Source: a virus | Length of the DNA: 64,000 nt | IMG/VR virus record: IMGVR_UViG_3300048597_000634 | Span: 141,545-205,544 of that record | Direction: 5' to 3' (one strand) | Shown here: positions 1 through 64,000 of the stretch, piece by piece | Position numbering within the stretch: the first letter of the stretch is position 1 | Layout of the letters: each line of letters starts with the position of its first letter | Notes under the pieces: generated by a model | What the model was told of the DNA's origin: nothing | The model's database searches: none | Seen by the model: only the letters and a program-made list of their open reading frames with translations | Made by a program: the position numbers and the translations under genes

Positions 1-541
1 AGTCTAAGAACTCTTCGTCAGTCATAGTGGCTAACTTCTCGTACAACTCGAAGGATCTACCGGTTAATCCGTAAGCAGCGTGGACCAAGATAGTCTGGTT
101 TAGTCGGTTGAGCATCAGGTCACGGTCGCTGATGTATTTAAGGAAGGCGGGGGCTGGCTTATTTGGGAAGCAATGTTGCCAACAGGTAAGGGCGGCGGAT
201 TGTTCAAAATTAACCACCATGGTTAAGTTAGGATGGTCTAGCTCGGCGTCTAATAGGTCTCTAGCGGCTAGATGATGATCTATAAGGGTTATCTTATGTC
301 CTTCTTTCAGCCAGCGTTTTAGAACCTTAGCAGGGTAATGGTAGTCAACGATGTAGATGTTTTTGGGACTATCACCGAAGAATAGTTTATTATTTTCTAT
401 CTGGTGGCTGCGCCCCACTAATTTGATGCTGGTGATGTTTTGTTCTTGTAGCCAACGGTTGACTACCCAGGCGGCGGCATAGCCATCTGGGCACACCTGA
501 CTATTATTGACCATGTGGTAGATGATGTAGTTATTCGGCAT
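1..541 (-). CDS. DHH-type phosphoesterase-like protein, 3' end outside window
   Basis: The reading frame opens with ATG at 539-541 and stays open to the window edge (about 180 codons). It shows CPDGYAAAW (residues 17-25), VDYHYP in the middle and a later IDHH. That order, Asp-Gly near the N-terminus followed by DxH-like and DHH motifs, is typical of DHH-family phosphoesterases (nanoRNase/RecJ-like), which hydrolyse phosphodiester bonds with two metal ions. The substrate cannot be told. The start overlaps the end of the upstream gene by 11 nt, so the two are probably cotranslated. The C-terminal DHHA1 half is not in the window. Confidence 0.6.
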   Translation of the reverse strand, partial: MPNNYIIYHMVNNSQVCPDGYAAAWVVNRWLQEQNITSIKLVGRSHQIENNKLFFGDSPKNIYIVDYHYPAKVLKRWLKEGHKITLIDHHLAARDLLDAELDHPNLTMVVNFEQSAALTCWQHCFPNKPAPAFLKYISDRDLMLNRLNQTILVHAAYGLTGRSFELYEKLATMTDEEFLD

Positions 542-767
542 TTTCTTTTAGTAGCTCCAGCACGATGCGTGGAGGTTCTCCTTGGATGGGGGATCTAGTT
601 ACGTGGTCTACTTTGTAGATAGTTGGTTCGGTGGGCTCGTCGCCTAGGTGTTCTTCAATTAATACTTGTCCTCGACGAAGTACCCACTGGCGCCGGCGCC
701 AACTCATATAATGCGGGTACTTTAGTTTACTTTTGGGATCGGTGATGGCGGGCTTCTTTTTAGGCAT
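531..767 (-). CDS. small hypothetical protein, 78 aa
   Basis: I do not recognise this protein. It has a basic N-terminus (MPKKKPAITDPKSK) with an RRRQW segment near residue 24 and an acidic C-terminus. It is packed between the clamp-like gene (5-nt gap) and the DHH gene (11-nt overlap), which supports real translation in a minus-strand operon. There is no membrane segment. Confidence 0.55.
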   Translation of the reverse strand: MPKKKPAITDPKSKLKYPHYMSWRRRQWVLRRGQVLIEEHLGDEPTEPTIYKVDHVTRSPIQGEPPRIVLELLKENAE

Positions 768-772
768 AATCG

Positions 773-2197
773 TTAATCAGCTAATTGGTCAGCGGTTACT
801 TCCGTTGCACAGCTAAGGCACACCGAGAAGTCTTCTGAATAAGGTACAGAGTCTACGAACATAGTCCACAGCTCCCTGTCCTTAGAATACCCTTGGGTCA
901 AAGACATCAAGTGGTCATTATCTGTATTGTCTACACCACCGTTTAGGTCACTATCAGTCCATAGCATTAGGTCATCAGGGTCTTCTGGTAGTTCGTTATC
1001 GCCGGCGCCGTCTTCGTAATAATAGAGTTCGTCTTCTGTTAGCTGCTGGCAGAACTTATAGGTGGCAATGAGGGCGCACATGAAATAGCTGTGGTTTACG
1101 ATTAGCGCCGCCCAAGGCGTTTCATCTCCAGTAAGGTCAGCGAACAACGCAAAGGACTTGTCTTGCTCCATTAAGTCAGAAGACTTGGTTAGCTCTAGGT
1201 GTGAGTCTAAGCAACGTAACCTTACGCCTTCAGAGTCATTAGTAGAGCGCCGCTTCTGGATATTAGTCTTATGGATTAGTTGCTTAGCCCCGAAAGTTCT
1301 AGTGCTGTGACTATCTAAGGGAATCTTATTGTTTAGGATTAGCGGCGCGTATTCACTAACAGCTCGGCTTAGATACGCTTCAGTGGTGGGCAATAATAAC
1401 CAGTCTTTGCCCGACCATACTTGTACGTGTTTTTGGTCTGTGGTGATTCTGAAGTTAATATCTCCTTTAGTCTGTAGGTTAAGGATACGAACTAAGTGGC
1501 GGGCTGGCACCCCGAAGCTTACGTCACCTTCAATGGTGCATTGAGCGTCTATGCCTACCTTGATAAGACTAATGCCTGTATCGGCGCCGCTGTATTCAGA
1601 GCCGAAGAGCTGTAGTTTGCCTAGTTCTCTGTTGTAGTGGAACCATACTGAGCGGCGGCTAGTGTCATTGGCATACTTACTAAAGGTGTTAAGGATAGCT
1701 GCTCGTCGCCGGAAGGGTATTATGTCAGGCACGTTTATACATCCTGGTAGCCAGTCGGTAAACGTAGGTGGTCTAAACTCATCAAAGCCGCCGGTATAAA
1801 TGGGACTAGTAACCCGGTCAATGAGGTCTGGGTCAGCACTAAGACTACAGTCAGTTATGCATTGGACTTCCACCACATTACGTTTAGTAGCCCTAATTCG
1901 CATTGGGTTACTAGACCACGGCTCTTCTCTCAATTGTTTTATGTCGGTGCCATCTATGAGGAATTGAGACTCACCTACGATGCCAGAGCTAGGTATTACC
2001 TTAGACCCCCAGGTGGAGCGTTTTAGTAGGGCAGTTAAGCGGCAATGGGATTCATCTATTTGGGCTAATCGCATGTAACGTAAGGCTGAGCCAGCGGGGC
2101 TAGCGTCTTCGTCTATGTCCAGCAGAAACTTAACTGCTTGGACTAGTTGGGCACCCGTAGCAAAGTCCAGGTAGTTAAGATTATTGTTCTTGGTCAT
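773..2197 (-). CDS. hypothetical protein, possible sliding-clamp-like fold
   Basis: 474 aa. A stretch around residues 215-275 reads like a DnaN domain: an alternating hydrophobic segment, VPARHLVRILNL, then an I-x-I-x-T-x-x-x-x-V-x-V strand pattern and a W-G-K-D-W-L-L-L-P turn. The N-terminal portion also has short beta-rich strands (MRLAQIDESHCRLTALL). DnaN clamps encircle DNA and tether polymerases, which would suit a gene near a polymerase. This is inferred from pattern only and no clamp signature is decisive. The C-terminal 100 residues are strongly acidic (DDLMLWTDSDLNGGVDNTD) with a CLSC pair near the end. It could equally be an unrelated phage protein. Confidence 0.4.
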   Translation of the reverse strand: MTKNNNLNYLDFATGAQLVQAVKFLLDIDEDASPAGSALRYMRLAQIDESHCRLTALLKRSTWGSKVIPSSGIVGESQFLIDGTDIKQLREEPWSSNPMRIRATKRNVVEVQCITDCSLSADPDLIDRVTSPIYTGGFDEFRPPTFTDWLPGCINVPDIIPFRRRAAILNTFSKYANDTSRRSVWFHYNRELGKLQLFGSEYSGADTGISLIKVGIDAQCTIEGDVSFGVPARHLVRILNLQTKGDINFRITTDQKHVQVWSGKDWLLLPTTEAYLSRAVSEYAPLILNNKIPLDSHSTRTFGAKQLIHKTNIQKRRSTNDSEGVRLRCLDSHLELTKSSDLMEQDKSFALFADLTGDETPWAALIVNHSYFMCALIATYKFCQQLTEDELYYYEDGAGDNELPEDPDDLMLWTDSDLNGGVDNTDNDHLMSLTQGYSKDRELWTMFVDSVPYSEDFSVCLSCATEVTADQLAD

Positions 2198-2251
2198 GGG
2201 TTTTTACAAAAGATTAGGGCGGGATGGTCAACCACCCCCGGTTCAACTAGT

Positions 2252-2581
2252 TTACTTTTTGCCTAGCAAACCTTCAGCTTTATCTAGCCATACTCCTAGG
2301 GAGAACTCAGACAATACAGCTTGCTTTAGTTCACTGCGTAGTTTGTCGTCTTGGAGCTCTTTAGGTAGGATGGCGTCGTCTACAAACTCAAAGGCTTCTG
2401 CTAATTGTCCATCAAGTTTATCTAGGGTTTCTTGGAGGTACTTGTCTTTGACATAGTTGTACGACATGCGCCCAAAGCGTGCAGCTATAGGCTCTACAAA
2501 GGCTTTTGAGGTAACGGTAAGAAAAAAGCCTATTAAGACCCCCAGCACGAGGTCAATAGCATGAGTAATGAAGTTAATCAT
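2252..2581 (-). CDS. small membrane protein, candidate holin
   Basis: 109 aa if started at the ATG that overlaps the endolysin stop as ATGA (2578-2581); a start five codons further upstream is less likely. Residues 5-25 form one strong transmembrane helix (AIDLVLGVLIGFFLTV). The rest is a long charged alpha-helical region. A one-helix membrane protein coupled to an endolysin fits a holin or spanin-like role, but no family signature is visible. The role is inferred from context. Confidence 0.5.
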   Translation of the reverse strand: MINFITHAIDLVLGVLIGFFLTVTSKAFVEPIAARFGRMSYNYVKDKYLQETLDKLDGQLAEAFEFVDDAILPKELQDDKLRSELKQAVLSEFSLGVWLDKAEGLLGKK

Positions 2582-3468
2582 AGCCAGTCTTTCCAAAGTA
2601 AAGTGAAATCGAAGCGAGCAGCGCGGCTACTCTTATACTGGGTGGAAGCCTTCACTAGACGCATAAAGCTTAGGAACTCATTTGGGTCTCGTATTAATAC
2701 ACAACCGGCCGACCAGGTAGAAATAAATGTATTATATGCGCCGCGCCAACCAGTCGTTTTAGTTGTGTGCAAGTTAATCCCATTCCCTGCTTCTCTAGTA
2801 ACGCGGTCATCCCGAAGGAAATTATGGTTACTATCTCTGACCAGAGTAGCCACGCCGACTTGTTGCATAGCTTCATAGCCCCGGTGCTGTCCTACTGCCC
2901 AAAGTTGTTTATGCTGCCCTAGTTGTAGTCGAGCGGCGCCACCCCGGTTCAAAGGGTTCAGGGTGTAGTACCGACCTGGCTCCGTGGTGCCAACGTATAA
3001 ACAAGACCATTTGGGTTGGTTAGGAGCATCAAACTGCATAATACCCACCAAGTCATTCCAGCGGTCTGGTGCGTCATTATTAGGTGTACCGTTAAGATTT
3101 ACACCTTCAATGCCAATGATATTGATAGCGCCTGGGCGTTGGTCTAAGGTATAACCCCGCTCAACACAACAACGGAATGCACGGTCTATTAGGGAATTAG
3201 TGCTGGGTAGCTTAGGGGTTTTAAGAAGTTTTGCTATGGAGCCAGCGCCGATTAACTCAGGAGATTTCTGATAAATACTCTCTTTAAAAGTATTCCAACC
3301 GCCTTGGGTCATAGGACCATAGATGCCGTCGATACGGTTCTTAGGGTATAACCCGCGGTGGGATAGTAGAGTTTGTAGCTCGGTTAATTCTGTGCTGGTG
3401 AGGGCTTTTACTTCCTTGGGGTCACCTTGGTTCATTAAGGAAGTAAGAGCCGGGTATTGGTTAGACAT
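2578..3468 (-). CDS. endolysin with peptidoglycan-binding-like N-terminus and YkuD/amidase-like C-terminus
   Basis: 296 aa, soluble, no signal peptide. Residues 28-62 resemble a PG-binding domain 1 (a run ending IDGIYGPMTQGGWNTF). The C-terminal part has GINLH (His234) and STWSAGC (Cys256) spaced as in phage peptidoglycan hydrolases and L,D-transpeptidase-like enzymes that use a His and Cys pair. It would cut or rearrange host murein at lysis. The stop overlaps the start of the candidate holin by 4 nt, giving a lysis pair. The exact bond cleaved cannot be told. Confidence 0.65.
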   Translation of the reverse strand: MSNQYPALTSLMNQGDPKEVKALTSTELTELQTLLSHRGLYPKNRIDGIYGPMTQGGWNTFKESIYQKSPELIGAGSIAKLLKTPKLPSTNSLIDRAFRCCVERGYTLDQRPGAINIIGIEGVNLNGTPNNDAPDRWNDLVGIMQFDAPNQPKWSCLYVGTTEPGRYYTLNPLNRGGAARLQLGQHKQLWAVGQHRGYEAMQQVGVATLVRDSNHNFLRDDRVTREAGNGINLHTTKTTGWRGAYNTFISTWSAGCVLIRDPNEFLSFMRLVKASTQYKSSRAARFDFTLLWKDWL

Positions 3469-3475
3469 AGCTAAG

Positions 3476-3784
3476 TTATTGGGCTTTCATCTTCAACTTA
3501 GCCTTGAGCTTAGTCAAAACACCTTCGAGGGCGTCTAGCATAGACTTATGTTGGCAGGAACAAACCACGTTCATAGATTCGTTTTCTTCTAGTTCTGCTT
3601 CGTAGTATCCACTGGACGTGGGGCGTGTGAGAACGATGGTGAAGGTCTTAGATTTATCTAGTTTGTTAGTTAAGGTAATCCACACCTCACAGTCATCTAC
3701 CGGTTTAATGGAAGAGTTGAAAGTTTTGGTGCCAACTACCTTTCTAATAGTTCTACGGATACTCTGCTTTTGTTCCTCGGTCAT
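3476..3784 (-). CDS. hypothetical protein, 102 aa
   Basis: Not recognised. The N-terminus is basic (TEEQKQSIRRTIRKVVG), a central region looks like alternating beta-strands, one Cys pair (VVCSCQ) is present and the end is a Lys/Leu amphipathic helix. It sits 4 nt downstream of the polymerase stop and 7 nt before the endolysin start, in the same transcription direction. Confidence 0.55.
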   Translation of the reverse strand: MTEEQKQSIRRTIRKVVGTKTFNSSIKPVDDCEVWITLTNKLDKSKTFTIVLTRPTSSGYYEAELEENESMNVVCSCQHKSMLDALEGVLTKLKAKLKMKAQ

Positions 3785-3788
3785 TGCT

Positions 3789-5823
3789 TTAGTGAGCCCA
3801 GACGGGCGCTATAGAATAAGAACAGGCACCTTTGATCTCAGAGCCTAGAGCCTCAAACTGTTTGGTTTGCACGGACTCCATTATCTGCTTAATGGTCTCT
3901 GCTATTTCTATAGCTAGCTTATCGGATGTGAAGGCTAATTCTGTGTATAGCCCATCGTCATTCACTTTGCTGTTGTCCCAGTCTATGGTAGATGTACCAG
4001 GAGAGTATATCAAGATTTCCATTTGATGTTGCGCCCCGCCCGATTCCGACGGGGCTCCTTAGCTTACACTAAGGGTCAGACTATATCATCACCAGCTTAT
4101 GCGCTGGTGCAACCTGTTTCGAGACCTCTTGGTCCCTACTCCCTTGCGGGATAGTCGTTGAACCTTGGTCATGTGGTATGACCCTTGGCTGCTGATTGCC
4201 CTGCTTTAGCGTGGGGGTTCCCAGCAATTAAGGTTGTTTACCCACGACAAAATCTATCGTGCACCTGTCCAATCAGTTGAATATCCTCCTGTGTAAACGT
4301 TGAATGGTTATCAATCCACCGTTGGATTAATATCATGGATTCTTTGGTCTGGGTTGCTGAAATGCTTTGGCATTGTTGTTATCGTAGAGCCGTTTAAACT
4401 CTACTTCCGCTGGTCACCCAACGGGTCAGGTCATATCATCGACTCTAGGAGTCGCCGGGCGCTCTTGGATAATATTATAGTTTGGGTCCATATTATCTGA
4501 CCGTCACACCTTCCTAGGGACTAAAACCCATCCTAGGCTTGGCTCGGTATTGCCTGGCTAGACACCAGGGGTCCACCGAATTCACCCGGTTATCACTTAA
4601 TCATCACTGATTAAGGCCACCCATTAGTTGATGGCGCAATTCACAGCAGCCCGCACAGCGGAATCTCCTTCCTTGCCGCCAGACCTTTCTTCAGCTCGAT
4701 GTTGTTATCGTCAGGCTCTTTATCCTGACTTCTATTGGTTTCCCAATAGTCCAGACTATTTCTTAAGCGTTGCCATTTTGACAACCCTTTCGGGCGCTCG
4801 TGGGGATTATTATTGTTGGAACTCAAATCCCTAGTCGTTGAACCTGACGTAGAACCAAAGTCCTCTACGTATTGGCTTAGCGTTACCATAACCTTCTTAT
4901 AAGCGTTAGGCTTTCACTAAATTCACCCGATTTAAGGTAGGCTAACTATTCACTTTACCCACCGGTGCCGGCCTGTCAACGGGACTATACAAAAGCCCCT
5001 GGCGGCGGCTAAAGCACCATAATTCTCCGCCCAATCATAATACCCAGCGTAAGTTTCGCGATGGTTTTTTACCCAGGACTCAGCGACGTCTAGTTTGACA
5101 TGATTACGCTCACTGATTGACTGGGGTGTGCTTAAGTAAAGCATCAATTGCCCCCGGCTTTCACCGAGGATTAGACTATACCTTTACAATCATTGATTGC
5201 ACTCGCCGTGTTACCCAACCTTAGGGTTGAGTCTCAGAGTCACCATAGTGTCGGCACCTTAGGTTATCGTCAGTCGTTGAACCATTCGCGCCGCTTTCAC
5301 GACGCCCTGGCTGCTGATTGGCATCGACGTTAGTCGGAAGCTTTCCAGCAATTGAGCGAGTTTGTTTTCGCCAACTCTACTTAGCGAAATTGAGCGTCTT
5401 AGCCGTGTCACGGGGTTTACGCTTTTCTCCAGGCTGTAGTTTTCGTACTATTTCATCCCACTCGCTTTCAGGTTTTCCTTCTACTAAGTGAGGATGGGTG
5501 CAGTTAGAACAAGTCCAAGAATGGAGGTCCCCTCTAGGGTTTGTATAGGTAGTTCCGTCGGGCAATGCGAGCTTTTTAGGTAATAATTGCGCTTGAGTCA
5601 TGGCCGGGTCTTTACTAAGCACTGTAGCTACTAAAATTTCCTGGGATGAGTAGTCTAAAGATACTATACTTTTCCCCGACCCATTACCACAGGTAAAACC
5701 ATTACGAGGGTTACTCATAAAGGTAATAACCTGTTCTTCGGTTTGAGGCTCGCTTAATACTACGCCGCCGCCCGTGGGGGCTGGGCGGGTAGTCAGTCTT
5801 CGTTTACGTTTCGGTTGGTTCAT
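3789..5823 (-). CDS. family A DNA polymerase catalytic subunit, split by four group I introns
   Basis: Five exons by my reading: 5383-5823, 4957-5144, 4631-4666, 4256-4370 and 3789-4019. Joined they give 337 codons in frame. The protein starts about 55 residues before motif A (SLDYSSQEILVA), then DLH, motif B (RDTAKTLNFAMLYLS), GRHRWV, RAAVNCAIQS and motif C (GQVHDEILIY). Spacing from motif B to C matches phage T7 and E. coli polymerases residue for residue. Exonuclease and thumb domains are absent, so this is probably one half of a two-gene polymerase; the other half is not in the window. The start overlaps the upstream gene by 20 nt. The 5' end of exon 3 (4666) is the least certain junction; sites at 4675 or 4678 also keep frame. 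A CxxC (WTCSNC) lies between motifs A and B. Confidence 0.85.
4020..4255 (-). ncRNA. group I intron 4 of the polymerase gene (inside motif C, HD^E)
   Basis: 236 nt, no ORF. The upstream exon ends CACGAT and pairs with the internal guide GUCGUG a few bases into the intron (five Watson-Crick pairs plus the diagnostic U-G at the splice site). The intron ends in G, followed by GAA for the catalytic Glu. Core elements P (AATTGCTGG), Q (AATCAGCAGCC), R (GTTCAACGACTA) and S (GATATAGTCTGA) occur in order, with P7 formed by GACTA/TAGTC. Splicing restores VHDEILIY. Confidence 0.85.
4371..4630 (-). ncRNA. group I intron 3 of the polymerase gene
   Basis: 260 nt, no ORF. The exon ends GCCAU and pairs with guide GUGGC 10-14 nt into the intron, with U-G at the junction. 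The intron ends in G. P7 is GGTCA/TGACC rather than the GACTA/TAGTC of its neighbours, so pairing is kept by compensatory change. Splicing joins AAVNCA-I-QSISATQ, restoring exactly 15 residues between the conserved Asn and Met as in E. coli Pol I. Confidence 0.8.
4667..4956 (-). ncRNA. group I intron 2 of the polymerase gene
   Basis: 290 nt. The exon ends GGUGGGU and pairs over seven bases with guide GCCUACC, with U-G at the junction. R (GGTTCAACGACTAG) and S (AAATAGTCTGGAC) form P7 GACTA/TAGTC; Q is divergent (AACGCTAAGCCAA). An 82-codon open frame inside shows no endonuclease motif and looks fortuitous. The 3' splice site is chosen at a G that yields RWVDSAVRAAVN; two other G positions 9 and 12 nt upstream remain possible. 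Confidence 0.75.
5145..5382 (-). ncRNA. group I intron 1 of the polymerase gene (inside motif B)
   Basis: 238 nt, no ORF. The exon ends UUUCGCU and pairs perfectly with guide GGCGAAA (5366-5372). P (CAATTGCTGGAAAG), Q (CAATCAGCAGCC), R (GTTCAACGACTGA) and S (GGTATAGTCTAA) are all clear. It ends in G before ATG CTT TAC, giving KTLNFA-MLYL with the motif B tyrosine at the expected distance from the lysine. Confidence 0.85.
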
Positions 5824-6055
5824 CGTCGGTGTTAGTTAATTCTTTGAGCTTCTGTTTGCCTTTTTTGGTTAGAGACAATGGGGCTGACTGTTTAAGTAAA
5901 TCGAGATGCTTAAGAGACTTAAGGGCGGCGGCGATTTGCTGTTTAGTCAATCCTTCACAGTCCGCAGGATAAGCAATAGGATTATGGTCAATGAACGACC
6001 GTAATACTAACTCCTCATCCTGGGATAGTTGTTGGCTGAAGTGGTTGGGCGTCAT
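5804..6055 (-). CDS. small winged-helix-like protein, 83 aa
   Basis: Residues 14-75 follow a winged helix pattern: helix, a turn with GLTKQQIAAALKSLKHLDLL as candidate recognition helix region, and a basic wing (LTKKGKQKLKEL). It probably binds nucleic acid; the target is unknown. The start overlaps the rIIA-like stop as ATGA and the end overlaps the polymerase start by 20 nt. No conserved family name comes to mind. Confidence 0.5.
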   Translation of the reverse strand: MTPNHFSQQLSQDEELVLRSFIDHNPIAYPADCEGLTKQQIAAALKSLKHLDLLKQSAPLSLTKKGKQKLKELTNTDDEPTET

Positions 6056-8520
6056 AGTGGCGCGGTGCCTCGTCTGGTTTCTAATTCATTAATAATCTCT
6101 AGTAACTGCCAGAATTTATCATGACTAACATTAAATGCCGCAAGCAGGTCCCAATACTGCATAATCACTTTGCCGTAGAGTAAGCGTCGGTCATCACAAG
6201 ACTTTCTGTTTAATATGCTGTATTCCTTGCACAATCTCAGGAAATTAGGGTGCCAATCAGCTATACGCTTAGTTTCTTTGGGGATATAACGCCCTAGTAG
6301 TGTTCGTATAGCTCGGTACTGCTCGCCGGACATATAAGGGTCTCCAGCAAAACCCAGCACCTCCCCAGAATGGTTAGATTCTAACCACTTAAAGAGCCGA
6401 TCTCTCACTGTGTCTATAGAGGTCCAGTTACATAACCCTGCCTCACATAGCGTTTCAATCTTAGCCGCCGCGTTGGGTGAGATGGTAAACCGGAATGGGT
6501 GGTAATGCTTAATGAAACACCGCGGCGCCATGGACACACAGCTATATTCCTCATCAGTTTTGATAATGGTGTAGATGCCGTTATTTTTTAAGTAAATGAC
6601 CGGCTCCATTAATAGCGCCTCGTTAATATCATTGAGGTCATCTACGGTGTGCTTATGCTCCCATGAACCTACATTGATGACGTCATCGCTAGTGTTCCGC
6701 AGTTGCCGAAGCAGCACTGCTAAGTCAACACCAGTCTTATCCTCTACCTCATCCTTACTAGACTTATTAACGGACTTGGTACTCTTAGTTCTGTATAGCC
6801 CAAGGTAGTTAATGATTGGGCCGTAAGGTTTTAGCTGGTCCTCTAGCATGTTGAGAGCTGAAGAGTCCTGGGATAGCTTTAATACTAGGACGGGGCCGGT
6901 TATCTTATCTCCATAGACCCGCTCAAGTTGTTTTAAGGTTATATCGCGCCCCCGGAGGGCTATTACGGTCAGACCAAGGTTAATAACCTTTAATGGGTTC
7001 ATACGGGCGCGGTCATTGGGCGTTGCCTTGACCTTAGCGTGCCGGTAATAATCCTTAATTTCTTTCCATAACTCGCCATCGTAGTCATAAGACATATCAC
7101 TGTCAGCTAACAGGTAATACTTAGACACGGCGTAACTGCACCCTAGACTCTTGTTGTTAGATAAGTAGTCGTAGATATAACCATGGCTGCCCCGCGGCTC
7201 AATTAGCGTAATCAGACCGTCAGTGTATGTAAAGGATGGGAATTGTTGCTCACTGTCAACCCCGTTAGATACATAACGTAGTTTATGGGGACCAGCATCT
7301 ACGGTGAAGGATAATTTGGCTTCAGCATTGAGATAGTATCTGATACGCTGTGTTAGCGCTGTGCAGTAATTAAGAAAGACCTTGGACACCTCAGCCACAT
7401 TGGTTAAGTCAGCACACTCGTGGTGCTTCTTAATATGCTGGTCAAAGGATTGCTGGACCAATGCACTGAGCCTTCTATTGACCTCAACACTAATGACTTG
7501 CGAGGCTAAAGCTTGTAGTTTGTCTAGGATTGGCTGCGTTTGGTCATTCTTCAACAACTCTTCTCGGCTTGTGTTTAAAGGCAAATATCCAGGCGGTACT
7601 CGAATAACCACCACGCAGTGCTGTTCTGTCGCTGAGCTGCTTCGATACCCTAATAGGTCTGAGCTGAGGATTTCTTCTATAGTTAGCTGTTTGCTTATGG
7701 TAGTAGCGTTACTATACACGTAGCCTTTATTTTGTTTGAGGTAATATAAGGCGCCGCCTAAGTCTAAAATCACACTACCGTAGCTATAACGGTTAGCAGT
7801 GTAATAATCTACAGTTACTGGCGTGTCCGCCTCTTCCTTTGTGTTTAGAGAAAAGTAACGGTGAGGCTTTAAGCCTTGACCAAACCACCAATCATCCTGC
7901 GACGTTAGTGACTCACCTTTAATAAGGTTGAAGTCATAACGAGAGACGTCTATTAAGTCTAGTAATGTATGTATGACTTTACTTGTAGCTACATTACCGA
8001 AAGGGATGGTGACTTCTAACCCAGTGTTATCTGCTTCTACGGGTTCTGGGTCAGACCATATTGTTAACTCAGGGATGTGGTATTCATTCAGGTTACAGAG
8101 GTATAGGGTTTCATAGCCGCCGTGGAAACTACGAATGTAAAACTGTTTAGATAAGGCAAGCGGCGCCAGCCGACCCACACCATAGGCACCAATGGCATTA
8201 GCGTTATCTTCCTTAGTGCTCTCACCAATGTGGGTATATAACCCGTGCATTGATTCAGGACTTAGCCCCGGACCATGGTCACGGATGATTACCCGGTCTA
8301 CTTCTACCGTTATATCTACTGATAATCCAGGACCTACTTCGTTGTTAGCGTCGTAGGCGTTGCTGATGATTTCACGGAAGGCGGCGCTAAGGGGGTCGGC
8401 GTATTGTTGGGTGATTAATAGTTGACTTAGCTTAGCTAACTGCTGGCGTTCTAGCTTAATGCTGAATTCTTTGCCAGACTCGTTCTTGATGGCGGTGCGT
8501 TGTTCTAAGATAGGCCTCAT
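6052..8520 (-). CDS. rIIA-like GHKL ATPase
   Basis: 822 aa. The GHKL/HATPase fold is marked by an N-box REIISNAYDANN (49-60), the G1 box RDHGPGLS (80-87) and the G2 box GAYGVGRLAP (111-120). The length and the N-terminal ATPase with a long divergent C-terminus match phage T4 rIIA relatives, implicated in membrane-linked lysis timing and exclusion. A rIIB-like partner is encoded far away at 55995-56834. There is a 4-nt overlap with the winged-helix gene and a 2-nt gap to the gene upstream. Confidence 0.7.
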   Translation of the reverse strand: MRPILEQRTAIKNESGKEFSIKLERQQLAKLSQLLITQQYADPLSAAFREIISNAYDANNEVGPGLSVDITVEVDRVIIRDHGPGLSPESMHGLYTHIGESTKEDNANAIGAYGVGRLAPLALSKQFYIRSFHGGYETLYLCNLNEYHIPELTIWSDPEPVEADNTGLEVTIPFGNVATSKVIHTLLDLIDVSRYDFNLIKGESLTSQDDWWFGQGLKPHRYFSLNTKEEADTPVTVDYYTANRYSYGSVILDLGGALYYLKQNKGYVYSNATTISKQLTIEEILSSDLLGYRSSSATEQHCVVVIRVPPGYLPLNTSREELLKNDQTQPILDKLQALASQVISVEVNRRLSALVQQSFDQHIKKHHECADLTNVAEVSKVFLNYCTALTQRIRYYLNAEAKLSFTVDAGPHKLRYVSNGVDSEQQFPSFTYTDGLITLIEPRGSHGYIYDYLSNNKSLGCSYAVSKYYLLADSDMSYDYDGELWKEIKDYYRHAKVKATPNDRARMNPLKVINLGLTVIALRGRDITLKQLERVYGDKITGPVLVLKLSQDSSALNMLEDQLKPYGPIINYLGLYRTKSTKSVNKSSKDEVEDKTGVDLAVLLRQLRNTSDDVINVGSWEHKHTVDDLNDINEALLMEPVIYLKNNGIYTIIKTDEEYSCVSMAPRCFIKHYHPFRFTISPNAAAKIETLCEAGLCNWTSIDTVRDRLFKWLESNHSGEVLGFAGDPYMSGEQYRAIRTLLGRYIPKETKRIADWHPNFLRLCKEYSILNRKSCDDRRLLYGKVIMQYWDLLAAFNVSHDKFWQLLEIINELETRRGTAPL

Positions 8521-8522
8521 TA

Positions 8523-8870
8523 TTATTTGCTGTGTAGGTCGTGCTGTTTGGACTCGTAGGACTGCTTAAGGGCGGCGGCTAGTAGTTGTCCTTTCTCTAC
8601 TGCCATGGACGCTAGGGTAGCTGCGTCAAGGTCTGGATTCTGGTCCATGAGGCGTGGTAGGTAAAGGGTGGCACAAGTAAGTTCTTGTTCTTGCCAGTAT
8701 TCTTCGGACTTGAGAAGGAAAGGCTCGTCTGCTAGTAGCGTGTAGATGTCGCACAGTTGGTCTTCGATGGAAGATAGGTAACGGTCACGGTCGGCGATTT
8801 GTTTGAGGTAGTGGGCTGTGTAGACCGCTGCTTTCTGGATGGTCTTGAGATAGTTAAGGATTGGCTGCAT
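8523..8870 (-). CDS. hypothetical protein, 115 aa
   Basis: Not recognised. It is almost entirely alpha-helical by composition (Leu, Gln, Glu and Tyr rich, e.g. YLKTIQKAAVYTAHYLKQIA) with a Lys/His-rich tail. It lies 2 nt before the rIIA-like start and downstream of a terminator-like hairpin, so it may open this transcription unit. Confidence 0.55.
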   Translation of the reverse strand: MQPILNYLKTIQKAAVYTAHYLKQIADRDRYLSSIEDQLCDIYTLLADEPFLLKSEEYWQEQELTCATLYLPRLMDQNPDLDAATLASMAVEKGQLLAAALKQSYESKQHDLHSK

Positions 8871-8893
8871 TGTAGTGATGGTTGGTTAATGGG

Positions 8894-8934
8894 CAAAAGA
8901 AAACCCGCCTACGTTTGTTGCGTTGTAGACGGGC
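8894..8934 (-). terminator. intrinsic terminator (minus strand)
   Basis: On the minus strand a GCCCGTCTAC.../GTAGGCGGG stem with a small loop is followed by TTTTCTTTTG. It lies downstream of the 45-codon gene 8968-9105 and just before the gene at 8523, so it would end transcription coming from above. Confidence 0.6.
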
Positions 8935-8967
8935 ACGAGACGAAAGATACGAAGTGATACTACCAGC

Positions 8968-9105
8968 TTAGCGCCATTGACTCTGCAATAGCACGGCAGC
9001 GCTGGCTCGGCGATTCTTAGCTTTAAGCCGCTTGTTGGCGTTTAAAGACCTAAGATAGGCAGTGGTCTTCGTTTGGTAGTTTAGTTGAGGTTGGTTAGTT
9101 TCCAT
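8968..9105 (-). CDS. short basic protein, 45 aa
   Basis: Reads METNQPQLNYQTKTTAYLRS, then a run rich in Lys and Arg (NANKRLKAKNRRAS) and ends QSQWR. Net charge is strongly positive, so RNA or DNA binding is possible. No homologue is known to me. A TATAAT lies 34-40 nt upstream of the start (9139-9144) and a terminator follows, so it may be a one-gene unit. Confidence 0.45.
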   Translation of the reverse strand: METNQPQLNYQTKTTAYLRSLNANKRLKAKNRRASAAVLLQSQWR

Positions 9106-9138
9106 GCTTGTTAGTTTGGTATAAATTTATACCATTTG

Positions 9139-9144
9139 ATTATA
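9139..9144 (-). promoter_or_regulatory. candidate -10 box
   Basis: TATAAT on the minus strand about 35 nt before the 45-aa gene. No convincing -35 box is seen 16-18 nt upstream, so this is tentative. Confidence 0.3.
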
Positions 9145-9146
9145 AC

Positions 9147-9410
9147 TTAAGGTTCTTCATCTTGGACTAGAAACGGCACCCATTTGGCGTGCCAGTCTGC
9201 CAAGATATGTTTGACAATGATGGTGGCTTCGGGGATGTAAGTAGTTAATGGTTCGTAGGAGTCGTCTGCTGGTGGAAGCCCGGTGTATTCGGTGATTAGG
9301 TTAGTGTTCATTAACCGGGTGGTGGTGCCGTCTGGTTTAGCGGCTTCGAGTAGTAAGGAGACTTTGTTTGGTTCTGGAAGGATTTCAAAGGTGCAAACTA
9401 AGTGAGTCAT
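9147..9410 (-). CDS. hypothetical protein, 87 aa
   Basis: Not recognised. It is an acidic soluble protein with beta-strand-like segments (HLVCTFEIL, KVSLLLEAAK) and a C-terminal helix ending in WVPFLVQDEEP. It is divergent from the plus-strand gene that starts at 9492, so the 81-nt gap probably holds promoters in both directions. Confidence 0.5.
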   Translation of the reverse strand: MTHLVCTFEILPEPNKVSLLLEAAKPDGTTTRLMNTNLITEYTGLPPADDSYEPLTTYIPEATIIVKHILADWHAKWVPFLVQDEEP

Positions 9411-9491
9411 GGTTGGTTAAAGGCGGCGCTTGATTAACTTTTTATCTGGCTGCGGCTAGGTTGAACGTAGTCGGACATTATCCCAACTACC

Positions 9492-9752
9492 ATGGCCAGT
9501 TTATTAGAGCTGTATAGGCTGCAAAATACACTTACGGGCGAGCAAATTAAGAGTTTGTATGAGGGTGAGTTTGACACTAACGCTTATACAGATGCTGAGA
9601 AGATTAAGCTGGCTTCTACTTTAGTAGTAGTACCTGTTCCCGTTACATCTACTTCTCCTGGACAAGTAGGAAATATTGCAGTTGACACGGATTACATCTA
9701 TGTTTGTGTTGCGTCTAATACATGGAAGAGAAATGTATTAACTGATTGGTAG
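9492..9752 (+). CDS. tail/virion-associated small protein-like ORF
   Basis: 86 aa on the plus strand, against the direction of nearly all neighbours. The C-terminal half has the pattern TSPGQVGNIAVDTDYIYVC followed by TWKRNVL and a terminal Trp, a module I associate with the ends of phage tail fibre and other virion proteins; the N-terminus has a TDAEK segment also common there. It may be a cut-down tail protein or a decoration module. The last 15 nt converge with a minus-strand small gene. Confidence 0.55.
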   Translation: MASLLELYRLQNTLTGEQIKSLYEGEFDTNAYTDAEKIKLASTLVVVPVPVTSTSPGQVGNIAVDTDYIYVCVASNTWKRNVLTDW

Positions 9753-9950
9753 TCTGTATCGCTGTGCATAGCTAGCCTCAACATACTGCCCTACGAGCCC
9801 TTTAGGGATGAACGAGAAAATCCATGCATAGGAGCACTTATAGATCAAAGGCATAAGAGATTCGATTTTTAAGTGGTGGGCTACATGTAAGCACATCAAG
9901 TCTCTATCAAAGACTAGCCTTCGTGGTTTAGTTCTTGCTTTGGTTAGCAT
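9738..9950 (-). CDS. MLTK-leader small protein, 70 aa
   Basis: Begins MLTKARTKPRRL and continues with basic and aromatic residues; no domain recognised. The leader reads ATGCTAACCAAA. It ends 15 nt inside the convergent tail-like ORF and starts 1 nt after the ligase stop. It is isolated from the main array. Confidence 0.6.
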   Translation of the reverse strand: MLTKARTKPRRLVFDRDLMCLHVAHHLKIESLMPLIYKCSYAWIFSFIPKGLVGQYVEASYAQRYRLPIS

Positions 9951-9951
9951 A

Positions 9952-12222
9952 TTACTCGTAGTCCCTAAATGCTACACCAATAGGGAATCGTGGCAGACCA
10001 TCATCTGTATAACCATGGTGCTTAATGGTTATTAAGGTTTGTGATTCCGGCGGGTTGTCATAAACTTCCTGCTTCTGTGCTACCGTGCCTTGCATTTTAG
10101 CCTTAAACACCAGACCAATACACGTCGAACACTCAGCTATTAGGTCTTCAACGCCCCGCTGCCCTAACAAGAACCTCTCAAAGACGAACTCATTGGTATC
10201 GTACTCCTTAACCTTCAGTAGGTTGCTAGACCGCTGCCCTTGGTCGTAAGTGCCATTAAGGAGACGGATCATTACACCCTCGTAACCTTCGCTAACGTAG
10301 TGCATGTGAAGCTCCATCACTTCCTCCTTGTTGTCGCAGGTAGAGGTAGGTAGGGCTTTAACATGCTGCCAACTAATAGTGGATGTCAGGCGGCGCACCT
10401 CCAACTCCCGCTCTAGCTGCTTCTGATCGTTGACAATGTCGTAGACCCAGAACTCTAGCTGTAAGGATTGCTCTTGTTGTTTCTTAACAGCAGAGACAAT
10501 CTCTTGGAAGGTTAGCTCTCTAGTGAATATCTCCCCGTCGAGGATGACAGGCTGGGTGAGCTTCTCTTCTAGTTCCTTTTTGATGTGCCCTAGCGTAGTG
10601 TACTTTTTGCCGGTGCGGGACAGGAAAGTAACGGTCTTACCGTCGAACACAGCCAGGGCTCTACAATTGTGAATAACAACGCCGTTAGCGACGTAGTTAT
10701 GATTGTCTTCTACCTCTAGGTCGTACTTAGTGTATGGGGCAGAGCTACGCTTAGCTTTAGTTTTATGAAACTTACTCCAAGCGAACTCGTCTTTTGCGGC
10801 TTGCACGTAGTCTTCCGTAGGGAAGTAATATTTGTACTCTACTCCTTTACAATGGCACTTCCGTAAACTGTTAAGTAAATAAAGAGTGTCTTTAGTGTTG
10901 AACTGTAGGAATATTCCAGAGCAATTAGTGGTGTCGACACGTTTATCCCGTATTTCTGTAGGCGTGCAATGCCACTTTTTCTGAAAGTATTCGACAAACA
11001 CTTTTATCTGGTCGAGAGAGTGCTTATGTGTGGATATACTTAGCACCGGTGTGTTAGGGTTTCCGTTGTTAAAGCTTATACTTCCGTCATCTGCAATCCA
11101 TAGACTTAGAGCTTCTGGGCTCATGTATTTACACATGTTATCGTATGTGATGTGCTTCCTGTGCCCTAGCCGCTTACAGTGCCCTGTAAAGTAGATTAAC
11201 TCGATAGGAAAGTCTGTCTTACTTAATGCGACACTATCAAACCGATAGCCTTTAGACCCATAACCTGTTGTGTATTCGGTACACCTACCATCTAAGTTTA
11301 GAGTCTTAACCTTAAAATCGAATAGCTCTTTATTGGTATGACTAAAAGCTAATCTGTAACTGGTACCGCTACCTCTTTTTTCTATGTTCATTATGCTATC
11401 CCCCAGTAAGGTGCCAAAGACAAGAGACGTTCTATACTCGGAGAAGCAATTTACGTAGATTAAATCTTCCTTCTCATTAAGGTCGCGAGCTTCTTTCCAG
11501 CCTTGGTTGGTAAAGTATTTATGGTTGGCAGTTGTCTTCAATCGTGTACCTGTAGGCAGAGTAACATCTAACCAATCTTTGTACTTAGAGCTTCCGTTAT
11601 TAAACCAATTTGTTATGGGCTTGTACTCAAAGACCTTTTTGGCTTCGTTGTAAGAGAGCACTTCCACCTTCATTTTGGTCTCTACTATCTCTTCAATGCT
11701 TATTAGTCCTTTATTAGTAGAGACTAGAGTTTTACCGTAGACGCAGCCGTCCAATTTGGGCTGCACAAGGCAGCGGTACTTAACTTTATTCCACTTCACG
11801 GACTGGGCTAGCATTGGCTTCCGCATTCCGTTAGCGTCAGTGTTAAAGGTAGGTAGAGCGGCTTCTAAAGCATTCTTTAAATGCGAATAGAGAGTATTCT
11901 CGTAGGAGAAAGCTGACGCGGCTGTTCCTTCTACCCAAGAGATGCCTAGGTCTTCTAAAGACTTGTAGCCCTCGTCTTGCTTCTTCTTCCAGTCGCTGCG
12001 GGCTTCAGACTCGGCTTGTTGTTGGGGTGTCGTGGCGTTACTTCTGTTTAAGTTCTTACCTTCGCTAATGGTCTTGATGTTAACGAGGGGTTTGTCGGTG
12101 CCGTACTGTCCTGAGGTCTTGATGACCTGATACTCGTCGGAGCCGAGGACAGCTTCAGTCTCGATCTCCCAATAGGCTATAGATAGATTCTTTGTGCGCT
12201 TGTAAAGTATTGGTAGTTTCAT
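9952..12222 (-). CDS. ATP-dependent DNA ligase interrupted by an intein
   Basis: 756 codons; 396 aa after intein removal. Extein landmarks: N-terminal YKRTKNLSIAYWEIE domain, VQPKLDG (adenylated Lys156 of motif I) joined after splicing to CRALAVF, FLSRTGK (motif Ia/III region), LDGEIF, EGVMIRLLNG and LLKVKEY (motif V). It would seal nicks in duplex DNA via a ligase-AMP intermediate; the active site exists only after the intein leaves. The start overlaps the DUF1828-like gene by 68 nt, but the YKRT...YWEIE segment argues that this early start is real. It is transcribed with the small-gene array upstream. Confidence 0.9.
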   Translation of the reverse strand: MKLPILYKRTKNLSIAYWEIETEAVLGSDEYQVIKTSGQYGTDKPLVNIKTISEGKNLNRSNATTPQQQAESEARSDWKKKQDEGYKSLEDLGISWVEGTAASAFSYENTLYSHLKNALEAALPTFNTDANGMRKPMLAQSVKWNKVKYRCLVQPKLDGCVYGKTLVSTNKGLISIEEIVETKMKVEVLSYNEAKKVFEYKPITNWFNNGSSKYKDWLDVTLPTGTRLKTTANHKYFTNQGWKEARDLNEKEDLIYVNCFSEYRTSLVFGTLLGDSIMNIEKRGSGTSYRLAFSHTNKELFDFKVKTLNLDGRCTEYTTGYGSKGYRFDSVALSKTDFPIELIYFTGHCKRLGHRKHITYDNMCKYMSPEALSLWIADDGSISFNNGNPNTPVLSISTHKHSLDQIKVFVEYFQKKWHCTPTEIRDKRVDTTNCSGIFLQFNTKDTLYLLNSLRKCHCKGVEYKYYFPTEDYVQAAKDEFAWSKFHKTKAKRSSAPYTKYDLEVEDNHNYVANGVVIHNCRALAVFDGKTVTFLSRTGKKYTTLGHIKKELEEKLTQPVILDGEIFTRELTFQEIVSAVKKQQEQSLQLEFWVYDIVNDQKQLERELEVRRLTSTISWQHVKALPTSTCDNKEEVMELHMHYVSEGYEGVMIRLLNGTYDQGQRSSNLLKVKEYDTNEFVFERFLLGQRGVEDLIAECSTCIGLVFKAKMQGTVAQKQEVYDNPPESQTLITIKHHGYTDDGLPRFPIGVAFRDYE
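10666..11745 (-). mobile_element. intein with LAGLIDADG endonuclease in the ligase KxDG motif
   Basis: 360 residues, precursor positions 160-519. The N-end starts with Cys1 (CVYGKTLVSTNKG, block A), then a TANHKYFT block B with the splicing His. The endonuclease motifs are FGTLLGDSIM and LSLWIADDGSI. The C-end shows YDLEVEDNHNYVANGVVIHN followed by Cys+1. All splicing residues (Cys1, block B His, penultimate His, Asn, Cys+1) are present, so splicing should be active. Both LAGLIDADG-type motifs keep acidic residues, so homing may also be active. Confidence 0.92.
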
Positions 12223-12553
12223 GAAGGCTGGTTAAGTATGTAATGGTTAAAGCTAGATGCTCTACTTCCTCTTTTGTCGGCTGACAGTTGTACAGTCTGA
12301 GTACGCCCTTGTAGAGTCTTATATCCGGCGGCAGCTTTAGTTTGGGCTTTTCTTTATCAAGGCTGTGGAACCACCGTAAAGTCTCTCCGAGGTCTACTAG
12401 GATACTAGAGGTAGGCATATAGTAGATGTCAATCAGGTCACCGTCTGGGTAGGTGAATGGGGTGCGTATACGGGTTAGAGGTCCGAAGACGCAGCACTTG
12501 TAGTCGGAACCCAATTCAGTCTGTATCTTGCTTGTAATCCTATCAAGTGCCAT
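12155..12553 (-). CDS. DUF1828-like protein, 132 aa
   Basis: Has FTYPDGDLIDIYY, a short spacer and ILVDLGETLRWF, which resembles the DUF1828 signature (an acidic turn followed by D-x-G-E-T). This domain occurs in phage and plasmid proteins of unknown function. The final 68 nt overlap the ligase start in another frame, a long overlap for this window. Just downstream of the small-gene array. Confidence 0.5.
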   Translation of the reverse strand: MALDRITSKIQTELGSDYKCCVFGPLTRIRTPFTYPDGDLIDIYYMPTSSILVDLGETLRWFHSLDKEKPKLKLPPDIRLYKGVLRLYNCQPTKEEVEHLALTITYLTSLHETTNTLQAHKESIYSLLGDRD

Positions 12554-12593
12554 GTTGTTATTTGTAGTAAGAAAGGGTGCTTGGGGAGCTCTT

Positions 12594-12824
12594 CTAGGAA
12601 CCTAGGACAGCTTCATGCTGTTGTTGTTGAAGTAGCTGGTACAAGTCGAATCTACATACGTCCTTGTGGAAGTTGAAGATAGAATTTCGGCTTAGATGCG
12701 ATTTGTGGTGTACATCTGGTCGACGCGCCTTAAGCTTTTTCAATGCGTCTAGAAGAACGATGATCTCAAGACGATCTTTTACTTTTGCGGCTTTGATAGT
12801 CATAACCGTTTGTTTGGTGATCAT
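12594..12824 (-). CDS. MLTK-leader small protein, 76 aa (MITK)
   Basis: Starts MITKQTVMTIKAAKVKDR and continues with a leucine/lysine helix (LDALKKLKARR) and a Gln-rich tail. The start ATGATC overlaps the preceding gene's stop as ATGA. No known domain. Confidence 0.6.
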   Translation of the reverse strand: MITKQTVMTIKAAKVKDRLEIIVLLDALKKLKARRPDVHHKSHLSRNSIFNFHKDVCRFDLYQLLQQQQHEAVLGS

Positions 12825-13078
12825 GGAAGTACTCTGAACTTGCTTTCTTTTAAGGCTCTAAGCGCATCTTCTGTAAATCGCTTAAACAGTCGATAAAGAT
12901 AGAGGTTCACCTTATTAAGGTACATGTCGGCCTTATTGAACCCGCTATAGTCCCAGCTGTTTTTGTTAAGCGCAAAGTACTCTACAGCGCACAACTTCTT
13001 TCTTAACCTATCAATATCTTTTAGTCTCAGGCGGTTGGGCTTTCTAATGTAAACCTTGGCTAGTTGTTTGGTGAGCAT
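12821..13078 (-). CDS. MLTK-leader small protein, 85 aa
   Basis: Starts MLTKQLAKVYIRKPNRLR at the ATG at 13076-13078. An upstream GTG (13147) would add 23 residues that look unrelated and overlap the neighbour. It is rich in Lys, Tyr and Leu helices. Overlaps the upstream gene by 35 nt. Confidence 0.6.
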   Translation of the reverse strand: MLTKQLAKVYIRKPNRLRLKDIDRLRKKLCAVEYFALNKNSWDYSGFNKADMYLNKVNLYLYRLFKRFTEDALRALKESKFRVLP

Positions 13079-13268
13079 CAATAGTCTTTGTGTAGGAGGC
13101 GATGCCTCTGAATATATCGTAGATATCGCTTCTTGCTTCGTGAACACTTGGGCTGAGCATCATATTCCCGAAGAGCTTTGCTCTTATCTCACCAATCTCT
13201 GAGACAAAGGAGCAATACATTGTCTCCGGGTCCTCCCTGGCCTTTTTAGCTATATGTTTACTCAACAT
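13044..13268 (-). CDS. MLTK-leader small protein, 74 aa (MLSK)
   Basis: Starts MLSKHIAKKAREDPET; leader ATGTTGAGTAAA. The stop of the preceding gene (13258-13260) is the TAA inside this leader, an 11-nt overlap. A central SEIGEIRAKLFGNMM helix is present; no known function. Confidence 0.6.
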   Translation of the reverse strand: MLSKHIAKKAREDPETMYCSFVSEIGEIRAKLFGNMMLSPSVHEARSDIYDIFRGIASYTKTIDAHQTTSQGLH

Positions 13269-13452
13269 AGACTACTATCTCTCTAAGAGGGTTAGGGGCG
13301 CTTGAGTACTCGAAGGGACTGACTCTAGGCGGAGGGAGTTTGGAGAGGTAGTAGGTTCTTTTCTGCACTCGGCTTTTACCGTCTTCGTCAAGGTTTTCCC
13401 ACCGACTGTAAGAGTAAAGTAGGTAATACTTCTGAGGCTCAGGCTTCGTCAT
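13258..13452 (-). CDS. small hypothetical protein, 64 aa
   Basis: Starts MTKPEPQKYYLLYSYSRW, an aberrant leader lacking the second residue. Tyr/Arg/Pro rich. Its stop lies in the leader of the next gene and its start overlaps the previous gene by 14 nt. Unrecognised. Confidence 0.5.
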   Translation of the reverse strand: MTKPEPQKYYLLYSYSRWENLDEDGKSRVQKRTYYLSKLPPPRVSPFEYSSAPNPLREIVVYVE

Positions 13453-13840
13453 CTTTGTCCACTGTGTAGTCTGCTATACGGAATATCCCACGCTTGACTA
13501 CATCTTTAACCCAAGCTTTGAGTTCTTCCTGTATCTGCTTTTCGCCTGCTTCTTCCGGGTCGGTATCCGTTGGGTAGCAGAAATCCACACCGAAGTTGTA
13601 GGTGTACTTGTAGGGCTTAACAGGCTCTTTTGGGCGCTCTTCTATCTTCTCTGTTACGTCTTCCGGGCTCACCCCGTAGACCTCAGGAAGGACGGATAGA
13701 ACTTTAATGGTGCAGCCTTTGGATAGGTCTAGCTGCTGGTGTAACTCGTCGACTCGGGCTTGAGCTTCGGTTAGGTTAGCAGCTTCAAACTCTACTTCGA
13801 CGTGTTCCTCTCTTAGTCCGGTAACGGTATAGGTTGGCAT
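13439..13840 (-). CDS. hypothetical protein, 133 aa
   Basis: Acidic protein with a ferredoxin-like strand/helix N-terminus (MPTYTVTGLREEHVEVEFEA) and a basic helix in the C-terminal third. It lacks the MLTK leader. Overlaps of 14 nt downstream and 28 nt upstream show tight packing within the array. Confidence 0.55.
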   Translation of the reverse strand: MPTYTVTGLREEHVEVEFEAANLTEAQARVDELHQQLDLSKGCTIKVLSVLPEVYGVSPEDVTEKIEERPKEPVKPYKYTYNFGVDFCYPTDTDPEEAGEKQIQEELKAWVKDVVKRGIFRIADYTVDKDDEA

Positions 13841-14037
13841 GATATAAAAAGTCCGTAGATGGGTAGGTTGTAGTGCATCTCTCTTATGTCTTCGACTATG
13901 TCGAATATCTCAGATGTTAGGTCGAACCCAAATCTTGAGTAGGTGGCTTCTTTAAGCTCATTGATTGGGCTTTTAAGCACAGTGTCTCTCCAAGAGGTTC
14001 TGACTTTAATGTTACTTAGTAGCTTTTTAGTTAGCAT
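13813..14037 (-). CDS. MLTK-leader small protein, 74 aa
   Basis: Starts MLTKKLLSNIKVRTSWRD, preceded by a Shine-Dalgarno-like AGAGGA (aagaggacaaaATG). It carries a SRFGFDLTSEIFDIVEDI segment similar in pattern to the neighbouring gene at 13044. Function unknown. Confidence 0.6.
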   Translation of the reverse strand: MLTKKLLSNIKVRTSWRDTVLKSPINELKEATYSRFGFDLTSEIFDIVEDIREMHYNLPIYGLFISCQPIPLPD

Positions 14038-14066
14038 TTTGTCCTCTTAGAGGTCTTTAAAGAGAG

Positions 14067-14300
14067 TTAGCGGAAAGAATTGGTCCCGAACATCTTCGAC
14101 GATGTCAAAGGTCTCTGGTGTTGAGATAGTTGTCTGTAGCGGTCTTTTATTAGCAACCCGGCGTCGTAAATCTTTTTACTTACACACAGGTCTGAGTGAA
14201 GGCGCCTAAACAGACAGCTATATATCGGTCTAATTGTGACCTTAGGAGTCTTGATGTCTAAACGTTTAGGACATGACGCTGCGGTTTGCTTAGTCAGCAT
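14067..14300 (-). CDS. MLTK-leader small protein, 77 aa
   Basis: Starts MLTKQTAASCPKRLD. The leader ATGCTGACTAAG supplies the TAA stop of the gene upstream (11-nt overlap). Basic, with a C-terminal RYRQLSQHQRP stretch. Confidence 0.6.
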   Translation of the reverse strand: MLTKQTAASCPKRLDIKTPKVTIRPIYSCLFRRLHSDLCVSKKIYDAGLLIKDRYRQLSQHQRPLTSSKMFGTNSFR

Positions 14301-14508
14301 TCTTCATTAACCCCGTTAACAACCCAACAGTTATTGGTCTGTAGAACACCCAACTATGTCTGAAGTTTCTCTTGGATGACATGTCTATCGCCGGGCATCT
14401 TCTTTGCATTTTATCTTTAATGGTTAGGCGCACGGAAGTGTACTGGCGCAGTCCCCGGTACTCTTGGTAGACAAACCGGTCGCGCACTAACCTTTCTTTA
14501 GTTAACAT
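14290..14508 (-). CDS. MLTK-leader small protein, 72 aa
   Basis: Starts MLTKERLVRDRFVYQEY; strongly basic (RRCPAIDMSSKRNFRHSW). Leader ATGTTAACTAAA. Ends 11 nt inside the next leader. Confidence 0.6.
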   Translation of the reverse strand: MLTKERLVRDRFVYQEYRGLRQYTSVRLTIKDKMQRRCPAIDMSSKRNFRHSWVFYRPITVGLLTGLMKNAD

Positions 14509-14512
14509 TGTG

Positions 14513-14716
14513 TTAAAACCACCCCCTATATTTATCTTTGGTGATGACTAACGAGATGGTGTAGAGCATTTCATTGATAAGCGGTAGGTTATGTTCATGG
14601 AGCTTCACCCTAAACACGTTCTTAGAGCTTATCGCCGCCCTAAGGTTTCTTTGCAACCAACCAGTGTGGTTAATGACCCTTACTTTGCGGCCCTCAACGG
14701 TTTCTTTAGTTAACAC
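14513..14716 (-). CDS. MLTK-leader small protein, 67 aa (GTG start)
   Basis: GTG start, leader GTGTTAACTAAA with AGAGGA upstream. Forms a subgroup with 14706-14873: both have an LR-A-SS-NV-R segment and a hydrophobic MxYxxSxVI helix near the end. The leader's TAA ends the upstream gene (11-nt overlap). Confidence 0.62.
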   Translation of the reverse strand: MLTKETVEGRKVRVINHTGWLQRNLRAAISSKNVFRVKLHEHNLPLINEMLYTISLVITKDKYRGWF

Positions 14717-14873
14717 TGTGTCCTCTTTTATTGCGGATGACCATGGATACTGCGTAGATCATGCGGTTAGTTGGCATTCTTCTATAAACGTTATTGCTGC
14801 TGACCGCCTCCCGTAGTTTGTAATTTACCTGTTTATCCTTCAACCTCTTCTGACCAAGGTTCTTCGTCAACAT
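14706..14873 (-). CDS. MLTK-leader small protein, 55 aa
   Basis: Start set at the internal ATG giving MLTKNLGQKRLKDKQ. Paralogue of 14513-14716: LREAVSSNNVYR and MIYAVSMVIRNK match LRAAISSKNVFR and MLYTISLVITKD, direct evidence for duplication within the array. Confidence 0.62.
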   Translation of the reverse strand: MLTKNLGQKRLKDKQVNYKLREAVSSNNVYRRMPTNRMIYAVSMVIRNKRGHSVN

Positions 14874-15099
14874 TTGTATAACCGTTATAAACATCTATAG
14901 CTTTAGTCAGGTCATCTCCTTGATATAGAGTGGTAGACCTCCGCTGATACCCTTCGGACTCTTCTACAAAATACCGACCATTGGCATCGTAGTGGAACGT
15001 AATGAGCTTATTATTTACACCAGTGGCGGCGGCGTATAGCCAGCGCCGGGTAGTGATGTAATCAAGGACTTGCTCGGGCTTAAGGTTGGTCATTTCCAT
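14833..15099 (-). CDS. hypothetical protein, 88 aa
   Basis: Acidic protein lacking the MLTK leader (MEMTNLKPEQVLDYI). It has a WLYAAATG helix, a beta-strand FHYDANGRYFVEE and an acidic tail. Overlaps the next small gene by 41 nt and the preceding one by 10 nt. Unrecognised. Confidence 0.55.
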   Translation of the reverse strand: MEMTNLKPEQVLDYITTRRWLYAAATGVNNKLITFHYDANGRYFVEESEGYQRRSTTLYQGDDLTKAIDVYNGYTNVDEEPWSEEVEG

Positions 15100-15302
15100 T
15101 TGGTCAGATAATTGTTTAATAATCCGTCATTGTTTTGTAGAGTCCTACCTACTGAATGGTTAATGTCTGGTGGCGTCAAGTACTCATCGTACTCTATATC
15201 AATATCAAGCTCTAGGCTCTGACTAATGCTAGAAATAAGGTTGTATAGTGCTTGGTCTATGCTTCGTTGATGGTTAGCACGGCACGGCGCTTTACTTAAC
15301 AT
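15090..15302 (-). CDS. MLTK-leader small protein, 70 aa (MLSK)
   Basis: Starts MLSKAPCRANHQRSID (leader ATGTTAAGTAAA); more acidic than most members (ELDIDIEYDEYLTPPD). No known domain. Confidence 0.58.
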   Translation of the reverse strand: MLSKAPCRANHQRSIDQALYNLISSISQSLELDIDIEYDEYLTPPDINHSVGRTLQNNDGLLNNYLTKWK

Positions 15303-15342
15303 GAGTGATTGTTGTTTTTAGACTTATTACATCTTAATCACT

Positions 15343-15537
15343 TCACCTTATTAGTCCACTATAAACATCCAAAATAAAACCTACTTCACTATCAAGCGAG
15401 TGGCTACTGCTGAGGATGCCATAGTGAGTATTACCCAAATGTAATGCGCGCTCCAATGTCTGGTATTTAACCCACATAACGTCGTCTATAGGGCGACGCA
15501 TAGACACTATGCTCCAGGTTGATCGTTTAGACAGCAT
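15343..15537 (-). CDS. MLTK-leader small protein, 64 aa (MLSK)
   Basis: Starts MLSKRSTWSIVSMRRP; leader ATGCTGTCTAAA gives the TAA stop of the membrane protein upstream (11-nt overlap). The C-terminus is a hydrophobic strand (EVGFILDVYSGLIR). Confidence 0.6.
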   Translation of the reverse strand: MLSKRSTWSIVSMRRPIDDVMWVKYQTLERALHLGNTHYGILSSSHSLDSEVGFILDVYSGLIR

Positions 15538-15664
15538 AAGCGCCGGCGATAGCCCACCCTACGACCAAACACAAGGCTAGCTTTAGGTTAATGGGTAGTC
15601 TGTATTTAAAGAGCCAATACAGGGAAATGGCGCCGCCGGCCAGATAAATAAGTTGTTGGTTCAT
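15527..15664 (-). CDS. small membrane protein, 45 aa
   Basis: MNQQLIYLAGGAISLYWLF, a short basic loop (KYRLP), then a second hydrophobic helix (LALCLVVGWAIAGAYA). Two transmembrane helices with a positively charged turn. Could act at the membrane in lysis or exclusion; not recognisable as a known family. Stop within the next MLSK leader. Confidence 0.5.
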   Translation of the reverse strand: MNQQLIYLAGGAISLYWLFKYRLPINLKLALCLVVGWAIAGAYAV

Positions 15665-15672
15665 GATGTATC

Positions 15673-15903
15673 TTAGATGTTCATGATCAAGTGGTTAAAG
15701 CAATCAACTGCGTTCTGGTGGCCACTGCCCAACATCAAAGCGTGGAACACAGTCCACAGCTGTTCTTCGTTGTCGAACTGCAATGTATGACCGTTTTCTG
15801 TAAGAATCCAATGAGTAGTTGGCTCTGTATGTTTAGTGAACGTGCAACCTTTCTTCTCACATAGAAGTGTTATGATTCGTTCCATCGTTTCTAAGTCGTC
15901 CAT
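15673..15903 (-). CDS. hypothetical protein, 76 aa
   Basis: Acidic N-terminus (MDDLETMERIITLLCEKKG), a TTHWILTENGHTLQF strand pair and a C-terminal helix. It lacks the leader motif. A terminator-like hairpin lies upstream of it at 15936-15966. Function unknown. Confidence 0.5.
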   Translation of the reverse strand: MDDLETMERIITLLCEKKGCTFTKHTEPTTHWILTENGHTLQFDNEEQLWTVFHALMLGSGHQNAVDCFNHLIMNI

Positions 15904-15935
15904 GATTTTTAAAGGTAGGTTGTTGGTTAATAGTA

Positions 15936-15966
15936 ATAGAAAAGCCTCTGCCGGTTAGGGCGAGGC
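15936..15966 (-). terminator. intrinsic terminator (minus strand)
   Basis: The minus strand reads GCCTCGCC-CTAACC-GGCAGAGGC followed by TTTTCT, just after the stop of the gene at 16009. A good stem with a U-tract. Confidence 0.6.
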
Positions 15967-16008
15967 TATGCGGTTGAGTATAGGCGTGGCTATTAATGGT
16001 CTTTTTAC

Positions 16009-16680
16009 TTAGCGGGCGCCTTGATAGCTAAGCAAAGCTTCTAACTCTTCGATGCGACGGTGGCTGATTTCTAGTTCCACTTCTAGGTTCTGCATTCTTA
16101 TCATCTGGCTACGTAGATAGGACACTTCAGCTTCTAGTTCCTTATAGCTGGGCTTGGTCTCTGCTTCTTTCTTCTTAGCCTCCCGTGCAGCCTGGATTTC
16201 TTGCCAGTACAATTCACAGGTGAATGTATTTGGGTCAACGTCTGGGTTTTGTTGTAGCTTCCTCTTAAACCAAGAGACGATTTCTAAGGTACGGCTGAGA
16301 CGATAAACGTGCTTGACTTGGAAGAAGTCAGGTATTTGTTGGAGCACTTCCCAGTTCTTAGCTAACATCATGGTTTTGGCGGCGTGGGATTCGCTGAAGT
16401 ACTCTACCAAGTCCGGGTCTATTTCTCCCACTAGAGCTTCATAGATAAACTGGAAGTCTTTGAGCAAAGCCTTAAATGACGTATATTCCTTACCCTTAAT
16501 TACCAAAGGGTGGGCAGTGCAGTATCCTTCTTGGCTGAATGTAGCTTGGGCTTCTAGTAGTAGCTGCCCGGCTATACTAGCTTTCTCCAGGTACTGCTTT
16601 CGTAAGTCTTGCGACTGCTTATAAAGGTTCATCGTCTTACCGTATTCAACTAAAAGCGAGCTTAGCTTCTGTGTTAGCAT
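16009..16680 (-). CDS. phage protein with shared ENWDI/YW domain, 223 aa
   Basis: Starts MLTQKLSSLLVEYGK (a second ATG three codons upstream is possible). Residues about 100-165 (AKNWEVLQQIP, RLSRTLEIVSWFKRKL, DPNTFTCELYWQE) match a domain shared with 28930-29766 and 37111-37752. The C-terminus is a coiled coil (heptad-like LEAEVSYLRSQM, LEVELEISHRRIEELEALL). Probably an oligomeric regulator or DNA-binding protein; this is inference. It stands alone between an extended -10 promoter and a terminator. Confidence 0.6.
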   Translation of the reverse strand: MLTQKLSSLLVEYGKTMNLYKQSQDLRKQYLEKASIAGQLLLEAQATFSQEGYCTAHPLVIKGKEYTSFKALLKDFQFIYEALVGEIDPDLVEYFSESHAAKTMMLAKNWEVLQQIPDFFQVKHVYRLSRTLEIVSWFKRKLQQNPDVDPNTFTCELYWQEIQAAREAKKKEAETKPSYKELEAEVSYLRSQMIRMQNLEVELEISHRRIEELEALLSYQGAR

Positions 16681-16706
16681 AATTGGCATGAAAGATGTTG
16701 GTCACT

Positions 16707-16736
16707 AAAATCGATTCCGAGTGTGGAATCGATTTT
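16707..16736 (-). promoter_or_regulatory. perfect inverted repeat in a 5' leader
   Basis: AAAATCGATTCC, six-base loop, GGAATCGATTTT: a perfect 12-bp inverted repeat between the -10 box at 16745 and the start at 16680. It could be an operator or a transcript hairpin controlling the gene at 16009. Confidence 0.5.
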
Positions 16737-16744
16737 CAATTTTA

Positions 16745-16750
16745 ATTATA
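16745..16750 (-). promoter_or_regulatory. extended -10 promoter element
   Basis: TGTTATAAT on the minus strand (TGn plus TATAAT) about 65 nt before the gene at 16009. No clear -35 box, as usual for extended -10 promoters. Confidence 0.45.
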
Positions 16751-16850
16751 ACACCTTAATTTCATGATTGGCGGCTAGAACGCCCTACAAGACGTCCCAG
16801 CCCCGCGCCGCAGTCAATGGGTTGGGCGGCGGCTAAAGCCCGTTTAAGGG

Positions 16851-17258
16851 CTAAAAGAGGCAGTCGCCAAATTTAGACGTTAGCGTATAGTCAATCCTGC
16901 CACTATTTTGAAGCTTTAAATGGAGTTGTAGGTACGCGTCTCCATTACTGGTAAAGCCGTCGAATATAATTTCTGAGGGTAAGAATAAATGCCACAACTC
17001 ATCAAACCAAGGCGTTAGCTGTAGGAAGATTTGGTCGTGGTTTTCCATACGCCCTTTATACGGATGCCCGTCGGCTAAGTAATATATGTTGGTGGACCCA
17101 CCGAAGTCAAACTCATGCTTCGTAATTAAGCGCAGTTCATCTACGTTGTGTTCGGTGAATAAAGAGATGAAGGTGGCTTTAGCCTGTTCGCCGTGTTCTT
17201 TATTTAGTAGAACCTCTAATCCTTTAGGGAATTGTATGTCGATTTTATTAACGTTCAT
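16851..17258 (-). CDS. hypothetical protein, 135 aa
   Basis: Not recognised; begins MNVNKIDIQFPKGLEVLL. Mixed alpha/beta with aromatic strands (STNIYYLADG, AYLQLHLKLQ). Last gene of the transcription unit above it; 161 nt without a gene follow, holding the promoter and the inverted repeat. Confidence 0.55.
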   Translation of the reverse strand: MNVNKIDIQFPKGLEVLLNKEHGEQAKATFISLFTEHNVDELRLITKHEFDFGGSTNIYYLADGHPYKGRMENHDQIFLQLTPWFDELWHLFLPSEIIFDGFTSNGDAYLQLHLKLQNSGRIDYTLTSKFGDCLF

Positions 17259-17267
17259 GGTTGATTC

Positions 17268-17483
17268 CTATGTTTTTAGTTGTTGACGTGCCGCTGTTAA
17301 GAGTATCGCGGTTTGCATAGCCCTAGTTATGTGCCTTAATGGTCTATCTACAATCCAACGGAGGTTATAATGCATACGCAACTCTTTATTGGCTATGGCA
17401 GTTAACTCTTCTTCGAGAGCAATCAGCTGCTTGCCTTGGTTGAGCGCCGCCATACTATTGGTTAATGTCTGTTTAGTGACCAT
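17268..17483 (-). CDS. MLTK-leader small protein, 71 aa (MVTK)
   Basis: First of four tandem paralogues (17268-18073). Shares LRWIVDRPLRHITRAM with LRWVISRPFRHITRGT of the next gene up. Leader ATGGTCACTAAA contains the TAA that stops that gene (11-nt overlap). Confidence 0.63.
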   Translation of the reverse strand: MVTKQTLTNSMAALNQGKQLIALEEELTAIANKELRMHYNLRWIVDRPLRHITRAMQTAILLTAARQQLKT

Positions 17484-17685
17484 AAAGTCCAGCTACCGGC
17501 ATTGCGACTCGTGTGCCCCGGGTTATGTGTCTAAAGGGCCTGCTTATAACCCAACGCAGGTCATACAGTGATAATCGGTCTTCAAACGCGATAGAAGGTA
17601 GTGACCTTTCTAATATTGTCGGTAACTTAGATGGTCTTATTTTGGTGTTAGCTACCGTGTTGGTTAATGAATGTTTGGTAATCAT
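17473..17685 (-). CDS. MLTK-leader small protein, 70 aa (MITK)
   Basis: MITKHSLTNTVANTK, then LYDLRWVISRPFRHITRG near the C-terminus as in its neighbour. ATGA overlap (4 nt) with the gene upstream. Confidence 0.63.
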   Translation of the reverse strand: MITKHSLTNTVANTKIRPSKLPTILERSLPSIAFEDRLSLYDLRWVISRPFRHITRGTRVAMPVAGLYGH

Positions 17686-17909
17686 AGTGGTAGCTGGCTG
17701 TTGATAAATCCTTTAAGGCGCCAATGTATTCTACTCATATGTGAAAGTGGTTTCTCAACAGCCCAAATAACATTAAAGCATGCTATGAGCTCGTCATAAG
17801 GCATCTCTTTGGGGTATAAGACAAATACTGGGACTTTTAGTGGTTCTTTTAAGACTGCAGGAAGTTCCCGAAGCCGCACGATATTAGTTAAAGATTGTTT
17901 AGTGATCAC
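17682..17909 (-). CDS. MLTK-leader small protein, 75 aa (MITK)
   Basis: MITKQSLTNIVRLRELP; the shared C-terminal element is degenerate (VIWAVEKPLSHMSR). ATGA junction with the upstream gene. Confidence 0.62.
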   Translation of the reverse strand: MITKQSLTNIVRLRELPAVLKEPLKVPVFVLYPKEMPYDELIACFNVIWAVEKPLSHMSRIHWRLKGFINSQLPL

Positions 17910-18073
17910 GGTAAAAAGGCTAAGGTGGCGTGCCGGGTCGGGTTTTCCAATACCATGCAGAGAATTGTCAGCTCTATTGGGACTGTGTTATCTATCTTGT
18001 TAGCCAATAGGTCGGCTAAGTTTATTGGTCGTCCCGGCGGCTGGGTGTTAATTAAGCGCTGTTTGGTGACCAT
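17906..18073 (-). CDS. MLTK-leader small protein, 55 aa (MVTK)
   Basis: Start set at the ATG giving MVTKQRLINTQPPGR; eight residues can be added upstream but do not fit the leader. The end (CMVLENPTRHATLAF) resembles the P-x-RH-x-T element of its neighbours. Confidence 0.6.
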   Translation of the reverse strand: MVTKQRLINTQPPGRPINLADLLANKIDNTVPIELTILCMVLENPTRHATLAFLP

Positions 18074-18075
18074 AG

Positions 18076-18285
18076 TTAGGAGTAGCGTTTCCTCCAAGCT
18101 ACGTCTTTAAGCGGCTTTACATTGAGTACGGCTCTTTGTGTATGCTTGATAACTCCTTCTACTTCCCACCAAGGATTATGGCTCAGTATAGGCATAGCGC
18201 TCTTTAACCACCCTTTAATGATAATTGGCACTCGTGGTTTTGTATTTAGTTTGGTAGCGTATACGCCGTACTGTTTAATGATCAT
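18076..18285 (-). CDS. MLTK-leader small protein, 69 aa (MIIK)
   Basis: MIIKQYGVYATKLNTK, Trp-rich centre (NPWWEVEGVIKHTQ), basic end. ATGA overlap with the gene upstream. Leader Thr replaced by Ile. Confidence 0.58.
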   Translation of the reverse strand: MIIKQYGVYATKLNTKPRVPIIIKGWLKSAMPILSHNPWWEVEGVIKHTQRAVLNVKPLKDVAWRKRYS

Positions 18286-18482
18286 TGTCTTGGGTGCTGG
18301 TTTAGTGCGTGTCTTGTGCTGTAACTGACCATTTGATGGGTCATAGTCCTTTTTATCACGGTGCGATGCACCACCATATAATAATCATAGGAATAACAGA
18401 TTAAGTTGATCTCAGGGTTTATTTGCGAGCGCAAGTCAAATATTACGCTCTTTGATCTTTTATGGTGTTGTTTTGTAAGCAC
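18282..18482 (-). CDS. MLTK-leader small protein, 66 aa (GTG start)
   Basis: GTG start, GTGCTTACAAAA, giving MLTKQHHKRSKSVIFD. Middle segment is Tyr rich (ICYSYDYYMVVHR). Begins 40 nt inside the frameshifted paralogue upstream. Confidence 0.55.
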   Translation of the reverse strand: MLTKQHHKRSKSVIFDLRSQINPEINLICYSYDYYMVVHRTVIKRTMTHQMVSYSTRHALNQHPRQ

Positions 18483-18674
18483 TTCTCGTCTCCGACAATA
18501 CCAAGCAAATCTAACGTGTCTTCTATAGCAAACTCCAGCACCAAGAACTTACTGATTACGTCTCTCTTAGCGGCGCTTGTACGCTTTAAAGTTGTGGGGG
18601 AGGCGCCGCCTTACTTCGTCACATATATTGTCTTGCTTGTCTATCAGTTTGGCTAATGTCTGTTTGTTAATCAT
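18443..18674 (-). pseudogene. frameshifted MLTK-leader gene (MINK)
   Basis: Frame 1 reads MINKQTLAKLIDKQDNICDE and stops after about 35 codons at KRR. Continuing in another frame gives AAKRDVISKFLVLEFAIEDT. Both parts align with the intact upstream neighbour (MITKRSLTRLTNKQEDI and AKQDISEPLLAIELGIEDA). A single frameshift near 18570 therefore broke this copy, unless it is read by programmed shifting. Confidence 0.65.
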
Positions 18675-18885
18675 TTAACTTCAGTCTTATCCTAGGGCGT
18701 AAGCCCAACGCGTCTTCAATGCCTAACTCGATAGCCAGTAATGGTTCACTTATGTCCTGCTTAGCCAGCCCGATGGTGCCCATATATTCTTTGAGGGATT
18801 TGGCGTGGACTTGTGGGTTGGCAGTGTGCCACACAATATCTTCTTGCTTGTTTGTCAGCCTGGTTAGAGACCGTTTGGTAATCAT
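18667..18885 (-). CDS. MLTK-leader small protein, 72 aa (MITK)
   Basis: MITKRSLTRLTNKQEDIVW; intact paralogue of the frameshifted copy downstream. Ends 8 nt inside the next leader (TAA within ATGATTAAC). Confidence 0.63.
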   Translation of the reverse strand: MITKRSLTRLTNKQEDIVWHTANPQVHAKSLKEYMGTIGLAKQDISEPLLAIELGIEDALGLRPRIRLKLND

Positions 18886-18887
18886 AT

Positions 18888-19127
18888 TCAGCTAAAGAAC
18901 TTAATCATTTGCGGTGACCGGTCTAAGCCTACAGCTATGGATAAACAGGGGTTAACCACACGCCGCTTGGTAAAGACTCTGATTTGGTGGTATTTGTTGA
19001 TGTAATCGGAGTCGTGAGTTTGTCTAACGCCGGCTAAGGCTTCTAACCCGCGGCGGAAGATGCAGCGCAGTTGGTCTTCTGGTTGGGGGCGGCGGTTATA
19101 AGTTGGTAGTTGATATTTGCTAATCAT
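18888..19127 (-). CDS. MLTK-leader small protein, 79 aa (MISK)
   Basis: Start set at MISKYQLPTYNRRPQ; four residues upstream (MDWD) are possible. Contains LRCIFRRGLEALAGVR and a VNPCLSIAVGLDR segment. Overlaps the gene upstream by 8 nt. Confidence 0.58.
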   Translation of the reverse strand: MISKYQLPTYNRRPQPEDQLRCIFRRGLEALAGVRQTHDSDYINKYHQIRVFTKRRVVNPCLSIAVGLDRSPQMIKFFS

Positions 19128-19329
19128 ATCCCAGTCCATTTCTAATTGCTGTAGTGATGGTTCCGTATGGTCTATAGACTGACTGCTTAACCTTAAAGCT
19201 CAAATAAGAATAACTGGTTATCCTGCGGTTCCCAACCACATCCGGGTGTGGCAGGGTTTTTACTTCGTAAGTTAAATCAATGACTGGACCATATTTTGTG
19301 TTTGAAGGTAAATGACGTCTTTTAATCAT
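19120..19329 (-). CDS. MLTK-leader-like small protein, 69 aa (MIKRR)
   Basis: Start set at the ATG with an ATGA junction to the upstream gene, giving MIKRRHLPSNTKYG; a longer form would begin 11 residues earlier. C-terminal VYRPYGTITTAIRNGL resembles the hydrophobic ends of other members. Confidence 0.55.
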   Translation of the reverse strand: MIKRRHLPSNTKYGPVIDLTYEVKTLPHPDVVGNRRITSYSYLSFKVKQSVYRPYGTITTAIRNGLGYD

Positions 19330-19475
19330 ATTCTTATGGTGACAGCCCTGGCTAATGACCAATAGAATGGTAGGATTTCTGCCTGTTTAGTAGGGTTGAA
19401 ATTCCTAATATGATACTTCAAGTAGTAGGTGGTGCTTTGGTCTATCTCTTGTGTTAGTAGTGGTTTAGTCAGCAA
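19326..19475 (-). CDS. MLTK-leader small protein, 49 aa (TTG start)
   Basis: TTGCTGACTAAACCA gives (M)LTKPLLTQEIDQSTTYY and ends FYWSLARAVTIRI. The leader matches the array in everything but the first base, and its TAA ends the upstream gene (11-nt overlap), which supports a TTG start. Confidence 0.5.
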   Translation of the reverse strand: MLTKPLLTQEIDQSTTYYLKYHIRNFNPTKQAEILPFYWSLARAVTIRI

Positions 19476-19665
19476 GGTTCGGCAGGGATATAGATATGTA
19501 AGCGCCTTCTATGCTGTATAGAGCGCCATAAAACTCATCGGGTGAGTGTGGTATATGAGCGATATTAGTTAGCCGTAGTTGATGGACAATGTTGTGGCGT
19601 AGCTCATAGGCTAACAATCGTCTTGGGTCGGCGGGTTGGTACGGAATATTTTTAACGCTGAGCAT
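19465..19665 (-). CDS. MLTK-leader-like small protein, 66 aa
   Basis: MLSVKNIPYQPADPRRL: Lys is displaced by one residue. The C-terminal FYGALYSIEGAYISISLP strand pair recalls 17268-type members. Starts 14 nt inside the frameshifted gene upstream. Confidence 0.55.
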   Translation of the reverse strand: MLSVKNIPYQPADPRRLLAYELRHNIVHQLRLTNIAHIPHSPDEFYGALYSIEGAYISISLPNLAD

Positions 19666-19838
19666 TGGTAGACCTGATGGTTTTGTCGGCTGCTAAATCT
19701 ACGCGTAAATACATCTTTCTGATGTCGTATAGAGTACCCTTGGTGGTGGCGCCGACTATTCTAATTTTATTAACGGCTGCTTGTAGCTTCTCGGTATCAA
19801 ACAATAGTAGCTGGGTGGTTTGTTTAGTCAGTCAGCAT
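19652..19838 (-). pseudogene. MLTK-leader gene broken by a 4-bp duplication in its leader
   Basis: The leader reads ATGCTGACTGACTAAAC: one extra GACT places a TAA at codon 5. Removing one GACT gives MLTKQTTQLLLFDTEK and an open frame to 19652 ending SLYD-type sequence (GTLYDIRKMYLRVDLAA). The gene would be off in this genome state; slipped-strand loss of GACT would restore it. Confidence 0.7.
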
Positions 19839-20050
19839 TAGCGTAAAAGCCTCATATATAGAGGGAAGAACCATTTACTATGCCTGTCGTTAATAGCTTT
19901 GATTAGTGGGGCGAATATTGCTCTGGATAAGGCATTAAACTCCTTAGTCCAGGCCTCCTTCCATAGATTATCAACACCATTAAGTTGAAGCCTACGCTAG
20001 CTTCGTCTGACTGTCTCTTTATTTTGGGGGTGCTTGTTTTGGTTAACATG
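19838..20050 (-). pseudogene. frameshifted MLTK-leader gene
   Basis: Starts MLTKTSTPKIKRQSDEA (ATGTTAACCAAA) and in frame soon becomes out of character, stopping at 19905 or so. Another frame carries a typical ending (FNALSRAIFAPLIKAINDR, then WFFPLYMRLLR) whose stop overlaps the next ATG as TAATG. A frameshift near 19990 is the simplest reading. Confidence 0.5.
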
Positions 20051-20227
20051 GCTCCAATCCTTTGCTATTGCCTCAGCGTCTAACTGCCGGGCTTCTTTAT
20101 CTGTCATTGGGCGGCGCTTTAGTCGTCTCCTGATATACTCAAAGCGCCTTGGGCGTGCTTTATAGGTGGCGCCGATGTCTAAGGTGCGGGCTACGCCGTC
20201 GGTAAATGCTTTAAAGTAGTTGTTCAT
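19997..20227 (-). CDS. small basic hypothetical protein, 76 aa
   Basis: Start set at the ATG that overlaps the upstream stop as ATGA, giving MNNYFKAFTDGVART. Arg-rich centre (YIRRRLKRRPMTDKEARQL). Its last 54 nt overlap the frameshifted MLTK gene, so one of the two may be decaying. Confidence 0.5.
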   Translation of the reverse strand: MNNYFKAFTDGVARTLDIGATYKARPRRFEYIRRRLKRRPMTDKEARQLDAEAIAKDWSHVNQNKHPQNKETVRRS

Positions 20228-20433
20228 AATAGAAGGCACCAGCAATGTTCGATGACAGCGGCGTAATAATTGGTTACTGCATCATGGTAATCCGCACAGT
20301 CAATATCGTACTCAGTTTGCCTTAGTTGGCAGAAGACATGGAACCCGGCGCCGGTCAGTACCTTCTCTTCGGGGGAGTCAGTGCGCGGGTCGTATTCCAT
20401 TAAAGGGATGGATATGGTGCGTTTAGTCAGCAT
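20224..20433 (-). CDS. MLTK-leader small protein, 69 aa
   Basis: MLTKRTISIPLMEYDPRTD; Cys and Tyr rich C-terminus (YDIDCADYHDAVTNYYAAVI). Begins at the base where the upstream gene's TAA ends (TAATG). Confidence 0.6.
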   Translation of the reverse strand: MLTKRTISIPLMEYDPRTDSPEEKVLTGAGFHVFCQLRQTEYDIDCADYHDAVTNYYAAVIEHCWCLLL

Positions 20434-20588
20434 TATCGTAGGTGCCTCCCATTTACAGCTATGCTGAACGGCATTAGATTCCTAATGGAATTCTTTACGT
20501 ACACATTATGTTTCTTCTTAATAGCTCTTGTTAGTACACTTGCTATTTTTAAATTAGCGGGCGTATTTATAAGTTGTTTAGTCAGCAT
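20433..20588 (-). CDS. MLTK-leader small protein, 51 aa
   Basis: ATGCTGACTAAACAA gives MLTKQLINTPANLKIASVL and ends MPFSIAVNGRHLR. Its leader holds the TAA of the upstream gene (11 nt) and its own stop abuts the next ATG. Confidence 0.6.
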   Translation of the reverse strand: MLTKQLINTPANLKIASVLTRAIKKKHNVYVKNSIRNLMPFSIAVNGRHLR

Positions 20589-20763
20589 CGTCTTTTGGTT
20601 TTGCAAAGTAGTCTTTTATTTGCCGCCCAACGCCGGCGTTCATTAAATATCGGCCTAGTCTTGCGCTTCTAGTTAGCCTTATTTTGACGCAGGGACAACT
20701 ATAAAGTGCTCGCCATAGATGGTCTACAGCACTACGTTTGGGTTTGATTTGTTTAGACAGCAA
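20578..20763 (-). CDS. MLTK-leader small protein, 61 aa (MLSK)
   Basis: MLSKQIKPKRSAVDHLW; with the next two genes up forms a subgroup: TRSARLGRYLMNAGVGRQI here matches TKDTRLGLYLVNTNVGRLL in 20753-20947. 11-nt leader overlap. Confidence 0.63.
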   Translation of the reverse strand: MLSKQIKPKRSAVDHLWRALYSCPCVKIRLTRSARLGRYLMNAGVGRQIKDYFAKPKDDAD

Positions 20764-20947
20764 TATCTCTTGTACCTCTATGATAATCGGACAGCAGTCT
20801 TCCGACGTTGGTATTCACTAGGTATAGTCCTAACCTTGTGTCTTTAGTAGAGCTGGGGATTAGATATCTTAGGGGATGAAGTACGTCCCAGAGATAATAT
20901 TGGGCATTAATAGCGCTAGCTGGTGGTTTACCTGGCTTGCTCAGCAT
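20753..20947 (-). CDS. MLTK-leader small protein, 64 aa (MLSK)
   Basis: MLSKPGKPPASAINAQYYLW, followed by DTRLGLYLVNTNVGRLLSDY shared with its neighbours. Leader ATGCTGAGCAAG lacks the TAA but keeps TGA in the second frame. Confidence 0.63.
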   Translation of the reverse strand: MLSKPGKPPASAINAQYYLWDVLHPLRYLIPSSTKDTRLGLYLVNTNVGRLLSDYHRGTRDIAV

Positions 20948-21116
20948 TCATTCTCAAGTCATAGTGGTAATTAGCCAAGCAATTCCCTACTCTGGCATTT
21001 GCCGACTGGATATTTCCTACCCACTGTGGCTCATTAAGTAGCATTGGTTTGCTCAGCTCTTGTATAAGTCTAAGGGGGATTATTTTATATTTAGGCTTGA
21101 TGTGCTTGGTTAACAT
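20928..21116 (-). CDS. MLTK-leader small protein, 62 aa
   Basis: MLTKHIKPKYKIIPLRL; ends with NARVGNCLANYHYDL, a shortened version of the neighbours' RLGxYLxNxxVGRxxxDY element. 20-nt overlap downstream. Confidence 0.62.
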   Translation of the reverse strand: MLTKHIKPKYKIIPLRLIQELSKPMLLNEPQWVGNIQSANARVGNCLANYHYDLRMNAEQAR

Positions 21117-21348
21117 AATTCGTTAGGGGGGCGGCTAAGGCGACTGCGGTAATGGTTTTCTGTTTAGCCGGCGGCCATTCATTAATCCCCACGTCATAAA
21201 CTGATATCATCTGCGGCTCTGGCAGCCTATCTACAAACCAATCCTTGATGGTCTCTTTAAGTATATAGTTCGGCGGGCATTGCCTATAGGAGATTACAGT
21301 AAGGTGGTCTGGTCTAACGCGCCGCCGGCTATCGTATTTAGTGAGCAT
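21091..21348 (-). CDS. MLTK-leader small protein, 85 aa
   Basis: MLTKYDSRRRVRPDHLT; contains ETIKDWFVDRLPEPQMISVY and an alanine-rich tail. The TAA of its leader ends the upstream gene (11 nt). Confidence 0.6.
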   Translation of the reverse strand: MLTKYDSRRRVRPDHLTVISYRQCPPNYILKETIKDWFVDRLPEPQMISVYDVGINEWPPAKQKTITAVALAAPLTNYVNQAHQA

Positions 21349-21541
21349 GGCTAAAGGCTATTGTTGACCACAAGGCATTAAGGTTGGCGTCATCAAAATC
21401 TAAATTATGGTGAGTTCTAATCCATTCCACTTCGTTATAGAAGTCATAAAGCTTGACCTCGGTTTTTATCGTCATAGCTAACCATATGTTGATGATGTCT
21501 CTTTTAGATGCGTAGGGGCGGGCTTTAGACTTGGTTAACAT
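21338..21541 (-). CDS. MLTK-leader small protein, 67 aa
   Basis: Start set at MLTKSKARPYASKRD (five residues upstream possible). Shares the basic K-x-R-x-Y opening with 21525-21707 (MLTKRKVRSYVLR) and 21710-21910 (MLNKHSARTYVNQ), so these three form a subgroup. Confidence 0.6.
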   Translation of the reverse strand: MLTKSKARPYASKRDIINIWLAMTIKTEVKLYDFYNEVEWIRTHHNLDFDDANLNALWSTIAFSHAH

Positions 21542-21707
21542 AATCCCCGTCCGCAAGGTTAATTGCTAGTCTAAATAACATTAAATTTGTAATGGCATGC
21601 CTGTTATATTTATTATGCTCACGTTCTAATACTACTGTTAGTGTAGAATTAGTGCGAGTAATATACGGTCTAAGTACATAAGAGCGCACTTTACGTTTAG
21701 TCAACAT
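21525..21707 (-). CDS. MLTK-leader small protein, 60 aa
   Basis: MLTKRKVRSYVLRPYITR; ends NLMLFRLAINLADGDYV, a hydrophobic C-terminal helix as in its siblings. Leader ATGTTGACTAAA. Confidence 0.6.
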   Translation of the reverse strand: MLTKRKVRSYVLRPYITRTNSTLTVVLEREHNKYNRHAITNLMLFRLAINLADGDYVNQV

Positions 21708-21709
21708 AA

Positions 21710-21910
21710 TTAGCGGCGGCAATGTTGTAGATAATGAACTGTTTCTAGTGCTAATCTAATCCTGGACTCACGCGCTCTTGGGAATACTCCTATAGGTAGC
21801 GCGGCACGAGCAATGGATTCTTTGAGTAGTGAGTATACAGGGATGCCGCCGTAGATAACGAATAGCTCTAATTGATTGACGTAGGTTCTAGCACTATGTT
21901 TATTCAACAT
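21710..21910 (-). CDS. MLTK-leader small protein, 66 aa (MLNK)
   Basis: MLNKHSARTYVNQLELFV; leader ATGTTGAATAAA, where Asn keeps the T-AAA sequence that stops the OB-fold gene upstream (11-nt overlap). Confidence 0.62.
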   Translation of the reverse strand: MLNKHSARTYVNQLELFVIYGGIPVYSLLKESIARAALPIGVFPRARESRIRLALETVHYLQHCRR

Positions 21911-22250
21911 TAGAAGGCACCTTAGTGAATTTGGTAGGTCTAGTTAGCTTGTAATCTAGAGTTCGCTCATCAATGAAGTGGCGATGATTAACGTAGCCTT
22001 TCCAGTACTCTTCGACCCGTGCATCAAACTCTACTATGTCGCCTGGCATTAAACATAATGAGTCTAAAGTCTTGCCCACAGTGAACCAAATATGGTCTGT
22101 TACGATTTGACCAGTAGTCATTAATACTACGTCTTTAAGGAGTATTGTCGGCAATGGAGGACCTTTAAATGCCGCCTTCGTACCAAACTTCTCCACTACT
22201 CCTCTGAACCTCAGTCTTTGTCCGTGTAGCTTTTTAAGCTCTTTTCTCAT
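21900..22250 (-). CDS. OB-fold-like nucleic-acid-binding protein, 116 aa
   Basis: GQRLRFRGVVEKFG, TILLKDVVL, TDHIWFTVGKTL and PGDIVEFDARVEEYWKGYV form the strand order of an OB fold seen in phage and bacterial proteins of this size. A role in single-stranded DNA or RNA binding is inferred. It overlaps the KilA-N gene upstream by 4 nt and its stop lies in an MLNK leader. Confidence 0.55.
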   Translation of the reverse strand: MRKELKKLHGQRLRFRGVVEKFGTKAAFKGPPLPTILLKDVVLMTTGQIVTDHIWFTVGKTLDSLCLMPGDIVEFDARVEEYWKGYVNHRHFIDERTLDYKLTRPTKFTKVPSNVE

Positions 22251-23011
22251 AGCATATCTCCATAGAGTAGTAATGCTGTGGCATATAGCTTATCTATGGC
22301 TCCCACTTGCTCTGCGTAACTTAAGACATTTAACTTTTGATTCTTTGCCCGAGTCACTAAGTCTACGTGATGGCGGTAACGATACTCTTTGTACAAGTTG
22401 GTCCACAGGTAGCGATATTCTTCACCGGTGCGATAAGAATAAGATCGAATTAACTCGTTGATGGCGCTTCTTGTTGATTTTTCTGGCACCACCTCTGTAC
22501 AAGCAGGTAGTGCCTTAAGTTCTGCATCTACGCGGGAGAAGCGGTCTTCAATCTTATCTAACCGTTCATCATGTTTCAGAAGGTGTTGTTGTTGTAGAGC
22601 CATATTCCGCTCAAGGTCTACTGTCAGTTGAACGGAGGCTAAAAGTTGTTCCGCCAGTGTCATCTGTTTAATAGACACTGTGCCTTTGGTAAGCAATTCT
22701 TCTACCCAGCCATCTACCTGTACAGCTAACTCAGGAGAGCACCACTGAGCAAATCGGATACAGGCCCGGCGATGCGCCCATGTACCACGTTCCTCATTAG
22801 TCCCTCCAGATTCATTAACCTGGATTATTTGGTCTACCGGAATTCCGATAGACTCCTCTAACGCTTGTAGATATTGGTTCGTAGTTTTATTTGCTAGCCA
22901 ATGTCCCACTGACTTGCCAGTAGCGTGAGCCATATCTGTTAGGCTGCCGTACTGGTCTTTCTCCCTCCAACGGATAGATTTGTTATTCCATATCTTGATG
23001 ATGTTCGACAT
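22247..23011 (-). CDS. KilA-N domain protein
   Basis: 254 aa. The N-terminal 1-115 is a KilA-N DNA-binding domain (SLTDMAHATGKSVGHWLANK, GGTNEERGTWAHRRACIRFA, WCSPELAVQVDGWVEELL). A coiled coil follows (LEQHLLKHDERLDKIEDRF-like region). The C-terminal 70 residues (SAINELIRSYSYRTGEEYRY and KEYRYRHHVDLVTRAKN) are shared with 23014-23442 and 53315-54067. Probably a phage regulator or antirepressor. Confidence 0.75.
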   Translation of the reverse strand: MSNIIKIWNNKSIRWREKDQYGSLTDMAHATGKSVGHWLANKTTNQYLQALEESIGIPVDQIIQVNESGGTNEERGTWAHRRACIRFAQWCSPELAVQVDGWVEELLTKGTVSIKQMTLAEQLLASVQLTVDLERNMALQQQHLLKHDERLDKIEDRFSRVDAELKALPACTEVVPEKSTRSAINELIRSYSYRTGEEYRYLWTNLYKEYRYRHHVDLVTRAKNQKLNVLSYAEQVGAIDKLYATALLLYGDML

Positions 23012-23013
23012 CT

Positions 23014-23442
23014 CTAGTCCTCTAGATAATATAAACGGACGGCGACCCCATATAGCTTATCAATCACACCTAGTTCTTCAGCGTAATCCACGACTCTTTT
23101 CTTTGATTTCTTTGCTCTAGCTATGAGGTCGACGTTATAACGGCGGTGGTACTCCTTAAATAAGTTTTCCCATAGATAGTCAAAGCCCTCGCCGGTACGG
23201 TACGCGTAATCTTGGATTAACTCGTTGAGGCTACTACGAACAGACTTCTCAGGTATATCCAAGTCAATAACTTGTAGTTGCTTTTCTAACCTCGTTAAAC
23301 GAGCATTATGGTGCTGCAGTAGGTTATGGTGCTGGGCCAACTTCTGTTCATGCCCTACTGCTAGCTGAGCTATAGCCAGTAATTGCTCGGCGGTGGTTCG
23401 AGGTTTAGATTCAGTAGAATATACTTCTTCAAAGTTAGTCAT
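23014..23442 (-). CDS. KilA-N paralogue lacking the DNA-binding domain, 142 aa
   Basis: It consists of a coiled coil (EQKLAQHHNLLQHHNARLTR) plus the C-terminal domain SSLNELIQDYAYRTGEGFDY and KEYHRRYNVDLIARAKK, matching the gene immediately downstream. The KilA-N part is absent, so it may heteromerise with and modulate its neighbour. A terminator-like hairpin lies upstream of its start. Confidence 0.6.
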   Translation of the reverse strand: MTNFEEVYSTESKPRTTAEQLLAIAQLAVGHEQKLAQHHNLLQHHNARLTRLEKQLQVIDLDIPEKSVRSSLNELIQDYAYRTGEGFDYLWENLFKEYHRRYNVDLIARAKKSKKRVVDYAEELGVIDKLYGVAVRLYYLED

Positions 23443-23459
23443 GATAGTAATTGTTAGTA

Positions 23460-23496
23460 AACAAAAGGCCCCCGCTGACTAGAGTCAACAAGGGCT
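23460..23496 (-). terminator. intrinsic terminator (minus strand)
   Basis: GCCCTTGTTGACT-CT-AGTCAGCGGGGGC followed by TTTTGTTT, below the SH3b gene. A strong stem plus U-tract. Confidence 0.65.
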
Positions 23497-23585
23497 TGGT
23501 AACCGTAAAAACAGAAAAGTTGCTGGGTGCCCCTATATGGCCCGGCACTGCCCTTCAGGCACAAAAGGGAGGCCGTCGTGATTAA

Positions 23586-23903
23586 TTAGTCAACACAAAC
23601 ATAGTCATCACGGACGAACCCGCGCTGCCCGTTACCGGTGTAAACTTCATCCCAATACCAACCTTGGCTGGGGATAAACGCCCGTACAACGGTTAGTCGT
23701 TCACCGTGGCGTAGTTGTCGCACTGTTCGATGATTGGTGCCAGGGCCAGCTCGTAAGTTTAATGTGGTGCGCGTGTCATTAAGGCATACATAGCCGTTAA
23801 AGCCTGGGTCGGGATTGTTAAAACTGGCAGGGCGACCGATAAAGCCGGGGCCTGGGTTAGCTTGAGACAGTAATAAGGCGGCGGAAAGGATAGTTTCGAA
23901 CAT
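23586..23903 (-). CDS. secreted SH3b (SH3_3) domain protein, 105 aa
   Basis: MFETILSAALLLSQA looks like a short signal peptide. Residues 38-105 hold a bacterial SH3 domain: LNLRAGPGTNHRTVRQLRHG, GWYWDEVYTGNGQRGFV and a Cys pair (VCLND...YVCVD) that could form a disulphide. SH3b domains bind cell-wall peptides. Probably acts in the periplasm or envelope. Confidence 0.65.
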   Translation of the reverse strand: MFETILSAALLLSQANPGPGFIGRPASFNNPDPGFNGYVCLNDTRTTLNLRAGPGTNHRTVRQLRHGERLTVVRAFIPSQGWYWDEVYTGNGQRGFVRDDYVCVD

Positions 23904-23924
23904 GTTATTTAGGGGGATGGGTGA

Positions 23925-24533
23925 TTAGTTATCAAGCGTTAGGTGCTCAGTTAATATCGGCGTAATAGCTTCTATTAGTGAATCGACTTCTCTGGTTGTG
24001 TAGAGTCTTACTCGTTTAGTGCCACGAAATCTAGTGTCTATATCTACTGGAATAACCTGCCTGTTTGTCGTGTAAGTGGAGAGTAAGTCCTTTAGCTGAG
24101 ACTGTGTCAGCCTGGCAGATTCTTCCACGTATTGGTTATAACTAGAGCCTACCCAATAGTATTCTTCCGAGTCACTTACTTTGGGCGCTCTTTTGAACAA
24201 GCAACCGAAGACGGCCTCCTTAAAGCTTACGTTGAGGTACTTAACTCTGTCATTTGAGTTGTAGTAACATAAACTGCCGCTGCTGTAACTAGGTTTGAAA
24301 GCATAGTAGTTTTTCTGTCTATACGCAGTTAAGGGTAGGTCTAAGTCCATGACTTTTTTCTCGAAGTAGTCCTGAAAACTACATAACCCTACACTAGGTA
24401 TAGTTTTGTTATGTGTAAGGTTTGTCAGTAAGGTGATTAAGTCCAGCTGCTCGTCAACAGCTATCTCTATTTTTTTCGCTTTACCTTCTACGACTAAATT
24501 TATGGACCCTATAGGTAAAACAATCTTGGACAT
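23925..24533 (-). CDS. hypothetical protein, 202 aa
   Basis: Not recognised; MSKIVLPIGSINLVVEGKAK opens with beta strands and several Tyr-rich segments follow (YFEKKVMDLDLPLTAYRQKN). It is inside the cell by composition. Stop and start overlap the lipoprotein gene by 1 nt. Confidence 0.55.
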   Translation of the reverse strand: MSKIVLPIGSINLVVEGKAKKIEIAVDEQLDLITLLTNLTHNKTIPSVGLCSFQDYFEKKVMDLDLPLTAYRQKNYYAFKPSYSSGSLCYYNSNDRVKYLNVSFKEAVFGCLFKRAPKVSDSEEYYWVGSSYNQYVEESARLTQSQLKDLLSTYTTNRQVIPVDIDTRFRGTKRVRLYTTREVDSLIEAITPILTEHLTLDN

Positions 24534-25126
24534 TAGATAGAAACGTTTAGGTAATGGGGTTTATGGATACGGACAAAAGCTAACACTACATCCAAGTCTT
24601 GTTTGTTGGTGGTAGCAATACAACCCTCAGTGCCGTCTTCTTTAGGATTACGCTCAAAGGATGGGTCATAGTGTATGCCTAAGGCAAACCGACCGGTGTT
24701 GAATTGGGGGTTGATTGGTAAGAAACGCCCGCCCACTTCAGCACTACTACCTGCTACCCATTGCCGGGAGACGGTGTACTTGCCGTTTGGTAACGGAGCT
24801 TCGGTACCACTTTGGTTTCGGTTACGGGATTGGGTATGGGCGCGCCCAGATACTGTTAATACCGACGCTATTAGCTTACCATCGGCGAACATCTGCAATT
24901 CGTATAATGGGTTGCCAAAGCGGTTAGTTATGGTAGTGGGGCGCATGACCATGAAGTTGTAGTTTGGGATAGTGGCGGCGGCGGGTTCGGGCGGTGGAAT
25001 TACCTCAATAGGTACAGCTTGTGAAGTGTTAGGTAATTCACTGAGGATGGGTCGGATGGGGGTACCGTTGCCGCAACTTGATAGTAGTGAGCAGAGGGAT
25101 AAGGCGGTTAGGAGTTTGATAGACAT
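24533..25126 (-). CDS. L,D-transpeptidase-like lipoprotein
   Basis: 197 aa. Signal sequence MSIKLLTALSLCSLLSS followed by Cys18 in a lipobox (LSSC). The C-terminal half fits a YkuD domain: PNGKYTVSRQW, then FALGIHYDPSFERN and TEGCIAT with the catalytic-type Cys; the His is HYDP. YkuD enzymes make or exchange 3-3 crosslinks in murein. An envelope-modifying protein made by a phage is unusual; it may block superinfection or alter the wall before lysis. Confidence 0.6.
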   Translation of the reverse strand: MSIKLLTALSLCSLLSSCGNGTPIRPILSELPNTSQAVPIEVIPPPEPAAATIPNYNFMVMRPTTITNRFGNPLYELQMFADGKLIASVLTVSGRAHTQSRNRNQSGTEAPLPNGKYTVSRQWVAGSSAEVGGRFLPINPQFNTGRFALGIHYDPSFERNPKEDGTEGCIATTNKQDLDVVLAFVRIHKPHYLNVSI

Positions 25127-25296
25127 TGGTGTATTTCTCTAGATATTAATAAGTGCCAATCTAAGGCAGTTATGCTCACGTTAATCAGTCTTATCGGTAT
25201 ATACAGAGAGTGACGGGACTCCACTACTATCCTTATATGCTTACCTAGACTGCTTACTTTGTGGACCTGGCGCTGCGTGTTTTGTTTACTTAACAT
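25108..25296 (-). CDS. MLTK-leader small protein, 62 aa (MLSK)
   Basis: Start set at MLSKQNTQRQVHKV (ATGTTAAGTAAA). Ends RLINVSITALDWHLLIS. Lies between the terminator hairpin at 25303-25335 and the lipoprotein gene, which it overlaps by 19 nt. Confidence 0.55.
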   Translation of the reverse strand: MLSKQNTQRQVHKVSSLGKHIRIVVESRHSLYIPIRLINVSITALDWHLLISREIHQCLSNS

Positions 25297-25302
25297 GATT
25301 TT

Positions 25303-25335
25303 GAAAGAATAAAGCCCCCGCTTTAATCGAGGGCT
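25303..25335 (-). terminator. intrinsic terminator (minus strand)
   Basis: AGCCCTCGATTAAAGCGGGGGCT with TTTATTCTTT after it, just below the DUF6745-like gene. Confidence 0.6.
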
Positions 25336-25352
25336 AGGCTTAGCAGTAGCTA

Positions 25353-26423
25353 TTAAGTCCGTAACACAGGATAAATAGACGAAGGACGGAAGCTGCAACC
25401 TTCTAACGCCTCGCCGGGGCTAGCCAAGTATTCTTGAGCCTCTTCACAATTACGGCAACCAGGGTCCACTTCTAAGGCATAGGGGCGCCCGGTGCTGGGG
25501 TCATAGGTGAACAATACCTTCATATCTTCCAACGCCATTAAAGACTCCATCCACATAGAGTTAGTATTCGGCAACTGAATGGTCTTAACATCCAGTACTT
25601 CGGCGTTCATCTCAGTGCAATAGCGGTCCCAACCATAGCCGGTGATCCGCAGGCGTTTAACCTCTTGGTCTTCTTCCTTATTGATCTGCTCCAGAGTTTG
25701 GGTCTCAGGACGCATGACGATTTGTTCGTCTACAATGACGCCGCCGATAGCCCACACTGCAAATCCATCGGGGTAGAGAATAGCCGGGCCCTCAGGGTTA
25801 TTAAGGCACTCATTTTCTGCGTCCCAATGCACTTCCACGGGGTTCTCAGACACAATGGCCACGCCGTCGTAGACAATGGCACAGCTAATCATCTGACCGA
25901 AGTCCCGTAGGAGCTCTACGGATTCCATATCTACTTCGATATCGTGGGCGATGCAAGCCTCTGCGTAGGCTAAGGAACCTTGGAGCCAATAGGAGTAGAG
26001 GAAGTCAGAGCTGAGGTAATAGCGGAGGTTATCTACGTCTGATTTGTATTGCTCTAGGGTTTCGGTTACTAGTGTGTCGATGGTAGCCAGGTCGTCTACT
26101 AAGGGTTGCTCGCCGGTTACTTTGTAGTGAACGTATTCATCAGTGCGTTGGGTGCTGACGCCGGCCTTTTGTTCAATGGTTTGCCATTGTTCGGGGGTGA
26201 TAAAGCCCAAGGAGTTTAGTTTGAGGGCTTTATTAGTCATATCGGCGGGGCTATCGGCGAAGATAACTTCAGGCTTGTCGAGGTTAGCCATGGAGTAGAC
26301 TTTGCAGAGGGCGTTGGTGAAGCGGGGGCGGTCAATGGGTCCTTTAAGGATAGTAGCGTTAGCCCGCATATGGGCTTCGAGTTTCTGCAGAGTGGCTTCG
26401 TCGAGTTGCTTATTGTTAGACAT
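25353..26423 (-). CDS. DUF6745-like protein, 356 aa
   Basis: The middle carries VHWDAENECLNNPEGPAI, YPDGFAVWAIGGVIVDEQIV, which matches the GPA-x-x-x-DG pattern of DUF6745 repeats found in bacteria and phages. Function is unknown. CRNC near the C-terminus is a possible metal-binding pair. It ends above a terminator hairpin, so it closes its transcription unit. Confidence 0.5.
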   Translation of the reverse strand: MSNNKQLDEATLQKLEAHMRANATILKGPIDRPRFTNALCKVYSMANLDKPEVIFADSPADMTNKALKLNSLGFITPEQWQTIEQKAGVSTQRTDEYVHYKVTGEQPLVDDLATIDTLVTETLEQYKSDVDNLRYYLSSDFLYSYWLQGSLAYAEACIAHDIEVDMESVELLRDFGQMISCAIVYDGVAIVSENPVEVHWDAENECLNNPEGPAILYPDGFAVWAIGGVIVDEQIVMRPETQTLEQINKEEDQEVKRLRITGYGWDRYCTEMNAEVLDVKTIQLPNTNSMWMESLMALEDMKVLFTYDPSTGRPYALEVDPGCRNCEEAQEYLASPGEALEGCSFRPSSIYPVLRT

Positions 26424-26487
26424 AAGTTATGAATGATGGTTGATTAATTAGATGGAGGGTAATTAGCGCGGTTAGTCGTCTTTTTAT

Positions 26488-26883
26488 TTAGCGGAGCATA
26501 GAGTAGTTTGACTTAATATACTTCCTACGCTGAGGTTCGTCCCGATAATCTGCTGCATGTACACGGTCGAAGAAGTATAACTCAGGCTCACCTGGGATTG
26601 TGTAGAGTTCTGTATGGGCGCCGGCGTTATCAAACACTTCTAAGTTAGTTACCACTTGATGGTCGATTTCAGTAATAGGCTCACCATCGGGGTAGTGTAA
26701 TTGCTTGAGTAGGTTGGTGGTGTGATACTCACGGAACTTGGGGTGGTTATAGATCCATAGTTCGGAGCCATGGGCGCGCCACTCTTGGGGCATTAGTTTT
26801 GACTCAACGAAGGTAAGTAGTAGGTACTCAGTGATATCGTCGTTGAGTTTAGAGATGGTTACTAAGTTAATAGGGGGTTGCAT
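26488..26883 (-). CDS. hypothetical protein, 131 aa
   Basis: Not recognised. Mixed alpha/beta with LHYPDGEPITEIDHQ and a YRDEPQRRKYIKSNY basic tail. Sits between the MITK gene at 26907 and the DUF6745-like gene. Confidence 0.5.
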   Translation of the reverse strand: MQPPINLVTISKLNDDITEYLLLTFVESKLMPQEWRAHGSELWIYNHPKFREYHTTNLLKQLHYPDGEPITEIDHQVVTNLEVFDNAGAHTELYTIPGEPELYFFDRVHAADYRDEPQRRKYIKSNYSMLR

Positions 26884-26906
26884 GGGGGGTTTAGTATCCT
26901 TTTTGT

Positions 26907-27164
26907 TTAGCGGTGGTTATGCACCCTGACCGCGCGGTACATGATGTCCCAGCACGATTCTAAGCGGTCGTAGTAGGACTTAATGCTATCAAAGACCGGC
27001 GCCTCAATGTAGTTAAGGTTATATGGTCGGCAGACGCGTAAGATGTTGGCTATTACCTTGGTAGTAAGCGTTTGGTTACTGGCTAATGGCATATACCACG
27101 CGTCTATAGACTGTACCGCTTTGTAGTTGTCGGCTTGGTTAATGGCGGCGGCTTTGGTAATCAT
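26907..27164 (-). CDS. MLTK-leader small protein, 85 aa (MITK)
   Basis: MITKAAAINQADNYKAV, then ANILRVCRPYNLNYIEAPVF. ATGA junction with the gene upstream. First of a second array (26907-28217). Confidence 0.6.
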   Translation of the reverse strand: MITKAAAINQADNYKAVQSIDAWYMPLASNQTLTTKVIANILRVCRPYNLNYIEAPVFDSIKSYYDRLESCWDIMYRAVRVHNHR

Positions 27165-27322
27165 TTCTGCTCTGGGAAATAGGCATAAGCTTTGTACATA
27201 GAGTAAGGATAGTAATCGTTAATACCCTGACGAGTGTTGAGCTTTTTGAGTTTAAGCATCACTAAAACCCGGACTAAGTCTACCTCGCATCTATGTTTAA
27301 TTCTGGTGGTTTTGGTGATCAT
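27161..27322 (-). CDS. MLTK-leader small protein, 53 aa (MITK)
   Basis: ATGATCACCAAAACC gives MITKTTRIKHRCEVDLVRV and a Tyr-rich end (NDYYPYSMYKAYAYF). ATGA on both sides (4-nt overlap with each neighbour). Confidence 0.6.
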   Translation of the reverse strand: MITKTTRIKHRCEVDLVRVLVMLKLKKLNTRQGINDYYPYSMYKAYAYFPEQK

Positions 27323-27522
27323 TCGTAGCTAAGGGGGCTTTGGCACATGCTTGGCACATGCTTGGCGCATGCTCTGTACCAAAAGTGAAAGTCAATAAAG
27401 AGGTCGTAGAGTCTTCTATTCCACTGAGGTTTACTATCTTCGACCTTTATCCTAACTGCAAGTAGTGTATTTTCTAACTCTTCGTTTGATTTAGTAAACT
27501 TACTGATGTTTTTGTAGAGCAT
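27319..27522 (-). CDS. MLTK-leader small protein, 67 aa (MLYK)
   Basis: MLYKNISKFTKSNEELE; Trp/Phe-rich centre (FIDFHFWYRACAKH). Contains a short repeated CTTGGCACATG/CTTGGCGCATG triplet at 27350-27371. Leader Thr replaced by Tyr. Confidence 0.55.
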   Translation of the reverse strand: MLYKNISKFTKSNEELENTLLAVRIKVEDSKPQWNRRLYDLFIDFHFWYRACAKHVPSMCQSPLSYE

Positions 27523-27706
27523 GATTAAGCAGGGCTATGCGAGTTCCACGTAATAAATTGGCTACTTCTTTGACTTTAATGATTCTGTGCCCTTTATGTA
27601 AAATCATGATGCGTAGGTCGTTTTCTATGCGGTCACTGACCTCATCAAATACAAAGATGCTCCTGTAATTACTGTGTATGTTAAAGGCTATGGTTTTAGT
27701 AATCAT
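27500..27706 (-). CDS. MLTK-leader small protein, 68 aa (MITK)
   Basis: MITKTIAFNIHSNYRSI; NDLRIMILHKGHRIIKVKEV and NLLRGTRIALL match 28011-28217 (NYLRFMTMSKVHTTIKVKEI, NLLMGTCAILL), a clear paralogue two genes away. Confidence 0.63.
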   Translation of the reverse strand: MITKTIAFNIHSNYRSIFVFDEVSDRIENDLRIMILHKGHRIIKVKEVANLLRGTRIALLNHALQKHQ

Positions 27707-27879
27707 TCGTCATTAGGGGCGTTTGCTGCACGTCTATACCTCATATATGTTTTTCTGAGCTCTTCAATAGTTCTAGCCCATGGTGGACTACTTTTTGTAG
27801 ATACCCTCCTACAATTAAGTAGCACTAGCTCCAAGTCTACGGTTAATTTAGTAAATTGACTAATGTCTTTCGCTAACAT
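27703..27879 (-). CDS. MLTK-leader small protein, 58 aa (MLAK)
   Basis: ATGTTAGCGAAAGAC gives MLAKDISQFTKLTVDLELV, similar in opening to MLYKNISKFTKSNEELENT at 27319. ATGA overlap with its downstream neighbour. Confidence 0.58.
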   Translation of the reverse strand: MLAKDISQFTKLTVDLELVLLNCRRVSTKSSPPWARTIEELRKTYMRYRRAANAPNDE

Positions 27880-28021
27880 GTCGGTAATATAGGTGCTTGT
27901 AGTCTACGAAGGGTGCTACGCCAAACCATAGTCCTGCGGGCCTTACATATTCAAGGCGCCGCAAGACTCTAGATACGTAGAGCTGTATATGCCTCTCTTT
28001 TGTAGTGTGTTTAGTTAACAT
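27860..28021 (-). CDS. MLTK-leader small protein, 53 aa
   Basis: ATGTTAACTAAACAC gives MLTKHTTKERHIQLYVSRV. The TAA of its leader stops the gene upstream (11 nt). Confidence 0.58.
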   Translation of the reverse strand: MLTKHTTKERHIQLYVSRVLRRLEYVRPAGLWFGVAPFVDYKHLYYRHVSERH

Positions 28022-28217
28022 TTCTAAACATCCTAAGCAAGATCGCGCAAGTACCCATTAGCAAGTTAGGTATTTCCTTAACCTTTATGGTGGTGTGTAC
28101 CTTAGACATGGTCATGAATCGCAGGTAATTCTCAATGAGGTTCCAGACGTTACGAAAGGGTGGGTAAATGTCGCCATACCTGGTTTGTTGGTTGAGAAGG
28201 GTTGATTTAGTCAGCAT
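28011..28217 (-). CDS. MLTK-leader small protein, 68 aa
   Basis: MLTKSTLLNQQTRYGDI; paralogue of 27500-27706 through the IKVKEIPNLLMG segment. Its leader provides the stop of the gene upstream (11 nt). Confidence 0.63.
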   Translation of the reverse strand: MLTKSTLLNQQTRYGDIYPPFRNVWNLIENYLRFMTMSKVHTTIKVKEIPNLLMGTCAILLRMFRNVN

Positions 28218-28431
28218 CGCTGCCGCTCCACGCTACTCGTTCTAACAATAGCCGTTCTAAGTCGTTATGGGTTTGTGACCAATCCATTTTATATTCTACG
28301 GAGTCGGCGTGCTCCTCCCATTGCTCTTTGGTCAAGGAGTCAGAGAATGCATCGTATTCCCACCAGGCGGCGATGATTTCATCTTCAGGGTCGAGTTGTG
28401 ACAATGCTTGGATAGCTTCTTGTACGGTCAT
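28207..28431 (-). CDS. acidic hypothetical protein, 74 aa
   Basis: MTVQEAIQALSQLDPEDEII resembles a phage family with an opening helix and DPEDEI turn; the rest has WWEYDAFSDSLTKEQW. Function unknown. Overlaps neighbours by 11 nt and 4 nt. Confidence 0.55.
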   Translation of the reverse strand: MTVQEAIQALSQLDPEDEIIAAWWEYDAFSDSLTKEQWEEHADSVEYKMDWSQTHNDLERLLLERVAWSGSDAD

Positions 28432-28697
28432 AGGTGCAAGTTCCTCTTAACGATGGGGGTTGTTGTGCATAGTGGCGCGGTCAGATAGGCTTTGGTGTTT
28501 AAGTAAGCATTACATGCGACTAAGGCCGCGGCCCTAGCACAATCAGAGTGCCGGCAGTAGTAATATTGAAAGCTGGTAGTTGATGTAGTTTCTGCTTTGT
28601 TAAATAGTCTAGCCTGCCTTATTCGGGTATGGACTGTGTTACAAAGTGCCCGGGCAATGATGTCATTTCGTCCGGTTTGTGTTTGGTATTTGAGCAT
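28428..28697 (-). CDS. small hypothetical protein, 89 aa (MLKY opening)
   Basis: MLKYQTQTGRNDIIARAL; Cys/His containing centre (YYCRHSDCARAAALVACN). Possibly a distant member of the leader set (MLK). Confidence 0.5.
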   Translation of the reverse strand: MLKYQTQTGRNDIIARALCNTVHTRIRQARLFNKAETTSTTSFQYYYCRHSDCARAAALVACNAYLNTKAYLTAPLCTTTPIVKRNLHL

Positions 28698-28881
28698 GGT
28701 TAAAGATTAGTTTGTGCCGTATTGGGGTTTTAGCACACGCGATATGTGGTAAGTCGTAATGCTTGTGTAGAAACATCACTAATCTGGGACGCCCAATTAC
28801 TCTGGTATGTCGTTCGAGTATTATGCTAAGCTTCCCGGCAGTGTCCTGCTTCTCTACATGTTTGCCTTTATGTTTAATCAT
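28663..28881 (-). CDS. small basic hypothetical protein, 72 aa (MIKH opening)
   Basis: MIKHKGKHVEKQDTAGKL; His- and Arg-rich (ERHTRVIGRPRLVMFLHKHY). Overlaps its downstream neighbour by 35 nt. A hairpin lies just before its start. Confidence 0.5.
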   Translation of the reverse strand: MIKHKGKHVEKQDTAGKLSIILERHTRVIGRPRLVMFLHKHYDLPHIACAKTPIRHKLIFNHAQIPNTNRTK

Positions 28882-28892
28882 ATTTACTAAAC

Positions 28893-28917
28893 GCCCCGGC
28901 TAATTATTAACCGGGGC
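28893..28917 (-). terminator. hairpin, likely terminator (minus strand)
   Basis: GCCCCGGTTAATAATTAGCCGGGGC followed by GTTTAG; a strong stem but a weak U-tract. Confidence 0.45.
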
Positions 28918-28929
28918 TCCTATTGTTTA

Positions 28930-29766
28930 TTAGTTAGGGCTAAGTGCTATCTCGGCCAGAATAAGTTCTTCTTTGAGCCTTGCTATTTCGCGGTCTTGCT
29001 GCATTATCTTCTTACTTTGCGAATCCACTAATGCTCGTAATCCCATCAACTCAGCTTGCATCTCTTTCTTAGATGGACCAGCGGCGCGGCTATTACCTTC
29101 TACCTCTGCCCAATACATATCCAACGTTAGAGTATCAGGGTCAAACCCGTCGGTCACCTTAGTTTTAAACCAGCGGATAATCTTTAAGGTACGACTTACA
29201 GCAATACTTTTCCTCGTTATCTTTTGGACGTCATCATCTTGTAGTCTTAATTTAATGACTATATCCCAGTTCTCAGCTAAGTAGATATAGTCATATGCGG
29301 TACCTTTAGCCCAACCGCTCTTCTTTAGATAATCTTCCCATCCAGTATAAGTTCCCATTTCTGTAGTTATAGGAACTTGATTTGTCGCCTTCCTATACAT
29401 CTTCCGTAGTTCTATAAGATTAAGACCTGTGTTCCTATGATGCAGAAGCCATTTTGACTTTGTAGTGCAGGGCTTGTATTTTAGGTACAATGGGTGCAGA
29501 TTTGAGTCATCTAGCTCGTTGTACGTGGTGTTTAGTACCGGATTGAGTTTTCTTACTAACTGGAATTCTAAAAGATCTAGGCTATCTATTTCTGCTAGTT
29601 GATAATGTATAGCGTAGTCTATACCCTCACTTGACAAGAATCGTCTCACTTCATGGCTTCTCAGTCTACTGTGTAGGCTCTTAGCTTTCCCTACATAAAG
29701 CACCTCTTTATTTTGTGTATTTACTAAGTAGTAGACCCCAGACTTATTCGGAATATCACTTAACAT
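28930..29766 (-). CDS. GIY-YIG nuclease fused to ENWDI/YW domain
   Basis: 278 aa. Residues 9-42 show a GIY-YIG domain: SGVYYLV, EVLYVGKAKSLHSRLRSHE with the catalytic-type Arg. The second half (AENWDIVIKLRL, RTLKIIRWFKTKV, DPDTLTLDMYWAE) is shared with 16009-16680 and 37111-37752; a C-terminal coiled coil ends it. GIY-YIG domains nick DNA in homing and repair enzymes. The fusion suggests the shared domain binds DNA or the coil oligomerises it. A TATAAT lies at 29819-29824. Confidence 0.7.
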   Translation of the reverse strand: MLSDIPNKSGVYYLVNTQNKEVLYVGKAKSLHSRLRSHEVRRFLSSEGIDYAIHYQLAEIDSLDLLEFQLVRKLNPVLNTTYNELDDSNLHPLYLKYKPCTTKSKWLLHHRNTGLNLIELRKMYRKATNQVPITTEMGTYTGWEDYLKKSGWAKGTAYDYIYLAENWDIVIKLRLQDDDVQKITRKSIAVSRTLKIIRWFKTKVTDGFDPDTLTLDMYWAEVEGNSRAAGPSKKEMQAELMGLRALVDSQSKKIMQQDREIARLKEELILAEIALSPN

Positions 29767-29818
29767 AGATAACAGTTTGTAGTAGTGAAATAAGCTTTAA
29801 CTAGCACTGGTTCTTTGC

Positions 29819-29824
29819 ATTATA
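29819..29824 (-). promoter_or_regulatory. candidate -10 box upstream of the GIY-YIG fusion
   Basis: TATAAT on the minus strand, 53 nt before the start at 29766 in an otherwise empty 96-nt gap. No clear -35 box. Confidence 0.35.
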
Positions 29825-29862
29825 CATTACTTTTGAACTAACTAGGTTTAGGCACTTCTATA

Positions 29863-30090
29863 TCAACCTTTCTTATAATGGTTCTGATAATAATCCTGCA
29901 ACAAAGCGATTAAAGATTGTATGACGGCGGGCTCTGCAGGAATATCGGTTCTGGGGTCTGATTCACCGTCTAAGTACGCTTCAAGGCAGTGAGTCTCTTC
30001 GTTGTAGTTGATATGAGTGAAGTATAGAGGTTCAGTGTTGTAGTCGGAGGGAGTTTCCATAAGGGTAGCTGATGGGCGGCGCTTAGACAA
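29863..30090 (-). CDS. acidic hypothetical protein, 75 aa
   Basis: MSKRRPSATLMETPSDYN, then an acidic central region and AVIQSLIALLQDYYQNHYKKG. Unrecognised. Overlaps the MLTK gene above by 8 nt. Confidence 0.5.
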   Translation of the reverse strand: MSKRRPSATLMETPSDYNTEPLYFTHINYNEETHCLEAYLDGESDPRTDIPAEPAVIQSLIALLQDYYQNHYKKG

Positions 30091-30268
30091 GTCTTAGGTC
30101 ACCATTCCTAAGTAGTTTTAGTTGGTTAACGCAATGGCTCTTTATTGTCTGATGCACCAGGATTATTTTTATACCTTCGGCACAGGCTAATATCGTTAAC
30201 AGCTCGACGATGTGGCTTTCTACCTCCTGGGTAATTAGGCGGCACCTAGTCAATTCTTTGGTAAGCAT
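30083..30268 (-). CDS. MLTK-leader small protein, 61 aa
   Basis: Start set at MLTKELTRCRLITQEVE (three residues upstream possible). Hydrophobic helix VELLTILACAEGIKIIL. Starts 23 nt inside the gene upstream. Confidence 0.58.
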   Translation of the reverse strand: MLTKELTRCRLITQEVESHIVELLTILACAEGIKIILVHQTIKSHCVNQLKLLRNGDLRLV

Positions 30269-30470
30269 ATTGCACATATAACACGATTAGGTTGCGGTTT
30301 TGTCCAAAGCAACTGAAGCCGTACTCAAGGTAGACTCTCATAGCGCGGTTGATTATTACATTGTGGGCGCCGCGCATTATGGGAGTAATGTCGTTATCTA
30401 TAAGGACACCGCCTATATCCCATTCAGTGTCGCTGATAGTTAGCGCTAAGCATGAGGATTTAGTAATCAT
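30246..30470 (-). CDS. MLTK-leader small protein, 74 aa (MITK)
   Basis: MITKSSCLALTISDTEWD; ends NLIVLYVQYAYQRID. Leader ATGATTACTAAA. Unrecognised. Confidence 0.58.
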   Translation of the reverse strand: MITKSSCLALTISDTEWDIGGVLIDNDITPIMRGAHNVIINRAMRVYLEYGFSCFGQNRNLIVLYVQYAYQRID

Positions 30471-30477
30471 TACTGGT

Positions 30478-30855
30478 CTAACTGTACACCACCCACCAGC
30501 CTTTGCTGACTAACCCGGAGTCTAAAGCCTTGGCGCCGGCGATGGTAGGACTAACAACACCTTCAGCGTAGTAAAAAACGCCATCTACGTCGTCATGACA
30601 GCTACCGTCGGCTTCACTGTCGTGATAGTCGATTAATATATTAAGGTTAGTGACCTCAGAGAATTCTGTTTGAACGGACTTCCATAAATCTTCTAGTTCT
30701 TCATAGGGCTCCCCACACTCTAACCAGTCTTGTAAATCTATCAGGCTATATAGTTCTAGCTGTTCTTGAAACGCAGCCCAGCTTGGTAAGTTTAGTTCTT
30801 TAAGTTTGTCTTCGTTAATGATGTATGCGCTGCACGCGCCATATCCCATACTCAT
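30478..30855 (-). CDS. acidic hypothetical protein, 125 aa
   Basis: Not recognised. Acidic, with YHDSEADGSCHDDVDGVFYY and a terminal KGWWVVYS. It begins MSMGYGACSAYIINEDKLKE. 7-nt gap to the small gene below it. Confidence 0.5.
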   Translation of the reverse strand: MSMGYGACSAYIINEDKLKELNLPSWAAFQEQLELYSLIDLQDWLECGEPYEELEDLWKSVQTEFSEVTNLNILIDYHDSEADGSCHDDVDGVFYYAEGVVSPTIAGAKALDSGLVSKGWWVVYS

Positions 30856-30860
30856 AGTGT

Positions 30861-31292
30861 TTAATTCCTAGTTGTGCTGTTGTCTAAAGTAAGACGGCGT
30901 AAGCCTCTTAATCTACTTTTTAGCGAAGAGTTCCAATCTGCCTCTTGTTGAGCCTTTATTTTCTCTAAGTTAGATTCTCTTAGCCGGGCTATTGTGGGTT
31001 GGAGGTACTTATTTAGATCGTCTAATACTTCTGTGATTATACGTTTTAAGTCTTGTGGCCGTCTCACGCTGATAATATCAAAGTCTTGCTTGTATTTGTC
31101 TAGGCCTGGGCTACCCCAACAGATACTCACTTCACCAAAGTATGACTTCTTCCTTACATATAAGAAGGATACTAACTCTTTTGGGTCGCAGCATAGCTCT
31201 TTTGATAGCTTGTCAGTTACTAACTCTATTGATTTAAATAGCACGTCTTCTTCAAACGGTCTTATTTGTGGGTTATTGTTATTATTATGCAT
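30861..31292 (-). CDS. hypothetical protein with a paralogue at 42132-42545
   Basis: 143 aa. An Asn run (MHNNNNNPQ), then FEEDVLFKSIELVTDKLSKE, a LCCDPKELVSFL segment and YLQPTIARLRESNLEKI. The same blocks occur in the gene at 42132 (LCCRPNELVTFL, YLQPTVAKLKAANLEKI), so this is a duplicated phage family present both in the small-gene region and in the RNA-repair island. Function unknown. Confidence 0.6.
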   Translation of the reverse strand: MHNNNNNPQIRPFEEDVLFKSIELVTDKLSKELCCDPKELVSFLYVRKKSYFGEVSICWGSPGLDKYKQDFDIISVRRPQDLKRIITEVLDDLNKYLQPTIARLRESNLEKIKAQQEADWNSSLKSRLRGLRRLTLDNSTTRN

Positions 31293-31519
31293 AGGTAGTC
31301 TCTGGTGGTTATTTCCTGTAGTAACTTAACTGGTCTTTCTATCTTAGAGGCTATATAGTCGTAGTAAGGCAGTAATACGCTACGTTTAAGTGTGCATAGT
31401 TCTGAGCCTATTCGACCATAAGTAAAATCGAGGTTAGGTTTGGCACTTAAGTTAGCCTTAGTCAACATGATAGGTCGGCTCGTAATCTTTGAGTCTGAGT
31501 AGTGTTGTTTAGTCAGCAT
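31262..31519 (-). CDS. MLTK-leader protein with two in-frame leaders, 85 aa
   Basis: MLTKQHYSDSKITSRPI is followed in frame at residue 18 by a second MLTKANLSAKPN. It looks like two cassettes fused after loss of the sequence between; translation could start at either (31519 or 31468). The first leader holds no stop that would separate the units. Confidence 0.6.
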   Translation of the reverse strand: MLTKQHYSDSKITSRPIMLTKANLSAKPNLDFTYGRIGSELCTLKRSVLLPYYDYIASKIERPVKLLQEITTRDYLCIIITITHK

Positions 31520-31704
31520 ACTGCTTGAATTGACATTATTGGTTCTTCTATCCTATATACGTTGTCTGATACGTGATTCAGGTCTCCATTTTTAAACTTT
31601 AAAGCTAAGAGTGGTACGTCTAGTTTGTCTAAGGCGCTATAGCTATGAAATATTGGGTTTAGGTGGAGGTCGTATCTAACCTTTAAGTTGTCTTTAGTTA
31701 ACAT
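31513..31704 (-). CDS. MLTK-leader small protein, 63 aa
   Basis: MLTKDNLKVRYDLHLNP; with 31706-31888 and 31878-32093 forms a subgroup sharing a C-terminal N/D-V...E-E/G-P-F-x-x-V-x strand (VSDNVYRIEEPIMSI here). 7-nt overlap with the next gene (TGA in the leader). Confidence 0.63.
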   Translation of the reverse strand: MLTKDNLKVRYDLHLNPIFHSYSALDKLDVPLLALKFKNGDLNHVSDNVYRIEEPIMSIQAVC

Positions 31705-31705
31705 A

Positions 31706-31888
31706 TTAGTAGCTAGACTTAACTTTATATTGGACTACTCTAAACGGCCCTTCTACTGTGGTTAGAGCGTCGTTAACATGTACCAATCGACCATTACAGA
31801 GCTCTAAGGCTCTTAACTGCTCTCTAATGACTAAGCAGCTGTCGTGTCTAGCTATGAAGACTGATTTAACTTTTAGTTTAGTTAGCAT
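31706..31888 (-). CDS. MLTK-leader small protein, 60 aa
   Basis: MLTKLKVKSVFIARHDS; C-terminal VNDALTTVEGPFRVVQYKV matches siblings. Leader TAA ends the upstream gene (11 nt). Confidence 0.63.
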   Translation of the reverse strand: MLTKLKVKSVFIARHDSCLVIREQLRALELCNGRLVHVNDALTTVEGPFRVVQYKVKSSY

Positions 31889-32093
31889 TAAGGGTCGGTT
31901 TGATAACTGCGTTTACTATCCTAAAGGGTTCTTCTAATTCAAGCCTGACATGGTTTATGCATATATGGACTTTATGTCTAGACCTAATGATGTCTAGTTG
32001 ACATACTAGGTCTGCTATTGTGTCCGGTCTAGGATAGAAGTTTGGATGGAAGCTGAAGTTATACCTGACCTTTAGGTTACTTTTACTCAACAT
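31878..32093 (-). CDS. MLTK-leader small protein, 71 aa (MLSK)
   Basis: Start set at MLSKSNLKVRYNFSFHPN, close to MLTKDNLKVRYDLHLNP of 31513: the similarity extends 15 residues past the leader, showing recent duplication. Ends LEEPFRIVNAVIK. Confidence 0.63.
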   Translation of the reverse strand: MLSKSNLKVRYNFSFHPNFYPRPDTIADLVCQLDIIRSRHKVHICINHVRLELEEPFRIVNAVIKPTLNAN

Positions 32094-32097
32094 TGGG

Positions 32098-32472
32098 TTA
32101 TTTATAAAGCTCGTCATATATTGGTAAGTCTGACGATAAGTCTGCGTCATTACCTATGACTAAGTAATTTAAACCTTCACGGCGCGCCGCCACTATTAAC
32201 TCAGCAAACTTATCTGTGAATCCGGCGGCTCTTAACAATAAATAAACATCATAGTCGAGAAATCGCTCGTCATGCTGCATCAAATAAACAATGCCTAGAT
32301 GAATCTTAACTGAGTAGTCTTCTTCAAACCATTCGAATGTGGTGTAAGCTTCACAGTCATCAGACTTCAGTTTCTTCTGTTGTTTGGCTAAGTCTAGACA
32401 TAGTTTCCAATCAGCAGGCTGGATATGGAAGGGATTTAAGTGTCCAGCCATTAAGTTTTTAAACGTGGGCAT
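32098..32472 (-). CDS. hypothetical protein, 124 aa
   Basis: Not recognised. MPTFKNLMAGHLNPFHIQPA, then a Lys-rich helix and ADLSSDLPIYDELYK end. 1-nt overlap with the gene upstream. Confidence 0.5.
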   Translation of the reverse strand: MPTFKNLMAGHLNPFHIQPADWKLCLDLAKQQKKLKSDDCEAYTTFEWFEEDYSVKIHLGIVYLMQHDERFLDYDVYLLLRAAGFTDKFAELIVAARREGLNYLVIGNDADLSSDLPIYDELYK

Positions 32473-32693
32473 TAAAATAAATCCCGCTTTGCTTTGATGT
32501 GGTTGATTGCATCATTTAACACTTGGTCAAAGGTGCCGTCGTTAATGAAGTGAGCTTGAATGCGGGCCAACACCTCGTTAATCTCTATTGGTGTAGGGTG
32601 GGGGCAGCCCCGCTCAGTGAAGTCTTCTTTGTCTAAGAAGAGGATTGGTAGTGGTGTGGAAAGGTTAGGGGCGGCGGCGGTCGGTTGAGTCAT
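32472..32693 (-). CDS. tandem paralogue A, 73 aa
   Basis: MTQPTAAAPNLSTPLPILFL, ending FINDGTFDQVLNDAINHIKA. Paralogue of the next gene up (FIDDGTFDQVVSEAISHIKA). Acidic helical protein of unknown function. Confidence 0.6.
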   Translation of the reverse strand: MTQPTAAAPNLSTPLPILFLDKEDFTERGCPHPTPIEINEVLARIQAHFINDGTFDQVLNDAINHIKAKRDLF

Positions 32694-32734
32694 TGTAGTT
32701 ATAGATAAAGGAAACGCATCAGGGGGCTGGCTGA

Positions 32735-32944
32735 TTATTGTTTACGCTTCGCTTTGATGTGGCTAATAGCTTCACTAACTACTTGGTCAAACGTTCCGTC
32801 ATCAATAAAATAAGTTTGGATGTAGTCCACCACCTCTTCAATTTCTGTAGATGTAGGGTTAAGGCATTCTTGTTCGACAAAGTCCGCATTGTCTAGGAAT
32901 AAAACAGGTACCGGGTTAAATAGGCTAGTAGTCGGTTGAGTCAT
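32735..32944 (-). CDS. tandem paralogue B, 69 aa
   Basis: MTQPTTSLFNPVPVLFLDNA; shares MTQPT, LFLD and the DGTFDQV...HIKAKR end with 32472-32693. A duplication 42 nt away. Confidence 0.6.
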   Translation of the reverse strand: MTQPTTSLFNPVPVLFLDNADFVEQECLNPTSTEIEEVVDYIQTYFIDDGTFDQVVSEAISHIKAKRKQ

Positions 32945-32965
32945 TGTTTGTAATAGTAAAGTGAA

Positions 32966-32988
32966 GCCTCTTACATATAGTAAGAGGC
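32966..32988 (-). terminator. hairpin, likely terminator (minus strand)
   Basis: GCCTCTTAC-TATAT-GTAAGAGGC followed by TTCACTTT. A perfect 9-bp stem. Confidence 0.5.
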
Positions 32989-33001
32989 GGGGGCGAGGCA
33001 G

Positions 33002-33043
33002 TTAACAGCCCGGTTTGGGCTTAGGTTTTCCTTTCTTAGGCAT
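33002..33043 (-). CDS. 13-residue lysine/proline-rich peptide ORF
   Basis: MPKKGKPKPKPGC, ATG at 33041-33043. Tiny K/P-rich peptides occur in phages, but nothing beyond composition supports expression here. Confidence 0.2.
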   Translation of the reverse strand: MPKKGKPKPKPGC

Positions 33044-33073
33044 AGCTTTGCATGTAGTAGGTACAAGACTAGC

Positions 33074-33517
33074 TTAACCTTGCATCAGCTTTTCCCAATG
33101 CTCAGCTTCTTGATAGAACCCATTAGGGCGCCAAGGGCGGGCATCTCTAGACGCATACTTACTGGTGCCCGGCAATCCTCGACTTAAGGTAAGCATTGTA
33201 GAATACACATCCTTAGCCACCTTTTGCTTAGCTTCTGCGTCTTCACTGCCCCCGCCAATAGCGCCTTCCCAATCCTTATGGAACGGCAAATCTAATTGGT
33301 CTTCTAGGTGAGCAATGTACAGATACAGAACGTGAATAGCTTTGCTATATTCGTGGACGCAGCTAATGAGTCTATGAGTAGCTTCATCACAGACCTTGGA
33401 CTCCGGCAATATCTGCTCTGGCGTTAACTCGATGGGTTGTGGGGCTTGGGCGGAAGAGCGGCGGCGGGTACGGCGCTGACGGGGTGGGTCGGCGGTAGGC
33501 TGAGGTTTAGATGGCAT
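33074..33517 (-). CDS. hypothetical protein, 147 aa
   Basis: A basic disordered N-terminus (PRQRRTRRRSSAQ) followed by a helical region (CDEATHRLISCVHEYSKAIH) and an acidic loop. No family recognised. Confidence 0.5.
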   Translation of the reverse strand: MPSKPQPTADPPRQRRTRRRSSAQAPQPIELTPEQILPESKVCDEATHRLISCVHEYSKAIHVLYLYIAHLEDQLDLPFHKDWEGAIGGGSEDAEAKQKVAKDVYSTMLTLSRGLPGTSKYASRDARPWRPNGFYQEAEHWEKLMQG

Positions 33518-33523
33518 GGATGG

Positions 33524-33847
33524 TTAGTTGTGGTCTGGTAGATAAGCGACGTCAAAGGGGCCGGTGCTAATAGCTTCCCATTGTCTAGTGATTTCTCCGT
33601 TGGGTTCACAATAGGTAAACCGTTGGAATTGAATGGGTTGCTTTGCTTGAGTCCCAAAGTCAATGGTAACTATATTAGCGTTGGGCTGGGGTTCTTCTAC
33701 CACGTAACCATATACAGCTTTTTCATCTACTACGTCTTCTAACCCATCGAAGGATTCTACGCAGTCGACACTAATGAATATAGCTTTGACTTTGGCGCCG
33801 CGCTTAAGTGAAGGTGAGGCGGTAGCTATCTGAAGGAATGGAGTCAT
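33524..33847 (-). CDS. hypothetical protein, 107 aa
   Basis: Beta-rich soluble protein (KAIFISVDCVESFDGLEDVV, VYGYVVEEPQPNANIVTIDFG). Not recognised. Overlaps the MLAK gene by 44 nt. Confidence 0.5.
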   Translation of the reverse strand: MTPFLQIATASPSLKRGAKVKAIFISVDCVESFDGLEDVVDEKAVYGYVVEEPQPNANIVTIDFGTQAKQPIQFQRFTYCEPNGEITRQWEAISTGPFDVAYLPDHN

Positions 33848-34037
33848 ATATTTCTAATGTGAGTTGGCAGGTTATGGTTTCAGCTACGACTTCTGCCCTG
33901 GCATTGATATAGGCAGTGGCTATTATATAGCCGAATAGTGGTTTACCTTGGGCTTCTACTCGATGTAGTTGGTCATCAACGGTTATATGGACGCCGCGGC
34001 TAATGGTCTTTTTATGTACGAGGCGCTTGGCGAGCAT
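33804..34037 (-). CDS. MLTK-leader small protein, 77 aa (MLAK)
   Basis: MLAKRLVHKKTISRGVHI, then beta-strand segments. The leader ATGCTCGCCAAG has no stop in the other frames, and its overlap with the upstream gene is 26 nt, outside the discrete classes. Confidence 0.5.
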   Translation of the reverse strand: MLAKRLVHKKTISRGVHITVDDQLHRVEAQGKPLFGYIIATAYINARAEVVAETITCQLTLEIYDSIPSDSYRLTFT

Positions 34038-34305
34038 CTTTTAGGGCTTCTAATTCTGTTACTAATCCTTTGGCGTATAGAATTGCGCGGTCTAGTGCTT
34101 GACCATACGCGTCGTCTATATCTTTAGCACGGACAACGGCGGCATCCGCGAGGAACTCGTTGGTCTTACAGTTTCTACCAATGAATTCGACTCTGTATTT
34201 GTTTATACCTTTAGTCTTATAAACGTGTATAGAAGACCAGAATGATTCACTAACGCCAGGTATTGACCAGTTAAGGTGCTCTAAGATGTGATTATCTATT
34301 TTCAT
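34012..34305 (-). CDS. hypothetical protein, 97 aa
   Basis: MKIDNHILEHLNWSIPG; strand-rich centre (VYKTKGINKYRVEFIGRN) and a long helix with DIDDAYGQALDRAI. Not recognised. 1-nt overlap with the gene upstream. Confidence 0.5.
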   Translation of the reverse strand: MKIDNHILEHLNWSIPGVSESFWSSIHVYKTKGINKYRVEFIGRNCKTNEFLADAAVVRAKDIDDAYGQALDRAILYAKGLVTELEALKDARQAPRT

Positions 34306-34637
34306 TACTGACCACCCACCGCTTCTTCTGCTAACTTGGTCAGCCCACCAGCAACCAGGGCAATTAACCGTAATGTAGCCGCGCGGTCGCCATTACGAAT
34401 GTCTTCCATATAGGAGTCTACATCAACTGATGGGTCTTCACTTAGGGCTAGTAACTTAACGTTCTGGTTAGCAGTGTGGTTATCAGGGTCATCAGCGGCG
34501 CAATATACGGCAACGCAAGACGCAGAATGTAGGTCTATGAGTTCTTCCTGAGAGCCGTCCGGTAAGGTAATGACGGGGCGGTCTTTGGTCATTAAGCTGC
34601 TCTTGAATTGCTTAGGGTTGAGGTTTAGTGTGGTCAT
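34305..34637 (-). CDS. hypothetical protein, 110 aa
   Basis: MTTLNLNPKQFKSSLMTKDR; ADDPDNHTANQNVKLLALSE; ends with a hydrophobic helix (LRLIALVAGGLTKLAEE). Unknown function. Confidence 0.5.
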   Translation of the reverse strand: MTTLNLNPKQFKSSLMTKDRPVITLPDGSQEELIDLHSASCVAVYCAADDPDNHTANQNVKLLALSEDPSVDVDSYMEDIRNGDRAATLRLIALVAGGLTKLAEEAVGGQ

Positions 34638-34648
34638 TGGTTGAGTTC

Positions 34649-34951
34649 TCAGTGTTTATGGTTGGCTTCGCTCTCACTGCTCATATGGTCAGTCTCCGGC
34701 AGCATTTCCAATAATAGGTCTGATAGCCAAGGTGTGTTAAATGTGATGCTTATGGGGCCGATGATTAAGCAAATAGCACTCAGGTCTTCTTCTGGCGGGG
34801 TGACAATACACATAGCTATCAAACCAACATACCGCCCGCCGCTCTTGTTAGTAACCCACCATACTCCGTCGGAGGCCCAGTCGAACTTAATTAGTGGAAT
34901 GTGCGCCTTAATGTTGAAGAACGGGACTTTCTCTAGCTTAGTCTTGGTCAT
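34649..34951 (-). CDS. hypothetical protein, 100 aa
   Basis: MTKTKLEKVPFFNIKAHIPL; hydrophobic middle (VGLIAMCIVTPPEEDLSAIC) and a Ser/Glu/His-rich tail. Not recognised; possibly membrane-associated. Confidence 0.45.
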   Translation of the reverse strand: MTKTKLEKVPFFNIKAHIPLIKFDWASDGVWWVTNKSGGRYVGLIAMCIVTPPEEDLSAICLIIGPISITFNTPWLSDLLLEMLPETDHMSSESEANHKH

Positions 34952-34981
34952 TGTCTTTGTCTTTGCCAGTTAGGCTGTAGT

Positions 34982-35485
34982 TTAGTCAGTACCGTCTTCA
35001 TTTAGTAAAGGCTCGGAGCCGACTAATTCTAGGTTACCTAGCTCCGACCCTATTAGTGTTTTGGCGACCACGTGGGCTTCTTTTAGTAATGTTGTGGGGT
35101 CTTGGTGGACGCTGTAGATATCAAACCTTAATACGAAATGGTGGATGTATTCTTTGGGTCGGTAATGTTGAAGCCAGGCGCGGGCACTATCTGCATCTAC
35201 AGTGACTTCATATCCAGTATCAGCTTTATTGTAGGCGTAGAAGAGCTCCGAAGTCCTAGTTTCCATGTAATACTCAGCTAAATATTTAGCTTCTCTGCAG
35301 TATTTCCAACTGTTAGCCTCTAAAGCTTGTAATTGCTCTTTGGTTAAGGACTCAAAAGCTTCTGTGCAGTCAAAGCGGAAGTCAACGTCAATACTATTAG
35401 TAGTAAAACAACGGGCGGTGACTCTAGGACCATCAGGTATTGACTCAGTCATGCTGGTCATTACGTTGTAAGTTAATTTTGGCAT
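34982..35485 (-). CDS. hypothetical protein, 167 aa
   Basis: Mixed alpha/beta protein with FDCTEAFESLTKEQLQALEA and YHHFVLRFDIYSVH-like strands. Not recognised. It lies alone between an MTRQ small gene and the 34649 gene. Confidence 0.5.
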   Translation of the reverse strand: MPKLTYNVMTSMTESIPDGPRVTARCFTTNSIDVDFRFDCTEAFESLTKEQLQALEANSWKYCREAKYLAEYYMETRTSELFYAYNKADTGYEVTVDADSARAWLQHYRPKEYIHHFVLRFDIYSVHQDPTTLLKEAHVVAKTLIGSELGNLELVGSEPLLNEDGTD

Positions 35486-35513
35486 GGTAGTACGTTATTT
35501 TTCGTTGTGGTTT

Positions 35514-35717
35514 TCAGGCTTGGATATAGCTCCAAGCGCTAGCGTCTTTGTCTTTTAGTCTTTTACAGAAATGTCTGGCTTCTTTAAGCGTTTCAAATAC
35601 GGTTAGAGCACTAAAACAGGACTCATGGTAATAGAGTCCCCAGAATTTGCCGCCGTAGTACGGATAATAATCCCACTTAAGGTAGAATCCATGACACTCT
35701 TGGTCTTGTCTTGTCAT
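35514..35717 (-). CDS. small hypothetical protein, 67 aa
   Basis: MTRQDQECHGFYLKWDYYPY, aromatic-rich (KFWGLYYHESCF). ATGA overlap with the MLNK gene upstream. No leader motif. Confidence 0.5.
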   Translation of the reverse strand: MTRQDQECHGFYLKWDYYPYYGGKFWGLYYHESCFSALTVFETLKEARHFCKRLKDKDASAWSYIQA

Positions 35718-35908
35718 ATCAAACCATCCTTTATTAATTTGCGTTCGATATTGTCACATACTGCTCCACATAATCCAAAGATATTTGAAATCGTATTTAG
35801 ATTTACTTTATGGAACACTGCCCGCAGAATGCGTTGCAGCACAGAATAACTACACTCTACAGGCAGGCTATAATCATATGCTTTACGAACGGTCTGTTTG
35901 TTGAGCAT
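35714..35908 (-). CDS. MLTK-leader small protein, 64 aa (MLNK)
   Basis: MLNKQTVRKAYDYSLPV; paralogue of 35883-36083 along its length (QRILRAVFHKVNLNTIS vs QRTLQALFRLTGFSRIS; LCGAV vs LCKAI). Confidence 0.63.
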   Translation of the reverse strand: MLNKQTVRKAYDYSLPVECSYSVLQRILRAVFHKVNLNTISNIFGLCGAVCDNIERKLIKDGLI

Positions 35909-36083
35909 ATAACCTCTTTGCTATTGTGATATCAATAGCCTTGCAAAGTAGATAAGTCTGTGAAATGCGACTGAAACCGGTCAAACGGAATAATGCCTGT
36001 AGAGTTCGCTGCTTCACAGATTCATGCACAACTGTTGGTCGTGTAAAGGCATATGGTTTACGGACAGTGAGTTTGCTTAGCAT
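35883..36083 (-). CDS. MLTK-leader small protein, 66 aa (MLSK)
   Basis: MLSKLTVRKPYAFTRPTV; paralogue of the gene downstream, overlapping it by 26 nt. Shares TVRK-x-Y immediately after the leader. Confidence 0.63.
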   Translation of the reverse strand: MLSKLTVRKPYAFTRPTVVHESVKQRTLQALFRLTGFSRISQTYLLCKAIDITIAKRLYAQQTDRS

Positions 36084-37066
36084 TGCGGCGTGACGATTAG
36101 ATTACAACTACCTCCAAATACTACCGTTAACGCAGCAATCACAGCTTCTGCTTCTTCTTGGCTGTTAAACACGTCAGCCTCATTATTGTTGCTGGTCCAG
36201 CTAACCCAACCTTCTTGTCGGTTAAGGTAGTCACCATTGAACATAATGTAATAGCCGGCGGCTTTGAAGTAAATAGCCTTGTCTTTAAACACTTTCTGCA
36301 GAGCCAAAGCTTCATCCAAATTAAACAGGGTAGCTTCAGATTTATAGGTGAAGTGGATGGAACTTTCACCTAATACGGCGTAAGCAGTTTCTTCCCGGTC
36401 ATCACCGTAGTCATAGCACACGTAGAGCTTTGTCTTAGGTATTGCGTCTTCGCTGACTACTTCAGCCTTAATGGTCTCACGCTCTGGGTTGTTGTACTTA
36501 TTAAACAAATCAGTGAACGCTTCGTTTGCAATGTCTTTTAGTTTGCGTCCTTGCTGCTTAGCTAACTCTTTGATTTGAGAGTGTATGTTACGACTAGCTA
36601 ATACACCGCCGGCGTCGGCATGAAGATATATGTAATCCTTTTCCTTCTTAGTAGTTATAGTAGTTCCACCGTTCATATAGACCAGCTTGTTGCTATGTAG
36701 AGTAAGGCCGTGACGCTTAACGATATAGGCTACTTGGCTTTTGACTTGATTGATGGGCTCTAACAGTTCTTCACTGGTATTGTCGGTGTTGTATAGGTGT
36801 AAGCACATCATGCTTAGCCATTCTGAGTATTTGAACGGCTCTTGCCGGCTACTAACAATATCTCCTTTAATTTTTATGCGCCGCCGAATGTAATTAATGG
36901 CATTAATCAAATGGGTGCGGGTAATTTCTTTGAGGAGTATGCCTTCTGGGAAGTGATGGGACGACCAAGTCAGATTGCCGGTGATGGTTAACAGTTCTTC
37001 CCTGGTGTAATTATTACGGTGTAGTTGGCTCATGATTAAGTTTTGGGGTTTGGGATTTGGGTTCAT
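36077..37066 (-). CDS. hypothetical protein, 329 aa
   Basis: Not recognised. The N-terminus may start at MNPNPKPQNLIM or at the internal MSQLHRNNYTREELL. It carries a basic helix (INAINYIRRRIKIKG) and ends in a hydrophobic region (AEAVIAALTVVFGGSCNLIV). One of the larger unknown genes; a terminator hairpin precedes it. Confidence 0.5.
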   Translation of the reverse strand: MNPNPKPQNLIMSQLHRNNYTREELLTITGNLTWSSHHFPEGILLKEITRTHLINAINYIRRRIKIKGDIVSSRQEPFKYSEWLSMMCLHLYNTDNTSEELLEPINQVKSQVAYIVKRHGLTLHSNKLVYMNGGTTITTKKEKDYIYLHADAGGVLASRNIHSQIKELAKQQGRKLKDIANEAFTDLFNKYNNPERETIKAEVVSEDAIPKTKLYVCYDYGDDREETAYAVLGESSIHFTYKSEATLFNLDEALALQKVFKDKAIYFKAAGYYIMFNGDYLNRQEGWVSWTSNNNEADVFNSQEEAEAVIAALTVVFGGSCNLIVTPQC

Positions 37067-37069
37067 ATA

Positions 37070-37096
37070 AATAACCCGGACTGGTTAGGCCCGGGC
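37070..37096 (-). terminator. intrinsic terminator (minus strand)
   Basis: CCCGGGCCTAACCAGTCCGGG followed by TTATTTATAT, right after the coiled-coil gene at 37111. Confidence 0.55.
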
Positions 37097-37110
37097 ATTG
37101 CTGCTAACTA

Positions 37111-37752
37111 TTAGAACATAGATGGAACCATTTGCCTGGCATCATAGGCACGTAGCTTATGTACCTCGGCCTCTAGTTCGGTTATGCGAGTATAGGCTAC
37201 TTCTAGTTCTTTCTCAGTCATGTTTAGCTTTACCTGCACAGACTCTAGCGCCTCTTTGAGTTGTTCTTTGGTAGGGCCCGGCGTCTTCTTAGGTTCTTGT
37301 TCTTCCCAATAAAGGTCTAACGTTAGCGTGTCGGGGTCACAACCCTGTGCTACTTTCTCTTTGTACCAGCGTATGATTCGCAGGGTTCTGGCAAGCCTCA
37401 TACTATTAGCTAATGTTTTCTCATTAGATGTGTCTTGCATGCCTAGCTTAAGAACGATATCCCAATTCTCCGCTAGGGTGATGTAGTCATATGCATATGT
37501 CTTTCTTACTCCACTAACCCCGCTTTTAACGTAATCATCAAATGAAGTAAAGGTCCCTAAGTCTGTGGTTACAGGATTTTTTGTGCTGGCGCCTGCCTCT
37601 CTTAACTTTGTCCTAATAGCTATTAGAGCGTCACCCGCTGCTTTTAGCGCCGCTATAGCTTCTATACGTTTTAATTGAGACTCTCGAAACTTAGCGTCGT
37701 GTTCGCTAACCATAGTGCCGACCAGTAGATTTTCTTGTGATATACTTAACAT
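37111..37752 (-). CDS. ENWDI/YW domain protein, 213 aa
   Basis: MLSISQENLLVGTMVSEHDA, then the domain shared with 16009 and 28930 (AENWDIVLKLGMQ, RTLRIIRWYKEKV, DPDTLTLDLYWEE) and a C-terminal coiled coil (LNMTEKELEVAYTRITELEA). Also flanked by a hairpin upstream and terminator downstream, like 16009, hinting that this family is expressed on its own. Confidence 0.6.
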   Translation of the reverse strand: MLSISQENLLVGTMVSEHDAKFRESQLKRIEAIAALKAAGDALIAIRTKLREAGASTKNPVTTDLGTFTSFDDYVKSGVSGVRKTYAYDYITLAENWDIVLKLGMQDTSNEKTLANSMRLARTLRIIRWYKEKVAQGCDPDTLTLDLYWEEQEPKKTPGPTKEQLKEALESVQVKLNMTEKELEVAYTRITELEAEVHKLRAYDARQMVPSMF

Positions 37753-37854
37753 AGCTTATGTGTTGATAGACGATTCACGTTCGCAACTCCGAACGTGACT
37801 AATAGACTAACACACTGCCATGTAAAATGGCGTTAAAAATATGCATATTTTTAG

Positions 37855-37893
37855 ACTATAAAAGCGGGCTGCTAACTAAGTCCGCTTTTATCT
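37855..37893 (-). terminator. intrinsic terminator (minus strand)
   Basis: AAAAGCGGACTTAG...GCAGCCCGCTTTT followed by ATAG, after the gene at 37901. A nearby TCACGTTCG-CAACTC-CGAACGTGA hairpin (37781-37805) precedes the next gene. Confidence 0.5.
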
Positions 37894-37900
37894 TTAGGTC

Positions 37901-38302
37901 TCACTCTTCATTTTCTACCAGTTCCCAGCTGATCACTTCGTCATCGTCTGATAGGTACTTCACTTCACCGGACATTATCTTACCGAAATCTATCAACGAA
38001 CAATAATAGTAAATACTTTCATCACAGATGCCGAAGGTGTCTAGCTCGGCGGCTTCTATGTATTCTCCGAAGCTGACATAGACTGTTTTAATACTCCCCT
38101 GTGCTTTCTTAATTGCGCACCAGGCGCCGCGGTATTGGACCTTAGCTTTTGACATCTTGCGGTAGCTACTCAGTTGGTCTAGTACGTACTCTGCTAGTAT
38201 CCAATCTGGAGTGTCCAGCTCGTTGTCTATGCTATGCGTGTTGATCGTAGTGGCCAGGTCTTTATAGAAATCGCTGCCTGGTTGTAATTTGTTATTCATC
38301 AT
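37901..38302 (-). CDS. hypothetical protein, 133 aa
   Basis: MMNNKLQPGSDFYKDLATTI; acidic C-terminus (LSDDDEVISWELVENEE). Not recognised. Last gene before the terminator at 37855. Confidence 0.5.
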   Translation of the reverse strand: MMNNKLQPGSDFYKDLATTINTHSIDNELDTPDWILAEYVLDQLSSYRKMSKAKVQYRGAWCAIKKAQGSIKTVYVSFGEYIEAAELDTFGICDESIYYYCSLIDFGKIMSGEVKYLSDDDEVISWELVENEE

Positions 38303-38322
38303 TCAAGTTAGTTAAAGTTTGT

Positions 38323-38571
38323 TTATTCACGTCTTACCTCCTTCAATGCCAGCCATTTAGTAACCTTTTGAGTCTTAGTCCACGGCTCTGAGACGCCAGC
38401 GATTATCTTAGCTTTAGCTCTAGAAGACGTTTCTCTAACAATGCCCACTAAGTCAAATAAAATCTTTGTCAATTTAATATTCCAATCAGTAGCTCTTATG
38501 TAGGTGACTGGCAGTCTATTGCAATGCCCTCTTAGGCTTTCATTAATCCTATGTAGAGTTTGCTTATTCAT
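38323..38571 (-). CDS. MNKQ-leader small protein, 82 aa
   Basis: MNKQTLHRINESLRGHCNRL. Shares the MNKQ opening with 50778-51020 and the broken copy at 50704/48413, so a second small leader family exists beside MLTK. Confidence 0.5.
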   Translation of the reverse strand: MNKQTLHRINESLRGHCNRLPVTYIRATDWNIKLTKILFDLVGIVRETSSRAKAKIIAGVSEPWTKTQKVTKWLALKEVRRE

Positions 38572-38631
38572 GGTTGGGGGCGTCGCTAGGGCGCAGCACT
38601 AGAGTTTTGTGATGCAAGGTGTTAAGTTTAC

Positions 38632-38862
38632 CTAGCGTTTTTGTTGGATTGGTTTTGGAGGTAATCCTGGCGTTCGGTGCGGGGTCAACGTAAATCCTAG
38701 ACGATTTACACTCTCTGGGCTTTTTATACGGTACCAAGGATAATAACCGTATTTAGAGCCCCAAGTGTCCATTACAAAGCTTGTTAAGGCGCGCCTAATT
38801 CTCCAAGAAAAAGGATACTTTTTAGAGGTGTCACTGGGTGGAAGCTTAAGTTTAGTTAGCAT
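38632..38862 (-). CDS. MLTK-leader small protein, 76 aa
   Basis: MLTKLKLPPSDTSKKYPF; Pro/Tyr/Trp rich, ending GLPPKPIQQKR. A free-standing member between the MNKQ gene and the RNA-repair island. Confidence 0.58.
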   Translation of the reverse strand: MLTKLKLPPSDTSKKYPFSWRIRRALTSFVMDTWGSKYGYYPWYRIKSPESVNRLGFTLTPHRTPGLPPKPIQQKR

Positions 38863-38897
38863 TACAACAAATGTCTATTACTTAATATTCTAAGTGT

Positions 38898-39056
38898 CTA
38901 AAATACTTCTCCTGAGACATTACGCCTTTGATTTATTTCTACCGCACGGGCAATCTTCACTTGTCTTACGTGGACCAGAAGATTATTTACCACAGTGGAA
39001 AGACAGCAAAGGTTCTCTATTTTGCTGTTGGTTTTTGTTTGGCGTTTAGTTAACAT
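38898..39056 (-). CDS. MLTK-leader small protein, 52 aa
   Basis: Start set at MLTKRQTKTNSKIENLC (17 residues can be added upstream but overlap the ligase). Ends RAVEINQRRNVSGEVF. Starts 1 nt after the kinase-ligase stop. Confidence 0.55.
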   Translation of the reverse strand: MLTKRQTKTNSKIENLCCLSTVVNNLLVHVRQVKIARAVEINQRRNVSGEVF

Positions 39057-39057
39057 A

Positions 39058-40347
39058 TCAAGTCTGTGACAAGTAATTTTTAATCCACTGCAGGCGCTGC
39101 TGTTCATCTAGGGCAGTAAACTCTTCGACGTTCTCCCGCACGTAGTCCACCAATGGGTAGTATTCTTCATCGACTACCTTCTTAAACCCTTCAGTCATAA
39201 TCTTAGAGGTGTCAGGGTTGCGGGCCAACCACTTGTTAGTCAAGTAGTAGGGGCTTTTAACCTTGGCGCTGACACCCTGCTTCGTGTAAAAGACATAGCC
39301 TTCGTGGGTGACAGTCTTAACCTTTTCCAGGAGCTCTCCGACGGTGGTGTGGTGGTGAGACACTGCAGTGGTGCCAAGCATGCGACTGAACTCGTCGAGT
39401 TGCTTGGGGTCTGCCTTAGGTTTGGAGTCCCAGTCTTTGGTGCGGACTGCTAGCAGGTAAAGACCTGGTTCTTCTCGAACAATGTGAGGATCTTCTGGGC
39501 TGACGCACTCAAAGATGAAGCTTTTATTCTGGTAGGAGAAGCAAAGTTCCTTGAGTTGTGCCTCGATGCCTTGGGCTCTGATCACATCCCAACCGTAGCC
39601 TACAAACTTAGAAGTCAGAGAGCCTGTAGTGGATAGGAGCAGTTTATCGTTGTGCCACGTCACACATAACATAAAGCCATTGACCTTACGGAAGGCGGTC
39701 ACCTTGGTGTCAAGGTCTAGCACAGGCGCTTCCTTTTCTACTCCGTAGTTGTAGATCTTGATTAGCGGTAAGGAGATGGGGTTGTAGTCTTCATCCACGA
39801 CAGCACCACGGCACATCTCCAGATAAGGATTCCAGTGCCAACCGTAATACACCTTCTTAGTGTATTTGAGGACATAAAGTCCGTCGTGAGCAGCGGTGCG
39901 GCGCACCCATTTAGGGTTGTTCTCCACATACTGCTTCAGCCCCGCTTGGTTGAACGGGATGTCGTCGGCAATGTCGTGCTCGAAGCGCTCCCGCATACTT
40001 TTCATAGTGCCTGCTGGAATGTCATGCACAGAACCAAAGTTGTTTTGGCATTCAATAACCTGAGGCACGATCTTAAACTCTTTAGCCAGGTCGAAGTAGG
40101 GACGCAGTTCCCATTTGGTGGTAAAGGTGTTGGAGACCACGGCATGCTCCCCTTCAGCTAGCCACGCTCTGGTGCGGGCTAAACAGTCAGCGTGAGCTTC
40201 TTTTAGTTTGTCTCGGTCGAACTTGTAACCGTCTTCTGTGTTGAAGTATTGGTCGGCTTCAAATACTTGGCCGTCGGCACTCGCTAGAGTATGGGCTAGG
40301 GTGGTTTTTCCAGACCCTGGCAGTCCTCGAATGATAGTTAATTTCAT
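39058..40347 (-). CDS. polynucleotide kinase / RNA ligase fusion
   Basis: 429 aa. The N-terminal P-loop kinase shows RGLPGSGKTTLA (7-18). The C-terminal half is an Rnl1-like nucleotidyltransferase: CRGAVVD, then FRKVNGFML with Lys221 as adenylated residue (KxNG rather than KxDG), SFIFECVSP, HEGYVFYT and AKVKSPYY (motif V). It would phosphorylate 5'-OH ends and seal RNA nicks. The metal-site residue change Asp to Asn in motif I is notable. Downstream partner of the Thg1-like gene in the island. Confidence 0.8.
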   Translation of the reverse strand: MKLTIIRGLPGSGKTTLAHTLASADGQVFEADQYFNTEDGYKFDRDKLKEAHADCLARTRAWLAEGEHAVVSNTFTTKWELRPYFDLAKEFKIVPQVIECQNNFGSVHDIPAGTMKSMRERFEHDIADDIPFNQAGLKQYVENNPKWVRRTAAHDGLYVLKYTKKVYYGWHWNPYLEMCRGAVVDEDYNPISLPLIKIYNYGVEKEAPVLDLDTKVTAFRKVNGFMLCVTWHNDKLLLSTTGSLTSKFVGYGWDVIRAQGIEAQLKELCFSYQNKSFIFECVSPEDPHIVREEPGLYLLAVRTKDWDSKPKADPKQLDEFSRMLGTTAVSHHHTTVGELLEKVKTVTHEGYVFYTKQGVSAKVKSPYYLTNKWLARNPDTSKIMTEGFKKVVDEEYYPLVDYVRENVEEFTALDEQQRLQWIKNYLSQT

Positions 40348-40360
40348 AATTTCCTCAACA

Positions 40361-40570
40361 CTAATTTCCTTTAAAGGTTTGTTCTTTTCTTACCCAGTCT
40401 TCGATGTAAAGCTTAGTTAAGTCCTCTACCTCTTTCTCTGTGAAGAGGTCTGTTCTCTCGTAATAGGCTTTGACGACTTCGTATAGAGAGGGCTCAAATT
40501 GTAGGTCGTTATCTGGGTCAAAGTCAGCCTTGAGGATGAAAGGGCGAATCTCTGTGAATCTTTTATCCAT
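40361..40570 (-). CDS. acidic small protein, 69 aa
   Basis: MDKRFTEIRPFILKADFD; highly acidic (KEVEDLTKLYIEDWVRKE). Sits 13 nt upstream of the kinase-ligase. Not recognised. Confidence 0.5.
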   Translation of the reverse strand: MDKRFTEIRPFILKADFDPDNDLQFEPSLYEVVKAYYERTDLFTEKEVEDLTKLYIEDWVRKEQTFKGN

Positions 40571-40576
40571 TGGTTC

Positions 40577-40723
40577 TTAAGGTTTAAAGTTACAGACTTG
40601 AGAGCGTAGATCTTCGCAGGCGATCTCAAAGCCCATAGAGATGTTAAGTAGACTGGAGATCGCCAGGAGCATCAGCAGGATGATGCTGATAATACAGAGC
40701 TTGACGACAAGTTTCTCAATCAT
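40577..40723 (-). CDS. single-helix membrane microprotein, 48 aa
   Basis: MIEKLVVKLCIISIILLMLL followed by AISSLLNISMGFEIACEDLR. One strong N-terminal transmembrane helix. The ATG overlaps the Thg1-like stop as ATGA, implying translational coupling to RNA repair. Function unknown. Confidence 0.5.
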   Translation of the reverse strand: MIEKLVVKLCIISIILLMLLAISSLLNISMGFEIACEDLRSQVCNFKP

Positions 40724-41517
40724 TGAGGTGTAGTATTCCTTTGTGGAGAAGCACCGTCGAAGATTACTTCTACTCTGTTTACAACCTTATTAAAGGAAGG
40801 CATAGGTAGATAGTCAATGTGGTGCCGCTCAATAGGTTTAGTTGGTCGGTACTCGGCGGGTATGTCCGCCATTTCTGCAGGCTCTAGGAGCACTAATTTT
40901 CTTTGTATAAAGCTGCCGCGCTTAAACTGCTCTGGGTAGTCGTTGAAGTTGATGCCATGCTCTTGCCACAGCATCTCTTGTAACTCCTTACTGTTCTTAT
41001 TCTGCATCTGCTTGTGGCTGATACGTGCTCTGGCAGCCATCGAGATTGCATTTCTTGTAGCGTCCAACTCTCTCCAGAGGATGGCGTTGGTGGCTTCTTC
41101 TTTGGTAGGCACGGTAAACGCTCTGCAGTCAAACACAGCGGGGATGTCTACCTTAAAGTTGGGTATATACTCTGGTCGAAGTTGGTTAAACCACGCACTA
41201 GCCGTGGAAGCCAGCACAGAGATTAGCTTTTGTTTCTTCCCCCCAAAGGGGAGCTCTTTTAACAGGTTCTCTTCGTAGAGTACAAGGTTGATCTCATCGG
41301 ACTGGGTGTAGCCAATGCGGGCGTTGGTCTCTGAGACTAACCGTTTAGTAACCTCTACCATCAAGTCGATCAATCTCTGGTCATAGGGACGAGCGAGCCC
41401 TTTAGTAAAACTACTAAAGCACTTGCCGTCTACTCTTACGATGATGGGCAGTAGAGGCAAAAAGCGCCCTTTACTCTCGTAGCCTTTCATCCGATCGCCG
41501 AGGGAATCTTTGTTCAT
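40720..41517 (-). CDS. Thg1-like 3'-5' RNA polymerase
   Basis: 265 aa. MNKDSLGDRMKGYE, IIVRVDGKCFSSFTKGLARP (metal-binding Asp30) and RIGYTQSDEINLVLY (Asp74, Glu75) match the Thg1 palm domain, as do DIPAVFDCRAF and MAARARISHKQMQNKNSKEL. Thg1-like proteins add nucleotides to the 5' ends of damaged tRNAs. Length is typical of the phage/bacterial TLP branch. Lies in the RNA-repair island, upstream of a membrane microprotein. Confidence 0.85.
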   Translation of the reverse strand: MNKDSLGDRMKGYESKGRFLPLLPIIVRVDGKCFSSFTKGLARPYDQRLIDLMVEVTKRLVSETNARIGYTQSDEINLVLYEENLLKELPFGGKKQKLISVLASTASAWFNQLRPEYIPNFKVDIPAVFDCRAFTVPTKEEATNAILWRELDATRNAISMAARARISHKQMQNKNSKELQEMLWQEHGINFNDYPEQFKRGSFIQRKLVLLEPAEMADIPAEYRPTKPIERHHIDYLPMPSFNKVVNRVEVIFDGASPQRNTTPQ

Positions 41518-41624
41518 AGTTTATTTCCTTAGCATATCTAAAAGCATTCTGTCCTCTAGCGCTTGTCTTAACCCTGTCTTTACTTTCATGTAGGCTTCGT
41601 AGGGGCTATAGCTATAGTTGGTGA

Positions 41625-42104
41625 CTAAAACTGATTCTTTTCTAAGGGTTCTACCCGCTCTTTGGCAGAGGTAGGTATGCTGTACAGCAAAAGTTGGTGT
41701 GTTTCTTTGGGCAGGGGAGTGTTGAGCACTCGCACCTTAATCACCTCGTCGTATTCGTGGGTCCAGTAATAGGTAACGGTCTTCGTTTCTGCTATCAGTA
41801 GGTCTTGGAACACCGGGGCTAGCACATCGTAATAGCTCAGCTCCGGCGACACTTTGATACTTTGGAGGATAGTTCTTAACCCGTATTGGATGTGTGCGAG
41901 GGGAGTAGCGAGCTCATCAATGTGCAAGGGCAGTTTGACGCTCTTTCGCTCTCCGGTGACTACCCTCTGGAAGAGATTGCGGAGCACATACTCCTTTGTT
42001 TCTCCGTAGGGTTTTGGGTAGCGAGTCTCACTTATTTCTAATGCTGCGAAGACTTGGTCGTAGACCTCTTTGTCCACTTGAAAATACTGGTTATCCATAT
42101 GCAA
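41625..42104 (-). CDS. hypothetical protein, 159 aa
   Basis: MHMDNQYFQVDKEVYDQVFA; mixed alpha/beta, no family recognised. Upstream of the Thg1-like gene. The 100 nt between them hold an open frame ending MLRK without a clear start. Confidence 0.5.
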   Translation of the reverse strand: MHMDNQYFQVDKEVYDQVFAALEISETRYPKPYGETKEYVLRNLFQRVVTGERKSVKLPLHIDELATPLAHIQYGLRTILQSIKVSPELSYYDVLAPVFQDLLIAETKTVTYYWTHEYDEVIKVRVLNTPLPKETHQLLLYSIPTSAKERVEPLEKNQF

Positions 42105-42131
42105 CTAAATGGTGGAGAGTGGTCACTAGGC

Positions 42132-42545
42132 TTAGTATAATCGTAAGCGGCGTAGGTGCCGTAATCTTGTTTTCAAGGAGTCATTCCACTCTGCTTCTTC
42201 CTTGGCTCTTATCTTCTCTAGGTTGGCAGCTTTTAGCTTTGCTACGGTGGGTTGGAGGTAGTCTCGCAGTTGATCTAGCGTTTCCTCAATAAGACGATCT
42301 AAATCTGCATGCTCTCTTATCGCGTAGATGTTTCTTTCCTCTACGTGCTCTTTCAGCCCGGGGCTTTGCCAATAGATACTGAGCGTTCCCATGTAGTGGT
42401 CGACACTCAGTTTTAGAAAGGTTACGAGCTCATTTGGGCGGCAACATAGAGTGTCTGCAAGGTCGTCAATCACCATTTTTGCGCTCTTTACCAAGATGTC
42501 TTCGGTAAACGGCGCTATTAACGGAGTGTCTCTATGCATATGCAA
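42132..42545 (-). CDS. hypothetical protein, paralogue of 30861-31292
   Basis: 137 aa. MHMHRDTPLIAPFTEDILVK, LCCRPNELVTFLKL and YLQPTVAKLKAANLEKIRAK match blocks in the gene at 30861. Its start codons overlap the end of a 21-residue membrane peptide ORF. Confidence 0.58.
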   Translation of the reverse strand: MHMHRDTPLIAPFTEDILVKSAKMVIDDLADTLCCRPNELVTFLKLSVDHYMGTLSIYWQSPGLKEHVEERNIYAIREHADLDRLIEETLDQLRDYLQPTVAKLKAANLEKIRAKEEAEWNDSLKTRLRHLRRLRLY

Positions 42546-42597
42546 TTAGGAGGATGATCAGAGTAGCCAATAGAATAGCCCAAAAGGTATCTTTCAT
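42532..42597 (-). CDS. 21-residue membrane peptide ORF
   Basis: MKDTFWAILLATLIILLIAY plus Ala; essentially one transmembrane helix. The stop overlaps the start of the next gene (ATGCATATGCATAG), which argues for translation but remains to be shown. Confidence 0.35.
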   Translation of the reverse strand: MKDTFWAILLATLIILLIAYA

Positions 42598-42600
42598 TGG

Positions 42601-43608
42601 TTAGTCCTTCTGCTTGAGCAGGAACGCGTTGCTGATGACTTTAAACGACAGAGTGTTGTCGAAGTTGCGGTACACGACCCCTTCCCGTTTAGTCTCTTTG
42701 TTGAGGACGCTCGGTCCATCTGCCAATTCGATGAGCTTCTTACGGTCTTGGGGTAACTCTACGTCAGTCTCTAACAGGGGTACCATCTCTAGCTCCAGCT
42801 TGTGACACCAATCCTGGAGGTAGTAGAGCTACTCCTTGACGAACTTGTCGATGTTGAAGACGGTGAAGGGACGGAAAGTGTGGGTACTCAGCTTATAAGG
42901 ATTACCTTGGATGCCGGGGCCGATTAGCTCGCCTTGGATAGCAATGTTAACCCCGTAGGCTGTAAGCTTCTCTCTGAGCTTGAACTTGTTAGCGACCTGC
43001 CAGAAGGTGTTAGTCTCCGTTTCTACTAGGTTCATGTTCCTAGAGCAGACACCGAACTCTCCGTTGTTGAAGAATACGGTCATTGAGGAGCCGTCAAGTT
43101 TTTCCGTGGTGTAGTAACGGGCTTCGAGGTAGTCTTGGTACTTGAGGTTTTGCACCCGTTCCTCATCGGTCTTGGTGATAAAGGAGGGGAAGTTACCCTT
43201 GCTGATACCTGCTAGCTGGGGCTTAACAGGGGGTTCGTAGAGGGTGACGTTGAGGTACTCTGAGACATCGTCACCTATAGCGTAGGTAGAAAGGTTGAAG
43301 CCTTTCTCTTCTACGGCGGCGATCGGCAACAATAATCCCTGAGATACCTGCCCGCGTAGCTTAACGGTGCGGAGACGGTTGCCGGGGATGTCGTTAAAGC
43401 TTTTAGGCTGGTCTCCTTTGGTTAGGAAAGGAGCGAGAGAGTGTGGTACCCAGGAGTCAATCTCAAAGTACACAGCGGAGTCTCCGACGGAGAACTCTCC
43501 TTTCTTAACCACCACTTGCCAGCCTTGGACAGTCGCTACTTCAATCAGGTCTGCTCCTTCTATGGGGTTAAGTTCAATGATAGTTTCTAGTCTTGCTAGC
43601 TTTCTCAT
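42601..43608 (-). CDS. Rnl5/DraRnl-like RNA ligase with in-frame amber codon
   Basis: 335 codons if TAG at 42829-42831 is read through. N-terminal OB-like part (SVGDSAVYFEIDSWVPHSL), motif I EKLDGSSMTVF, CSRN, then IQGELIGPGIQGN. After FVKE comes TAG, then in the same frame LYYLQDWCHKLELEMVPLL, motif IV REGVVYR and motif V SFKVISNAFLLK. Without readthrough the truncated protein lacks motifs IV-V and should be inactive. Either a nonsense mutation or a suppressed stop. Directly downstream of the phosphoesterase. Confidence 0.75.
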
Positions 43609-43612
43609 AGGT

Positions 43613-44161
43613 TTAATAATTGCGTTTAAGGACAGGGCGTTGTTTAAGTTCTTCGATCAGAGCGTAGTAATCGCTTAGTAGTTTACCAGTGGCGTCGTAG
43701 CCTACATCAAGAGCTCTATACTGTTCGAGACCAGAGTGCCCCCCGTGAAGATGGGCATAAAAGTGGATAGCGCCGTGGTGACACTCGTTCCAATAGTTGA
43801 TGGGGTAGTGGAACATTGTCACGAGAACCTTGTGGTCTCTTTCCCTCAGTTCTAAGTAGTCGTGGGTGCTGGCAAAGCACTCCATAAATTGTGGGTACTT
43901 GCAGTTTTTGTAGTCGTGGTTGCCCTTGATTAGAATCTTCTTTCCCTTTAGCTGTTGAAGAATCTCTACGGTGGGGCCAATACCTTTAAAGGAGACGTCT
44001 CCAAGGATGTAGATCAAGTCTTGGTCAGCAACGATGTCGTTCCACTCTTCGATCATCCTTCGGTCCATGTCGTCCACATCTTTGTAGTGACCCCGGACAT
44101 CGGGCGAGAACTTAAGGATATTCTTGTGCCCGAAGTGGAGGTCGGAGGTAATGTAAATCAT
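43613..44161 (-). CDS. calcineurin-like metallophosphoesterase
   Basis: 182 aa from ATG at 44161 (a longer start adds an unlikely Ser/His-rich tail). Motifs: YITSDLHFGH (DxH), ILGDVSF (GD), KGNHDYKN (GNHD) and AHLHGG. It is a two-metal phosphoesterase. In RNA repair such enzymes remove terminal phosphates (2',3' cyclic or 3'), preparing ends for ligation. Ends 5 nt before the Rnl5-like start. Confidence 0.78.
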   Translation of the reverse strand: MIYITSDLHFGHKNILKFSPDVRGHYKDVDDMDRRMIEEWNDIVADQDLIYILGDVSFKGIGPTVEILQQLKGKKILIKGNHDYKNCKYPQFMECFASTHDYLELRERDHKVLVTMFHYPINYWNECHHGAIHFYAHLHGGHSGLEQYRALDVGYDATGKLLSDYYALIEELKQRPVLKRNY

Positions 44162-44358
44162 TGTTCGGTTTCTGTGGTAATGCGAGCTACTACTTCCGCC
44201 CTGTGGCAAATAACAAGACTGCTGCTGGGCTTAGTCCACTCAGAGCTGTTACTTACTCTTCGCAGGCAGGAATAGGTTTTAGTGTGGGCAGAGGCTTTAA
44301 CTCTATTCTTTATTCTCTGGTGAGGTATCAGCTCGCAGAGCATAGATTTTGTGATCAT
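44158..44358 (-). CDS. MLTK-leader small protein, 66 aa (MITK)
   Basis: MITKSMLCELIPHQRIKN, Ser-rich middle, ends RAEVVARITTETEQ. Stop overlaps the phosphoesterase start as ATGA, and its own start overlaps the next gene's stop as ATGA. Confidence 0.6.
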   Translation of the reverse strand: MITKSMLCELIPHQRIKNRVKASAHTKTYSCLRRVSNSSEWTKPSSSLVICHRAEVVARITTETEQ

Positions 44359-44618
44359 CGTGTTTCCTTAGTTAACGATAGATAGGTTCTTACAGCAGAC
44401 TTACTGCTGAGTCTACGAATTACTCTGCACCACTCTCTATAGAGGATAGGGTGAAAAACGATGTAGATATAGCTTCTGGCGTATTTGGGTGCAGACCAGC
44501 GCAGTGACATCATACTCTTAGTCCTGGTGTAAAGCTCATGTAGTTCGTCCTTTAGGCTATCGACTGTCATGCCTGCGGTCGCATCACCTATGTTGGCTAT
44601 TTTCTGTTTACTTAGCAT
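44355..44618 (-). CDS. MLTK-leader small protein, 87 aa (MLSK)
   Basis: MLSKQKIANIGDATAGMT; Arg-rich C-terminus (EWCRVIRRLSSKSAVRTYL). Leader ATGCTAAGTAAA carries the TAA of the upstream gene (11 nt). Confidence 0.58.
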   Translation of the reverse strand: MLSKQKIANIGDATAGMTVDSLKDELHELYTRTKSMMSLRWSAPKYARSYIYIVFHPILYREWCRVIRRLSSKSAVRTYLSLTKETR

Positions 44619-44805
44619 TGAACAGTGTCCTCTCTAAGACGAACTCCAGGTCGTTGTAACATTTTGGGATGTTAGCTTTGTAATGTACATAACCCCCTTT
44701 GTGCTCTCTCTGGATAAAACCTACTCTACCGCTCAAGACACGTATTTGGTCTGCGATAGCTCTATTCCGTCTTGGATAGTACTTGGCTGACCTCTTACTT
44801 AGCAT
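44608..44805 (-). CDS. MLTK-leader small protein, 65 aa (MLSK)
   Basis: MLSKRSAKYYPRRNRAIA; RVGFIQREHKGGYVHYKANI and PKCYNDLEFV resemble the following trio. Leader TAA position 5-7 ends the upstream gene (7 nt). Confidence 0.62.
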   Translation of the reverse strand: MLSKRSAKYYPRRNRAIADQIRVLSGRVGFIQREHKGGYVHYKANIPKCYNDLEFVLERTLFNAK

Positions 44806-44990
44806 CCGATAAATACTCCGTATGATAGGTCATCGATTACTCCAAACTGTCGTGGTGGGTCGAGCTTAGAGTAGAACCAACCGTTACTAATGTCGCTCAA
44901 ATAACCCACTCTTATTCCTAATCTTAGGCACTCTTCATTAAAGGTTTCCGTATTCATTGAGAGTCTTTGAGTCTTCTCTTTAGTTAGCAT
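44799..44990 (-). CDS. MLTK-leader small protein, 63 aa
   Basis: MLTKEKTQRLSMNTETFN; core LGIRVGYLSDISNGWFYSKL, DPPRQFGVI. One of a trio with 44994 and 45182 that share the sequence beyond the leader. Confidence 0.63.
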   Translation of the reverse strand: MLTKEKTQRLSMNTETFNEECLRLGIRVGYLSDISNGWFYSKLDPPRQFGVIDDLSYGVFIGC

Positions 44991-44993
44991 TGT

Positions 44994-45188
44994 TTACTCT
45001 ACAATCTTTACCGCCAGCCTAATTGCTACGAAGCATCGGGGTGGTATTAGTGTGTATAGGTAGTTGCAGCGAGACCCTATAGATTGTGACCGTTTCAAGT
45101 ATCCTACGTTGCATCCTAAGCCCAACCCCATTTCATTGAGTGTTTGTTTGTTTATCTTTAAGTGACGGGTTCTCTTTTTAGTCAGCAT
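44994..45188 (-). CDS. MLTK-leader small protein, 64 aa
   Basis: MLTKKRTRHLKINKQTLN; core LGCNVGYLKRSQSIGSRCNY, PPRCFVAI. Leader TGA ends the upstream gene (7 nt). Confidence 0.63.
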   Translation of the reverse strand: MLTKKRTRHLKINKQTLNEMGLGLGCNVGYLKRSQSIGSRCNYLYTLIPPRCFVAIRLAVKIVE

Positions 45189-45367
45189 AGCTTACTCACT
45201 GTCACTCTTATCACTGCAAAGCATTGGGGTGGTGTTATATCGTAAGTGAAAAAGCCTGGGGTTTTTGAAGGCTCTAAATACCCTACACTGCACCCTAATG
45301 CGAACTGTAGCTCCTTGTGTCTTTCCTTATCTATCTTTAGGGGATGAGTTTTCTCTTTAGTCAGCAT
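45182..45367 (-). CDS. MLTK-leader small protein, 61 aa
   Basis: MLTKEKTHPLKIDKERHK; core LGCSVGYLEPSKTPGFFTYD, PPQCFAVI. Its leader TAA is also the stop codon of the nucleotidyltransferase gene (11-nt overlap). Confidence 0.63.
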   Translation of the reverse strand: MLTKEKTHPLKIDKERHKELQFALGCSVGYLEPSKTPGFFTYDITPPQCFAVIRVTVSKLC

Positions 45368-46310
45368 GGTGGTCTAAGTAGTAAGAGACTAACTTAGCAT
45401 CCCAGAACTCTCTATCAGGTTCCGCAGGCAGGACCGACTTGAGTTCTCGCAGTTCATCAAGCTCATCCGCTAGCAATCCTTGCAGGTAGGGATAGGTATG
45501 CTTACCCTCTTTAATCTCCCTAAGAAACTTGGCCTCCTTCAAAGGCATCTCCAGATGTCCTGTGGTGAGCAGTTCTTTAATCTGATAGACGCAGCGGAAG
45601 GCATGGCTGACAGCTTTAAAGTCAACGCCACGGTTTTCCATAGCATCGACGCTGCGGGCTCCGTACTTGTCGATCCACAGCGAGAGGGAGTGGGCTAAGT
45701 TGCCTATCTTCTGATTAAGTTGGTAGTGCTTCTCTAGCACGCGGATGTAGTAGACAGTGTTACCCACCTTGTCTTGCTGCTCGACCTGGCGGATGTGCTC
45801 CGAAACCTCGAACTTTTCAAAGACTTCTCCCACCTTAGTATCGCTGGGATGAGTCTTTAACCAATCTCGGAAGCGGATTACTTCTCCGAGGCGGCTACCC
45901 TTCAGTCCATATTTAGCAGCCTGCTGGGTGGCGTAGCCGATGAACGGTTTAACGTTGCTGCTGAGCAGCTTACTGCGATGCTCGATGATATCTAACCACA
46001 CCTCGTTGTGCTCCAACCACATCTCTTTAGGAGAGAACAGAAGGTCGATGGCGTAGATCTGTCCGGTCAGGGCGTCCTTAATGAACCGGCGTAGCTCTTT
46101 GTATTGGTAGTCGATGTCGTCCTTGGTGTTGCGGCGGCGGTCGCTGGCTGCCTTTGTGTTGTAGATGATGGTTTCTTGGTCAATGCCTAGGATGACATCT
46201 TCTACCGGAGCTTTGTAGATTCCTTTGTAGTCCTTGTCAGAGTTGGGGGTGTCGGTGCCGTAGAGGTGGGAACCGTGGAGGCATAGAAGAATGGTGTTGA
46301 GTTTTTTCAT
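45357..46310 (-). CDS. Pol-beta-type nucleotidyltransferase (COG3541/RlaP-like)
   Basis: 317 aa. LLCLHGSHLYGTDTPNSDKD holds the nucleotidyltransferase GS (13-14) and SDxD (24-27) motifs; the remainder is helical with KYGLKGSRLGEVIRFRDW. This family accompanies RNA ligases in phage and bacterial RNA-repair loci and is proposed to add or restore nucleotides at broken ends. Opens the island from upstream; its stop lies in an MLTK leader. Confidence 0.7.
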   Translation of the reverse strand: MKKLNTILLCLHGSHLYGTDTPNSDKDYKGIYKAPVEDVILGIDQETIIYNTKAASDRRRNTKDDIDYQYKELRRFIKDALTGQIYAIDLLFSPKEMWLEHNEVWLDIIEHRSKLLSSNVKPFIGYATQQAAKYGLKGSRLGEVIRFRDWLKTHPSDTKVGEVFEKFEVSEHIRQVEQQDKVGNTVYYIRVLEKHYQLNQKIGNLAHSLSLWIDKYGARSVDAMENRGVDFKAVSHAFRCVYQIKELLTTGHLEMPLKEAKFLREIKEGKHTYPYLQGLLADELDELRELKSVLPAEPDREFWDAKLVSYYLDHHAD

Positions 46311-46507
46311 TGCTTATTGGTGACTTTAATAGCGTCTTTAATGGCTTGCGCTAACGGTGGCACTACATATGCGTAGACTGGGGCTTTGTTGTATCTCAAA
46401 GATGTCTCTCTTGCTCCTAGAAGATGAGTTTCTATCCAGAACATGGAATCATGGAGCTTGCTGAGACTTCTCTCAGTGTATGAATTTGTGTGCTGCTTGG
46501 TTAGCAT
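46307..46507 (-). CDS. MLTK-leader small protein, 66 aa
   Basis: MLTKQHTNSYTERSLSKL; a hydrophobic VYAYVVPPLAQAIKDAI end. Start set at the ATG whose first base is the last base of the upstream gene. ATGA overlap with the nucleotidyltransferase. Confidence 0.6.
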   Translation of the reverse strand: MLTKQHTNSYTERSLSKLHDSMFWIETHLLGARETSLRYNKAPVYAYVVPPLAQAIKDAIKVTNKQ

Positions 46508-46692
46508 TAGGACCTCTTTTTGACTCTCTGCCAAGCTCTAATAGCGAAGCCTACAGCGGCATAACACTTAGGGCTACCAATGCAACCGACTCTGGCCCTT
46601 GTTTTGTTTAATTCGCCGTCAACATAGTAAGCCCAGCAAACTGCTGGTTTTGGGTCTACTAGGCTTTGAATAGCGTGGCTCTTTTTAAGCAT
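46507..46692 (-). CDS. MLTK-leader small protein, 61 aa (MLKK)
   Basis: MLKKSHAIQSLVDPKPAV; ARVGCIGSPKCYAAVGFAI resembles the VGYL...PPxCF core of 44799-45367. TAATG junction with the gene downstream. Confidence 0.6.
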   Translation of the reverse strand: MLKKSHAIQSLVDPKPAVCWAYYVDGELNKTRARVGCIGSPKCYAAVGFAIRAWQRVKKRS

Positions 46693-47183
46693 CAGAACTG
46701 GTACATGGTCGTTAGACGGTTAACTAAGTAATCGTAGACTTTATCAAGCTTAGAGCCTTGATCGTAAATGACATTTACCAGGTTTGTGGTGGTCTCTGGA
46801 TACAACTTAACAGTCAGTTTGGCGTCTAACTTGTGCGCTACTCCTCTACAGCGTATCTTAACGTTGGTGCAGCTCTTACTTTGAAATTCAACACTAAAGT
46901 TTAAACCACCAGACTCTTTAAGTTGCTCCTCTAGAAATACTGTAGGGTGCAGCCTTTCACTGTTATAAGAGAACTCTGGGTACTTTGCTTGTTGCGTTTC
47001 AGAGTCTATCACCACCATAAAGAGATCTGTGATTTGTTTACACATCAACTTTGTGATATGGGTCTCTAACACTTTATAAAAGTGTGATAACGTTTCTTTA
47101 TAACTTTGTAAGTACAGTTCTTTAGCTTGTTTGTGGTTGTTGACGAAAGTCATTAGTTCGATAAGTTCGTGTTCAATCTGCAT
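46692..47183 (-). CDS. hypothetical protein, 163 aa
   Basis: MQIEHELIELMTFVNNHKQA; helical N-half, beta-rich C-half (VKIRCRGVAHKLDAKLTVKL). Not recognised. 1-nt overlap with the MLKK gene. Confidence 0.5.
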   Translation of the reverse strand: MQIEHELIELMTFVNNHKQAKELYLQSYKETLSHFYKVLETHITKLMCKQITDLFMVVIDSETQQAKYPEFSYNSERLHPTVFLEEQLKESGGLNFSVEFQSKSCTNVKIRCRGVAHKLDAKLTVKLYPETTTNLVNVIYDQGSKLDKVYDYLVNRLTTMYQF

Positions 47184-47185
47184 TG

Positions 47186-47365
47186 TTATTGCACTCCTTT
47201 CATGTATTTGATCATAAAGTCATTGATAGCATAGGCTACCGCTTCAAGATGTCTGGGGGTTTTGTAGAAGAGTGAATCTCTTATTTTTACAAGTTGTTTG
47301 TCAAGACGCTTAACTGAAGGTGAAGGTCTGTTGCAGCTTAAAGTGACATTAGTCTTCCTTAACAT
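47186..47365 (-). CDS. MLTK-leader small protein, 59 aa (MLRK)
   Basis: ATGTTAAGGAAGACT gives MLRKTNVTLSCNRPSPSVK and ends EAVAYAINDFMIKYMKGVQ. TAATG junction with the next gene up. Confidence 0.55.
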   Translation of the reverse strand: MLRKTNVTLSCNRPSPSVKRLDKQLVKIRDSLFYKTPRHLEAVAYAINDFMIKYMKGVQ

Positions 47366-47559
47366 TAAATAATCCTATTATGTTGGGTAATGGCTTTGTG
47401 TACGCTGTTCTCTACTATTGAGTAAATTAAGGGCTTTAGGCAGCGGTAGTAGCCAGGAGCCGGTGGTGTCATCCTTAAGAAAGGGACCTGCACCCACTCT
47501 GCGTGGGTAATGTGTGGAGGTCCCTTTCTACTTAGCCTAGCTTGATTCTTAGTTAACAT
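47365..47559 (-). CDS. MLTK-leader small protein, 64 aa
   Basis: MLTKNQARLSRKGPPHIT; PAPGYYRCLKPLIYSIVENS has the same P..C..I pattern as the 44799 trio. Leader TAA ends the gene upstream (11 nt). Confidence 0.6.
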   Translation of the reverse strand: MLTKNQARLSRKGPPHITHAEWVQVPFLRMTPPAPGYYRCLKPLIYSIVENSVHKAITQHNRII

Positions 47560-47764
47560 CCTGGTTCTCTGTCCTCTTAGGGCTTTCGGGTTTTACAATG
47601 GCGGCAAACCCTGCGAATAGAAAGAATATGAACTTGCCTGCCGATAACCAGCGCACGAAGTTCACGGTAAAACCGCAGTAGTCTAGAAAGCATGTCTCTA
47701 CCTTCTTGCGGATGTCTTCTGCTTCAAGGTAGAGGGGTCTGCTCACGCTGCTTTTGGTTAGCAT
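47549..47764 (-). CDS. MLTK-leader small protein, 71 aa, hydrophobic
   Basis: Start set at MLTKSSVSRPLYLEAED. Contains a transmembrane-like stretch (SAGKFIFFLFAGFAAIV), unusual for the set, and a hydrophilic end. Leader ATGCTAACCAAA. Confidence 0.55.
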   Translation of the reverse strand: MLTKSSVSRPLYLEAEDIRKKVETCFLDYCGFTVNFVRWLSAGKFIFFLFAGFAAIVKPESPKRTENQDVN

Positions 47765-47766
47765 CA

Positions 47767-48009
47767 TTAAAGCTCTTTTAGAGGACTCATGTAATGTCCA
47801 GTGGACCACTCTTTTAGATTAAAGTAAGCTTTCAAAGTTCTTTTAATAGCTTTCTCTATCTGAACATATCTATTCATCTCTCTATAAGGGATAGACCTCT
47901 TAATGTCTATCGTCTTTAAGGTGTTAAACCAATTCTGTCGGTATTCATACCTTAAATCGTAGTTTGGAATTGCCCTTGTAACTCTTGCTAGGTCTTTCTT
48001 GGTTAGCAC
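47767..48009 (-). CDS. MLTK-leader small protein, 80 aa (GTG start)
   Basis: GTG start (GTGCTAACCAAG) gives MLTKKDLARVTRAIPNYD. Basic helices follow. Overlaps the damaged gene upstream by 7 nt. Confidence 0.55.
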   Translation of the reverse strand: MLTKKDLARVTRAIPNYDLRYEYRQNWFNTLKTIDIKRSIPYREMNRYVQIEKAIKRTLKAYFNLKEWSTGHYMSPLKEL

Positions 48010-48317
48010 CGCTCGGGCCTCCCTATAAGACTTAGCTCTATGTTTTCTCCAAAGAACTCCATAGGCTTCCAGCGGTTCTCATCCCAAATAAAGTACATCG
48101 TCTTGGTGTGGTTCTGTAGAATAACGGCCACCCTTAGGATGTAGCGTGCTGTTTGCTTTTCACGGTTGGCTCTTTTCTCTGCCAGTGTTACTACACCTGT
48201 GTGGAGAGTGTTCTTAGTCTTGTTAAAGACATGGACTAAGGAGCCTACTTCTATCTCATCGGGCCATTCCTCGAATACGTCGCCGGTGTACTCGGGGGCA
48301 CTGAGAAAGCTTAACGC
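48003..48317 (-). pseudogene. 5'-truncated gene next to the insertion nest
   Basis: An open frame of about 104 codons (LSAPEYTGDVFEEWPDEIEV, then VHVFNKTKNTLHTG and MYFIWDENRWKPMEFF) begins right after a stop at 48318 and has no plausible start. It resembles a phage accessory protein but is not identifiable. The 5' part was probably lost with the IS remnant at 48381-48416. Confidence 0.5.
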
Positions 48318-48380
48318 TTAGGGAGATGGAGCCGCTATCTTTGTTGGAGCAATCCTGCATAGGTAAGTTCTGTCAATGAA

Positions 48381-48416
48381 CTAAGAATCCTTCGCCTTTA
48401 GGCGAGGGAGTGTCAA
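48381..48416 (+). repeat. solitary IS605-type right end relic
   Basis: CTAAGAATCCTTCGCCTTTAGGCGAGGGAGTGTCAA: a GC hairpin followed by TCAA, matching the right end of the intact element at 50329-50358 (CAAGAATCCCCGCCCTAAAGGGCGAGGAGCATGTCAA). The rest of the element is missing. Confidence 0.6.
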
Positions 48417-48556
48417 TGCTGAATGAGTCCTTCTTTTAATAGGGCAGCCTTAGAGGCAGAGTCCATCTTTCTGTTAATGTTCTCCGTGGCCACTAAAACT
48501 GATGTTATTGCTGGACCAATCTCTTTTTGCAGTCCTATTCTTACTAAGATACGGAC
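48413..48556 (-). pseudogene. C-terminal half of an IS-split MNKQ gene
   Basis: VRILVRIGLQKEIGPAITSV continues to LLKEGLIQH and stop. It aligns with RLTILINAEISQAITR of the intact MNKQ gene 50778-51020. The N-terminal half is at 50704-50781; joined in frame at HVRIL they restore the gene, with the old transposon between. Confidence 0.65.
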
Positions 48557-48592
48557 CGTTCACAAAACCTGTAGAAAAACGAGGTCTTGTTT

Positions 48593-49009
48593 TTAGATTG
48601 GATTAACCACTCTAGGGCGCAACGGCTGAGCCCCTATCAACTCGGACATTACGTCGTTGCTGAATACTTTTAGGCAGCAATTTAATGCCCCGTTAACGTC
48701 TGCGTTAAGCAACACACCAGTGGCAGTCTTAAACAACCCACGCTTAACACGACGACCTACATAGGACTTATGCTTCTTGACAGGTTCTAGGTCATAAGCA
48801 GAGCATTTGCTGGTGTAGCTTTCCTCTGTCTCTATTACCTTGATACCTACAAGCGCCGCCTTATATGTGATTTGGTCTATCAGTTTACGGTGGGGAATTT
48901 GAGTAAACTGCTGGTTGTTACGCTTACCAATGTTAATCTCTTGTTTCCACAAGCTGTTGTAGCCCACTACAAGCGTCGTTACTAGGTTTTCGACACAGTA
49001 GTCGATTAC
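48593..49009 (-). pseudogene. C-terminal piece of old tnpB
   Basis: VIDYCVENLVTTLVVGYNSL, WKQEINIGKRNNQQF and ETEESYTSKCSA (RuvC-II region), then YVGRRVKRGLF and LNADVNGALNCC (RuvC-III). Lacks the RuvC-I part. Ends at the left edge of IS-B (TTAC at 49006-49009). Confidence 0.7.
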
Positions 49010-50358
49010 CTAAGAATTGGGTTTAAAGCCTAGCCCTTCAGGGCTACTTTTATCTGCGTCTTTATGTGATAAGATGAGAGGATGTTAGTAAGAGAAGCCA
49101 AGCTATTGAATGGAGCGCAGGGGCAATATATCGCCCTTGATGAAGCCATTCGCACCGCACAGTTCATTCGGAACAAGTGCGTTAAATATTGGATGGACAA
49201 CACAAGTGTGGGTAAAGCAACTCTGTATGTCCACTCTAAAGACCTAGCTAAAGAGTTTGAGTTTGCTAAAAAGCTTAACTCTACTGCTCGACAAGCTAGT
49301 GCTGAACGCGCTTGGACTTCTATCTCTAACTTTTATAGCCGTTGCCGCAAGGGTGAAAAGAAGAAAGGCTACCCTCAGTTTAAGAAGCATTGTCGCTCTG
49401 TGGAGTACAAGCAGTCAGGGTGGAAGCTATCAGGTGATTGTATGCAAATCACATTCACTGATGGATTTAACGCAGGGACTTTCTCTATATTCTGTAATGC
49501 AGAGACAAGGGAAGACTTGCATACACTAAAGATTAACAGGGTACGTGTAGTCTGTCGGGCTGATGGCTACTATGCCCAGTTTCTATTCGATGCCGACCGC
49601 AAGGAACAAGGAGTGTATACAGGTAACGTTATTGGATTGGACTTAGGGTTGAAATACTTCTACAAAGACCAAAACGATAACGCTGTTGTTTATCCCCAGT
49701 ATCTACGGAAAGCAGAGAAGCGTCTTAAGCGACAACAGCGGCGGTTAAGTAGGAAGTTTAAGAAAGGGCTTAAGCCCCAATCTAATAACTACCACAAGCA
49801 AAGAAAACGACTAGGTAAAACCCATCTTAAAGTCCAACGCCAACGTAAAGACTGGAGCATTAAGCAAGCTCGGTGCGTGGTAATGTCTAACGACATTGTG
49901 GTGTACGAAGACTTAAAGATAGGGAACATGGTTAAGAATCATTCCTTGGCTAAGTCAATCTCCGATGCTAGTTGGTATCAATTCACTCAATGGTTAGACT
50001 ACTACGGCAAGATTTGGGACAAGGTAGTTGTATCGGTAAATCCCGCATACACTAGCCAAGATTGTCCCAATTGTGGTCACAGAGTCAAAAAGACATTAAG
50101 TACCAGGACACATTCTTGTCCCAGTTGTGGATTTGAAGCCTGTCGCGATACTGTGGCGGCAATGAACATCCTTAAAAAGGGCATGAAGTTGTTAGGTATT
50201 GAGTGGCAAAACAGTACGCAAGGGCATTGCGAAACTGGGGAGAAATCCCGAACGACTGAGGAGATAATCGCCTCTGCTATAGATAGGCAACTTGAAATAG
50301 TAAGTGATGTCGATGAATCAGTAACAAGAATCCCCGCCCTAAAGGGCGAGGAGCATGT
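49010..50358 (+). mobile_element. IS605-family element with tnpB only (IS-B)
   Basis: Left end: flanking TTAC, then CTAAGAATTGGG and an AGCCCTTCAGGGCT hairpin (49031-49044). Right end: hairpin CCCCGCCCTAAAGGGCGAGG and TCAA. TTAC/TCAA are the cleavage sites of IS608-type elements. If the right end is instead taken at 50356 the old tnpB frame joins precisely, so the end is uncertain by 2 nt. There is no tnpA; it would need a helper. The right end should also be the 3' part of a guide (omega) RNA. Confidence 0.7.
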
Positions 50359-50386
50359 CAAGCTTCCAGTCTTTGTGTGCGGCTAA
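49082..50386 (+). CDS. tnpB: TnpB RNA-guided endonuclease
   Basis: 434 aa. MLVREAKLLNGAQGQYIALD opening, RuvC-I IGLDLGLKYF, RuvC-II VVYEDLKIGNM, zinc ribbon CPNC...CPSC and RuvC-III FEACRDTVAAMNILKK, where DRDxNAA is changed to CRDxVAA but the catalytic Asp remains. TnpB cuts DNA guided by RNA from the element's right end and promotes transposon retention. The last nine codons come from sequence beyond the element, so the natural end was probably nearer the hairpin. Pl strand gene amid minus-strand genes. Confidence 0.85.
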   Translation: MLVREAKLLNGAQGQYIALDEAIRTAQFIRNKCVKYWMDNTSVGKATLYVHSKDLAKEFEFAKKLNSTARQASAERAWTSISNFYSRCRKGEKKKGYPQFKKHCRSVEYKQSGWKLSGDCMQITFTDGFNAGTFSIFCNAETREDLHTLKINRVRVVCRADGYYAQFLFDADRKEQGVYTGNVIGLDLGLKYFYKDQNDNAVVYPQYLRKAEKRLKRQQRRLSRKFKKGLKPQSNNYHKQRKRLGKTHLKVQRQRKDWSIKQARCVVMSNDIVVYEDLKIGNMVKNHSLAKSISDASWYQFTQWLDYYGKIWDKVVVSVNPAYTSQDCPNCGHRVKKTLSTRTHSCPSCGFEACRDTVAAMNILKKGMKLLGIEWQNSTQGHCETGEKSRTTEEIIASAIDRQLEIVSDVDESVTRIPALKGEEHVKLPVFVCG

Positions 50387-50662
50387 ATAACCTTTCCAAG
50401 TCTGAGCAACACGCTTAACTATCTGTTTGGACACCTTTGTAGGCAAGTCCAAATATGCCTCTGTCGCCTTCAGTAGGTGATAAAGGTCATAGAATCCAAT
50501 GTATCCGCCAGACTCAAAGAACTTCTGTCTGATGTGGTAATTGGCTAAGTTGTATAAGTTCTTTGCCCTCCACGATAAATCGTCCACTGTGGAGAAATAG
50601 GCACTTGATAGCTTAATGTTTGTTCGCTCGACTTGTCTCATGGATTTACGCTGTGCAACCAT
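50357..50662 (-). pseudogene. N-terminal piece of old tnpB
   Basis: VERTNIKLSSAYFSTVDDLS, WRAKNLYNLANYHIRQKF and SKQIVKRVAQTWKGYLAAHK follow the N-terminal pattern of TnpB. The frame continues into IS-B for a few codons only. Cut by IS-B at KDWKL. Confidence 0.7.
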
Positions 50663-50703
50663 TACTACTAGATTCTACAACTTTCTACAGATTTATGCCA
50701 ACA

Positions 50704-50781
50704 GTGACCAACCCTTAGGTTGTTGGCTTTAAGAAGTCCAGGATAGGCTCTGAGGCTAGACTCTGCTCTTTGCTTGTTCAT
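50704..50781 (-). pseudogene. N-terminal half of the IS-split MNKQ gene
   Basis: MNKQRAESSLRAYPGLLKAN then NLRVGH; the similarity to MNKQHAKNSLKAYIMAENGF of the upstream gene stops where IS-A begins. ATGA overlap with that gene shows the original tandem layout. Confidence 0.65.
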
Positions 50782-51020
50782 AAGTTAGTCACTATTTGTT
50801 TACTAAGACTTTTCCCGGCGGCTATGCCCATACGCTGGCTAATCCAACAAACTTTGTTTGTGTAACCTATGCTAGTAGTCTTAGTTGTTTGTCTATAGCG
50901 TGTGATAGCCTGACTTATTTCTGCATTAATTAAGATAGTTAGCCTGTGATTCTTACAGATAAAGCCGTTCTCCGCCATTATATACGCCTTCAAGCTATTC
51001 TTAGCGTGCTGCTTGTTCAT
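50778..51020 (-). CDS. MNKQ-leader small protein, 80 aa
   Basis: MNKQHAKNSLKAYIMAEN; Ile/Thr-rich centre and basic end (RMGIAAGKSLSKQIVTNL). Intact member of the MNKQ pair. Confidence 0.58.
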   Translation of the reverse strand: MNKQHAKNSLKAYIMAENGFICKNHRLTILINAEISQAITRYRQTTKTTSIGYTNKVCWISQRMGIAAGKSLSKQIVTNL

Positions 51021-51276
51021 ATAGTCCTAAATCTGATATTACCGTAGCTGTGATTAGGTTCGAAGCACGATCATATAATCTATAAACATCAAACCGAAGC
51101 CAAAGTGTGTGTTCTTTGTACAGTCCTCGATTAGGTAATATAGCTCTTGTGCTTACCGCACTGAGATTAAATCTGACTTGAGTCTTAACTACATTCTGAC
51201 TAGAACAAACGTTGGTTACTGGCTTTTTGAAGGACATCCTATTAGAAATGACGCTGGTCTTAGTTTTAGTTATCAC
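51001..51276 (-). CDS. MLTK-leader small protein, 91 aa (GTG start)
   Basis: GTGATAACTAAAACT gives MITKTKTSVISNRMSFKKP. Ends LYDRASNLITATVISDLGL. Its leader TAA terminates the upstream gene (11 nt). Confidence 0.55.
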   Translation of the reverse strand: MITKTKTSVISNRMSFKKPVTNVCSSQNVVKTQVRFNLSAVSTRAILPNRGLYKEHTLWLRFDVYRLYDRASNLITATVISDLGLYEQAAR

Positions 51277-51469
51277 CACTCCTCCGTTTTAGCGTGGTGC
51301 TTATGGTGTTATAAACAGAATGAAATTGGTTGAGAATTTGCAGTCTTAAAGAACACAACGGCAGACAGTATACAGAGCAACCCTTCGATTGTAACTCTCT
51401 AACTTGTACAGTTATAAGTGACTTGTATGATTTGCTGCGAGCTCCTGCGGCATTAATTTTGGTAATCAT
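51266..51469 (-). CDS. MLTK-leader small protein, 67 aa (MITK)
   Basis: MITKINAAGARSKSYKSL; Cys-rich middle (SKGCSVYCLPLCSLRLQIL). ATGA junction with the next gene up. Confidence 0.58.
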   Translation of the reverse strand: MITKINAAGARSKSYKSLITVQVRELQSKGCSVYCLPLCSLRLQILNQFHSVYNTISTTLKRRSGDN

Positions 51470-51900
51470 GGGGATATGGTAAAGGTTTGTGTTTCTTTAC
51501 TGACACATAAACTTTGCACAACACTTACTTCTGCATTACACTCTCGGCGTTCATTAAATAGTGTACTTACCGCCGCTTGACTGACGATATTTACTGTACA
51601 AGGCGCAATGCCGTCGTTTAATTGAGTATTGTAATCACATAAGCTTTGGCACCACTCATAGACTGTTTGTCGCTCTACTATTGTTAAGTCAACACCTAAT
51701 TCGTTATAAAACTTGTCTGTGCAAAACAAAATTAGATGGACTGTCGGACTATTAATTTTGTTGTAGTTGTACTTGAATGTGGCTCGGCGGCAGCCCTGGT
51801 CATATAACCTACCAAGTAAGGTTAATACGTCCTGCTTATCTGAGTGGTTAGGTGGGAATAGCAGGTACGACGTTTCGGCGTTTAGGGTTATTTCTGACAT
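51466..51900 (-). CDS. hypothetical protein, 144 aa
   Basis: MSEITLNAETSYLLFPPNHS; Cys-containing alpha/beta protein (ILFCTDKFYNELGVDLTIVE). Not recognised. Confidence 0.5.
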   Translation of the reverse strand: MSEITLNAETSYLLFPPNHSDKQDVLTLLGRLYDQGCRRATFKYNYNKINSPTVHLILFCTDKFYNELGVDLTIVERQTVYEWCQSLCDYNTQLNDGIAPCTVNIVSQAAVSTLFNERRECNAEVSVVQSLCVSKETQTFTISP

Positions 51901-51913
51901 ATGCGATTTAAAA

Positions 51914-52321
51914 CTAATAGGATGCGCTGGTGGTCTCTATAGCATCACCCCACGTTTCCAGTATTTTGGGGTAGATGTCGTCTAAGTCGATTTTTAGGCA
52001 GTCGCCTTCACTGTTATAGGCAAAAGCGTAGCCGATGATATAACGCAGCTTTTCAGCCCCAGACTCCATCAGCACAGCCACGCTGTCTTCTTGTAGATGT
52101 TTAGCAAAGAACTCTCTCCAATCAATATCTTCTTCTTCAAAGCCATCTTCGTTATAGGTGAAACTGGGGATACCTTCTTCAAAGAGCAGTGCACAGTATT
52201 CTTTGCCGTCGCGCTCTTCATGCACGACATTACATTGAATAGCATGACACTCCTCAAGGAATAATGCTTTATCTTTTACTCGAAAGTAGTTGGAGCGGGC
52301 GCTTGCGTAGTAATTAGCCAT
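51914..52321 (-). CDS. phage protein, 135 aa (NYYAxARSNYFRVKD family)
   Basis: MANYYASARSNYFRVKDKAL and acidic stretches (DEGFEEEDIDWREFF-like). I associate this opening with a conserved family found in phages and plasmids of unknown function. Overlaps the Cys-rich gene upstream by 46 nt. Confidence 0.5.
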   Translation of the reverse strand: MANYYASARSNYFRVKDKALFLEECHAIQCNVVHEERDGKEYCALLFEEGIPSFTYNEDGFEEEDIDWREFFAKHLQEDSVAVLMESGAEKLRYIIGYAFAYNSEGDCLKIDLDDIYPKILETWGDAIETTSASY

Positions 52322-52608
52322 TTGTCTAATGGGAGGATTCCTTCCCTGTTGAGATCGTTAATATTTAATCGGCCGTACATAGCATTAATACGGTAGGCAA
52401 CGTTATTCATCACTTGGTCGCCCATAGCGACTGCAGAGCCCACACAAATCTTTTGCTCTGCCTTGTGGAGCCTAGTGGTCTTATGGCAGAGGAACGGCTC
52501 GTCTTTGTAGAGGATGCTGTGGGCTATTTCTTGTTTGCGTTCTCGGCTTAGTGTCTTAAGGAAGACAGAGCCCTCACGAAACGGACAGTTACGGCAGGGT
52601 TGTTGCAT
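52276..52608 (-). CDS. DUF6283-like Cys-rich protein, 110 aa
   Basis: PCRNCPFREGSVFL, EPFLCHKTTRLH and KICVGSAVAMGDQ give the C-x2-C ... C-H ... C arrangement typical of DUF6283, probably a zinc-binding protein. Function unknown. Overlaps the next gene by 20 nt. Confidence 0.65.
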   Translation of the reverse strand: MQQPCRNCPFREGSVFLKTLSRERKQEIAHSILYKDEPFLCHKTTRLHKAEQKICVGSAVAMGDQVMNNVAYRINAMYGRLNINDLNREGILPLDKWLITTQAPAPTTFE

Positions 52609-52924
52609 CGTTAATCTCCTTTAAGATCACCTCCCGTTTTTCTGCATCAAGGGGGTCAAGGATGAGCAATTCTTTTAATAACGCTAGTATCTTAGACTGT
52701 AGTTTTAGCAAGGTTAGCATCTTAGGCGCGGCAGCTATTAACCTAGCATTGGCCGCTGCCTCTTCATCATCAATATGATAACTACCATTGATGCCTACTG
52801 AGATGCTAGTAGAGCACGTAGCTACAGTGACTTCTACTCCGTCTTTAGTGGTAGCTATTACAGTGGGGATATGGGTTCCGTTATGAAATCGCCAGGCGCC
52901 GGCGGTGTGTTGTTTATTAGTCAT
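52589..52924 (-). CDS. phage AANARLIAAAP-family protein, 111 aa
   Basis: MTNKQHTAGAWRFHNGTHIP, then EEAAANARLIAAAPKMLTLL. Same domain as 54067-54417 (EALANAKLCAAAPEMFELLL). Widespread in phages; role unknown. Confidence 0.6.
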   Translation of the reverse strand: MTNKQHTAGAWRFHNGTHIPTVIATTKDGVEVTVATCSTSISVGINGSYHIDDEEAAANARLIAAAPKMLTLLKLQSKILALLKELLILDPLDAEKREVILKEINDATTLP

Positions 52925-53270
52925 TGGTTGGTGGGTTTAAGCGTGAGTCACGGCTATCTAAACACCAAAGTAGTTGGTCTTTATTTTCTTGGCACCACCA
53001 GCCCCACAATTCATCCTTATAGAAACTTCGGTTGGTGGGTGACATCAAAGGACTAAACACTTCTAGCTCTTTGTCTTGCACTTTGACAACAATAGCTTCA
53101 TAGCTCTGCTCAAGGTATTGATTGTCTTCGCTAGTTACTTGTACAGACTCATCGCCTAGCGAGATAGTGTAATCAGTGCCTATTGGTATCTGCTCAATTT
53201 GATAAACCTCGCAGTGGTCGCCCACGCGCGGGCGGCAGTTACCTGTGACTACATGTTTCTTAGGTACCAT
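52917..53270 (-). CDS. hypothetical protein, 117 aa
   Basis: MVPKKHVVTGNCRPRVGDHC, beta-rich with KVQDKELEVFSPLM and a WWCQENKDQLLWCL tail. Not recognised. 8-nt overlap downstream. Confidence 0.5.
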   Translation of the reverse strand: MVPKKHVVTGNCRPRVGDHCEVYQIEQIPIGTDYTISLGDESVQVTSEDNQYLEQSYEAIVVKVQDKELEVFSPLMSPTNRSFYKDELWGWWCQENKDQLLWCLDSRDSRLNPPTND

Positions 53271-53314
53271 TAGCTAATCCTTTTGATTAAGTTGTTAGTT
53301 TGTTCTGACGCCCA

Positions 53315-54067
53315 CTAAATACAAGACCCGAATAACTTATTAGCCACAGCATATAATTTGTTAATTACACCCATGTCTTCTGCGTACTCCAAGACCTTCT
53401 TGTTTTCGTTCTTGGCGCGGGCGGATAAGTCAACATGGTGGATGTAGCGGTACTCTTTGTACAGATAATTCCAGAGCGAGGAGTAGGACTCGCCGGTGGA
53501 ATAGGAATAGCCACGGACTAATTCGTTAATAGCACTACGAATAGACTTAGGCGGTACTTCTTCTACTACTGGCGGCAATGCGCGGAGCTCTTCAGACACT
53601 TTGGCGAATCGGTCTTCAATCTTACCAAGACGACTATCGTGCTGCTGCAGTTTCTCAGCCTGTTCTCGCTGTTGTTTTTCTACTGCAATCATAGCTTCGG
53701 CGTGCATCTTTAACAGCTCACCTGGAGTTAGCTCTTTGATGCTATAGGAGCCGGTCTTGCGGATAGAAGGTAGGACTTCAGAGGTCACCCATTTTTTAAA
53801 TGGTTTAGCTATCGGCTTTCGGCAACCCAGCACTAACGAGTATAATCCCGACTCTGATATTAGCCACTTGGACTTAATGCGTTCTATTTCAGCAGTACGG
53901 ATTGAATCCGTACTAACTTTCTCATCGTCGTCAAGCCGCTTAATCGCATCACTTACGTCTAGTTCTAGTACGTGACATGTTTCGCTTGCTACGAACCAAG
54001 GTTCTCCATCGATGTTAATTACGTTGATAGGGTTGTTGTTGAATTGAAATACAGTCAATTCATTCAT
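53315..54067 (-). CDS. BRO-N domain antirepressor-like protein
   Basis: 250 aa. BRO-N domain: VFQFNNNPINVINIDGEPWF, SETCHVLELDVSDAIKRLDD, ISESGLYSLVLGCRKPIAKP, WVTSEVLPSIRKTGSY. C-terminal segment SAINELVRGYSYSTGESYSS and YRYIHHVDLSARAKN is the same as in the KilA-N protein at 22247 and in 23014. Different DNA-binding heads thus share one tail. Confidence 0.75.
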   Translation of the reverse strand: MNELTVFQFNNNPINVINIDGEPWFVASETCHVLELDVSDAIKRLDDDEKVSTDSIRTAEIERIKSKWLISESGLYSLVLGCRKPIAKPFKKWVTSEVLPSIRKTGSYSIKELTPGELLKMHAEAMIAVEKQQREQAEKLQQHDSRLGKIEDRFAKVSEELRALPPVVEEVPPKSIRSAINELVRGYSYSTGESYSSLWNYLYKEYRYIHHVDLSARAKNENKKVLEYAEDMGVINKLYAVANKLFGSCI

Positions 54068-54417
54068 TAGCTAATCCTCTTAATAATATGGTCAATTTGA
54101 TTGTTCAATGCGCCACCTTGTATCTCACCCAGGCGGATAGCCAAGAGTAACTCAAACATCTCTGGAGCGGCGGCGCATAACTTAGCGTTAGCCAAAGCTT
54201 CTTGTTTAGACATCTGATAGGAACCAGTCTGTCCATTACTAACGCCAGGCGCACAGCTTGCTATTGCCACGTAGTATTCTTTTTGTTTATCGGGGGTCAG
54301 AGCGGCGCGTACTTCAGGGATGTATTTGCCATGTACGGCTAACCAATGACCTTGGGTATAGGTTGGGCTGAAGTCTACTTGGGACTTAGAGGAACGGTCT
54401 TTACAGATTAATTTCAT
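54067..54417 (-). CDS. AANARLIAAAP-family protein, 116 aa
   Basis: Start set at MKLICKDRSSKSQVDF; a start 10 codons earlier lies inside a hairpin repeat. QEALANAKLCAAAPEMFELL identifies the family; paralogue of 52589. 1-nt overlap with the BRO-N gene. Confidence 0.55.
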   Translation of the reverse strand: MKLICKDRSSKSQVDFSPTYTQGHWLAVHGKYIPEVRAALTPDKQKEYYVAIASCAPGVSNGQTGSYQMSKQEALANAKLCAAAPEMFELLLAIRLGEIQGGALNNQIDHIIKRIS

Positions 54418-54438
54418 AGGTTTAATGGAGATAATAAG

Positions 54439-54807
54439 GAAGCCCATTAGTCGTGGAGATGACTAACAGGCTTCTTTTTCGGAGCAAATACACAGAAGGT
54501 GTTGCTACTAGCCTAGTGCAAAATGAAGCCCACCAGTCGTAGAGGTGACCAGTAGGCTTCTGCACAAAGGAGAAGTTTATGGAACATGCTGCTGCTAACA
54601 CCAGCTTAATGCAAAATGAAGCCCACTAGTCGTAGAGATTACTAATGAGCTTCTCCATGAGGCAAAATATGCATATTTCTAGCTTAATGTAAAACAACGC
54701 CTGCTAACATGCCACGAGCTAGCAAGCGTCGGTCAACTTCTAAGAAAACAACTATATTCAGTTTAGCTGAAAACAAAGCCCACCAGCTTGTAGGAGCACT
54801 GGCGGGC
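54439..54807 (-). repeat. array of four similar hairpins
   Basis: Units at 54439-54474, 54525-54560, 54618-54653 and 54778-54807: GAAGCCCAC/TxAGTCGTAGAG, then ACTAATGAGCTTC-type partner arms, each preceded by AGCTTAATGCAAAA-like sequence. On the minus strand the first three read GAAGCC...GGGCTTC then ATTTTGC. They may be tandem terminators below the gene at 54838, or processed RNAs. The 390-nt region holds no convincing gene. Confidence 0.6.
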
Positions 54808-54837
54808 AATTCACAGTCCATCAGAACGAAACACTAC

Positions 54838-55170
54838 TTACACTTTAACTGTATTCTTCGGACCATGGGTAATGACAAAGCCACCGTTCTCATGCAAAGT
54901 TAGCACGCCCATGCCGTCGATGACCATCCGACCGTCTTCCAGCTCAGTAACTTCAGGACAGTTACCATTGGCGTAGCCCGGTACGACGTTAAACGTTAGC
55001 TCTTCAGTCTCCTGGTCTAGCTTCATGGTCATGCTAGCCGGACTGGTGTGAGGTAGGTTAATAGGCGCAGGCAATGGTGCCTTAGACTTGGCAATCATTT
55101 CTTTATATTCTGGGGAGTCGTCTTCAAAATTAGATGCGCTAGCAAGGGGTTTTGTATTGAGGTCAGTCAT
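54838..55170 (-). CDS. hypothetical protein, 110 aa
   Basis: MTDLNTKPLASASNFEDDSP; C-terminal beta strands (GRMVIDGMGVLTLHENGG). Not recognised. Followed by the hairpin array. Confidence 0.5.
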   Translation of the reverse strand: MTDLNTKPLASASNFEDDSPEYKEMIAKSKAPLPAPINLPHTSPASMTMKLDQETEELTFNVVPGYANGNCPEVTELEDGRMVIDGMGVLTLHENGGFVITHGPKNTVKV

Positions 55171-55181
55171 AGCTTATTTAG

Positions 55182-55436
55182 TTAGTGTTCAATTTCAAAG
55201 AAATCTACTAGACCTAGGGAAGACATAAGGAAGTCGTAGCATTTATCTTTTATCTTCTTAATGTCCCATAGGTGGTCTACATCTAATACTAGCTTAGGGT
55301 CGTCTTGGTTTGCCCAATAGCCGCGGATATAGCTTGGTGGCAGTTTTGCTTCTCTTAGATAATGTAGTGCTTCGTCCCATCTAAGTCGGTCGGTCTTACG
55401 CCCTATGCTTAAATGTTTAATCTCAGCGGTAAGCAT
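55182..55436 (-). CDS. small hypothetical protein, 84 aa
   Basis: MLTAEIKHLSIGRKTDRLRW; the opening MLTA resembles the leader but lacks Lys. Acidic/aromatic C-terminus (SSLGLVDFFEIEH). Not recognised. Confidence 0.5.
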   Translation of the reverse strand: MLTAEIKHLSIGRKTDRLRWDEALHYLREAKLPPSYIRGYWANQDDPKLVLDVDHLWDIKKIKDKCYDFLMSSLGLVDFFEIEH

Positions 55437-55499
55437 TGTCGGTAACCCATCCTGAAAAGAGGTTAATGAATAAATAACTCCACTGAATACTAGCTTAAG

Positions 55500-55709
55500 T
55501 TAGCTAATGATTTCGTCGTCCGTTATACGGGTGAAGCGTCCGTCGAAGAATTCTTTGTAAGGTCTGACCCATACCTTGTTATCTACCATAGATTTATAGA
55601 CTACGTGTGGTTCTTGGTTATGTTCCAGTAGGGCCCATTCGACTAGGACTTGATACTCTCCGTTAGTCTTTACGTGACGGTATAGGTTATGGGTTACGGG
55701 TACGGGCAT
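55500..55709 (-). CDS. DUF1653-like protein, 69 aa
   Basis: HNLYRHVKTNGEYQVLVEWA and VVYKSMVDNKVWVRPYKEFF match the short DUF1653 domain (Y-R-H...V-Y...W-x-R-P-x-x-x-F). Function unknown. Overlaps the T5orf172-type gene by 23 nt. Confidence 0.65.
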   Translation of the reverse strand: MPVPVTHNLYRHVKTNGEYQVLVEWALLEHNQEPHVVYKSMVDNKVWVRPYKEFFDGRFTRITDDEIIS

Positions 55710-56001
55710 GGTCGAATTCGATTAAATACGGCTGAAGCCAGGCGTCTAAGGTTTCTAGATGGTCTTGGGTTAGGTCAAACCATTCGCTGTTGAATCTCAG
55801 TCGGCGCTGCCAGAACATTTTATGCACTTGTTGTTCCAGCTTCCTGGCTATTTTAGATGGTACTGGGTAGGTTTTTAGTAGTTGGAGTTTGGTGGCGGCG
55901 CCGGTTTGCAGTTGCTTCAAGCGCCGCTTAGGGTTCCTGCTGACCCCAATCTTGTAATTAGAGTCAGCAAGGATTAGATATAGGTAACTAGTATCTAGCA
56001 A
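55687..56001 (-). CDS. T5orf172/GIY-YIG-like DNA-binding protein, 104 aa
   Basis: SYLYLILADSNYKIGVSRNP, KRRLKQLQTGAATKLQLLKT and WFDLTQDHLETLDAW match the T5 Orf172/MUG113 branch of the GIY-YIG superfamily, which binds or nicks DNA. The stop overlaps the DUF1653 gene. No accessory domain. Confidence 0.65.
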   Translation of the reverse strand: MLDTSYLYLILADSNYKIGVSRNPKRRLKQLQTGAATKLQLLKTYPVPSKIARKLEQQVHKMFWQRRLRFNSEWFDLTQDHLETLDAWLQPYLIEFDHARTRNP

Positions 56002-56834
56002 GACCCTACATGTGCCACTTTAACAGGCACTACGTTATTCAATGCTTCCGCTTTATCAGCAAATAGCATACTGACGTAGCTAGACATAGTGGCTGCGCTA
56101 TAGGGTAATCGGATGGCATTGCCGGAGGAGTTGCTACAGTTAGTATTAAATGAGACTACTGCTGTTTCAGATCGGTCTTTAACGAATAAGTATTCGCTTA
56201 GCTTAGACAATTGAGTGAGTTGTTGTACGAGCCACCCGCCGCTATGTCCTACGTTAAGGATATGTTGTGGTTGAACTAGGACTTCGAAGACTGGGCCGGC
56301 GTCTGGGCAGCTACCCATTACCCAATTGAATTCTCCTACAGTTAATACGTCACTGCTGACAACGTTACCGCTGGTGAATGAATCACTGCTAGACCAGTTA
56401 GTTATATCACGGTCGTTCAACCAGCTAGCGCGTTGATACATAACGACGTCGCCGTTTAAGGTCAGTGGAGCGTCTACGGTACCTACCCGAGAGAGGAATT
56501 GTACGTTCCGTTCTTGTTGGAAGAAGGATTCGGGCAGGCGGCTTACGAACCGTTCGAAGGGTTGGGTAGGCATGCCGCTATCTTTTAGGGATTGTAGGCG
56601 GTCGCCAATGCCGAATAGGTTCTTATTATCTTTGACGAAGGATAGGTAGCAATCCTTAAGGTTAAGGTCTTGCTCTAGGATATCAAGGGTGCCTTTAGTG
56701 AGGAGGCAATCCCGAAGGAGTTCGTAGACCATACCGTTGGAGTCTTTGTTGACGAAGCGGACGGATTTGTCAGACTCACGGTAGAAAGAGATAGCCTCGT
56801 CGGTTACGAGGTACTTGACTGATTTGGTAGGCAT
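55995..56834 (-). CDS. rIIB-like protein, 279 aa
   Basis: N-terminal beta-helix mix (AISFYRESDKSVRFVNKDSN), a helix set (LRDCLLTKGTLDILEQDL) and ERFVSRL, then LTLNGDVVMYQRASWLNDRD, the phage T4 rIIB-type LT-x-x-GD-x-x-x-Y-K pattern. Expected to work with the rIIA-like ATPase encoded 48 kb away. Moderate confidence because the motif is short. Confidence 0.5.
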   Translation of the reverse strand: MPTKSVKYLVTDEAISFYRESDKSVRFVNKDSNGMVYELLRDCLLTKGTLDILEQDLNLKDCYLSFVKDNKNLFGIGDRLQSLKDSGMPTQPFERFVSRLPESFFQQERNVQFLSRVGTVDAPLTLNGDVVMYQRASWLNDRDITNWSSSDSFTSGNVVSSDVLTVGEFNWVMGSCPDAGPVFEVLVQPQHILNVGHSGGWLVQQLTQLSKLSEYLFVKDRSETAVVSFNTNCSNSSGNAIRLPYSAATMSSYVSMLFADKAEALNNVVPVKVAHVGSC

Positions 56835-56885
56835 AAAGGTTAATTGGTTGGAATGGGCGCGGGGGCGGCGGGTTTAGTTGTCTTT

Positions 56886-57500
56886 TTATGTAGCGGTTTC
56901 TAGGATGGTGCGTTCGGTGTCTAGGTTGCGGTTAATGGCGCGACTAGACTCGAACTTATCAGAGTATCGTGCGTAGAGCTTAAGAAGATTTTTACGAAGG
57001 ATGGGGTTAAGGTCTGGGTAAGTACCAGCGAATAGTATGTGAGCATACCAAAGGAAGTCACCGAGTTCTTCTTGTATGTTCACAACATCTAGTGGAGCAC
57101 CGTCGTATAGAGCGGTGTACAGTGCTTCGACCAGTTCTACCGCTTCGGTAGCCATACCGAGGATACAATGAATGATTTCGGGGGTGCATACGTGGGTAGG
57201 CCATTGCCCGGCGACTGGTGGTGCGGCTACCATAGAGTCGCTGGTCTCTTTAGATACCCATTGGGCGGCTTGTAGTTCCCGGTTGACCTCGGCTACGTTC
57301 TTACCGTAGAAGAGAGCCTTCTTGATTTTGTCTAGGGTATTGCCATAGTAGATGAAGTCTGACATTGCCTTAAGGGCAAGGGGGTAGTCAAGGTCGTCGC
57401 CGTAGAATTCGTGGGATAGGGTGACCTCAGCGCCGGCGCAATACTCAGCCCAGGTAAGGTCTTCGCCGGCTTTGCATTTTTCGATGATGTGGTTAGGCAT
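56886..57500 (-). CDS. MazG-like NTP pyrophosphohydrolase
   Basis: 204 aa. HCILGMATEAVELVEALYTA and IQEELGDFLWYAHILF give the EExxE...ExxD pattern of all-alpha NTP pyrophosphatases (MazG/phage type), which hydrolyse NTPs or alter nucleotide pools during infection. The N-terminal 100 residues are a partly related extension (YPLALKAMSDFIYYGNTLDK). Overlaps the HNH gene by 8 nt. Confidence 0.7.
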   Translation of the reverse strand: MPNHIIEKCKAGEDLTWAEYCAGAEVTLSHEFYGDDLDYPLALKAMSDFIYYGNTLDKIKKALFYGKNVAEVNRELQAAQWVSKETSDSMVAAPPVAGQWPTHVCTPEIIHCILGMATEAVELVEALYTALYDGAPLDVVNIQEELGDFLWYAHILFAGTYPDLNPILRKNLLKLYARYSDKFESSRAINRNLDTERTILETAT

Positions 57501-58152
57501 GTTTGTTAAATAACTTACGGGTGCAGTCGAACTTCCAGTATTTGAAGATTTCTTCTCCTAGCTTAGACGGTAAGGTTAATAGAAAACTGACTACTGGTGG
57601 AATTTGTTTAATGCTGAAGCCTTTAGCTAGTAGAGTTCGGACTACGGTTAGTCGAATTAGCTTAGCCGTATCGGTAGCGCCGCCGCCGAATTTGGCCCAG
57701 GATTTAACGTGAGCGTGCTTCACCTTGCCAGGATACATCTGGCCAATAGCATTAGCACAGAGGCTATTTTGCTGGGGAGTGACGTACCAGAGGTTCTTGG
57801 GGTCATTATTCTTGCGGTTGCCATCTAGATGATGAACCTCAAGGATGCCCTTAACCACACGGTATTTACGGTCTGGTCGTTCCTTATAGCGTAGGAACCA
57901 AATGCCAGTGTAAAGGAAGAGGACGATTTGATGAACGCCTGCCACGTAACCGTGGTTAGTTGGATGGAAAACAAAGAAGCCGATGTCTTCGAGGATTTGT
58001 TTGAGTTCTGGGTTGTCTTCAAACTCAAGGACTAAGTAACCTTCGCGGTTAGTGAAGGTATCAGCCTGTTCTAAAAGAGAACGAGCCCCGTCGATTAACT
58101 GACGGAGCTCGCTCCTTTTAATGGAGTAAAAGTCTGCTCTCATAGTATTCAA
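57493..58152 (-). CDS. HNH endonuclease
   Basis: 219 aa. KGILEVHHLDGNRKNNDPKN followed by LWYVTPQQNSLCAN gives an HNH/H-N-K motif around His107-108. The N-terminal part is helical and the C-terminal part (LIRLTVVRTLLAKGFSIKQI) may bind DNA as in homing endonucleases. Probably a free-standing mobile nuclease. Its start borders the large structured non-coding region. Confidence 0.75.
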   Translation of the reverse strand: MNTMRADFYSIKRSELRQLIDGARSLLEQADTFTNREGYLVLEFEDNPELKQILEDIGFFVFHPTNHGYVAGVHQIVLFLYTGIWFLRYKERPDRKYRVVKGILEVHHLDGNRKNNDPKNLWYVTPQQNSLCANAIGQMYPGKVKHAHVKSWAKFGGGATDTAKLIRLTVVRTLLAKGFSIKQIPPVVSFLLTLPSKLGEEIFKYWKFDCTRKLFNKHA

Positions 58153-58612
58153 AGTAAGTAGATTGTGGACACAGCTAACAGTTAACTAAGGCAGCGTGTC
58201 CACATGGTGTCACCTTCTCTCTGCCTGGCATCATCAATTAGAGCCTTATGAATAAGACTTTAAATTAGGTGGTGCTTATGTAACTGTTGGCTGTGCCAGT
58301 GCGTGCAAACCACGGCGGTTTACCTACCGGCTATCCCCTTTAGGGGCCCTAGATTTCCTGATGTTGGTTCATAGAACCGTTAAGCTGACGGTTTATCGCT
58401 TTACGTCGGCGCAGGCTAGGGTCAGGGTCGCTTTGTATATACCGCCGTGCTCCCTCTACTCCATGGCGAGAAGTTTACGGGTGGCGGGGCACCTACGATT
58501 CGGCGCGGGGCTTACTAGTAGGCCGTTAACCTTGTTTTGCGTGGAATATTACCATTTTAGCTTATGAAAAATAGTAGTGTCTAGTGCTACACCAAAGATT
58601 GGCGCTTGCGCT
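58153..58612. ncRNA. structured non-coding region, possible RNA
   Basis: 460 nt without a gene. It holds GTGGACACAG...GTGTCCAC arms (58166-58201), ACAGCTAACAGTTA complementary to TAACTGTTGGCTGT at 58279-58293, GCAAACCACGGCGGTTTAC and GAACCGTTAAGCTGACGGTT hairpins and a CCCCTTTAGGGG stem. No tRNA, tmRNA or group I core seen. Strand and boundaries are unknown. Confidence 0.4.
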
Positions 58613-59083
58613 CTAATCTTGTGTAGGCGGGTAAATAAAAAATAGCTCGGTGTGAAATCCAAGCAGTCTTGGGTTTAAGTTTAGGTCTTTTAGCACGCTC
58701 ATAGCGACCTGTGCCTGCTCAAAGCTAAATGTCTCAGCTTCATATGTCTCGGTTAAGACTACAGTCGCATCAAGGTCAAATTTCTTAACGTAGCAGTCGC
58801 CCACCTTAATCTCAAACCGGGAAATAAACTTAACAATAGTGGTGGACCCAGTCAAGTTAGATACGTGCTTAGCTACATATTGAGCGTCTGTGAAGTTTGA
58901 GAACGGGTTATGGTAGGTATTATCGTCTAGATAGTATATGCCTCTGCTAAGGGACTTATATTCTTCGACTGTGCAACCTTCTGGTAGTAGGCATACGAAG
59001 TAGGTATTGAGTTTGTTCTGAGCTTCTTCAGGCACTGATGTGGGCTCGGCATTGAGCTCATTTAATAGTTGTTCATCGTCCAT
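58613..59083 (-). CDS. hypothetical protein, 156 aa
   Basis: MDDEQLLNELNAEPTSVPEE; beta-rich protein ending FHTELFFIYPPTQD. Not recognised. Divergent from the plus-strand membrane protein with 40 nt between the starts, so a small bidirectional promoter region is likely. Confidence 0.5.
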   Translation of the reverse strand: MDDEQLLNELNAEPTSVPEEAQNKLNTYFVCLLPEGCTVEEYKSLSRGIYYLDDNTYHNPFSNFTDAQYVAKHVSNLTGSTTIVKFISRFEIKVGDCYVKKFDLDATVVLTETYEAETFSFEQAQVAMSVLKDLNLNPRLLGFHTELFFIYPPTQD

Positions 59084-59123
59084 AGAGTTAAGCTGTAAGT
59101 GGAATTAAGTTTGAGGTCTACTA

Positions 59124-59327
59124 ATGAAACGTTTGGCTATCTTTTATGTGCTTACCGACGTCATCCTTATCTTGTTGTCTATGTACATTTACAGGAATGA
59201 CGCGGAGCACTGGGCTCATTACCTGTTCTTTTACACAGTAGGTATGTTAGTGACTGGCACCTTCTACTCCTTGAAAATCCGTCGCATTCGCGAAGAAGCA
59301 GAAGCTGCCAAGGTTACTGAATCCTAG
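59124..59327 (+). CDS. two-helix membrane protein, 67 aa
   Basis: MKRLAIFYVLTDVILILLSM, short loop with charged residues, then HYLFFYTVGMLVTGTFYSL and a charged C-terminus (RRIREEAEAAK). A GAGG lies 8 nt before ATG. Coded against the local direction; stop overlaps the BRO-N gene's stop by 4 nt. Could be a holin or superinfection-exclusion type protein, unproven. Confidence 0.55.
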   Translation: MKRLAIFYVLTDVILILLSMYIYRNDAEHWAHYLFFYTVGMLVTGTFYSLKIRRIREEAEAAKVTES

Positions 59328-60178
59328 TCTTGTTCTGCCAGAGCAGACTCAGATTCAACTGCCTCTTCAGAAGTAGATACGGCATTATAAGTATCCCAAA
59401 TCTGAGAGGCAGTCATCCTTACGTCGTAGCCATCCCGAGCCAAGGTCTTGACCAACCACTTGAGTCCCTTAAATGTGAACTTCGTTGACTGATTGGTGCG
59501 AATATTCCCATAGTTATCTTGCCAAGAAGATGTGACCACAATAGCCCACTCAGCTTCAAGGGCTTTGCGGTATGGCACCGGCGCGCTCTGGATTAAGAAC
59601 TCCTTCTCCTGAAGATACTTGATTAGGTTGTTCCGCCCCAGCTTCTTAATATTGAGGGCGTCAGCAACTTGCTTCATACTAAGGCAGGAGTCTTCGTGGG
59701 TGATAGCCCGGTAAGTCTGGAGTGTGTCTTCGGCTTCAACCAGTTTACCTGAGTAGAATTCTGTCTGTGCTTCCAGGATTTTGTTCTTAGCAGATAACTC
59801 TAGCTTTTCTTCTTCTGCAACTACTAGAGCTTTGAGGGCAGACAAGTAATCTTTAGGTAAACTGTGGTAACCTCCGGTCTCACGAATAGAAGGAAGAACT
59901 TCACCAAAGACCCATTGTTGGAACTTCTGAGAAGAGTCTAGTTTGCTGGAGAATATGAGTTGATATATGCCCGGCTCTTCTAGAACCATTATGTCACGGG
60001 ACTTTCCGTCAACTGTTGTCGCTTTGGCAACACTTTTATTTTCTGCGAACACCTTTCTGGATATAGTTGCTGCAGGGTCAGCGTAACCTAAAGCAGTGGC
60101 TACGTCATTAGCTACAGGCTTACCGTCTACAAAACGGACCTCGAATTCCTCGAAGTTAAATGCGATTAGATTTGACAT
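59324..60178 (-). CDS. BRO-N domain protein with KilAC-like tail
   Basis: 284 aa from the ATG at 60178. BRO-N: NFEEFEVRFVDGKPVANDVA, ATALGYADPAATISRKVFAE, EEPGIYQLIFSSKLDSSQKF, WVFGEVLPSIRETGGY. C-terminal: SCLSMKQVADALNIKKLGRN and NLIKYLQEKEFLIQ, similar to phage antirepressor KilAC. Unlike 53315 it has no shared RSAINEL tail. A regulator of phage development. Confidence 0.75.
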   Translation of the reverse strand: MSNLIAFNFEEFEVRFVDGKPVANDVATALGYADPAATISRKVFAENKSVAKATTVDGKSRDIMVLEEPGIYQLIFSSKLDSSQKFQQWVFGEVLPSIRETGGYHSLPKDYLSALKALVVAEEEKLELSAKNKILEAQTEFYSGKLVEAEDTLQTYRAITHEDSCLSMKQVADALNIKKLGRNNLIKYLQEKEFLIQSAPVPYRKALEAEWAIVVTSSWQDNYGNIRTNQSTKFTFKGLKWLVKTLARDGYDVRMTASQIWDTYNAVSTSEEAVESESALAEQD

Positions 60179-60191
60179 TGTGTTGATTAGA

Positions 60192-60548
60192 CTAAAGTTT
60201 GTTGACACGCACAGACACCCGACCTTGTCGTAGTGGTGCGATGCGTTGGAAGGCGGCGCGGCTAAGGTCGATACTACAATTCCCACACCGGTCTGTAATA
60301 GTAACCACCACCGACTTACCATTAGCTGGATTAGTGACTCTTACCCTGGTACCCAGTCGATAGTGGTTAGAAGCAGCAGTCATCGCATTGGGGTTATAGG
60401 GGCGCCCATTAGCTTTGGTTCGCCCCGCCAACGACGGATGGTAGTAAGTAGCACTAGCCCGGCGCCCCGCCTCTGCAGGTAACGCGGGGACTAATAGTGC
60501 CATTAGTGATACTAAAACTGCTGCTTGTTTAATTGTTGAATAGGTCAT
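60192..60548 (-). CDS. secreted RlpA-like protein
   Basis: 118 aa. Signal peptide MTYSTIKQAAVLVSLMALLVP with AEA cut. Then SATYYHPSLAGRTKANGRPY, AASNHYRLGTRVRVTNPANG, TITDRCGNCSIDLSRAAFQR: the double-psi beta-barrel of RlpA, a lytic transglycosylase of septal murein. In a phage it may remodel the cell wall for egress or inhibit division. Only 14 nt from the BRO-N start. Confidence 0.8.
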   Translation of the reverse strand: MTYSTIKQAAVLVSLMALLVPALPAEAGRRASATYYHPSLAGRTKANGRPYNPNAMTAASNHYRLGTRVRVTNPANGKSVVVTITDRCGNCSIDLSRAAFQRIAPLRQGRVSVRVNKL

Positions 60549-60574
60549 TAATTACGTTGGAATTCGACTTGTTG

Positions 60575-61924
60575 TTACTTCATGCGTTGGGCAACGGCAC
60601 GGGCTAACTCCGACCGTACTGAGTCCAGTAGGGTCAAGTGAGCAAAGCCTTGGTAGCCCCGCATGCGTTCTGTGGTAACAGCCAGACCATTGCTGAACTC
60701 GTCCATGAACTTGGCAGCTTCCTGGTCTATCTGCTCCACGTCACCTAATAAGATTAGCTTAGAGCCTGAGCCAATCCGGGTTGCTATTGTTTTGGCTTCC
60801 GCCGGCGGCACATTTTGCATCTCGTCAAGTACAATTATGCTATTGCGCCAAGTTACTCCTCTAATATAGGAAAGGCTGACAGTTTCCACGGGACCATCGG
60901 GGTTATTATCCGACTTTACGTAGATATCATAAGGATTCAGCCCAACCATACGACCCTTTTGAGTCTTGTCGGTCTTAGCAAGCTGATTAAGACATCCGTA
61001 CAAACCGGCGAGCCAAGGGTCAGTCTTTTCTTGGATATTACCTGGGAGCCACGGTGGTTTATCGCCGACCCCTACCTCTTTACGACCAATGATGATGGTT
61101 TCATATAGACCTAGGTTTTGGCACATATGCAAGGCGGCGGCTAAGGCTAATAACGTCTTACCTGACCCCGCTTGACCAACCAAGGACATCATAGTGACCT
61201 TAGGGTCTAAGAGCAGTTCTAAAGCATATTTCTGCTCAGAGTTAAGCGGTTGAATGCCGGTTACCTTTAGCCCATTGTGAGTGCTAATGACGCTTAAGCG
61301 ATTACGAGATTCATCATAGCGGGTTAAAGCTTGGCGACCGCCGGAAGCCATCAGGGTGACGCATTCATTGTGCGTAAGGTTATTTAGTTGTTTAAGGGTT
61401 AAGTCGCCTAGTGAGTCTACCAAGATAGACTTATTCGGGTCAGACCAGAGCTCTACTAGTTCATCGTCTGACTCACAGCATACAGAGCGATGACCAGTGT
61501 AGATGGATTCTACCCGTTCATTGCGGTAGTCTTCGGCGTAAATACCTTGGGTGCGGGCGGCTACGCGGAGACCGAGGTCTTTGCTGACCACGATAGCGCC
61601 GGGACACTGCTGACTATATTCAATGATTTTGATATCACCGTAAGTATCGGGGTGACTTAGTTTAGCCCCCGCCCCTAAGACTAAACAACCGCTATTGGGT
61701 AGCGGAATGTTAGGTAGTGCTTCAAAGTATTCGAGACTGAGTTTGTCTAAGTGTCTGGTGACCTGACGGCTATTTTTACCGATGATGCCGGGGCTATTCT
61801 TCTTTTTATCTAGCTCTTGTAGGACAACCTCTGGAATATGTACCTCGTTGTCCTTAAACTTAAACAAAGCCTCGGGGTCATGTAATAACACCGAGGTATC
61901 AAGGATGTATCTTTTCTTTGCCAT
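60575..61924 (-). CDS. phoH: PhoH2-like PIN-PhoH ATPase
   Basis: 449 aa from MAKKRYILDTSVLLHDPEAL (a longer start adds a non-homologous segment). N-terminal PIN nuclease domain with Asp9 and EVVLQELDKKK, then PhoH ATPase with Walker A VGQAGSGKTLLA (249-260) and Walker B IIVLDEMQN. The fused form acts on RNA. PhoH genes are common in cyanophages, though their role is unknown. Confidence 0.85.
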   Translation of the reverse strand: MAKKRYILDTSVLLHDPEALFKFKDNEVHIPEVVLQELDKKKNSPGIIGKNSRQVTRHLDKLSLEYFEALPNIPLPNSGCLVLGAGAKLSHPDTYGDIKIIEYSQQCPGAIVVSKDLGLRVAARTQGIYAEDYRNERVESIYTGHRSVCCESDDELVELWSDPNKSILVDSLGDLTLKQLNNLTHNECVTLMASGGRQALTRYDESRNRLSVISTHNGLKVTGIQPLNSEQKYALELLLDPKVTMMSLVGQAGSGKTLLALAAALHMCQNLGLYETIIIGRKEVGVGDKPPWLPGNIQEKTDPWLAGLYGCLNQLAKTDKTQKGRMVGLNPYDIYVKSDNNPDGPVETVSLSYIRGVTWRNSIIVLDEMQNVPPAEAKTIATRIGSGSKLILLGDVEQIDQEAAKFMDEFSNGLAVTTERMRGYQGFAHLTLLDSVRSELARAVAQRMK

Positions 61925-61959
61925 GGTTAGGTAAGAGTGTTGTAAAAAGAAGAGCGAAT

Positions 61960-62622
61960 CTACGACCAACCTAGCTCAGCGGCGGCATAGATAGTAGGGA
62001 ACTCAGCCTTGAAGATATCGGATATAGCGAAAGCAACTTCACGATGTTCTAGTTGCGTCGCTTTATCACAGCGCACCTTTAAGTAGTGAATCCAACTACG
62101 GACTGACCCCTTAAGATACATGCGGGTCTGAGTGTTAAGGGGAAGCAGGAACCTGGCACATTCCTTAGCTATACCTTTCTTTAGTGCTTCCTCATATAAA
62201 TTCTTAGACATCTCCCAGACACTAGACTGACTATCTACAAACCAATCTTTAACTTCTAACGGCAGATCATCAATAGAATTTTGACGGTTTTTAAGGTCTT
62301 GGCGGCGCGCTTTGTATGACTCGTAATCTAAAGCCTTGGTATATCTTTGTGACATTTCCTGCGGAAATAAAGTTTTGTGCCTTAAGATTTGAGCTGCTAT
62401 ACCACGACTAGTGATAACTTCTACGGTCATGTCGACTTGTTCAAATATACTCCAATGTCCTTCTTTAATGCAGTACCTCAACAGCTTCTCATAGTTTGGA
62501 TTCTCTTGATTAGGACTACTAACCCTCGCGCAATAGGCAATTAACCCTTCTGGGGTGGGCACTGATCCATCCTCGAAGGTGATACACGGTTTAGTTACGG
62601 CAATTAGACGTACAGAAGGCAT
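61960..62622 (-). CDS. thyX: ThyX flavin-dependent thymidylate synthase
   Basis: 220 aa. [20 protein letters not shown] and [20 protein letters not shown] (ThyX motif RHRxxSxNExSxRY appears as [14 protein letters not shown]), then [20 protein letters not shown] and [19 protein letters not shown]. Converts dUMP to dTMP with FAD and NADPH. The motif has two changes (R to K, N-E to Q-E), so activity should be verified. Serves phage DNA precursor supply. Confidence 0.85.
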
Positions 62623-62633
62623 AAGTAATTCAA

Positions 62634-63263
62634 TTAGCAGTAAAGAGCGTTGTTGAAAGCAGGTTCACCGAAGAGGTTATTACCGATTAGTTCTTCTAGT
62701 TGAGCGGTGGCGATAGCGCAGTAAGCATCAGGGTCGTTATAGTCGTTCTTAATGGTTAAGAACTTAACGCCGCGGGGCTCAAACAAATCGGGGTTGATAT
62801 ATTGCCTAGAGTCTCCTTCAAAGGAGCAGCCCGGCCGGTGGATTTGCACAATGGTTATATGTCTTGGATTGAAGTTGTTAAGTAAAGGCTCCACTTCTTC
62901 ACCAAACCCGCCGTCACTTACCACAAAGACATTGTTGTCATAGTAAGGGCGGCGCTTGATTTCCCCTATTAGTTGTAGACCAAAGAAGTCTTTACCGTGG
63001 AAGCGCTTAATATATCCTTCAGAGATGTTGATATATGCTTGGCGCGGCGTTAATCCTAAGAACTCTGTCAACTTTTGGTCCTTAAGGGCTTCATAGGCGG
63101 TAGGGTCTTGGTCCGGGGTATTATAAAACCGGTGGGTTAACTTCTTTAACTCATTGGCAAACTTGATGTGAATCACATAAGGCTTATGTAACTCTACAAG
63201 GTAACTGGCTAAGAGGTCTTTACCGCACCGGGGCGGGCCATTAAGGATAATGATTTGCTTCAT
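62634..63263 (-). CDS. deoxynucleoside monophosphate kinase-like protein
   Basis: 209 aa. Walker [20 protein letters not shown] at residues 5-20, then DVxx and [14 protein letters not shown]-type region and a C-terminal [14 protein letters not shown]. Resembles phage dNMP kinases that phosphorylate dNMPs to dNDPs. 11 nt after ThyX, so the two belong to a nucleotide unit. Confidence 0.7.
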
Positions 63264-63269
63264 GGATAG

Positions 63270-63626
63270 TTAGGCAGCTTTGTCTTCTACAGGAGGAGCA
63301 ATGGCGCGGAGTTCTTTGTTAATCAAACCTAGCTGCTCGTCAACGATGGCGCAGACAATATACTCATCAGAGCGCATCTTCTGCACCAAGCTCACAGTCT
63401 TATCCTTCTGGTCATTGAGGATTTCCTGTACAGGGCGGCCCATTAAGTCTTCAATGGCATGGGCGGCGCTAAACACCTTCCCTGTATTTTTATCCTTGGC
63501 AGTCATGTGGTTGGTGAATAGGTCTTCTAGGGTAGCCAAGACTTGTAAGGCTACTTGCTCGTCGCTACTGCGGGTGGTGTAGTCAAACTCAGGGGCTTCG
63601 GGCGCGGGCGTTTGGGTAGTAGTCAT
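63270..63626 (-). CDS. hypothetical helical protein, 118 aa
   Basis: Start set at MTTTQTPAPEAPEFDYTTRS. Helical, with VALQVLATLEDLFTNHMTAK and VQKMRSDEYIVCAIVDEQL. Not recognised. Six nt separate it from the kinase gene. Confidence 0.5.
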   Translation of the reverse strand: MTTTQTPAPEAPEFDYTTRSSDEQVALQVLATLEDLFTNHMTAKDKNTGKVFSAAHAIEDLMGRPVQEILNDQKDKTVSLVQKMRSDEYIVCAIVDEQLGLINKELRAIAPPVEDKAA

Positions 63627-64000
63627 TATTTCTTGAGGTAAAAGAACCGAGGGCACATGGTATTAACCGTATCGTATATCCCCGAGAAAAACCTTAGCTT
63701 AATTGATGAGTTAGCCGGTTTGTTAGCTATTGCTACGAACATACCGGGAAAGTTTTCTTCTTCTCGGTAGATGTATTTGCTAAAACCATTATCTAACGCT
63801 TGCTTTTGGGTAGATACTAAACCACCATGTACGTCGAGGCAAATATAAGCGCCAACTAATCCACCAAGGTTGTAGCTGATGCGTGGGTCTTGCACGGCTT
63901 CTTCCGCATCGTAGCTAGGTGTAGTTAAGGCAGGGCCGGCGTTGATGGTAAGTAGCGCGCCGGCGGCTACCAGAAAGTTTGAGAGATAATGATGCAACAT
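63626..64000 (-). CDS. secreted protein, 124 aa (start at window edge)
   Basis: MLHHYLSNFLVAAGALLTIN gives a signal peptide followed by GPALTTPS. The mature part has IANKPANSSIKLRFFSGIYD. Starts at the last base of the window, so an earlier start cannot be excluded. TAATG junction with the next gene. Confidence 0.5.
   Translation of the reverse strand: MLHHYLSNFLVAAGALLTINAGPALTTPSYDAEEAVQDPRISYNLGGLVGAYICLDVHGGLVSTQKQALDNGFSKYIYREEENFPGMFVAIANKPANSSIKLRFFSGIYDTVNTMCPRFFYLKK

Follow-up and report, generated by a model that had tools for sequence, protein, structure and literature searches.

Organization of the ligase gene

The window (the whole stretch of 64,000 nucleotides that was analyzed, part of a phage record of 205,544 bases) contained on its minus strand a gene for an ATP-dependent DNA ligase that was interrupted within its adenylation domain by an intein. 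A search of the whole record yielded one ATP-dependent ligase and one intein. The features of the gene are as follows:

9952..12222, minus strand: ATP-dependent DNA ligase precursor, 756 aa, a single ORF without internal stop
11746..12222, minus strand: N-extein, residues 1-159, ending in VQPKLDG (sequence and alignments)
11746..11757, minus strand: KLDG of ligase motif I, residues 156-159, invariant in alignments A1 and A8
10666..11745, minus strand: intein, 360 aa, Cys160-Asn519 (profiles and fold model)
11743..11745, minus strand: Cys1 (Cys160), first nucleophile, invariant in eight ligase inteins
11521..11532, minus strand: block B TANH (TxxH), residues 231-234, with T72 and H75 of the intein invariant
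10666..10671, minus strand: penultimate His and terminal Asn, H518 and N519 (H359 and N360 of the intein), invariant in eight inteins
9952..10665, minus strand: C-extein, residues 520-756 and stop, the rest of the adenylation domain and the OB domain (domain matches)
10657..10665, minus strand: CRA, the first three C-extein codons (Cys+1 nucleophile, motif I Arg and Ala), VRC in intein-free sister ligases

The C-extein began with CRALAVFDG, residue 520 being the Cys. The ligase domain PF01068 was matched by the precursor with 75.1 bits (7.8e-21, profile positions 32-204), and by the 396-aa protein obtained in silico after removal of the intein (residue 159 joined to 520) with 96.0 bits over profile positions 1-204. 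This gain in score and the filled profile place the joint between KLDG and CRA, where the initial annotation had put it as an exact one. Furthermore, the extein halves showed no gap at the joint when aligned with relatives. The spliced form also matched OB_2 (28.3 bits, against a cut-off of 28) and phrog_114 (9e-51), and carried what identifies an ATP-dependent DNA ligase, namely the motif I KxDGxR, a full adenylation domain and an OB domain. The nucleotidyl-transfer motif is indeed split as had been proposed, with K156 in KLDG, the intein at residues 160-519 and then CRA. Lys156 is the nucleotidyl-transfer lysine, as is well established for this enzyme family. The motif I residues Lys156 and Arg521 are divided between the two exteins, and the unspliced precursor should therefore be inactive. 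An AlphaFold (AF2) model of the whole precursor was mediocre (pLDDT 69.5, pTM 0.43) and was left out of the conclusions.

Splicing domain of the intein

The intein starts with CVYGKT and ends with VVIHN, and the coordinates and length of 360 residues given in the initial annotation proved exact. The precursor matched PF14890 (Intein_splicing) at 2.5e-18 and the N- and C-terminal splicing region profiles TIGR01445 and TIGR01443, both above their cut-offs (6.3e-9 for TIGR01443). The catalytic residues for splicing, which had been described as intact, were all present: Cys1, TxxH and the terminal His-Asn did not vary across the eight rows of intein alignment A10, and Cys520 occupied position +1. 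The AF2 model of the intein was confident (mean pLDDT 90.7). Its best Foldseek matches were PI-PfuI, TliVMA and I-SceI, and the matches supporting a Hint fold included the PI-PfuI, TliVMA, Mtu RecA and Ssp DnaB inteins. With Cys1, TxxH, His-Asn, Cys+1 and the Hint fold together, positions 10666-11745 are confirmed as encoding a class 1 intein in ligase motif I by sequence and fold model, and splicing is predicted. The ligase ORF in the window was contiguous, with no split-intein arrangement. A group I intron was rejected as the type of insert, as Rfam introns were located only at 4057-5392 and none at 10666-11745.

Endonuclease domain

The central part of the intein was predicted to encode a homing endonuclease:

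10831..11448, minus strand: LAGLIDADG_2 (I-SceI-type) homing endonuclease domain, intein residues ~100-305 (profile and fold)
11398..11400, minus strand: first LAGLIDADG catalytic acid, D116 of the intein, in FGTLLGD, aligned to the LGD motif of I-SceI
11086..11088, minus strand: second LAGLIDADG catalytic acid, D220 of the intein, in LSLWIADD, aligned to the MDD motif of I-SceI

PF03161 (LAGLIDADG_2) was matched in the precursor at 1.9e-15. The domain thus has the two motifs of the LAGLIDADG_2 or I-SceI type, with D116 and D220 as their acids, and both acids were invariant in all eight inteins of alignment A10. I-SceI, a yeast mitochondrial group I intron endonuclease, has the same endonuclease fold and both acids (profile match at E ~1e-13; TM-score 0.71, normalised on I-SceI); however, it is free-standing and derives from an intron, whereas the endonuclease in the window is nested in an intein and shares ~16% identity with it. 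Conservation relative to the two nearest inteins was 54-55% for the endonuclease, 49-52% for the N-terminal splicing part and 40% for the linker. The endonuclease is about as conserved as the splicing part and more so than the linker, and thus does not have the look of decay. The intein of the window is genuine and appears to be an active homing element.

Other inteins at the same ligase site

Searches of IMG/VR by junctions (KLDG-C and HN-C-R), by the intein and by C-exteins identified, at the same KxDG/C position (the slash marks the joint), at least eight additional contiguous inteins and at least three split ligases; these counts are minimum values. The contiguous inteins were those of L029 (identical to L110 and L111), L030, L055 (identical to L113) and L034, obtained in the junction search, those of L109, L112 and L114/L115, which matched the intein query, and that of L238, which matched the C-extein query. 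Only intein-free ligases were among the matches of a narrower junction search, no ligase intein was found in the genome contigs collection, and no match in the PLSDB plasmids covered a ligase together with an intein.

In the split ligases (L031, L033 and L120), the ligase is divided over two genes, each carrying half an intein at this position, with a nuclease gene located between them (L031, 2866-3978; L033, 3066-3950; L120, 4336-5277), giving the order ligase-N/Int-N, nuclease, Int-C/ligase-C. The motif reads KFNG in L120. All three nucleases were assigned to phage families that carry a homing endonuclease annotation, and those of L031 and L033 match DUF7487; among solved structures their sole match was Vsr, and it was weak (E ~0.26). 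The gene anatomy shows that split inteins accompanied by a free-standing Vsr-like nuclease gene also occupy the KxDG/C site in other phages. The ligases of L033 and L034 shared just 18-24% identity with the others, indicating that different ligase types were struck at one codon. With an insert at the same point in at least 11 other phage ligases from public metagenomes, the active site is a repeated target and not a one-off.

Probable transfer of the intein between ligases

Inteins closely related to that of the window (31-53%) were all located in ligases at the KxDG/C site, and the next relatives (24-26%) in RNA ligase and RecA. Eight contiguous ligase inteins formed one clade in the intein tree (support 100/99) with L034 outside, and a single clade of all ligase inteins including L034 had a p-AU of 0.30. 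Between the window and L055, the inteins were 53.5% identical and the ligase cores 34.4%; the corresponding values for L112 were 53.2% and 35.8%. The higher identity of the intein in these two pairs was reversed in none of 2000 bootstraps. With 53% identity between the window intein and its nearest relative but only 34% between their ligases, movement of the intein is indicated. The nearest kin of the window ligase, L121 (64% aa) and L007 (51%), were intein-free. The host ligases were scattered as if at random: the 10 carriers among 137 ligases required 10 state changes, and shuffled placement gave 8-10, in a census that is biased because several carriers were among the queries (outside the query rows, two carriers occurred in ~125). 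Conflict between extein and intein trees was modest when carriers alone were compared (AU p 0.03 to 0.13).

Extein residues at positions +1 to +3

Six of eight contiguous carriers read CRA at positions +1 to +3, the others CRC and CRS; carriers with CRC, CRS, CRM and SRC exist. In 127 intein-free ligases, VRC was found in 40 and CRA in one, and Cys+1 in three, with Val, Met, His, Leu and Ile among the residues at the variable +1 position. The intein-free ligase of L222 reads KLDG-CRA and is a candidate for precise intein loss. Across independent sister pairs, a nucleophile at +1 accompanied the intein in eight of nine, the opposite being seen in none (p ~0.008). The initial annotation had held that a different sequence at KLDGCRA in a close homologue lacking the intein would refute it. 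Such homologues do exist, as L121, L122 and L007 read K[YL]DGVRC, but they do not refute the intein, because +1 is variable in empty ligases and Cys tracks the intein across the independent sister pairs.

The closest pair, L030 with the intein and L247 without it, shared 86.6% nucleotide identity. Positions -24 to +9 of this pair held 13 mismatches in 33, against 4.5 expected from the mean, and 5 of 1056 windows of the alignment were as high. Only two of the first nine C-extein bases matched, while 25 of the next 27 agreed, and VRC was replaced by CRA. The same residue swap was seen in L055/L166 and in window/L121, although the local excess of mismatches was significant only in L030/L247, being masked by background divergence in the other two pairs.

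Class 1 splicing needs Cys, Ser or Thr at +1. The association of Cys+1 with inteins is thus demanded by chemistry and does not by itself prove co-conversion, for which the shared Ala+3 is the stronger indication. On the other hand, with Val at +1 an intein would be unable to splice in the class 1 manner, and the nucleophile would have to arrive with the insertion. The +1 nucleophile therefore appears to have been brought by the intein, and co-conversion of a short tract is the simplest reading of these sequences.

Proposed mechanism and alternative explanations

The insert is very probably a mobile class 1 intein with an I-SceI-type LAGLIDADG endonuclease, residing in motif I of a phage ligase and combining splicing, homing and carry-over of its flank. 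As its residues and fold suggest, Cys160 would attack the Gly159-Cys160 bond, the chain would be transferred to Cys520, and cyclization of Asn519 would join KLDG to CRA to release the 396-aa ligase. The catalytic acids and the phylogeny suggest that the endonuclease would cut intein-free ligase genes at the conserved codon run, and that repair of the cut would then copy the intein into the ligase gene. Successful transfers would bring a short downstream stretch of extein along. Most recipients have Val or Met at +1 and could not support splicing, so that transfers must carry downstream extein; this carry-over would explain why carriers read CR(A) where their sisters read VRC.

An inherited intein that splices without homing, its endonuclease decaying, would give the same patchy distribution through repeated precise losses from occupied ancestors. 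Precise loss would leave intein-free ligases with Cys+1, and these do occur (CRC in KLEP7, CRM in L032 and L227, and CRA in L222), the KLEP7 ligase being sister to the carriers. However, Cys+1 is rare among intein-free ligases (3/127), conservation of the endonuclease matches that of the splicing domain and exceeds that of the linker, and the intein of the window is closer to its nearest relatives than the ligase is, all of which makes such a history improbable. Selection for efficient splicing after insertion, in place of co-conversion of donor flanks, might likewise account for Cys+1 and Ala+3, since a +1 nucleophile is mechanistically required, Cys+3 might compete as a nucleophile so that its loss could be selected, and C, S or M was retained at +3 in some carriers. 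Against this, an intein next to Val would mean no splicing and a dead ligase, so that the +1 change must accompany insertion. Furthermore, the differences in L030/L247 are concentrated in the first nine C-extein bases (7/9), CRA is shared by 6/8 contiguous carriers of diverged lineages and found in 1/127 empty sites, and a flanking Pro was converted to Ser together with the MCM intein (PMC10643990). Adaptation after insertion is therefore considered unlikely.

Two further explanations concern the nature of the element itself. An insert at this site interrupts the catalytic motif, so that ligase activity necessarily depends on splicing, and the intein could persist in the active site as a regulatory switch that keeps the ligase inactive until conditional splicing is triggered. 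However, no condition-sensing feature was found in the intein, its presence is scattered with most relatives lacking it, and a preference for conserved residues is expected of any homing intein (PMC2814812), so that a switch is very improbable. Weak PT-HINT and Hint profile matches would allow for a non-intein Hint-domain element (BIL or Hog-type) whose exteins are cleaved and not joined, but the intein-specific profiles were far stronger, the terminal HN/C and the endonuclease in a loop are intein features, and the flanking segments together make up a single enzyme domain that aligns continuously with relatives across the joint. The chance of such an element is negligible. A mobile homing intein with carry-over of its flank is thus the preferred explanation.

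A broader proposal, for and against which we see about equal chances, is that in phage ATP-dependent ligases motif I serves as a hub for repeated invasion by contiguous inteins with an I-SceI-type nuclease and by split inteins with a Vsr-like nuclease, that the contiguous kind rewrites VRC to CRA through a tract of ~9 bases or more, and that intein-free CRx ligases mark past occupation.

Relation to known inteins

The initial annotation had considered ligase inteins to be rare. Soucy et al. (2014, PMC4071816) reported an intein in the ATP-dependent DNA ligase I of one haloarchaeon as new, which agrees with rarity, while the at least 11 further viral loci at the same site do not. The haloarchaeal allele resembles that of the window in its host gene, an ATP-dependent DNA ligase gene, but it comes from one haloarchaeon. 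No publication on a phage DNA ligase intein was found in a search that reached neither InBase nor most subscription papers. It is established that inteins favor the most highly conserved positions (PMC2814812). Phage LAGLIDADG_2 inteins in the DNA polymerase of Gostya9/smaug, the RNA ligase of KLEP7 and the RecA of L117/L118 have the same domain layout and a length of ~350-370 aa with 22-28% similarity; they differ in host gene and site, and in the intein tree those of RNA ligase and RecA are placed outside the 100/99 clade. The window intein is a known kind of element and belongs, to the extent covered by these comparisons, to a new allele family.

Fractured genes with split inteins were reportedly described by Dassa et al. 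2009. The split ligases of L031, L033 and L120 are alike in their arrangement at KxDG, whereas the window has a contiguous intein with an internal LAGLIDADG endonuclease. Such fractured genes are attributed to Dassa et al. 2009 in PMC10448857. The MCM intein of Haloarchaea, for which co-conversion of the flanking Pro to Ser was described as occasional (PMC10643990), offers a likeness at +1, as invasion there also replaced the adjoining extein residue by one that can serve as nucleophile. At the ligase site, in contrast, almost all of the acquisitions observed have a +1 residue different from that of their intein-free sisters.

The KLDG site, within the catalytic motif of an enzyme widespread among phages, is recurrently occupied by inteins. 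Pairs of occupied and empty sites occur naturally, and make it a clean natural system for the study of +1 co-conversion. With pairs such as L030/L247 (87% identical), it is testable how an intein enters a site with Val or Met at +1. The clade also comprises contiguous and split inteins with Gly at -1 and Cys at +1, as well as I-SceI-type nucleases with related targets, and may be useful for work on splicing and nucleases.

Other elements in the record and in related loci

Three group I introns (Rfam RF00028) were located on the minus strand of the window at 4057-4284, 4732-4988 and 5152-5392 in a family A DNA polymerase gene, and none was found elsewhere in the 205,544-base record. The first exon ORF of the polymerase (5377-5823) starts just ahead of motif A and stops at KTLNFAK; these limits indicate that the gene is in pieces, with its N-terminal part not adjacent. 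An IS605-type TnpB (49082-50386, plus strand) was 75% identical to a Nostoc plasmid TnpB and adjoined a second, truncated TnpB-like fragment (48593-48967, minus strand), which suggests a cyanobacterial host for the phage.

Related inteins were present in phage RNA ligases (L003, 1141-3264; L116, 3578-5755; L119, 2-1597), with a GEWAG/C junction in L003 and L116. A large ORF of a 484-kb phage (L005, 4582-7104) apparently contained a tandem series of small Hint elements, two or more of them HN-terminated, and adjoined a gene with a LAGLIDADG_2 intein. An intein-like C-junction, HEFIANGIVVHN/CDELAAW, was found in a recurring viral protein of ~750 aa, possibly the large terminase (L035, L039, L040 and many more up to L098), and was very frequent among the IMG/VR matches listed.

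Follow-up and report, generated by a model that had tools for sequence, protein, structure and literature searches.

Fifty-eight small minus-strand open reading frames (ORFs) of 35-91 aa begin with M-[LIV]-[TSN]-K in the window, which here means the whole 64,000-nt stretch of DNA that was analyzed, the end of a 205.5-kb cyanophage record; they lie at 9.7-51.5 kb. The reading favored in this study, with a probability of roughly 0.55, is that this common start serves for docking or targeting, as an N-terminal leader on small, mostly basic protein bodies that make up an accessory arsenal with rapid gene turnover. The virus is a freshwater cyanophage, distantly related to the Microcystis phage Ma-LMM01.

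Extent and composition of the array

The first-pass annotation had described about 65 such genes at 12594-51469. The array is indeed there. The number was slightly high, because a raw scan of the minus strand (65 matches to M[LIV][TSN]K) also counts spurious internal starts; the count of 58 excludes nested starts and two in-frame matches within larger genes. The range was too narrow, with the gene at 9738-9950 falling outside it, and the sub-blocks named (12.6-22, 26.9-32, 35.7-36, 44-48 and 51 kb) were incomplete, since 25108-25296 and 38632-39056 also belong. Two further tagged genes are located just beyond the window, at genome positions 138137-138591. The members, four ORFs with variant leaders and one candidate partner gene are as follows, all on the minus strand (-).

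9738-9950 (-), MLTK gene (MLTKARTKPRR), 70 aa, outlier, downstream of DNA ligase
12594-12824 (-), MITK gene, 76 aa
12821-13078 (-), MLTK gene, 85 aa; a longer in-frame GTG start gives MFTK...MLTK
13044-13268 (-), MLSK gene, 74 aa
13813-14037 (-), MLTK gene, 74 aa
14067-14300 (-), MLTK gene, 77 aa
14290-14508 (-), MLTK gene, 72 aa
14513-14716 (-), MLTK gene, GTG start, 67 aa, pair with 14706
14706-14873 (-), MLTK gene, 55 aa, pair with 14513
15090-15302 (-), MLSK gene, 70 aa
15343-15537 (-), MLSK gene, 64 aa
17268-17483 (-), MVTK gene, subgroup 17k
17473-17685 (-), MITK gene, subgroup 17k
17682-17909 (-), MITK gene, GTG start, subgroup 17k
17906-18073 (-), MVTK gene, 55 aa
18076-18285 (-), probable variant-leader member (MIIKQYG) within the array; its body aligns unusually well to 47767 (Z about 10)
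18282-18482 (-), MLTK gene, GTG start, 66 aa
18567-18674 (-), MINK gene, 35 aa, shortest of the set
18667-18885 (-), MITK gene, 72 aa
18888-19127 (-), MISK gene, 79 aa
19326-19475 (-), MLTK gene, TTG start, 49 aa
19903-20049 (-), MLTK ORF, 48 aa, 53-nt overlap with upstream ORF; least certain member
20224-20433 (-), MLTK gene, 69 aa
20433-20588 (-), MLTK gene, 51 aa, resembles 21525
20578-20763 (-), MLSK gene, TTG start, subgroup 20k
20753-20947 (-), MLSK gene, subgroup 20k
20928-21116 (-), MLTK gene, subgroup 20k (weak)
21091-21348 (-), MLTK gene, 85 aa
21338-21541 (-), MLTK gene, 67 aa
21525-21707 (-), MLTK gene, 60 aa, resembles 20433
21710-21910 (-), MLNK gene, 66 aa
25108-25296 (-), MLSK gene, 62 aa, adjoins DUF6745 gene
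25353-26423 (-), DUF6745 protein gene, candidate partner
26907-27164 (-), MITK gene, 85 aa
27161-27322 (-), MITK gene, 53 aa
27319-27522 (-), probable variant-leader member (MLYKNIS)
27500-27706 (-), MITK gene, pair with 28011
27860-28021 (-), MLTK gene, 53 aa
28011-28217 (-), MLTK gene, pair with 27500
30083-30268 (-), MLTK gene, 61 aa
30246-30470 (-), MITK gene, 74 aa
31262-31468 (-), MLTK gene, 68 aa; second MLTK leader at in-frame upstream start 31519
31513-31704 (-), MLTK gene, subgroup 31k
31706-31888 (-), MLTK gene, subgroup 31k
31878-32093 (-), MLSK gene, subgroup 31k
33804-34037 (-), possible variant-leader member (MLAKRLV)
35714-35908 (-), MLNK gene, pair with 35883
35883-36083 (-), MLSK gene, pair with 35714
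38632-38862 (-), MLTK gene, 76 aa
38898-39056 (-), MLTK gene, 52 aa
44158-44358 (-), MITK gene, 66 aa
44355-44618 (-), MLSK gene, 87 aa
44608-44805 (-), MLSK gene, 65 aa, weak member of subgroup 44k
44799-44990 (-), MLTK gene, subgroup 44k
44994-45188 (-), MLTK gene, subgroup 44k
45182-45367 (-), MLTK gene, subgroup 44k
46307-46507 (-), MLTK gene, 66 aa
46507-46692 (-), probable variant-leader member (MLKKSHA)
47365-47559 (-), MLTK gene, 64 aa
47549-47764 (-), MLTK gene, 71 aa
47767-48009 (-), MLTK gene, GTG start, 80 aa
51001-51276 (-), MITK gene, GTG start, 91 aa
51266-51469 (-), MITK gene, 67 aa

The motif was found in 57 of 144 small minus-strand ORFs, as against 1.04 +/- 0.99 (maximum 5) in 1000 residue shuffles, so the expected enrichment over shuffled sequence was borne out. 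On the plus strand of the array region, a single ORF of 45-100 aa fits M[LIV][TSN]K.

Constraint on the leader

The leader spans about eight residues, M-[L/I/V]-[T/S/N]-K-x-[N/T/S]-[L/T/A]-[R/K]. Conservation peaks at residue 4, and after residues 2-4 it is strongest at residue 7. The information content is 2.2, 3.1 and 4.0 bits at residues 2-4, values that are inflated because the set was selected by that same pattern, and 0.77, 0.69, 0.99, 0.54 and 0.35 bits at residues 5-9, with values near background beyond. Among starts of the form M[LIV][TSN]x, Lys occupies position x in 58 of 62 cases here and in 33 of 37 in a related phage, G002. Synonymous codon use is broad, with all six Leu codons represented and Ser encoded by both AGY and TCN. 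A DNA-level repeat or promoter was ruled out as the cause of the leader, since the leader codons vary. Judged from the sequence alone, it is the peptide that selection maintains in the leader.

The constraint could instead reside in the nucleotides, the leader being a stop/start cassette and the peptide a by-product of translational coupling in which ribosomes re-initiate. ATG-YTR-ACT-AAA holds out-of-frame stops (TRA in frame 2, TAA in frame 3), and thus any upstream gene would end inside the leader. Leader codons do lean to YTR, ACT and AAA, and the upstream stop falls inside the leader in 51 of 93 genes, with overlaps of 1, 4, 7, 8 or 11 nt. Shine-Dalgarno-like sites are scarce before tagged genes, and equally scarce before controls; the small-gene array of the Ma-LMM01 type, discussed below, also has stop/start overlaps. 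However, the leader residues are the same in these 51 genes and in the 42 whose upstream stop lies elsewhere, and synonymous choice at residues 2-4 is broad. Under such a cassette residue 2 could also be Phe or Met, and residues 3-4 could be Ile or Asn, yet these substitutions are missing or almost so. The small ORFs with x-[TSN]-K have neither Phe nor Met at residue 2, whereas 8.7 Phe and 5.6 Met codons would be expected there if the bases were independent. A sequence fixed at the nucleotide level and only at gene overlaps was not found. As the sole cause a pure cassette was ruled out, for it explains part of the nucleotide pattern but not the peptide constraint, and as a general account it is quite unlikely.

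Properties of the bodies

Beyond the leader, the proteins are alike only inside subgroups of two to four. All four subgroups noted earlier (44799/44994/45182, 17268/17473, 20578/20753 and 35714/35883) were recovered, and further relations were identified: 17682 with subgroup 17k, 27500/28011, 14513/14706, 31513/31706/31878 and 20433/21525. The first-pass description of many modular accessory genes, alike in the leader and divergent in the body, is upheld. The bodies are also mostly basic, as had been claimed: 83% are net positive (+6.8 per 100 aa), compared with 23% of neighboring small genes (-4.4).

We infer that the tagged ORFs are real, translated genes. In 13 of 13 paralogue pairs of bodies pN was lower than pS, a pattern of purifying selection on the bodies; on this ground untranslated filler was judged unlikely, though codon usage is odd. 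The bodies fit the codon usage of this phage poorly, frame 0 being the best frame in 21 of 58 members versus 28 of 30 control genes, and thus part of the tagged set may be under weak constraint. A hidden fold common to all bodies was supported neither by population alignment scores nor by leader-trimmed profile comparison (hhalign). Searches for a body motif gave weak, inconsistent signals, and AlphaFold2 models of two subgroups were of low confidence (pLDDT 51 and 68).

Retention of the leader in a relative

The leader is, by the same kind of comparison, retained in the diverged relative G002, which has 35 tagged genes, many in a syntenic interval. Nearby core orthologues are 59-90% identical, with synonymous sites near saturation. 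No body pair between the two phages reached E < 0.05, and no subgroup pair across the two genomes scored above 2.3% in hhalign. Tandem-motif scans of viral contigs returned only G002 and unrelated coincidences. The tag was absent from phages with a 73%-identical major capsid protein. In G009-G018, relatives more distant than G002, both the tag and comparable small-gene runs were absent, and the different N-terminal patterns picked up in them seemed to be noise.

Conceivably the leader has no function of its own, and the genes form one fast-diverging paralogous family whose N-terminus drifts slowest. Neighboring genes have often arisen by tandem duplication and are paralogues, and a weak body motif derived from one genome scored slightly above shuffles in the other in two of six tests (Z 2.2-3.2). 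However, residue 4 is invariant despite the near-saturated synonymous sites, and there is no common body profile. Thus an active constraint on the leader is required, and a functionless leader is very unlikely.

Proposed mode of action

In the favored docking or targeting reading, the leader is under peptide selection most likely because one common partner recognizes it, and we infer that this partner reads it in all tagged proteins. That partner could belong to the phage, with a part in assembly or sorting, or be a hub protein of the host. Bodies are swapped, duplicated and fast to diverge, and each probably acts on a different host target, as effectors would. An anti-defense or host-takeover role is hypothesized for them; the PADLOC search linked no body to any defense system. 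A bolder version, put forward tentatively, is that the leader, M-[LIV]-[TS]-K followed by some four residues under weak constraint, is a signal for sorting or docking of a kind hitherto undescribed, with a single reader and about 60 interchangeable, unrelated effectors, new bodies gaining function by acquiring the leader.

The earlier statement that no family like this has been described was consistent with our searches. The tagged proteins had zero matches to PHROGs, to PADLOC models of anti-phage defense and, by profile search, to PDB sequences. Pfam gave one marginal match among 58 members, probably by chance, and neither PHROGs nor Pfam tied the set to known internal-protein families. Searches of the literature, mainly open-access, turned up no report of a family with such a leader.

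As a tag of four residues that dozens of unrelated proteins have kept while synonymous sites neared saturation, the leader is a strong handle for several reasons. First, it predicts a single reader and marks effectors without homology. Secondly, it offers a way to spot accessory genes missed by annotation. Third, packaging of proteins into the virion by the tag would extend the T4 internal-protein strategy more than tenfold, and docking to a host protein would reveal a new way of taking over cyanobacteria.

In one specific form of the favored reading, the leader docks on a single hub of the host, such as a Clp-type protease or RNA polymerase, and the bodies are adaptors that bring in different host proteins. 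An invariant short motif on variable, mostly basic bodies under purifying selection would fit this form. However, no known motif or partner was matched, and this form is unlikely.

Comparison with T-even internal proteins

The T-even internal proteins (IPI, IPII and IPIII) have a short constant N-terminus, of about 10 residues, on small, diverse, basic bodies, and residues 4 and 7 are key in the T4 capsid-targeting leader (PMC3012670, PMC9026906). The tagged set has the same architecture, a constant short leader on diverse small basic proteins, and residues 4 and 7 stand out in its leader too. If the reader were the prohead, the tagged proteins would, like T4 internal proteins, enter the capsid and be ejected along with the DNA, the leader serving as a T4-like capsid-targeting signal and the bodies as pre-made anti-defense proteins. 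A head maturation protease gene adjoins the capsid gene. However, T-even internal proteins have a prohead-protease cleavage site after about 10 residues, with an acidic residue ending the leader, and no conserved processing site was found here: [LI]xE occurs within residues 5-20 in only 6 of 93 genes, and an acidic residue at any one of positions 5-14 in at most 11 of 93. The T4 leader differs in sequence, and the T-even set comprises only a few genes versus about 58. The tagged genes are outside the virion module and unlinked to head genes, no virion protein carries the leader, and the relatives with the 73%-identical capsid protein lack it. As far as the sequences indicate, the tagged set is organized like the T-even internal proteins yet is not a member of that family, and packaging, the other specific form of the favored reading, is possible though doubtful.

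Other small-gene arrays and a candidate partner

Early host-takeover modules of lytic phages such as T4 and SPO1 pack small accessory genes of low conservation into dense operons, a layout that the tagged array resembles. To our knowledge, these modules have not been described as sharing an N-terminal motif.

Another array of similar layout is gp137-157 of Ma-LMM01, with counterparts in MaMV-DC and MaMV-CH01, phages distantly related to this one (capsid protein about 30% identical). There too about 20 small genes on the minus strand have a common start, as well as stop/start overlaps (14 nt). However, the start is M-[KR]-x-I-x, and the bodies have common motifs throughout (W-[AST]-P-[RH]-N, IPITDP, FYYRL and an acidic C-terminus), from which the MLTK bodies differ. 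Comparison with the MLTK subgroups gave hhalign probabilities below 1%, so membership in the gp137-157 family was not found. In Ma-LMM01, the relative that has been studied best, the published early (takeover) genes are gp054-gp063, not the analogous array gp137-157 (PMC5780444).

The DUF6745 protein is a candidate array partner. Among the relatives compared it was found only in G002, where it is 87% identical, and its gene adjoins the array in both genomes.

Shared leader of the small genes

The tagged genes, small minus-strand genes that begin M-[LIV]-[TSN]-K, were collected by a scan in which each ATG, GTG or TTG had to be followed by [LIV][TSN]K in an open frame; nested starts and hits within larger genes were dropped. 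Filtering left 58 tagged ORFs of 35-91 aa on the minus strand, spanning 9.7-51.5 kb. The gene set of the first-pass annotation is thus real, although it numbers 58 and not about 65. The proposed enrichment over shuffled sequence was also found: tested at the level of ORFs, the motif stands at the start of 57 of the 144 small ORFs on the minus strand, compared with 1.04 +/- 0.99 (maximum 5) in 1000 residue shuffles. On the plus strand of the same region one ORF of 45-100 aa fits the motif, and the remaining 140 kb of the genome holds two further convincing members, both at 138 kb and encoded on the array strand. Two in-frame leaders (MLTK...MLTK) occur in single genes at 31262-31519 and 12821-13147, and at 65206-65397 of G002, a relative (IMGVR_UViG_3300048597_000133) that also carries tagged genes; this arrangement suggests a leader remnant fused to the next gene.

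Codon choice in the leader is broad: each of the six Leu codons occurs, together with codons for Ile and Val, with ACT and ACC, with AGT, AGC and TCT, and with AAA and AAG. Under selection on nucleotides only, a Phe codon would be expected about 8.7 times and a Met codon about 5.6 times at residue 2 in the 93 genes of both genomes, a set that excludes these residues by construction. When small ORFs with x-[TSN]-K were scanned without that condition, neither residue turned up at position 2 in either genome; MFTK is read from one longer, nested GTG start. After M[LIV][TSN], Lys follows in 58 of 62. A secondary nucleotide bias (YTR, ACT, AAA) is consistent with stop/start overlaps. The upstream stop lies inside the leader in 51 of the 93 genes, commonly with overlaps of 11, 7 or 4 nt, and the leader residues are unchanged in the 42 genes where it lies elsewhere. 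Information at residues 5-9 is 0.77, 0.69, 0.99, 0.54 and 0.35 bits and afterwards near background; this fading conservation points to a functional leader of about eight residues.

Divergence of the bodies

With the leader removed, likeness is confined to subgroups of two to four neighbours. When members are aligned with each other, their scores do not clearly exceed those of controls, and profile-profile comparison of 14 leader-trimmed groups with hhalign gave a probability of at most 2.3%, in agreement with the earlier view that the bodies diverge outside subgroups. The bodies are Arg-rich, Gly-poor and, as had been described, net basic, in contrast to the neighbouring small genes, and they use codons scarce in core genes (AGA/AGG, ATA). 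In 13 of 13 paralogue pairs pN was lower than pS, which indicates that the bodies are constrained as proteins. The earlier remark that no described family fits also holds, since body searches gave no match in PHROG, PADLOC or PDB and one marginal match in Pfam (RabGAP-TBC, E = 0.0065), which is probably due to chance. AlphaFold2 models of two subgroups were too uncertain for use.

Comparison with related phages

G002 has 35 tagged genes, all on the same strand. Its block at 62.8-69.5 kb is the syntenic counterpart of the window array at 12.6-25.3 kb, flanked by orthologues of 12155-12553 and 25353-26423. Identity between core orthologues is 59-90% and their synonymous sites are close to saturation; even so, no body of one genome matched a body of the other at E < 0.05, indicating that the leader persists and the bodies turn over. 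Tag enrichment is absent from the more distant relatives G009-G018 (capsid proteins 55-77% identical), several of whose records are fragments; within that limit, the system appears lineage-specific.

The cultured Microcystis phages Ma-LMM01 and MaMV-CH01 have an analogous small-gene array, which differs in that its genes share another start, overlap by 14 nt and have body motifs in common. It consists of about 20 paralogous small genes in tandem (L219:36752-41397, gp137-157 of Ma-LMM01; L282 in MaMV-CH01), with the stop/start overlap GATGAAGATAATTAA (DEDN* / MKIIN) and a conserved FYYRL motif, and varies between strains. At the DNA level about half of the Ma-LMM01 array aligns with other strains (47-51% covered, 90-92% identity), and the spacing differs. 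The published early genes of Ma-LMM01 are gp054-gp063 (PMC5780444), outside the array, which argues against equating small-gene arrays with the earliest takeover genes.

Possible role of the leader

T-even internal proteins have a constant N-terminal leader that directs them into the prohead, and their bodies are described as defence proteins of diverse kinds (PMC3012670, PMC9026906). The tagged genes resemble them in this organisation and, beyond the first residues, in being most conserved at residue 7, which also serves T4 targeting. However, the tagged set has no conserved cleavage site, lies away from the virion module and is missing from capsid relatives; membership in the T-even family is therefore not claimed. 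The safest mechanism is that a single putative partner would recognise the leader. One candidate partner is the DUF6745 protein (25353-26423), which is 87% identical in G002, is encoded next to the array there as in the window, and was not found in the other relatives compared. A putative anti-defence activity of the tagged proteins is plausible.

Host and gene surroundings

The window is bases 141545-205544 of an IMG/VR record of 205,544 bases. The major capsid protein, assigned to Phage_cap_E, matches ten phage records only, all cyanophages (Microcoleus phage My-WqHQDG; Ma-LMM01/MaMV group), at about 30% identity, and TnpB (49082-50386) has its relatives in cyanobacterial genomes, with 67-77% identity for the best of them; a cyanobacterial host is therefore likely. 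Genes for DNA ligase, Thg1, RNA ligase and RlaP also lie within the array region, with PhoH and ThyX nearby. Other features are:

4057-4284, 4732-4988 and 5152-5392, minus strand: three group I introns inside 1.4 kb, each above the Rfam gathering score
9952-12222, minus strand: ATP-dependent DNA ligase with an intein and a LAGLIDADG endonuclease
39058-46310, minus strand: RNA-repair-like genes clustered amid array genes (AAA/kinase-like, Thg1, RNA ligase, calcineurin-like phosphatase, RlaP)
48555-50714: IS605-type TnpB element

In G002 the ligase parts flanking the intein site nearly adjoin each other, so the intein appears to be missing there. G002 also has, at a different position (L109:1125-2444), only the flanks of the TnpB element (about 450 and 350 bp, 93-95% identical), without tnpB; a guide RNA in the conserved 50362-50714 end is a guess. 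An NrdB-like ORF of 820 aa (L014:13703-16165) has scattered matches to RNR small subunit, ThyX and PhoH profiles, possibly owing to an intein.
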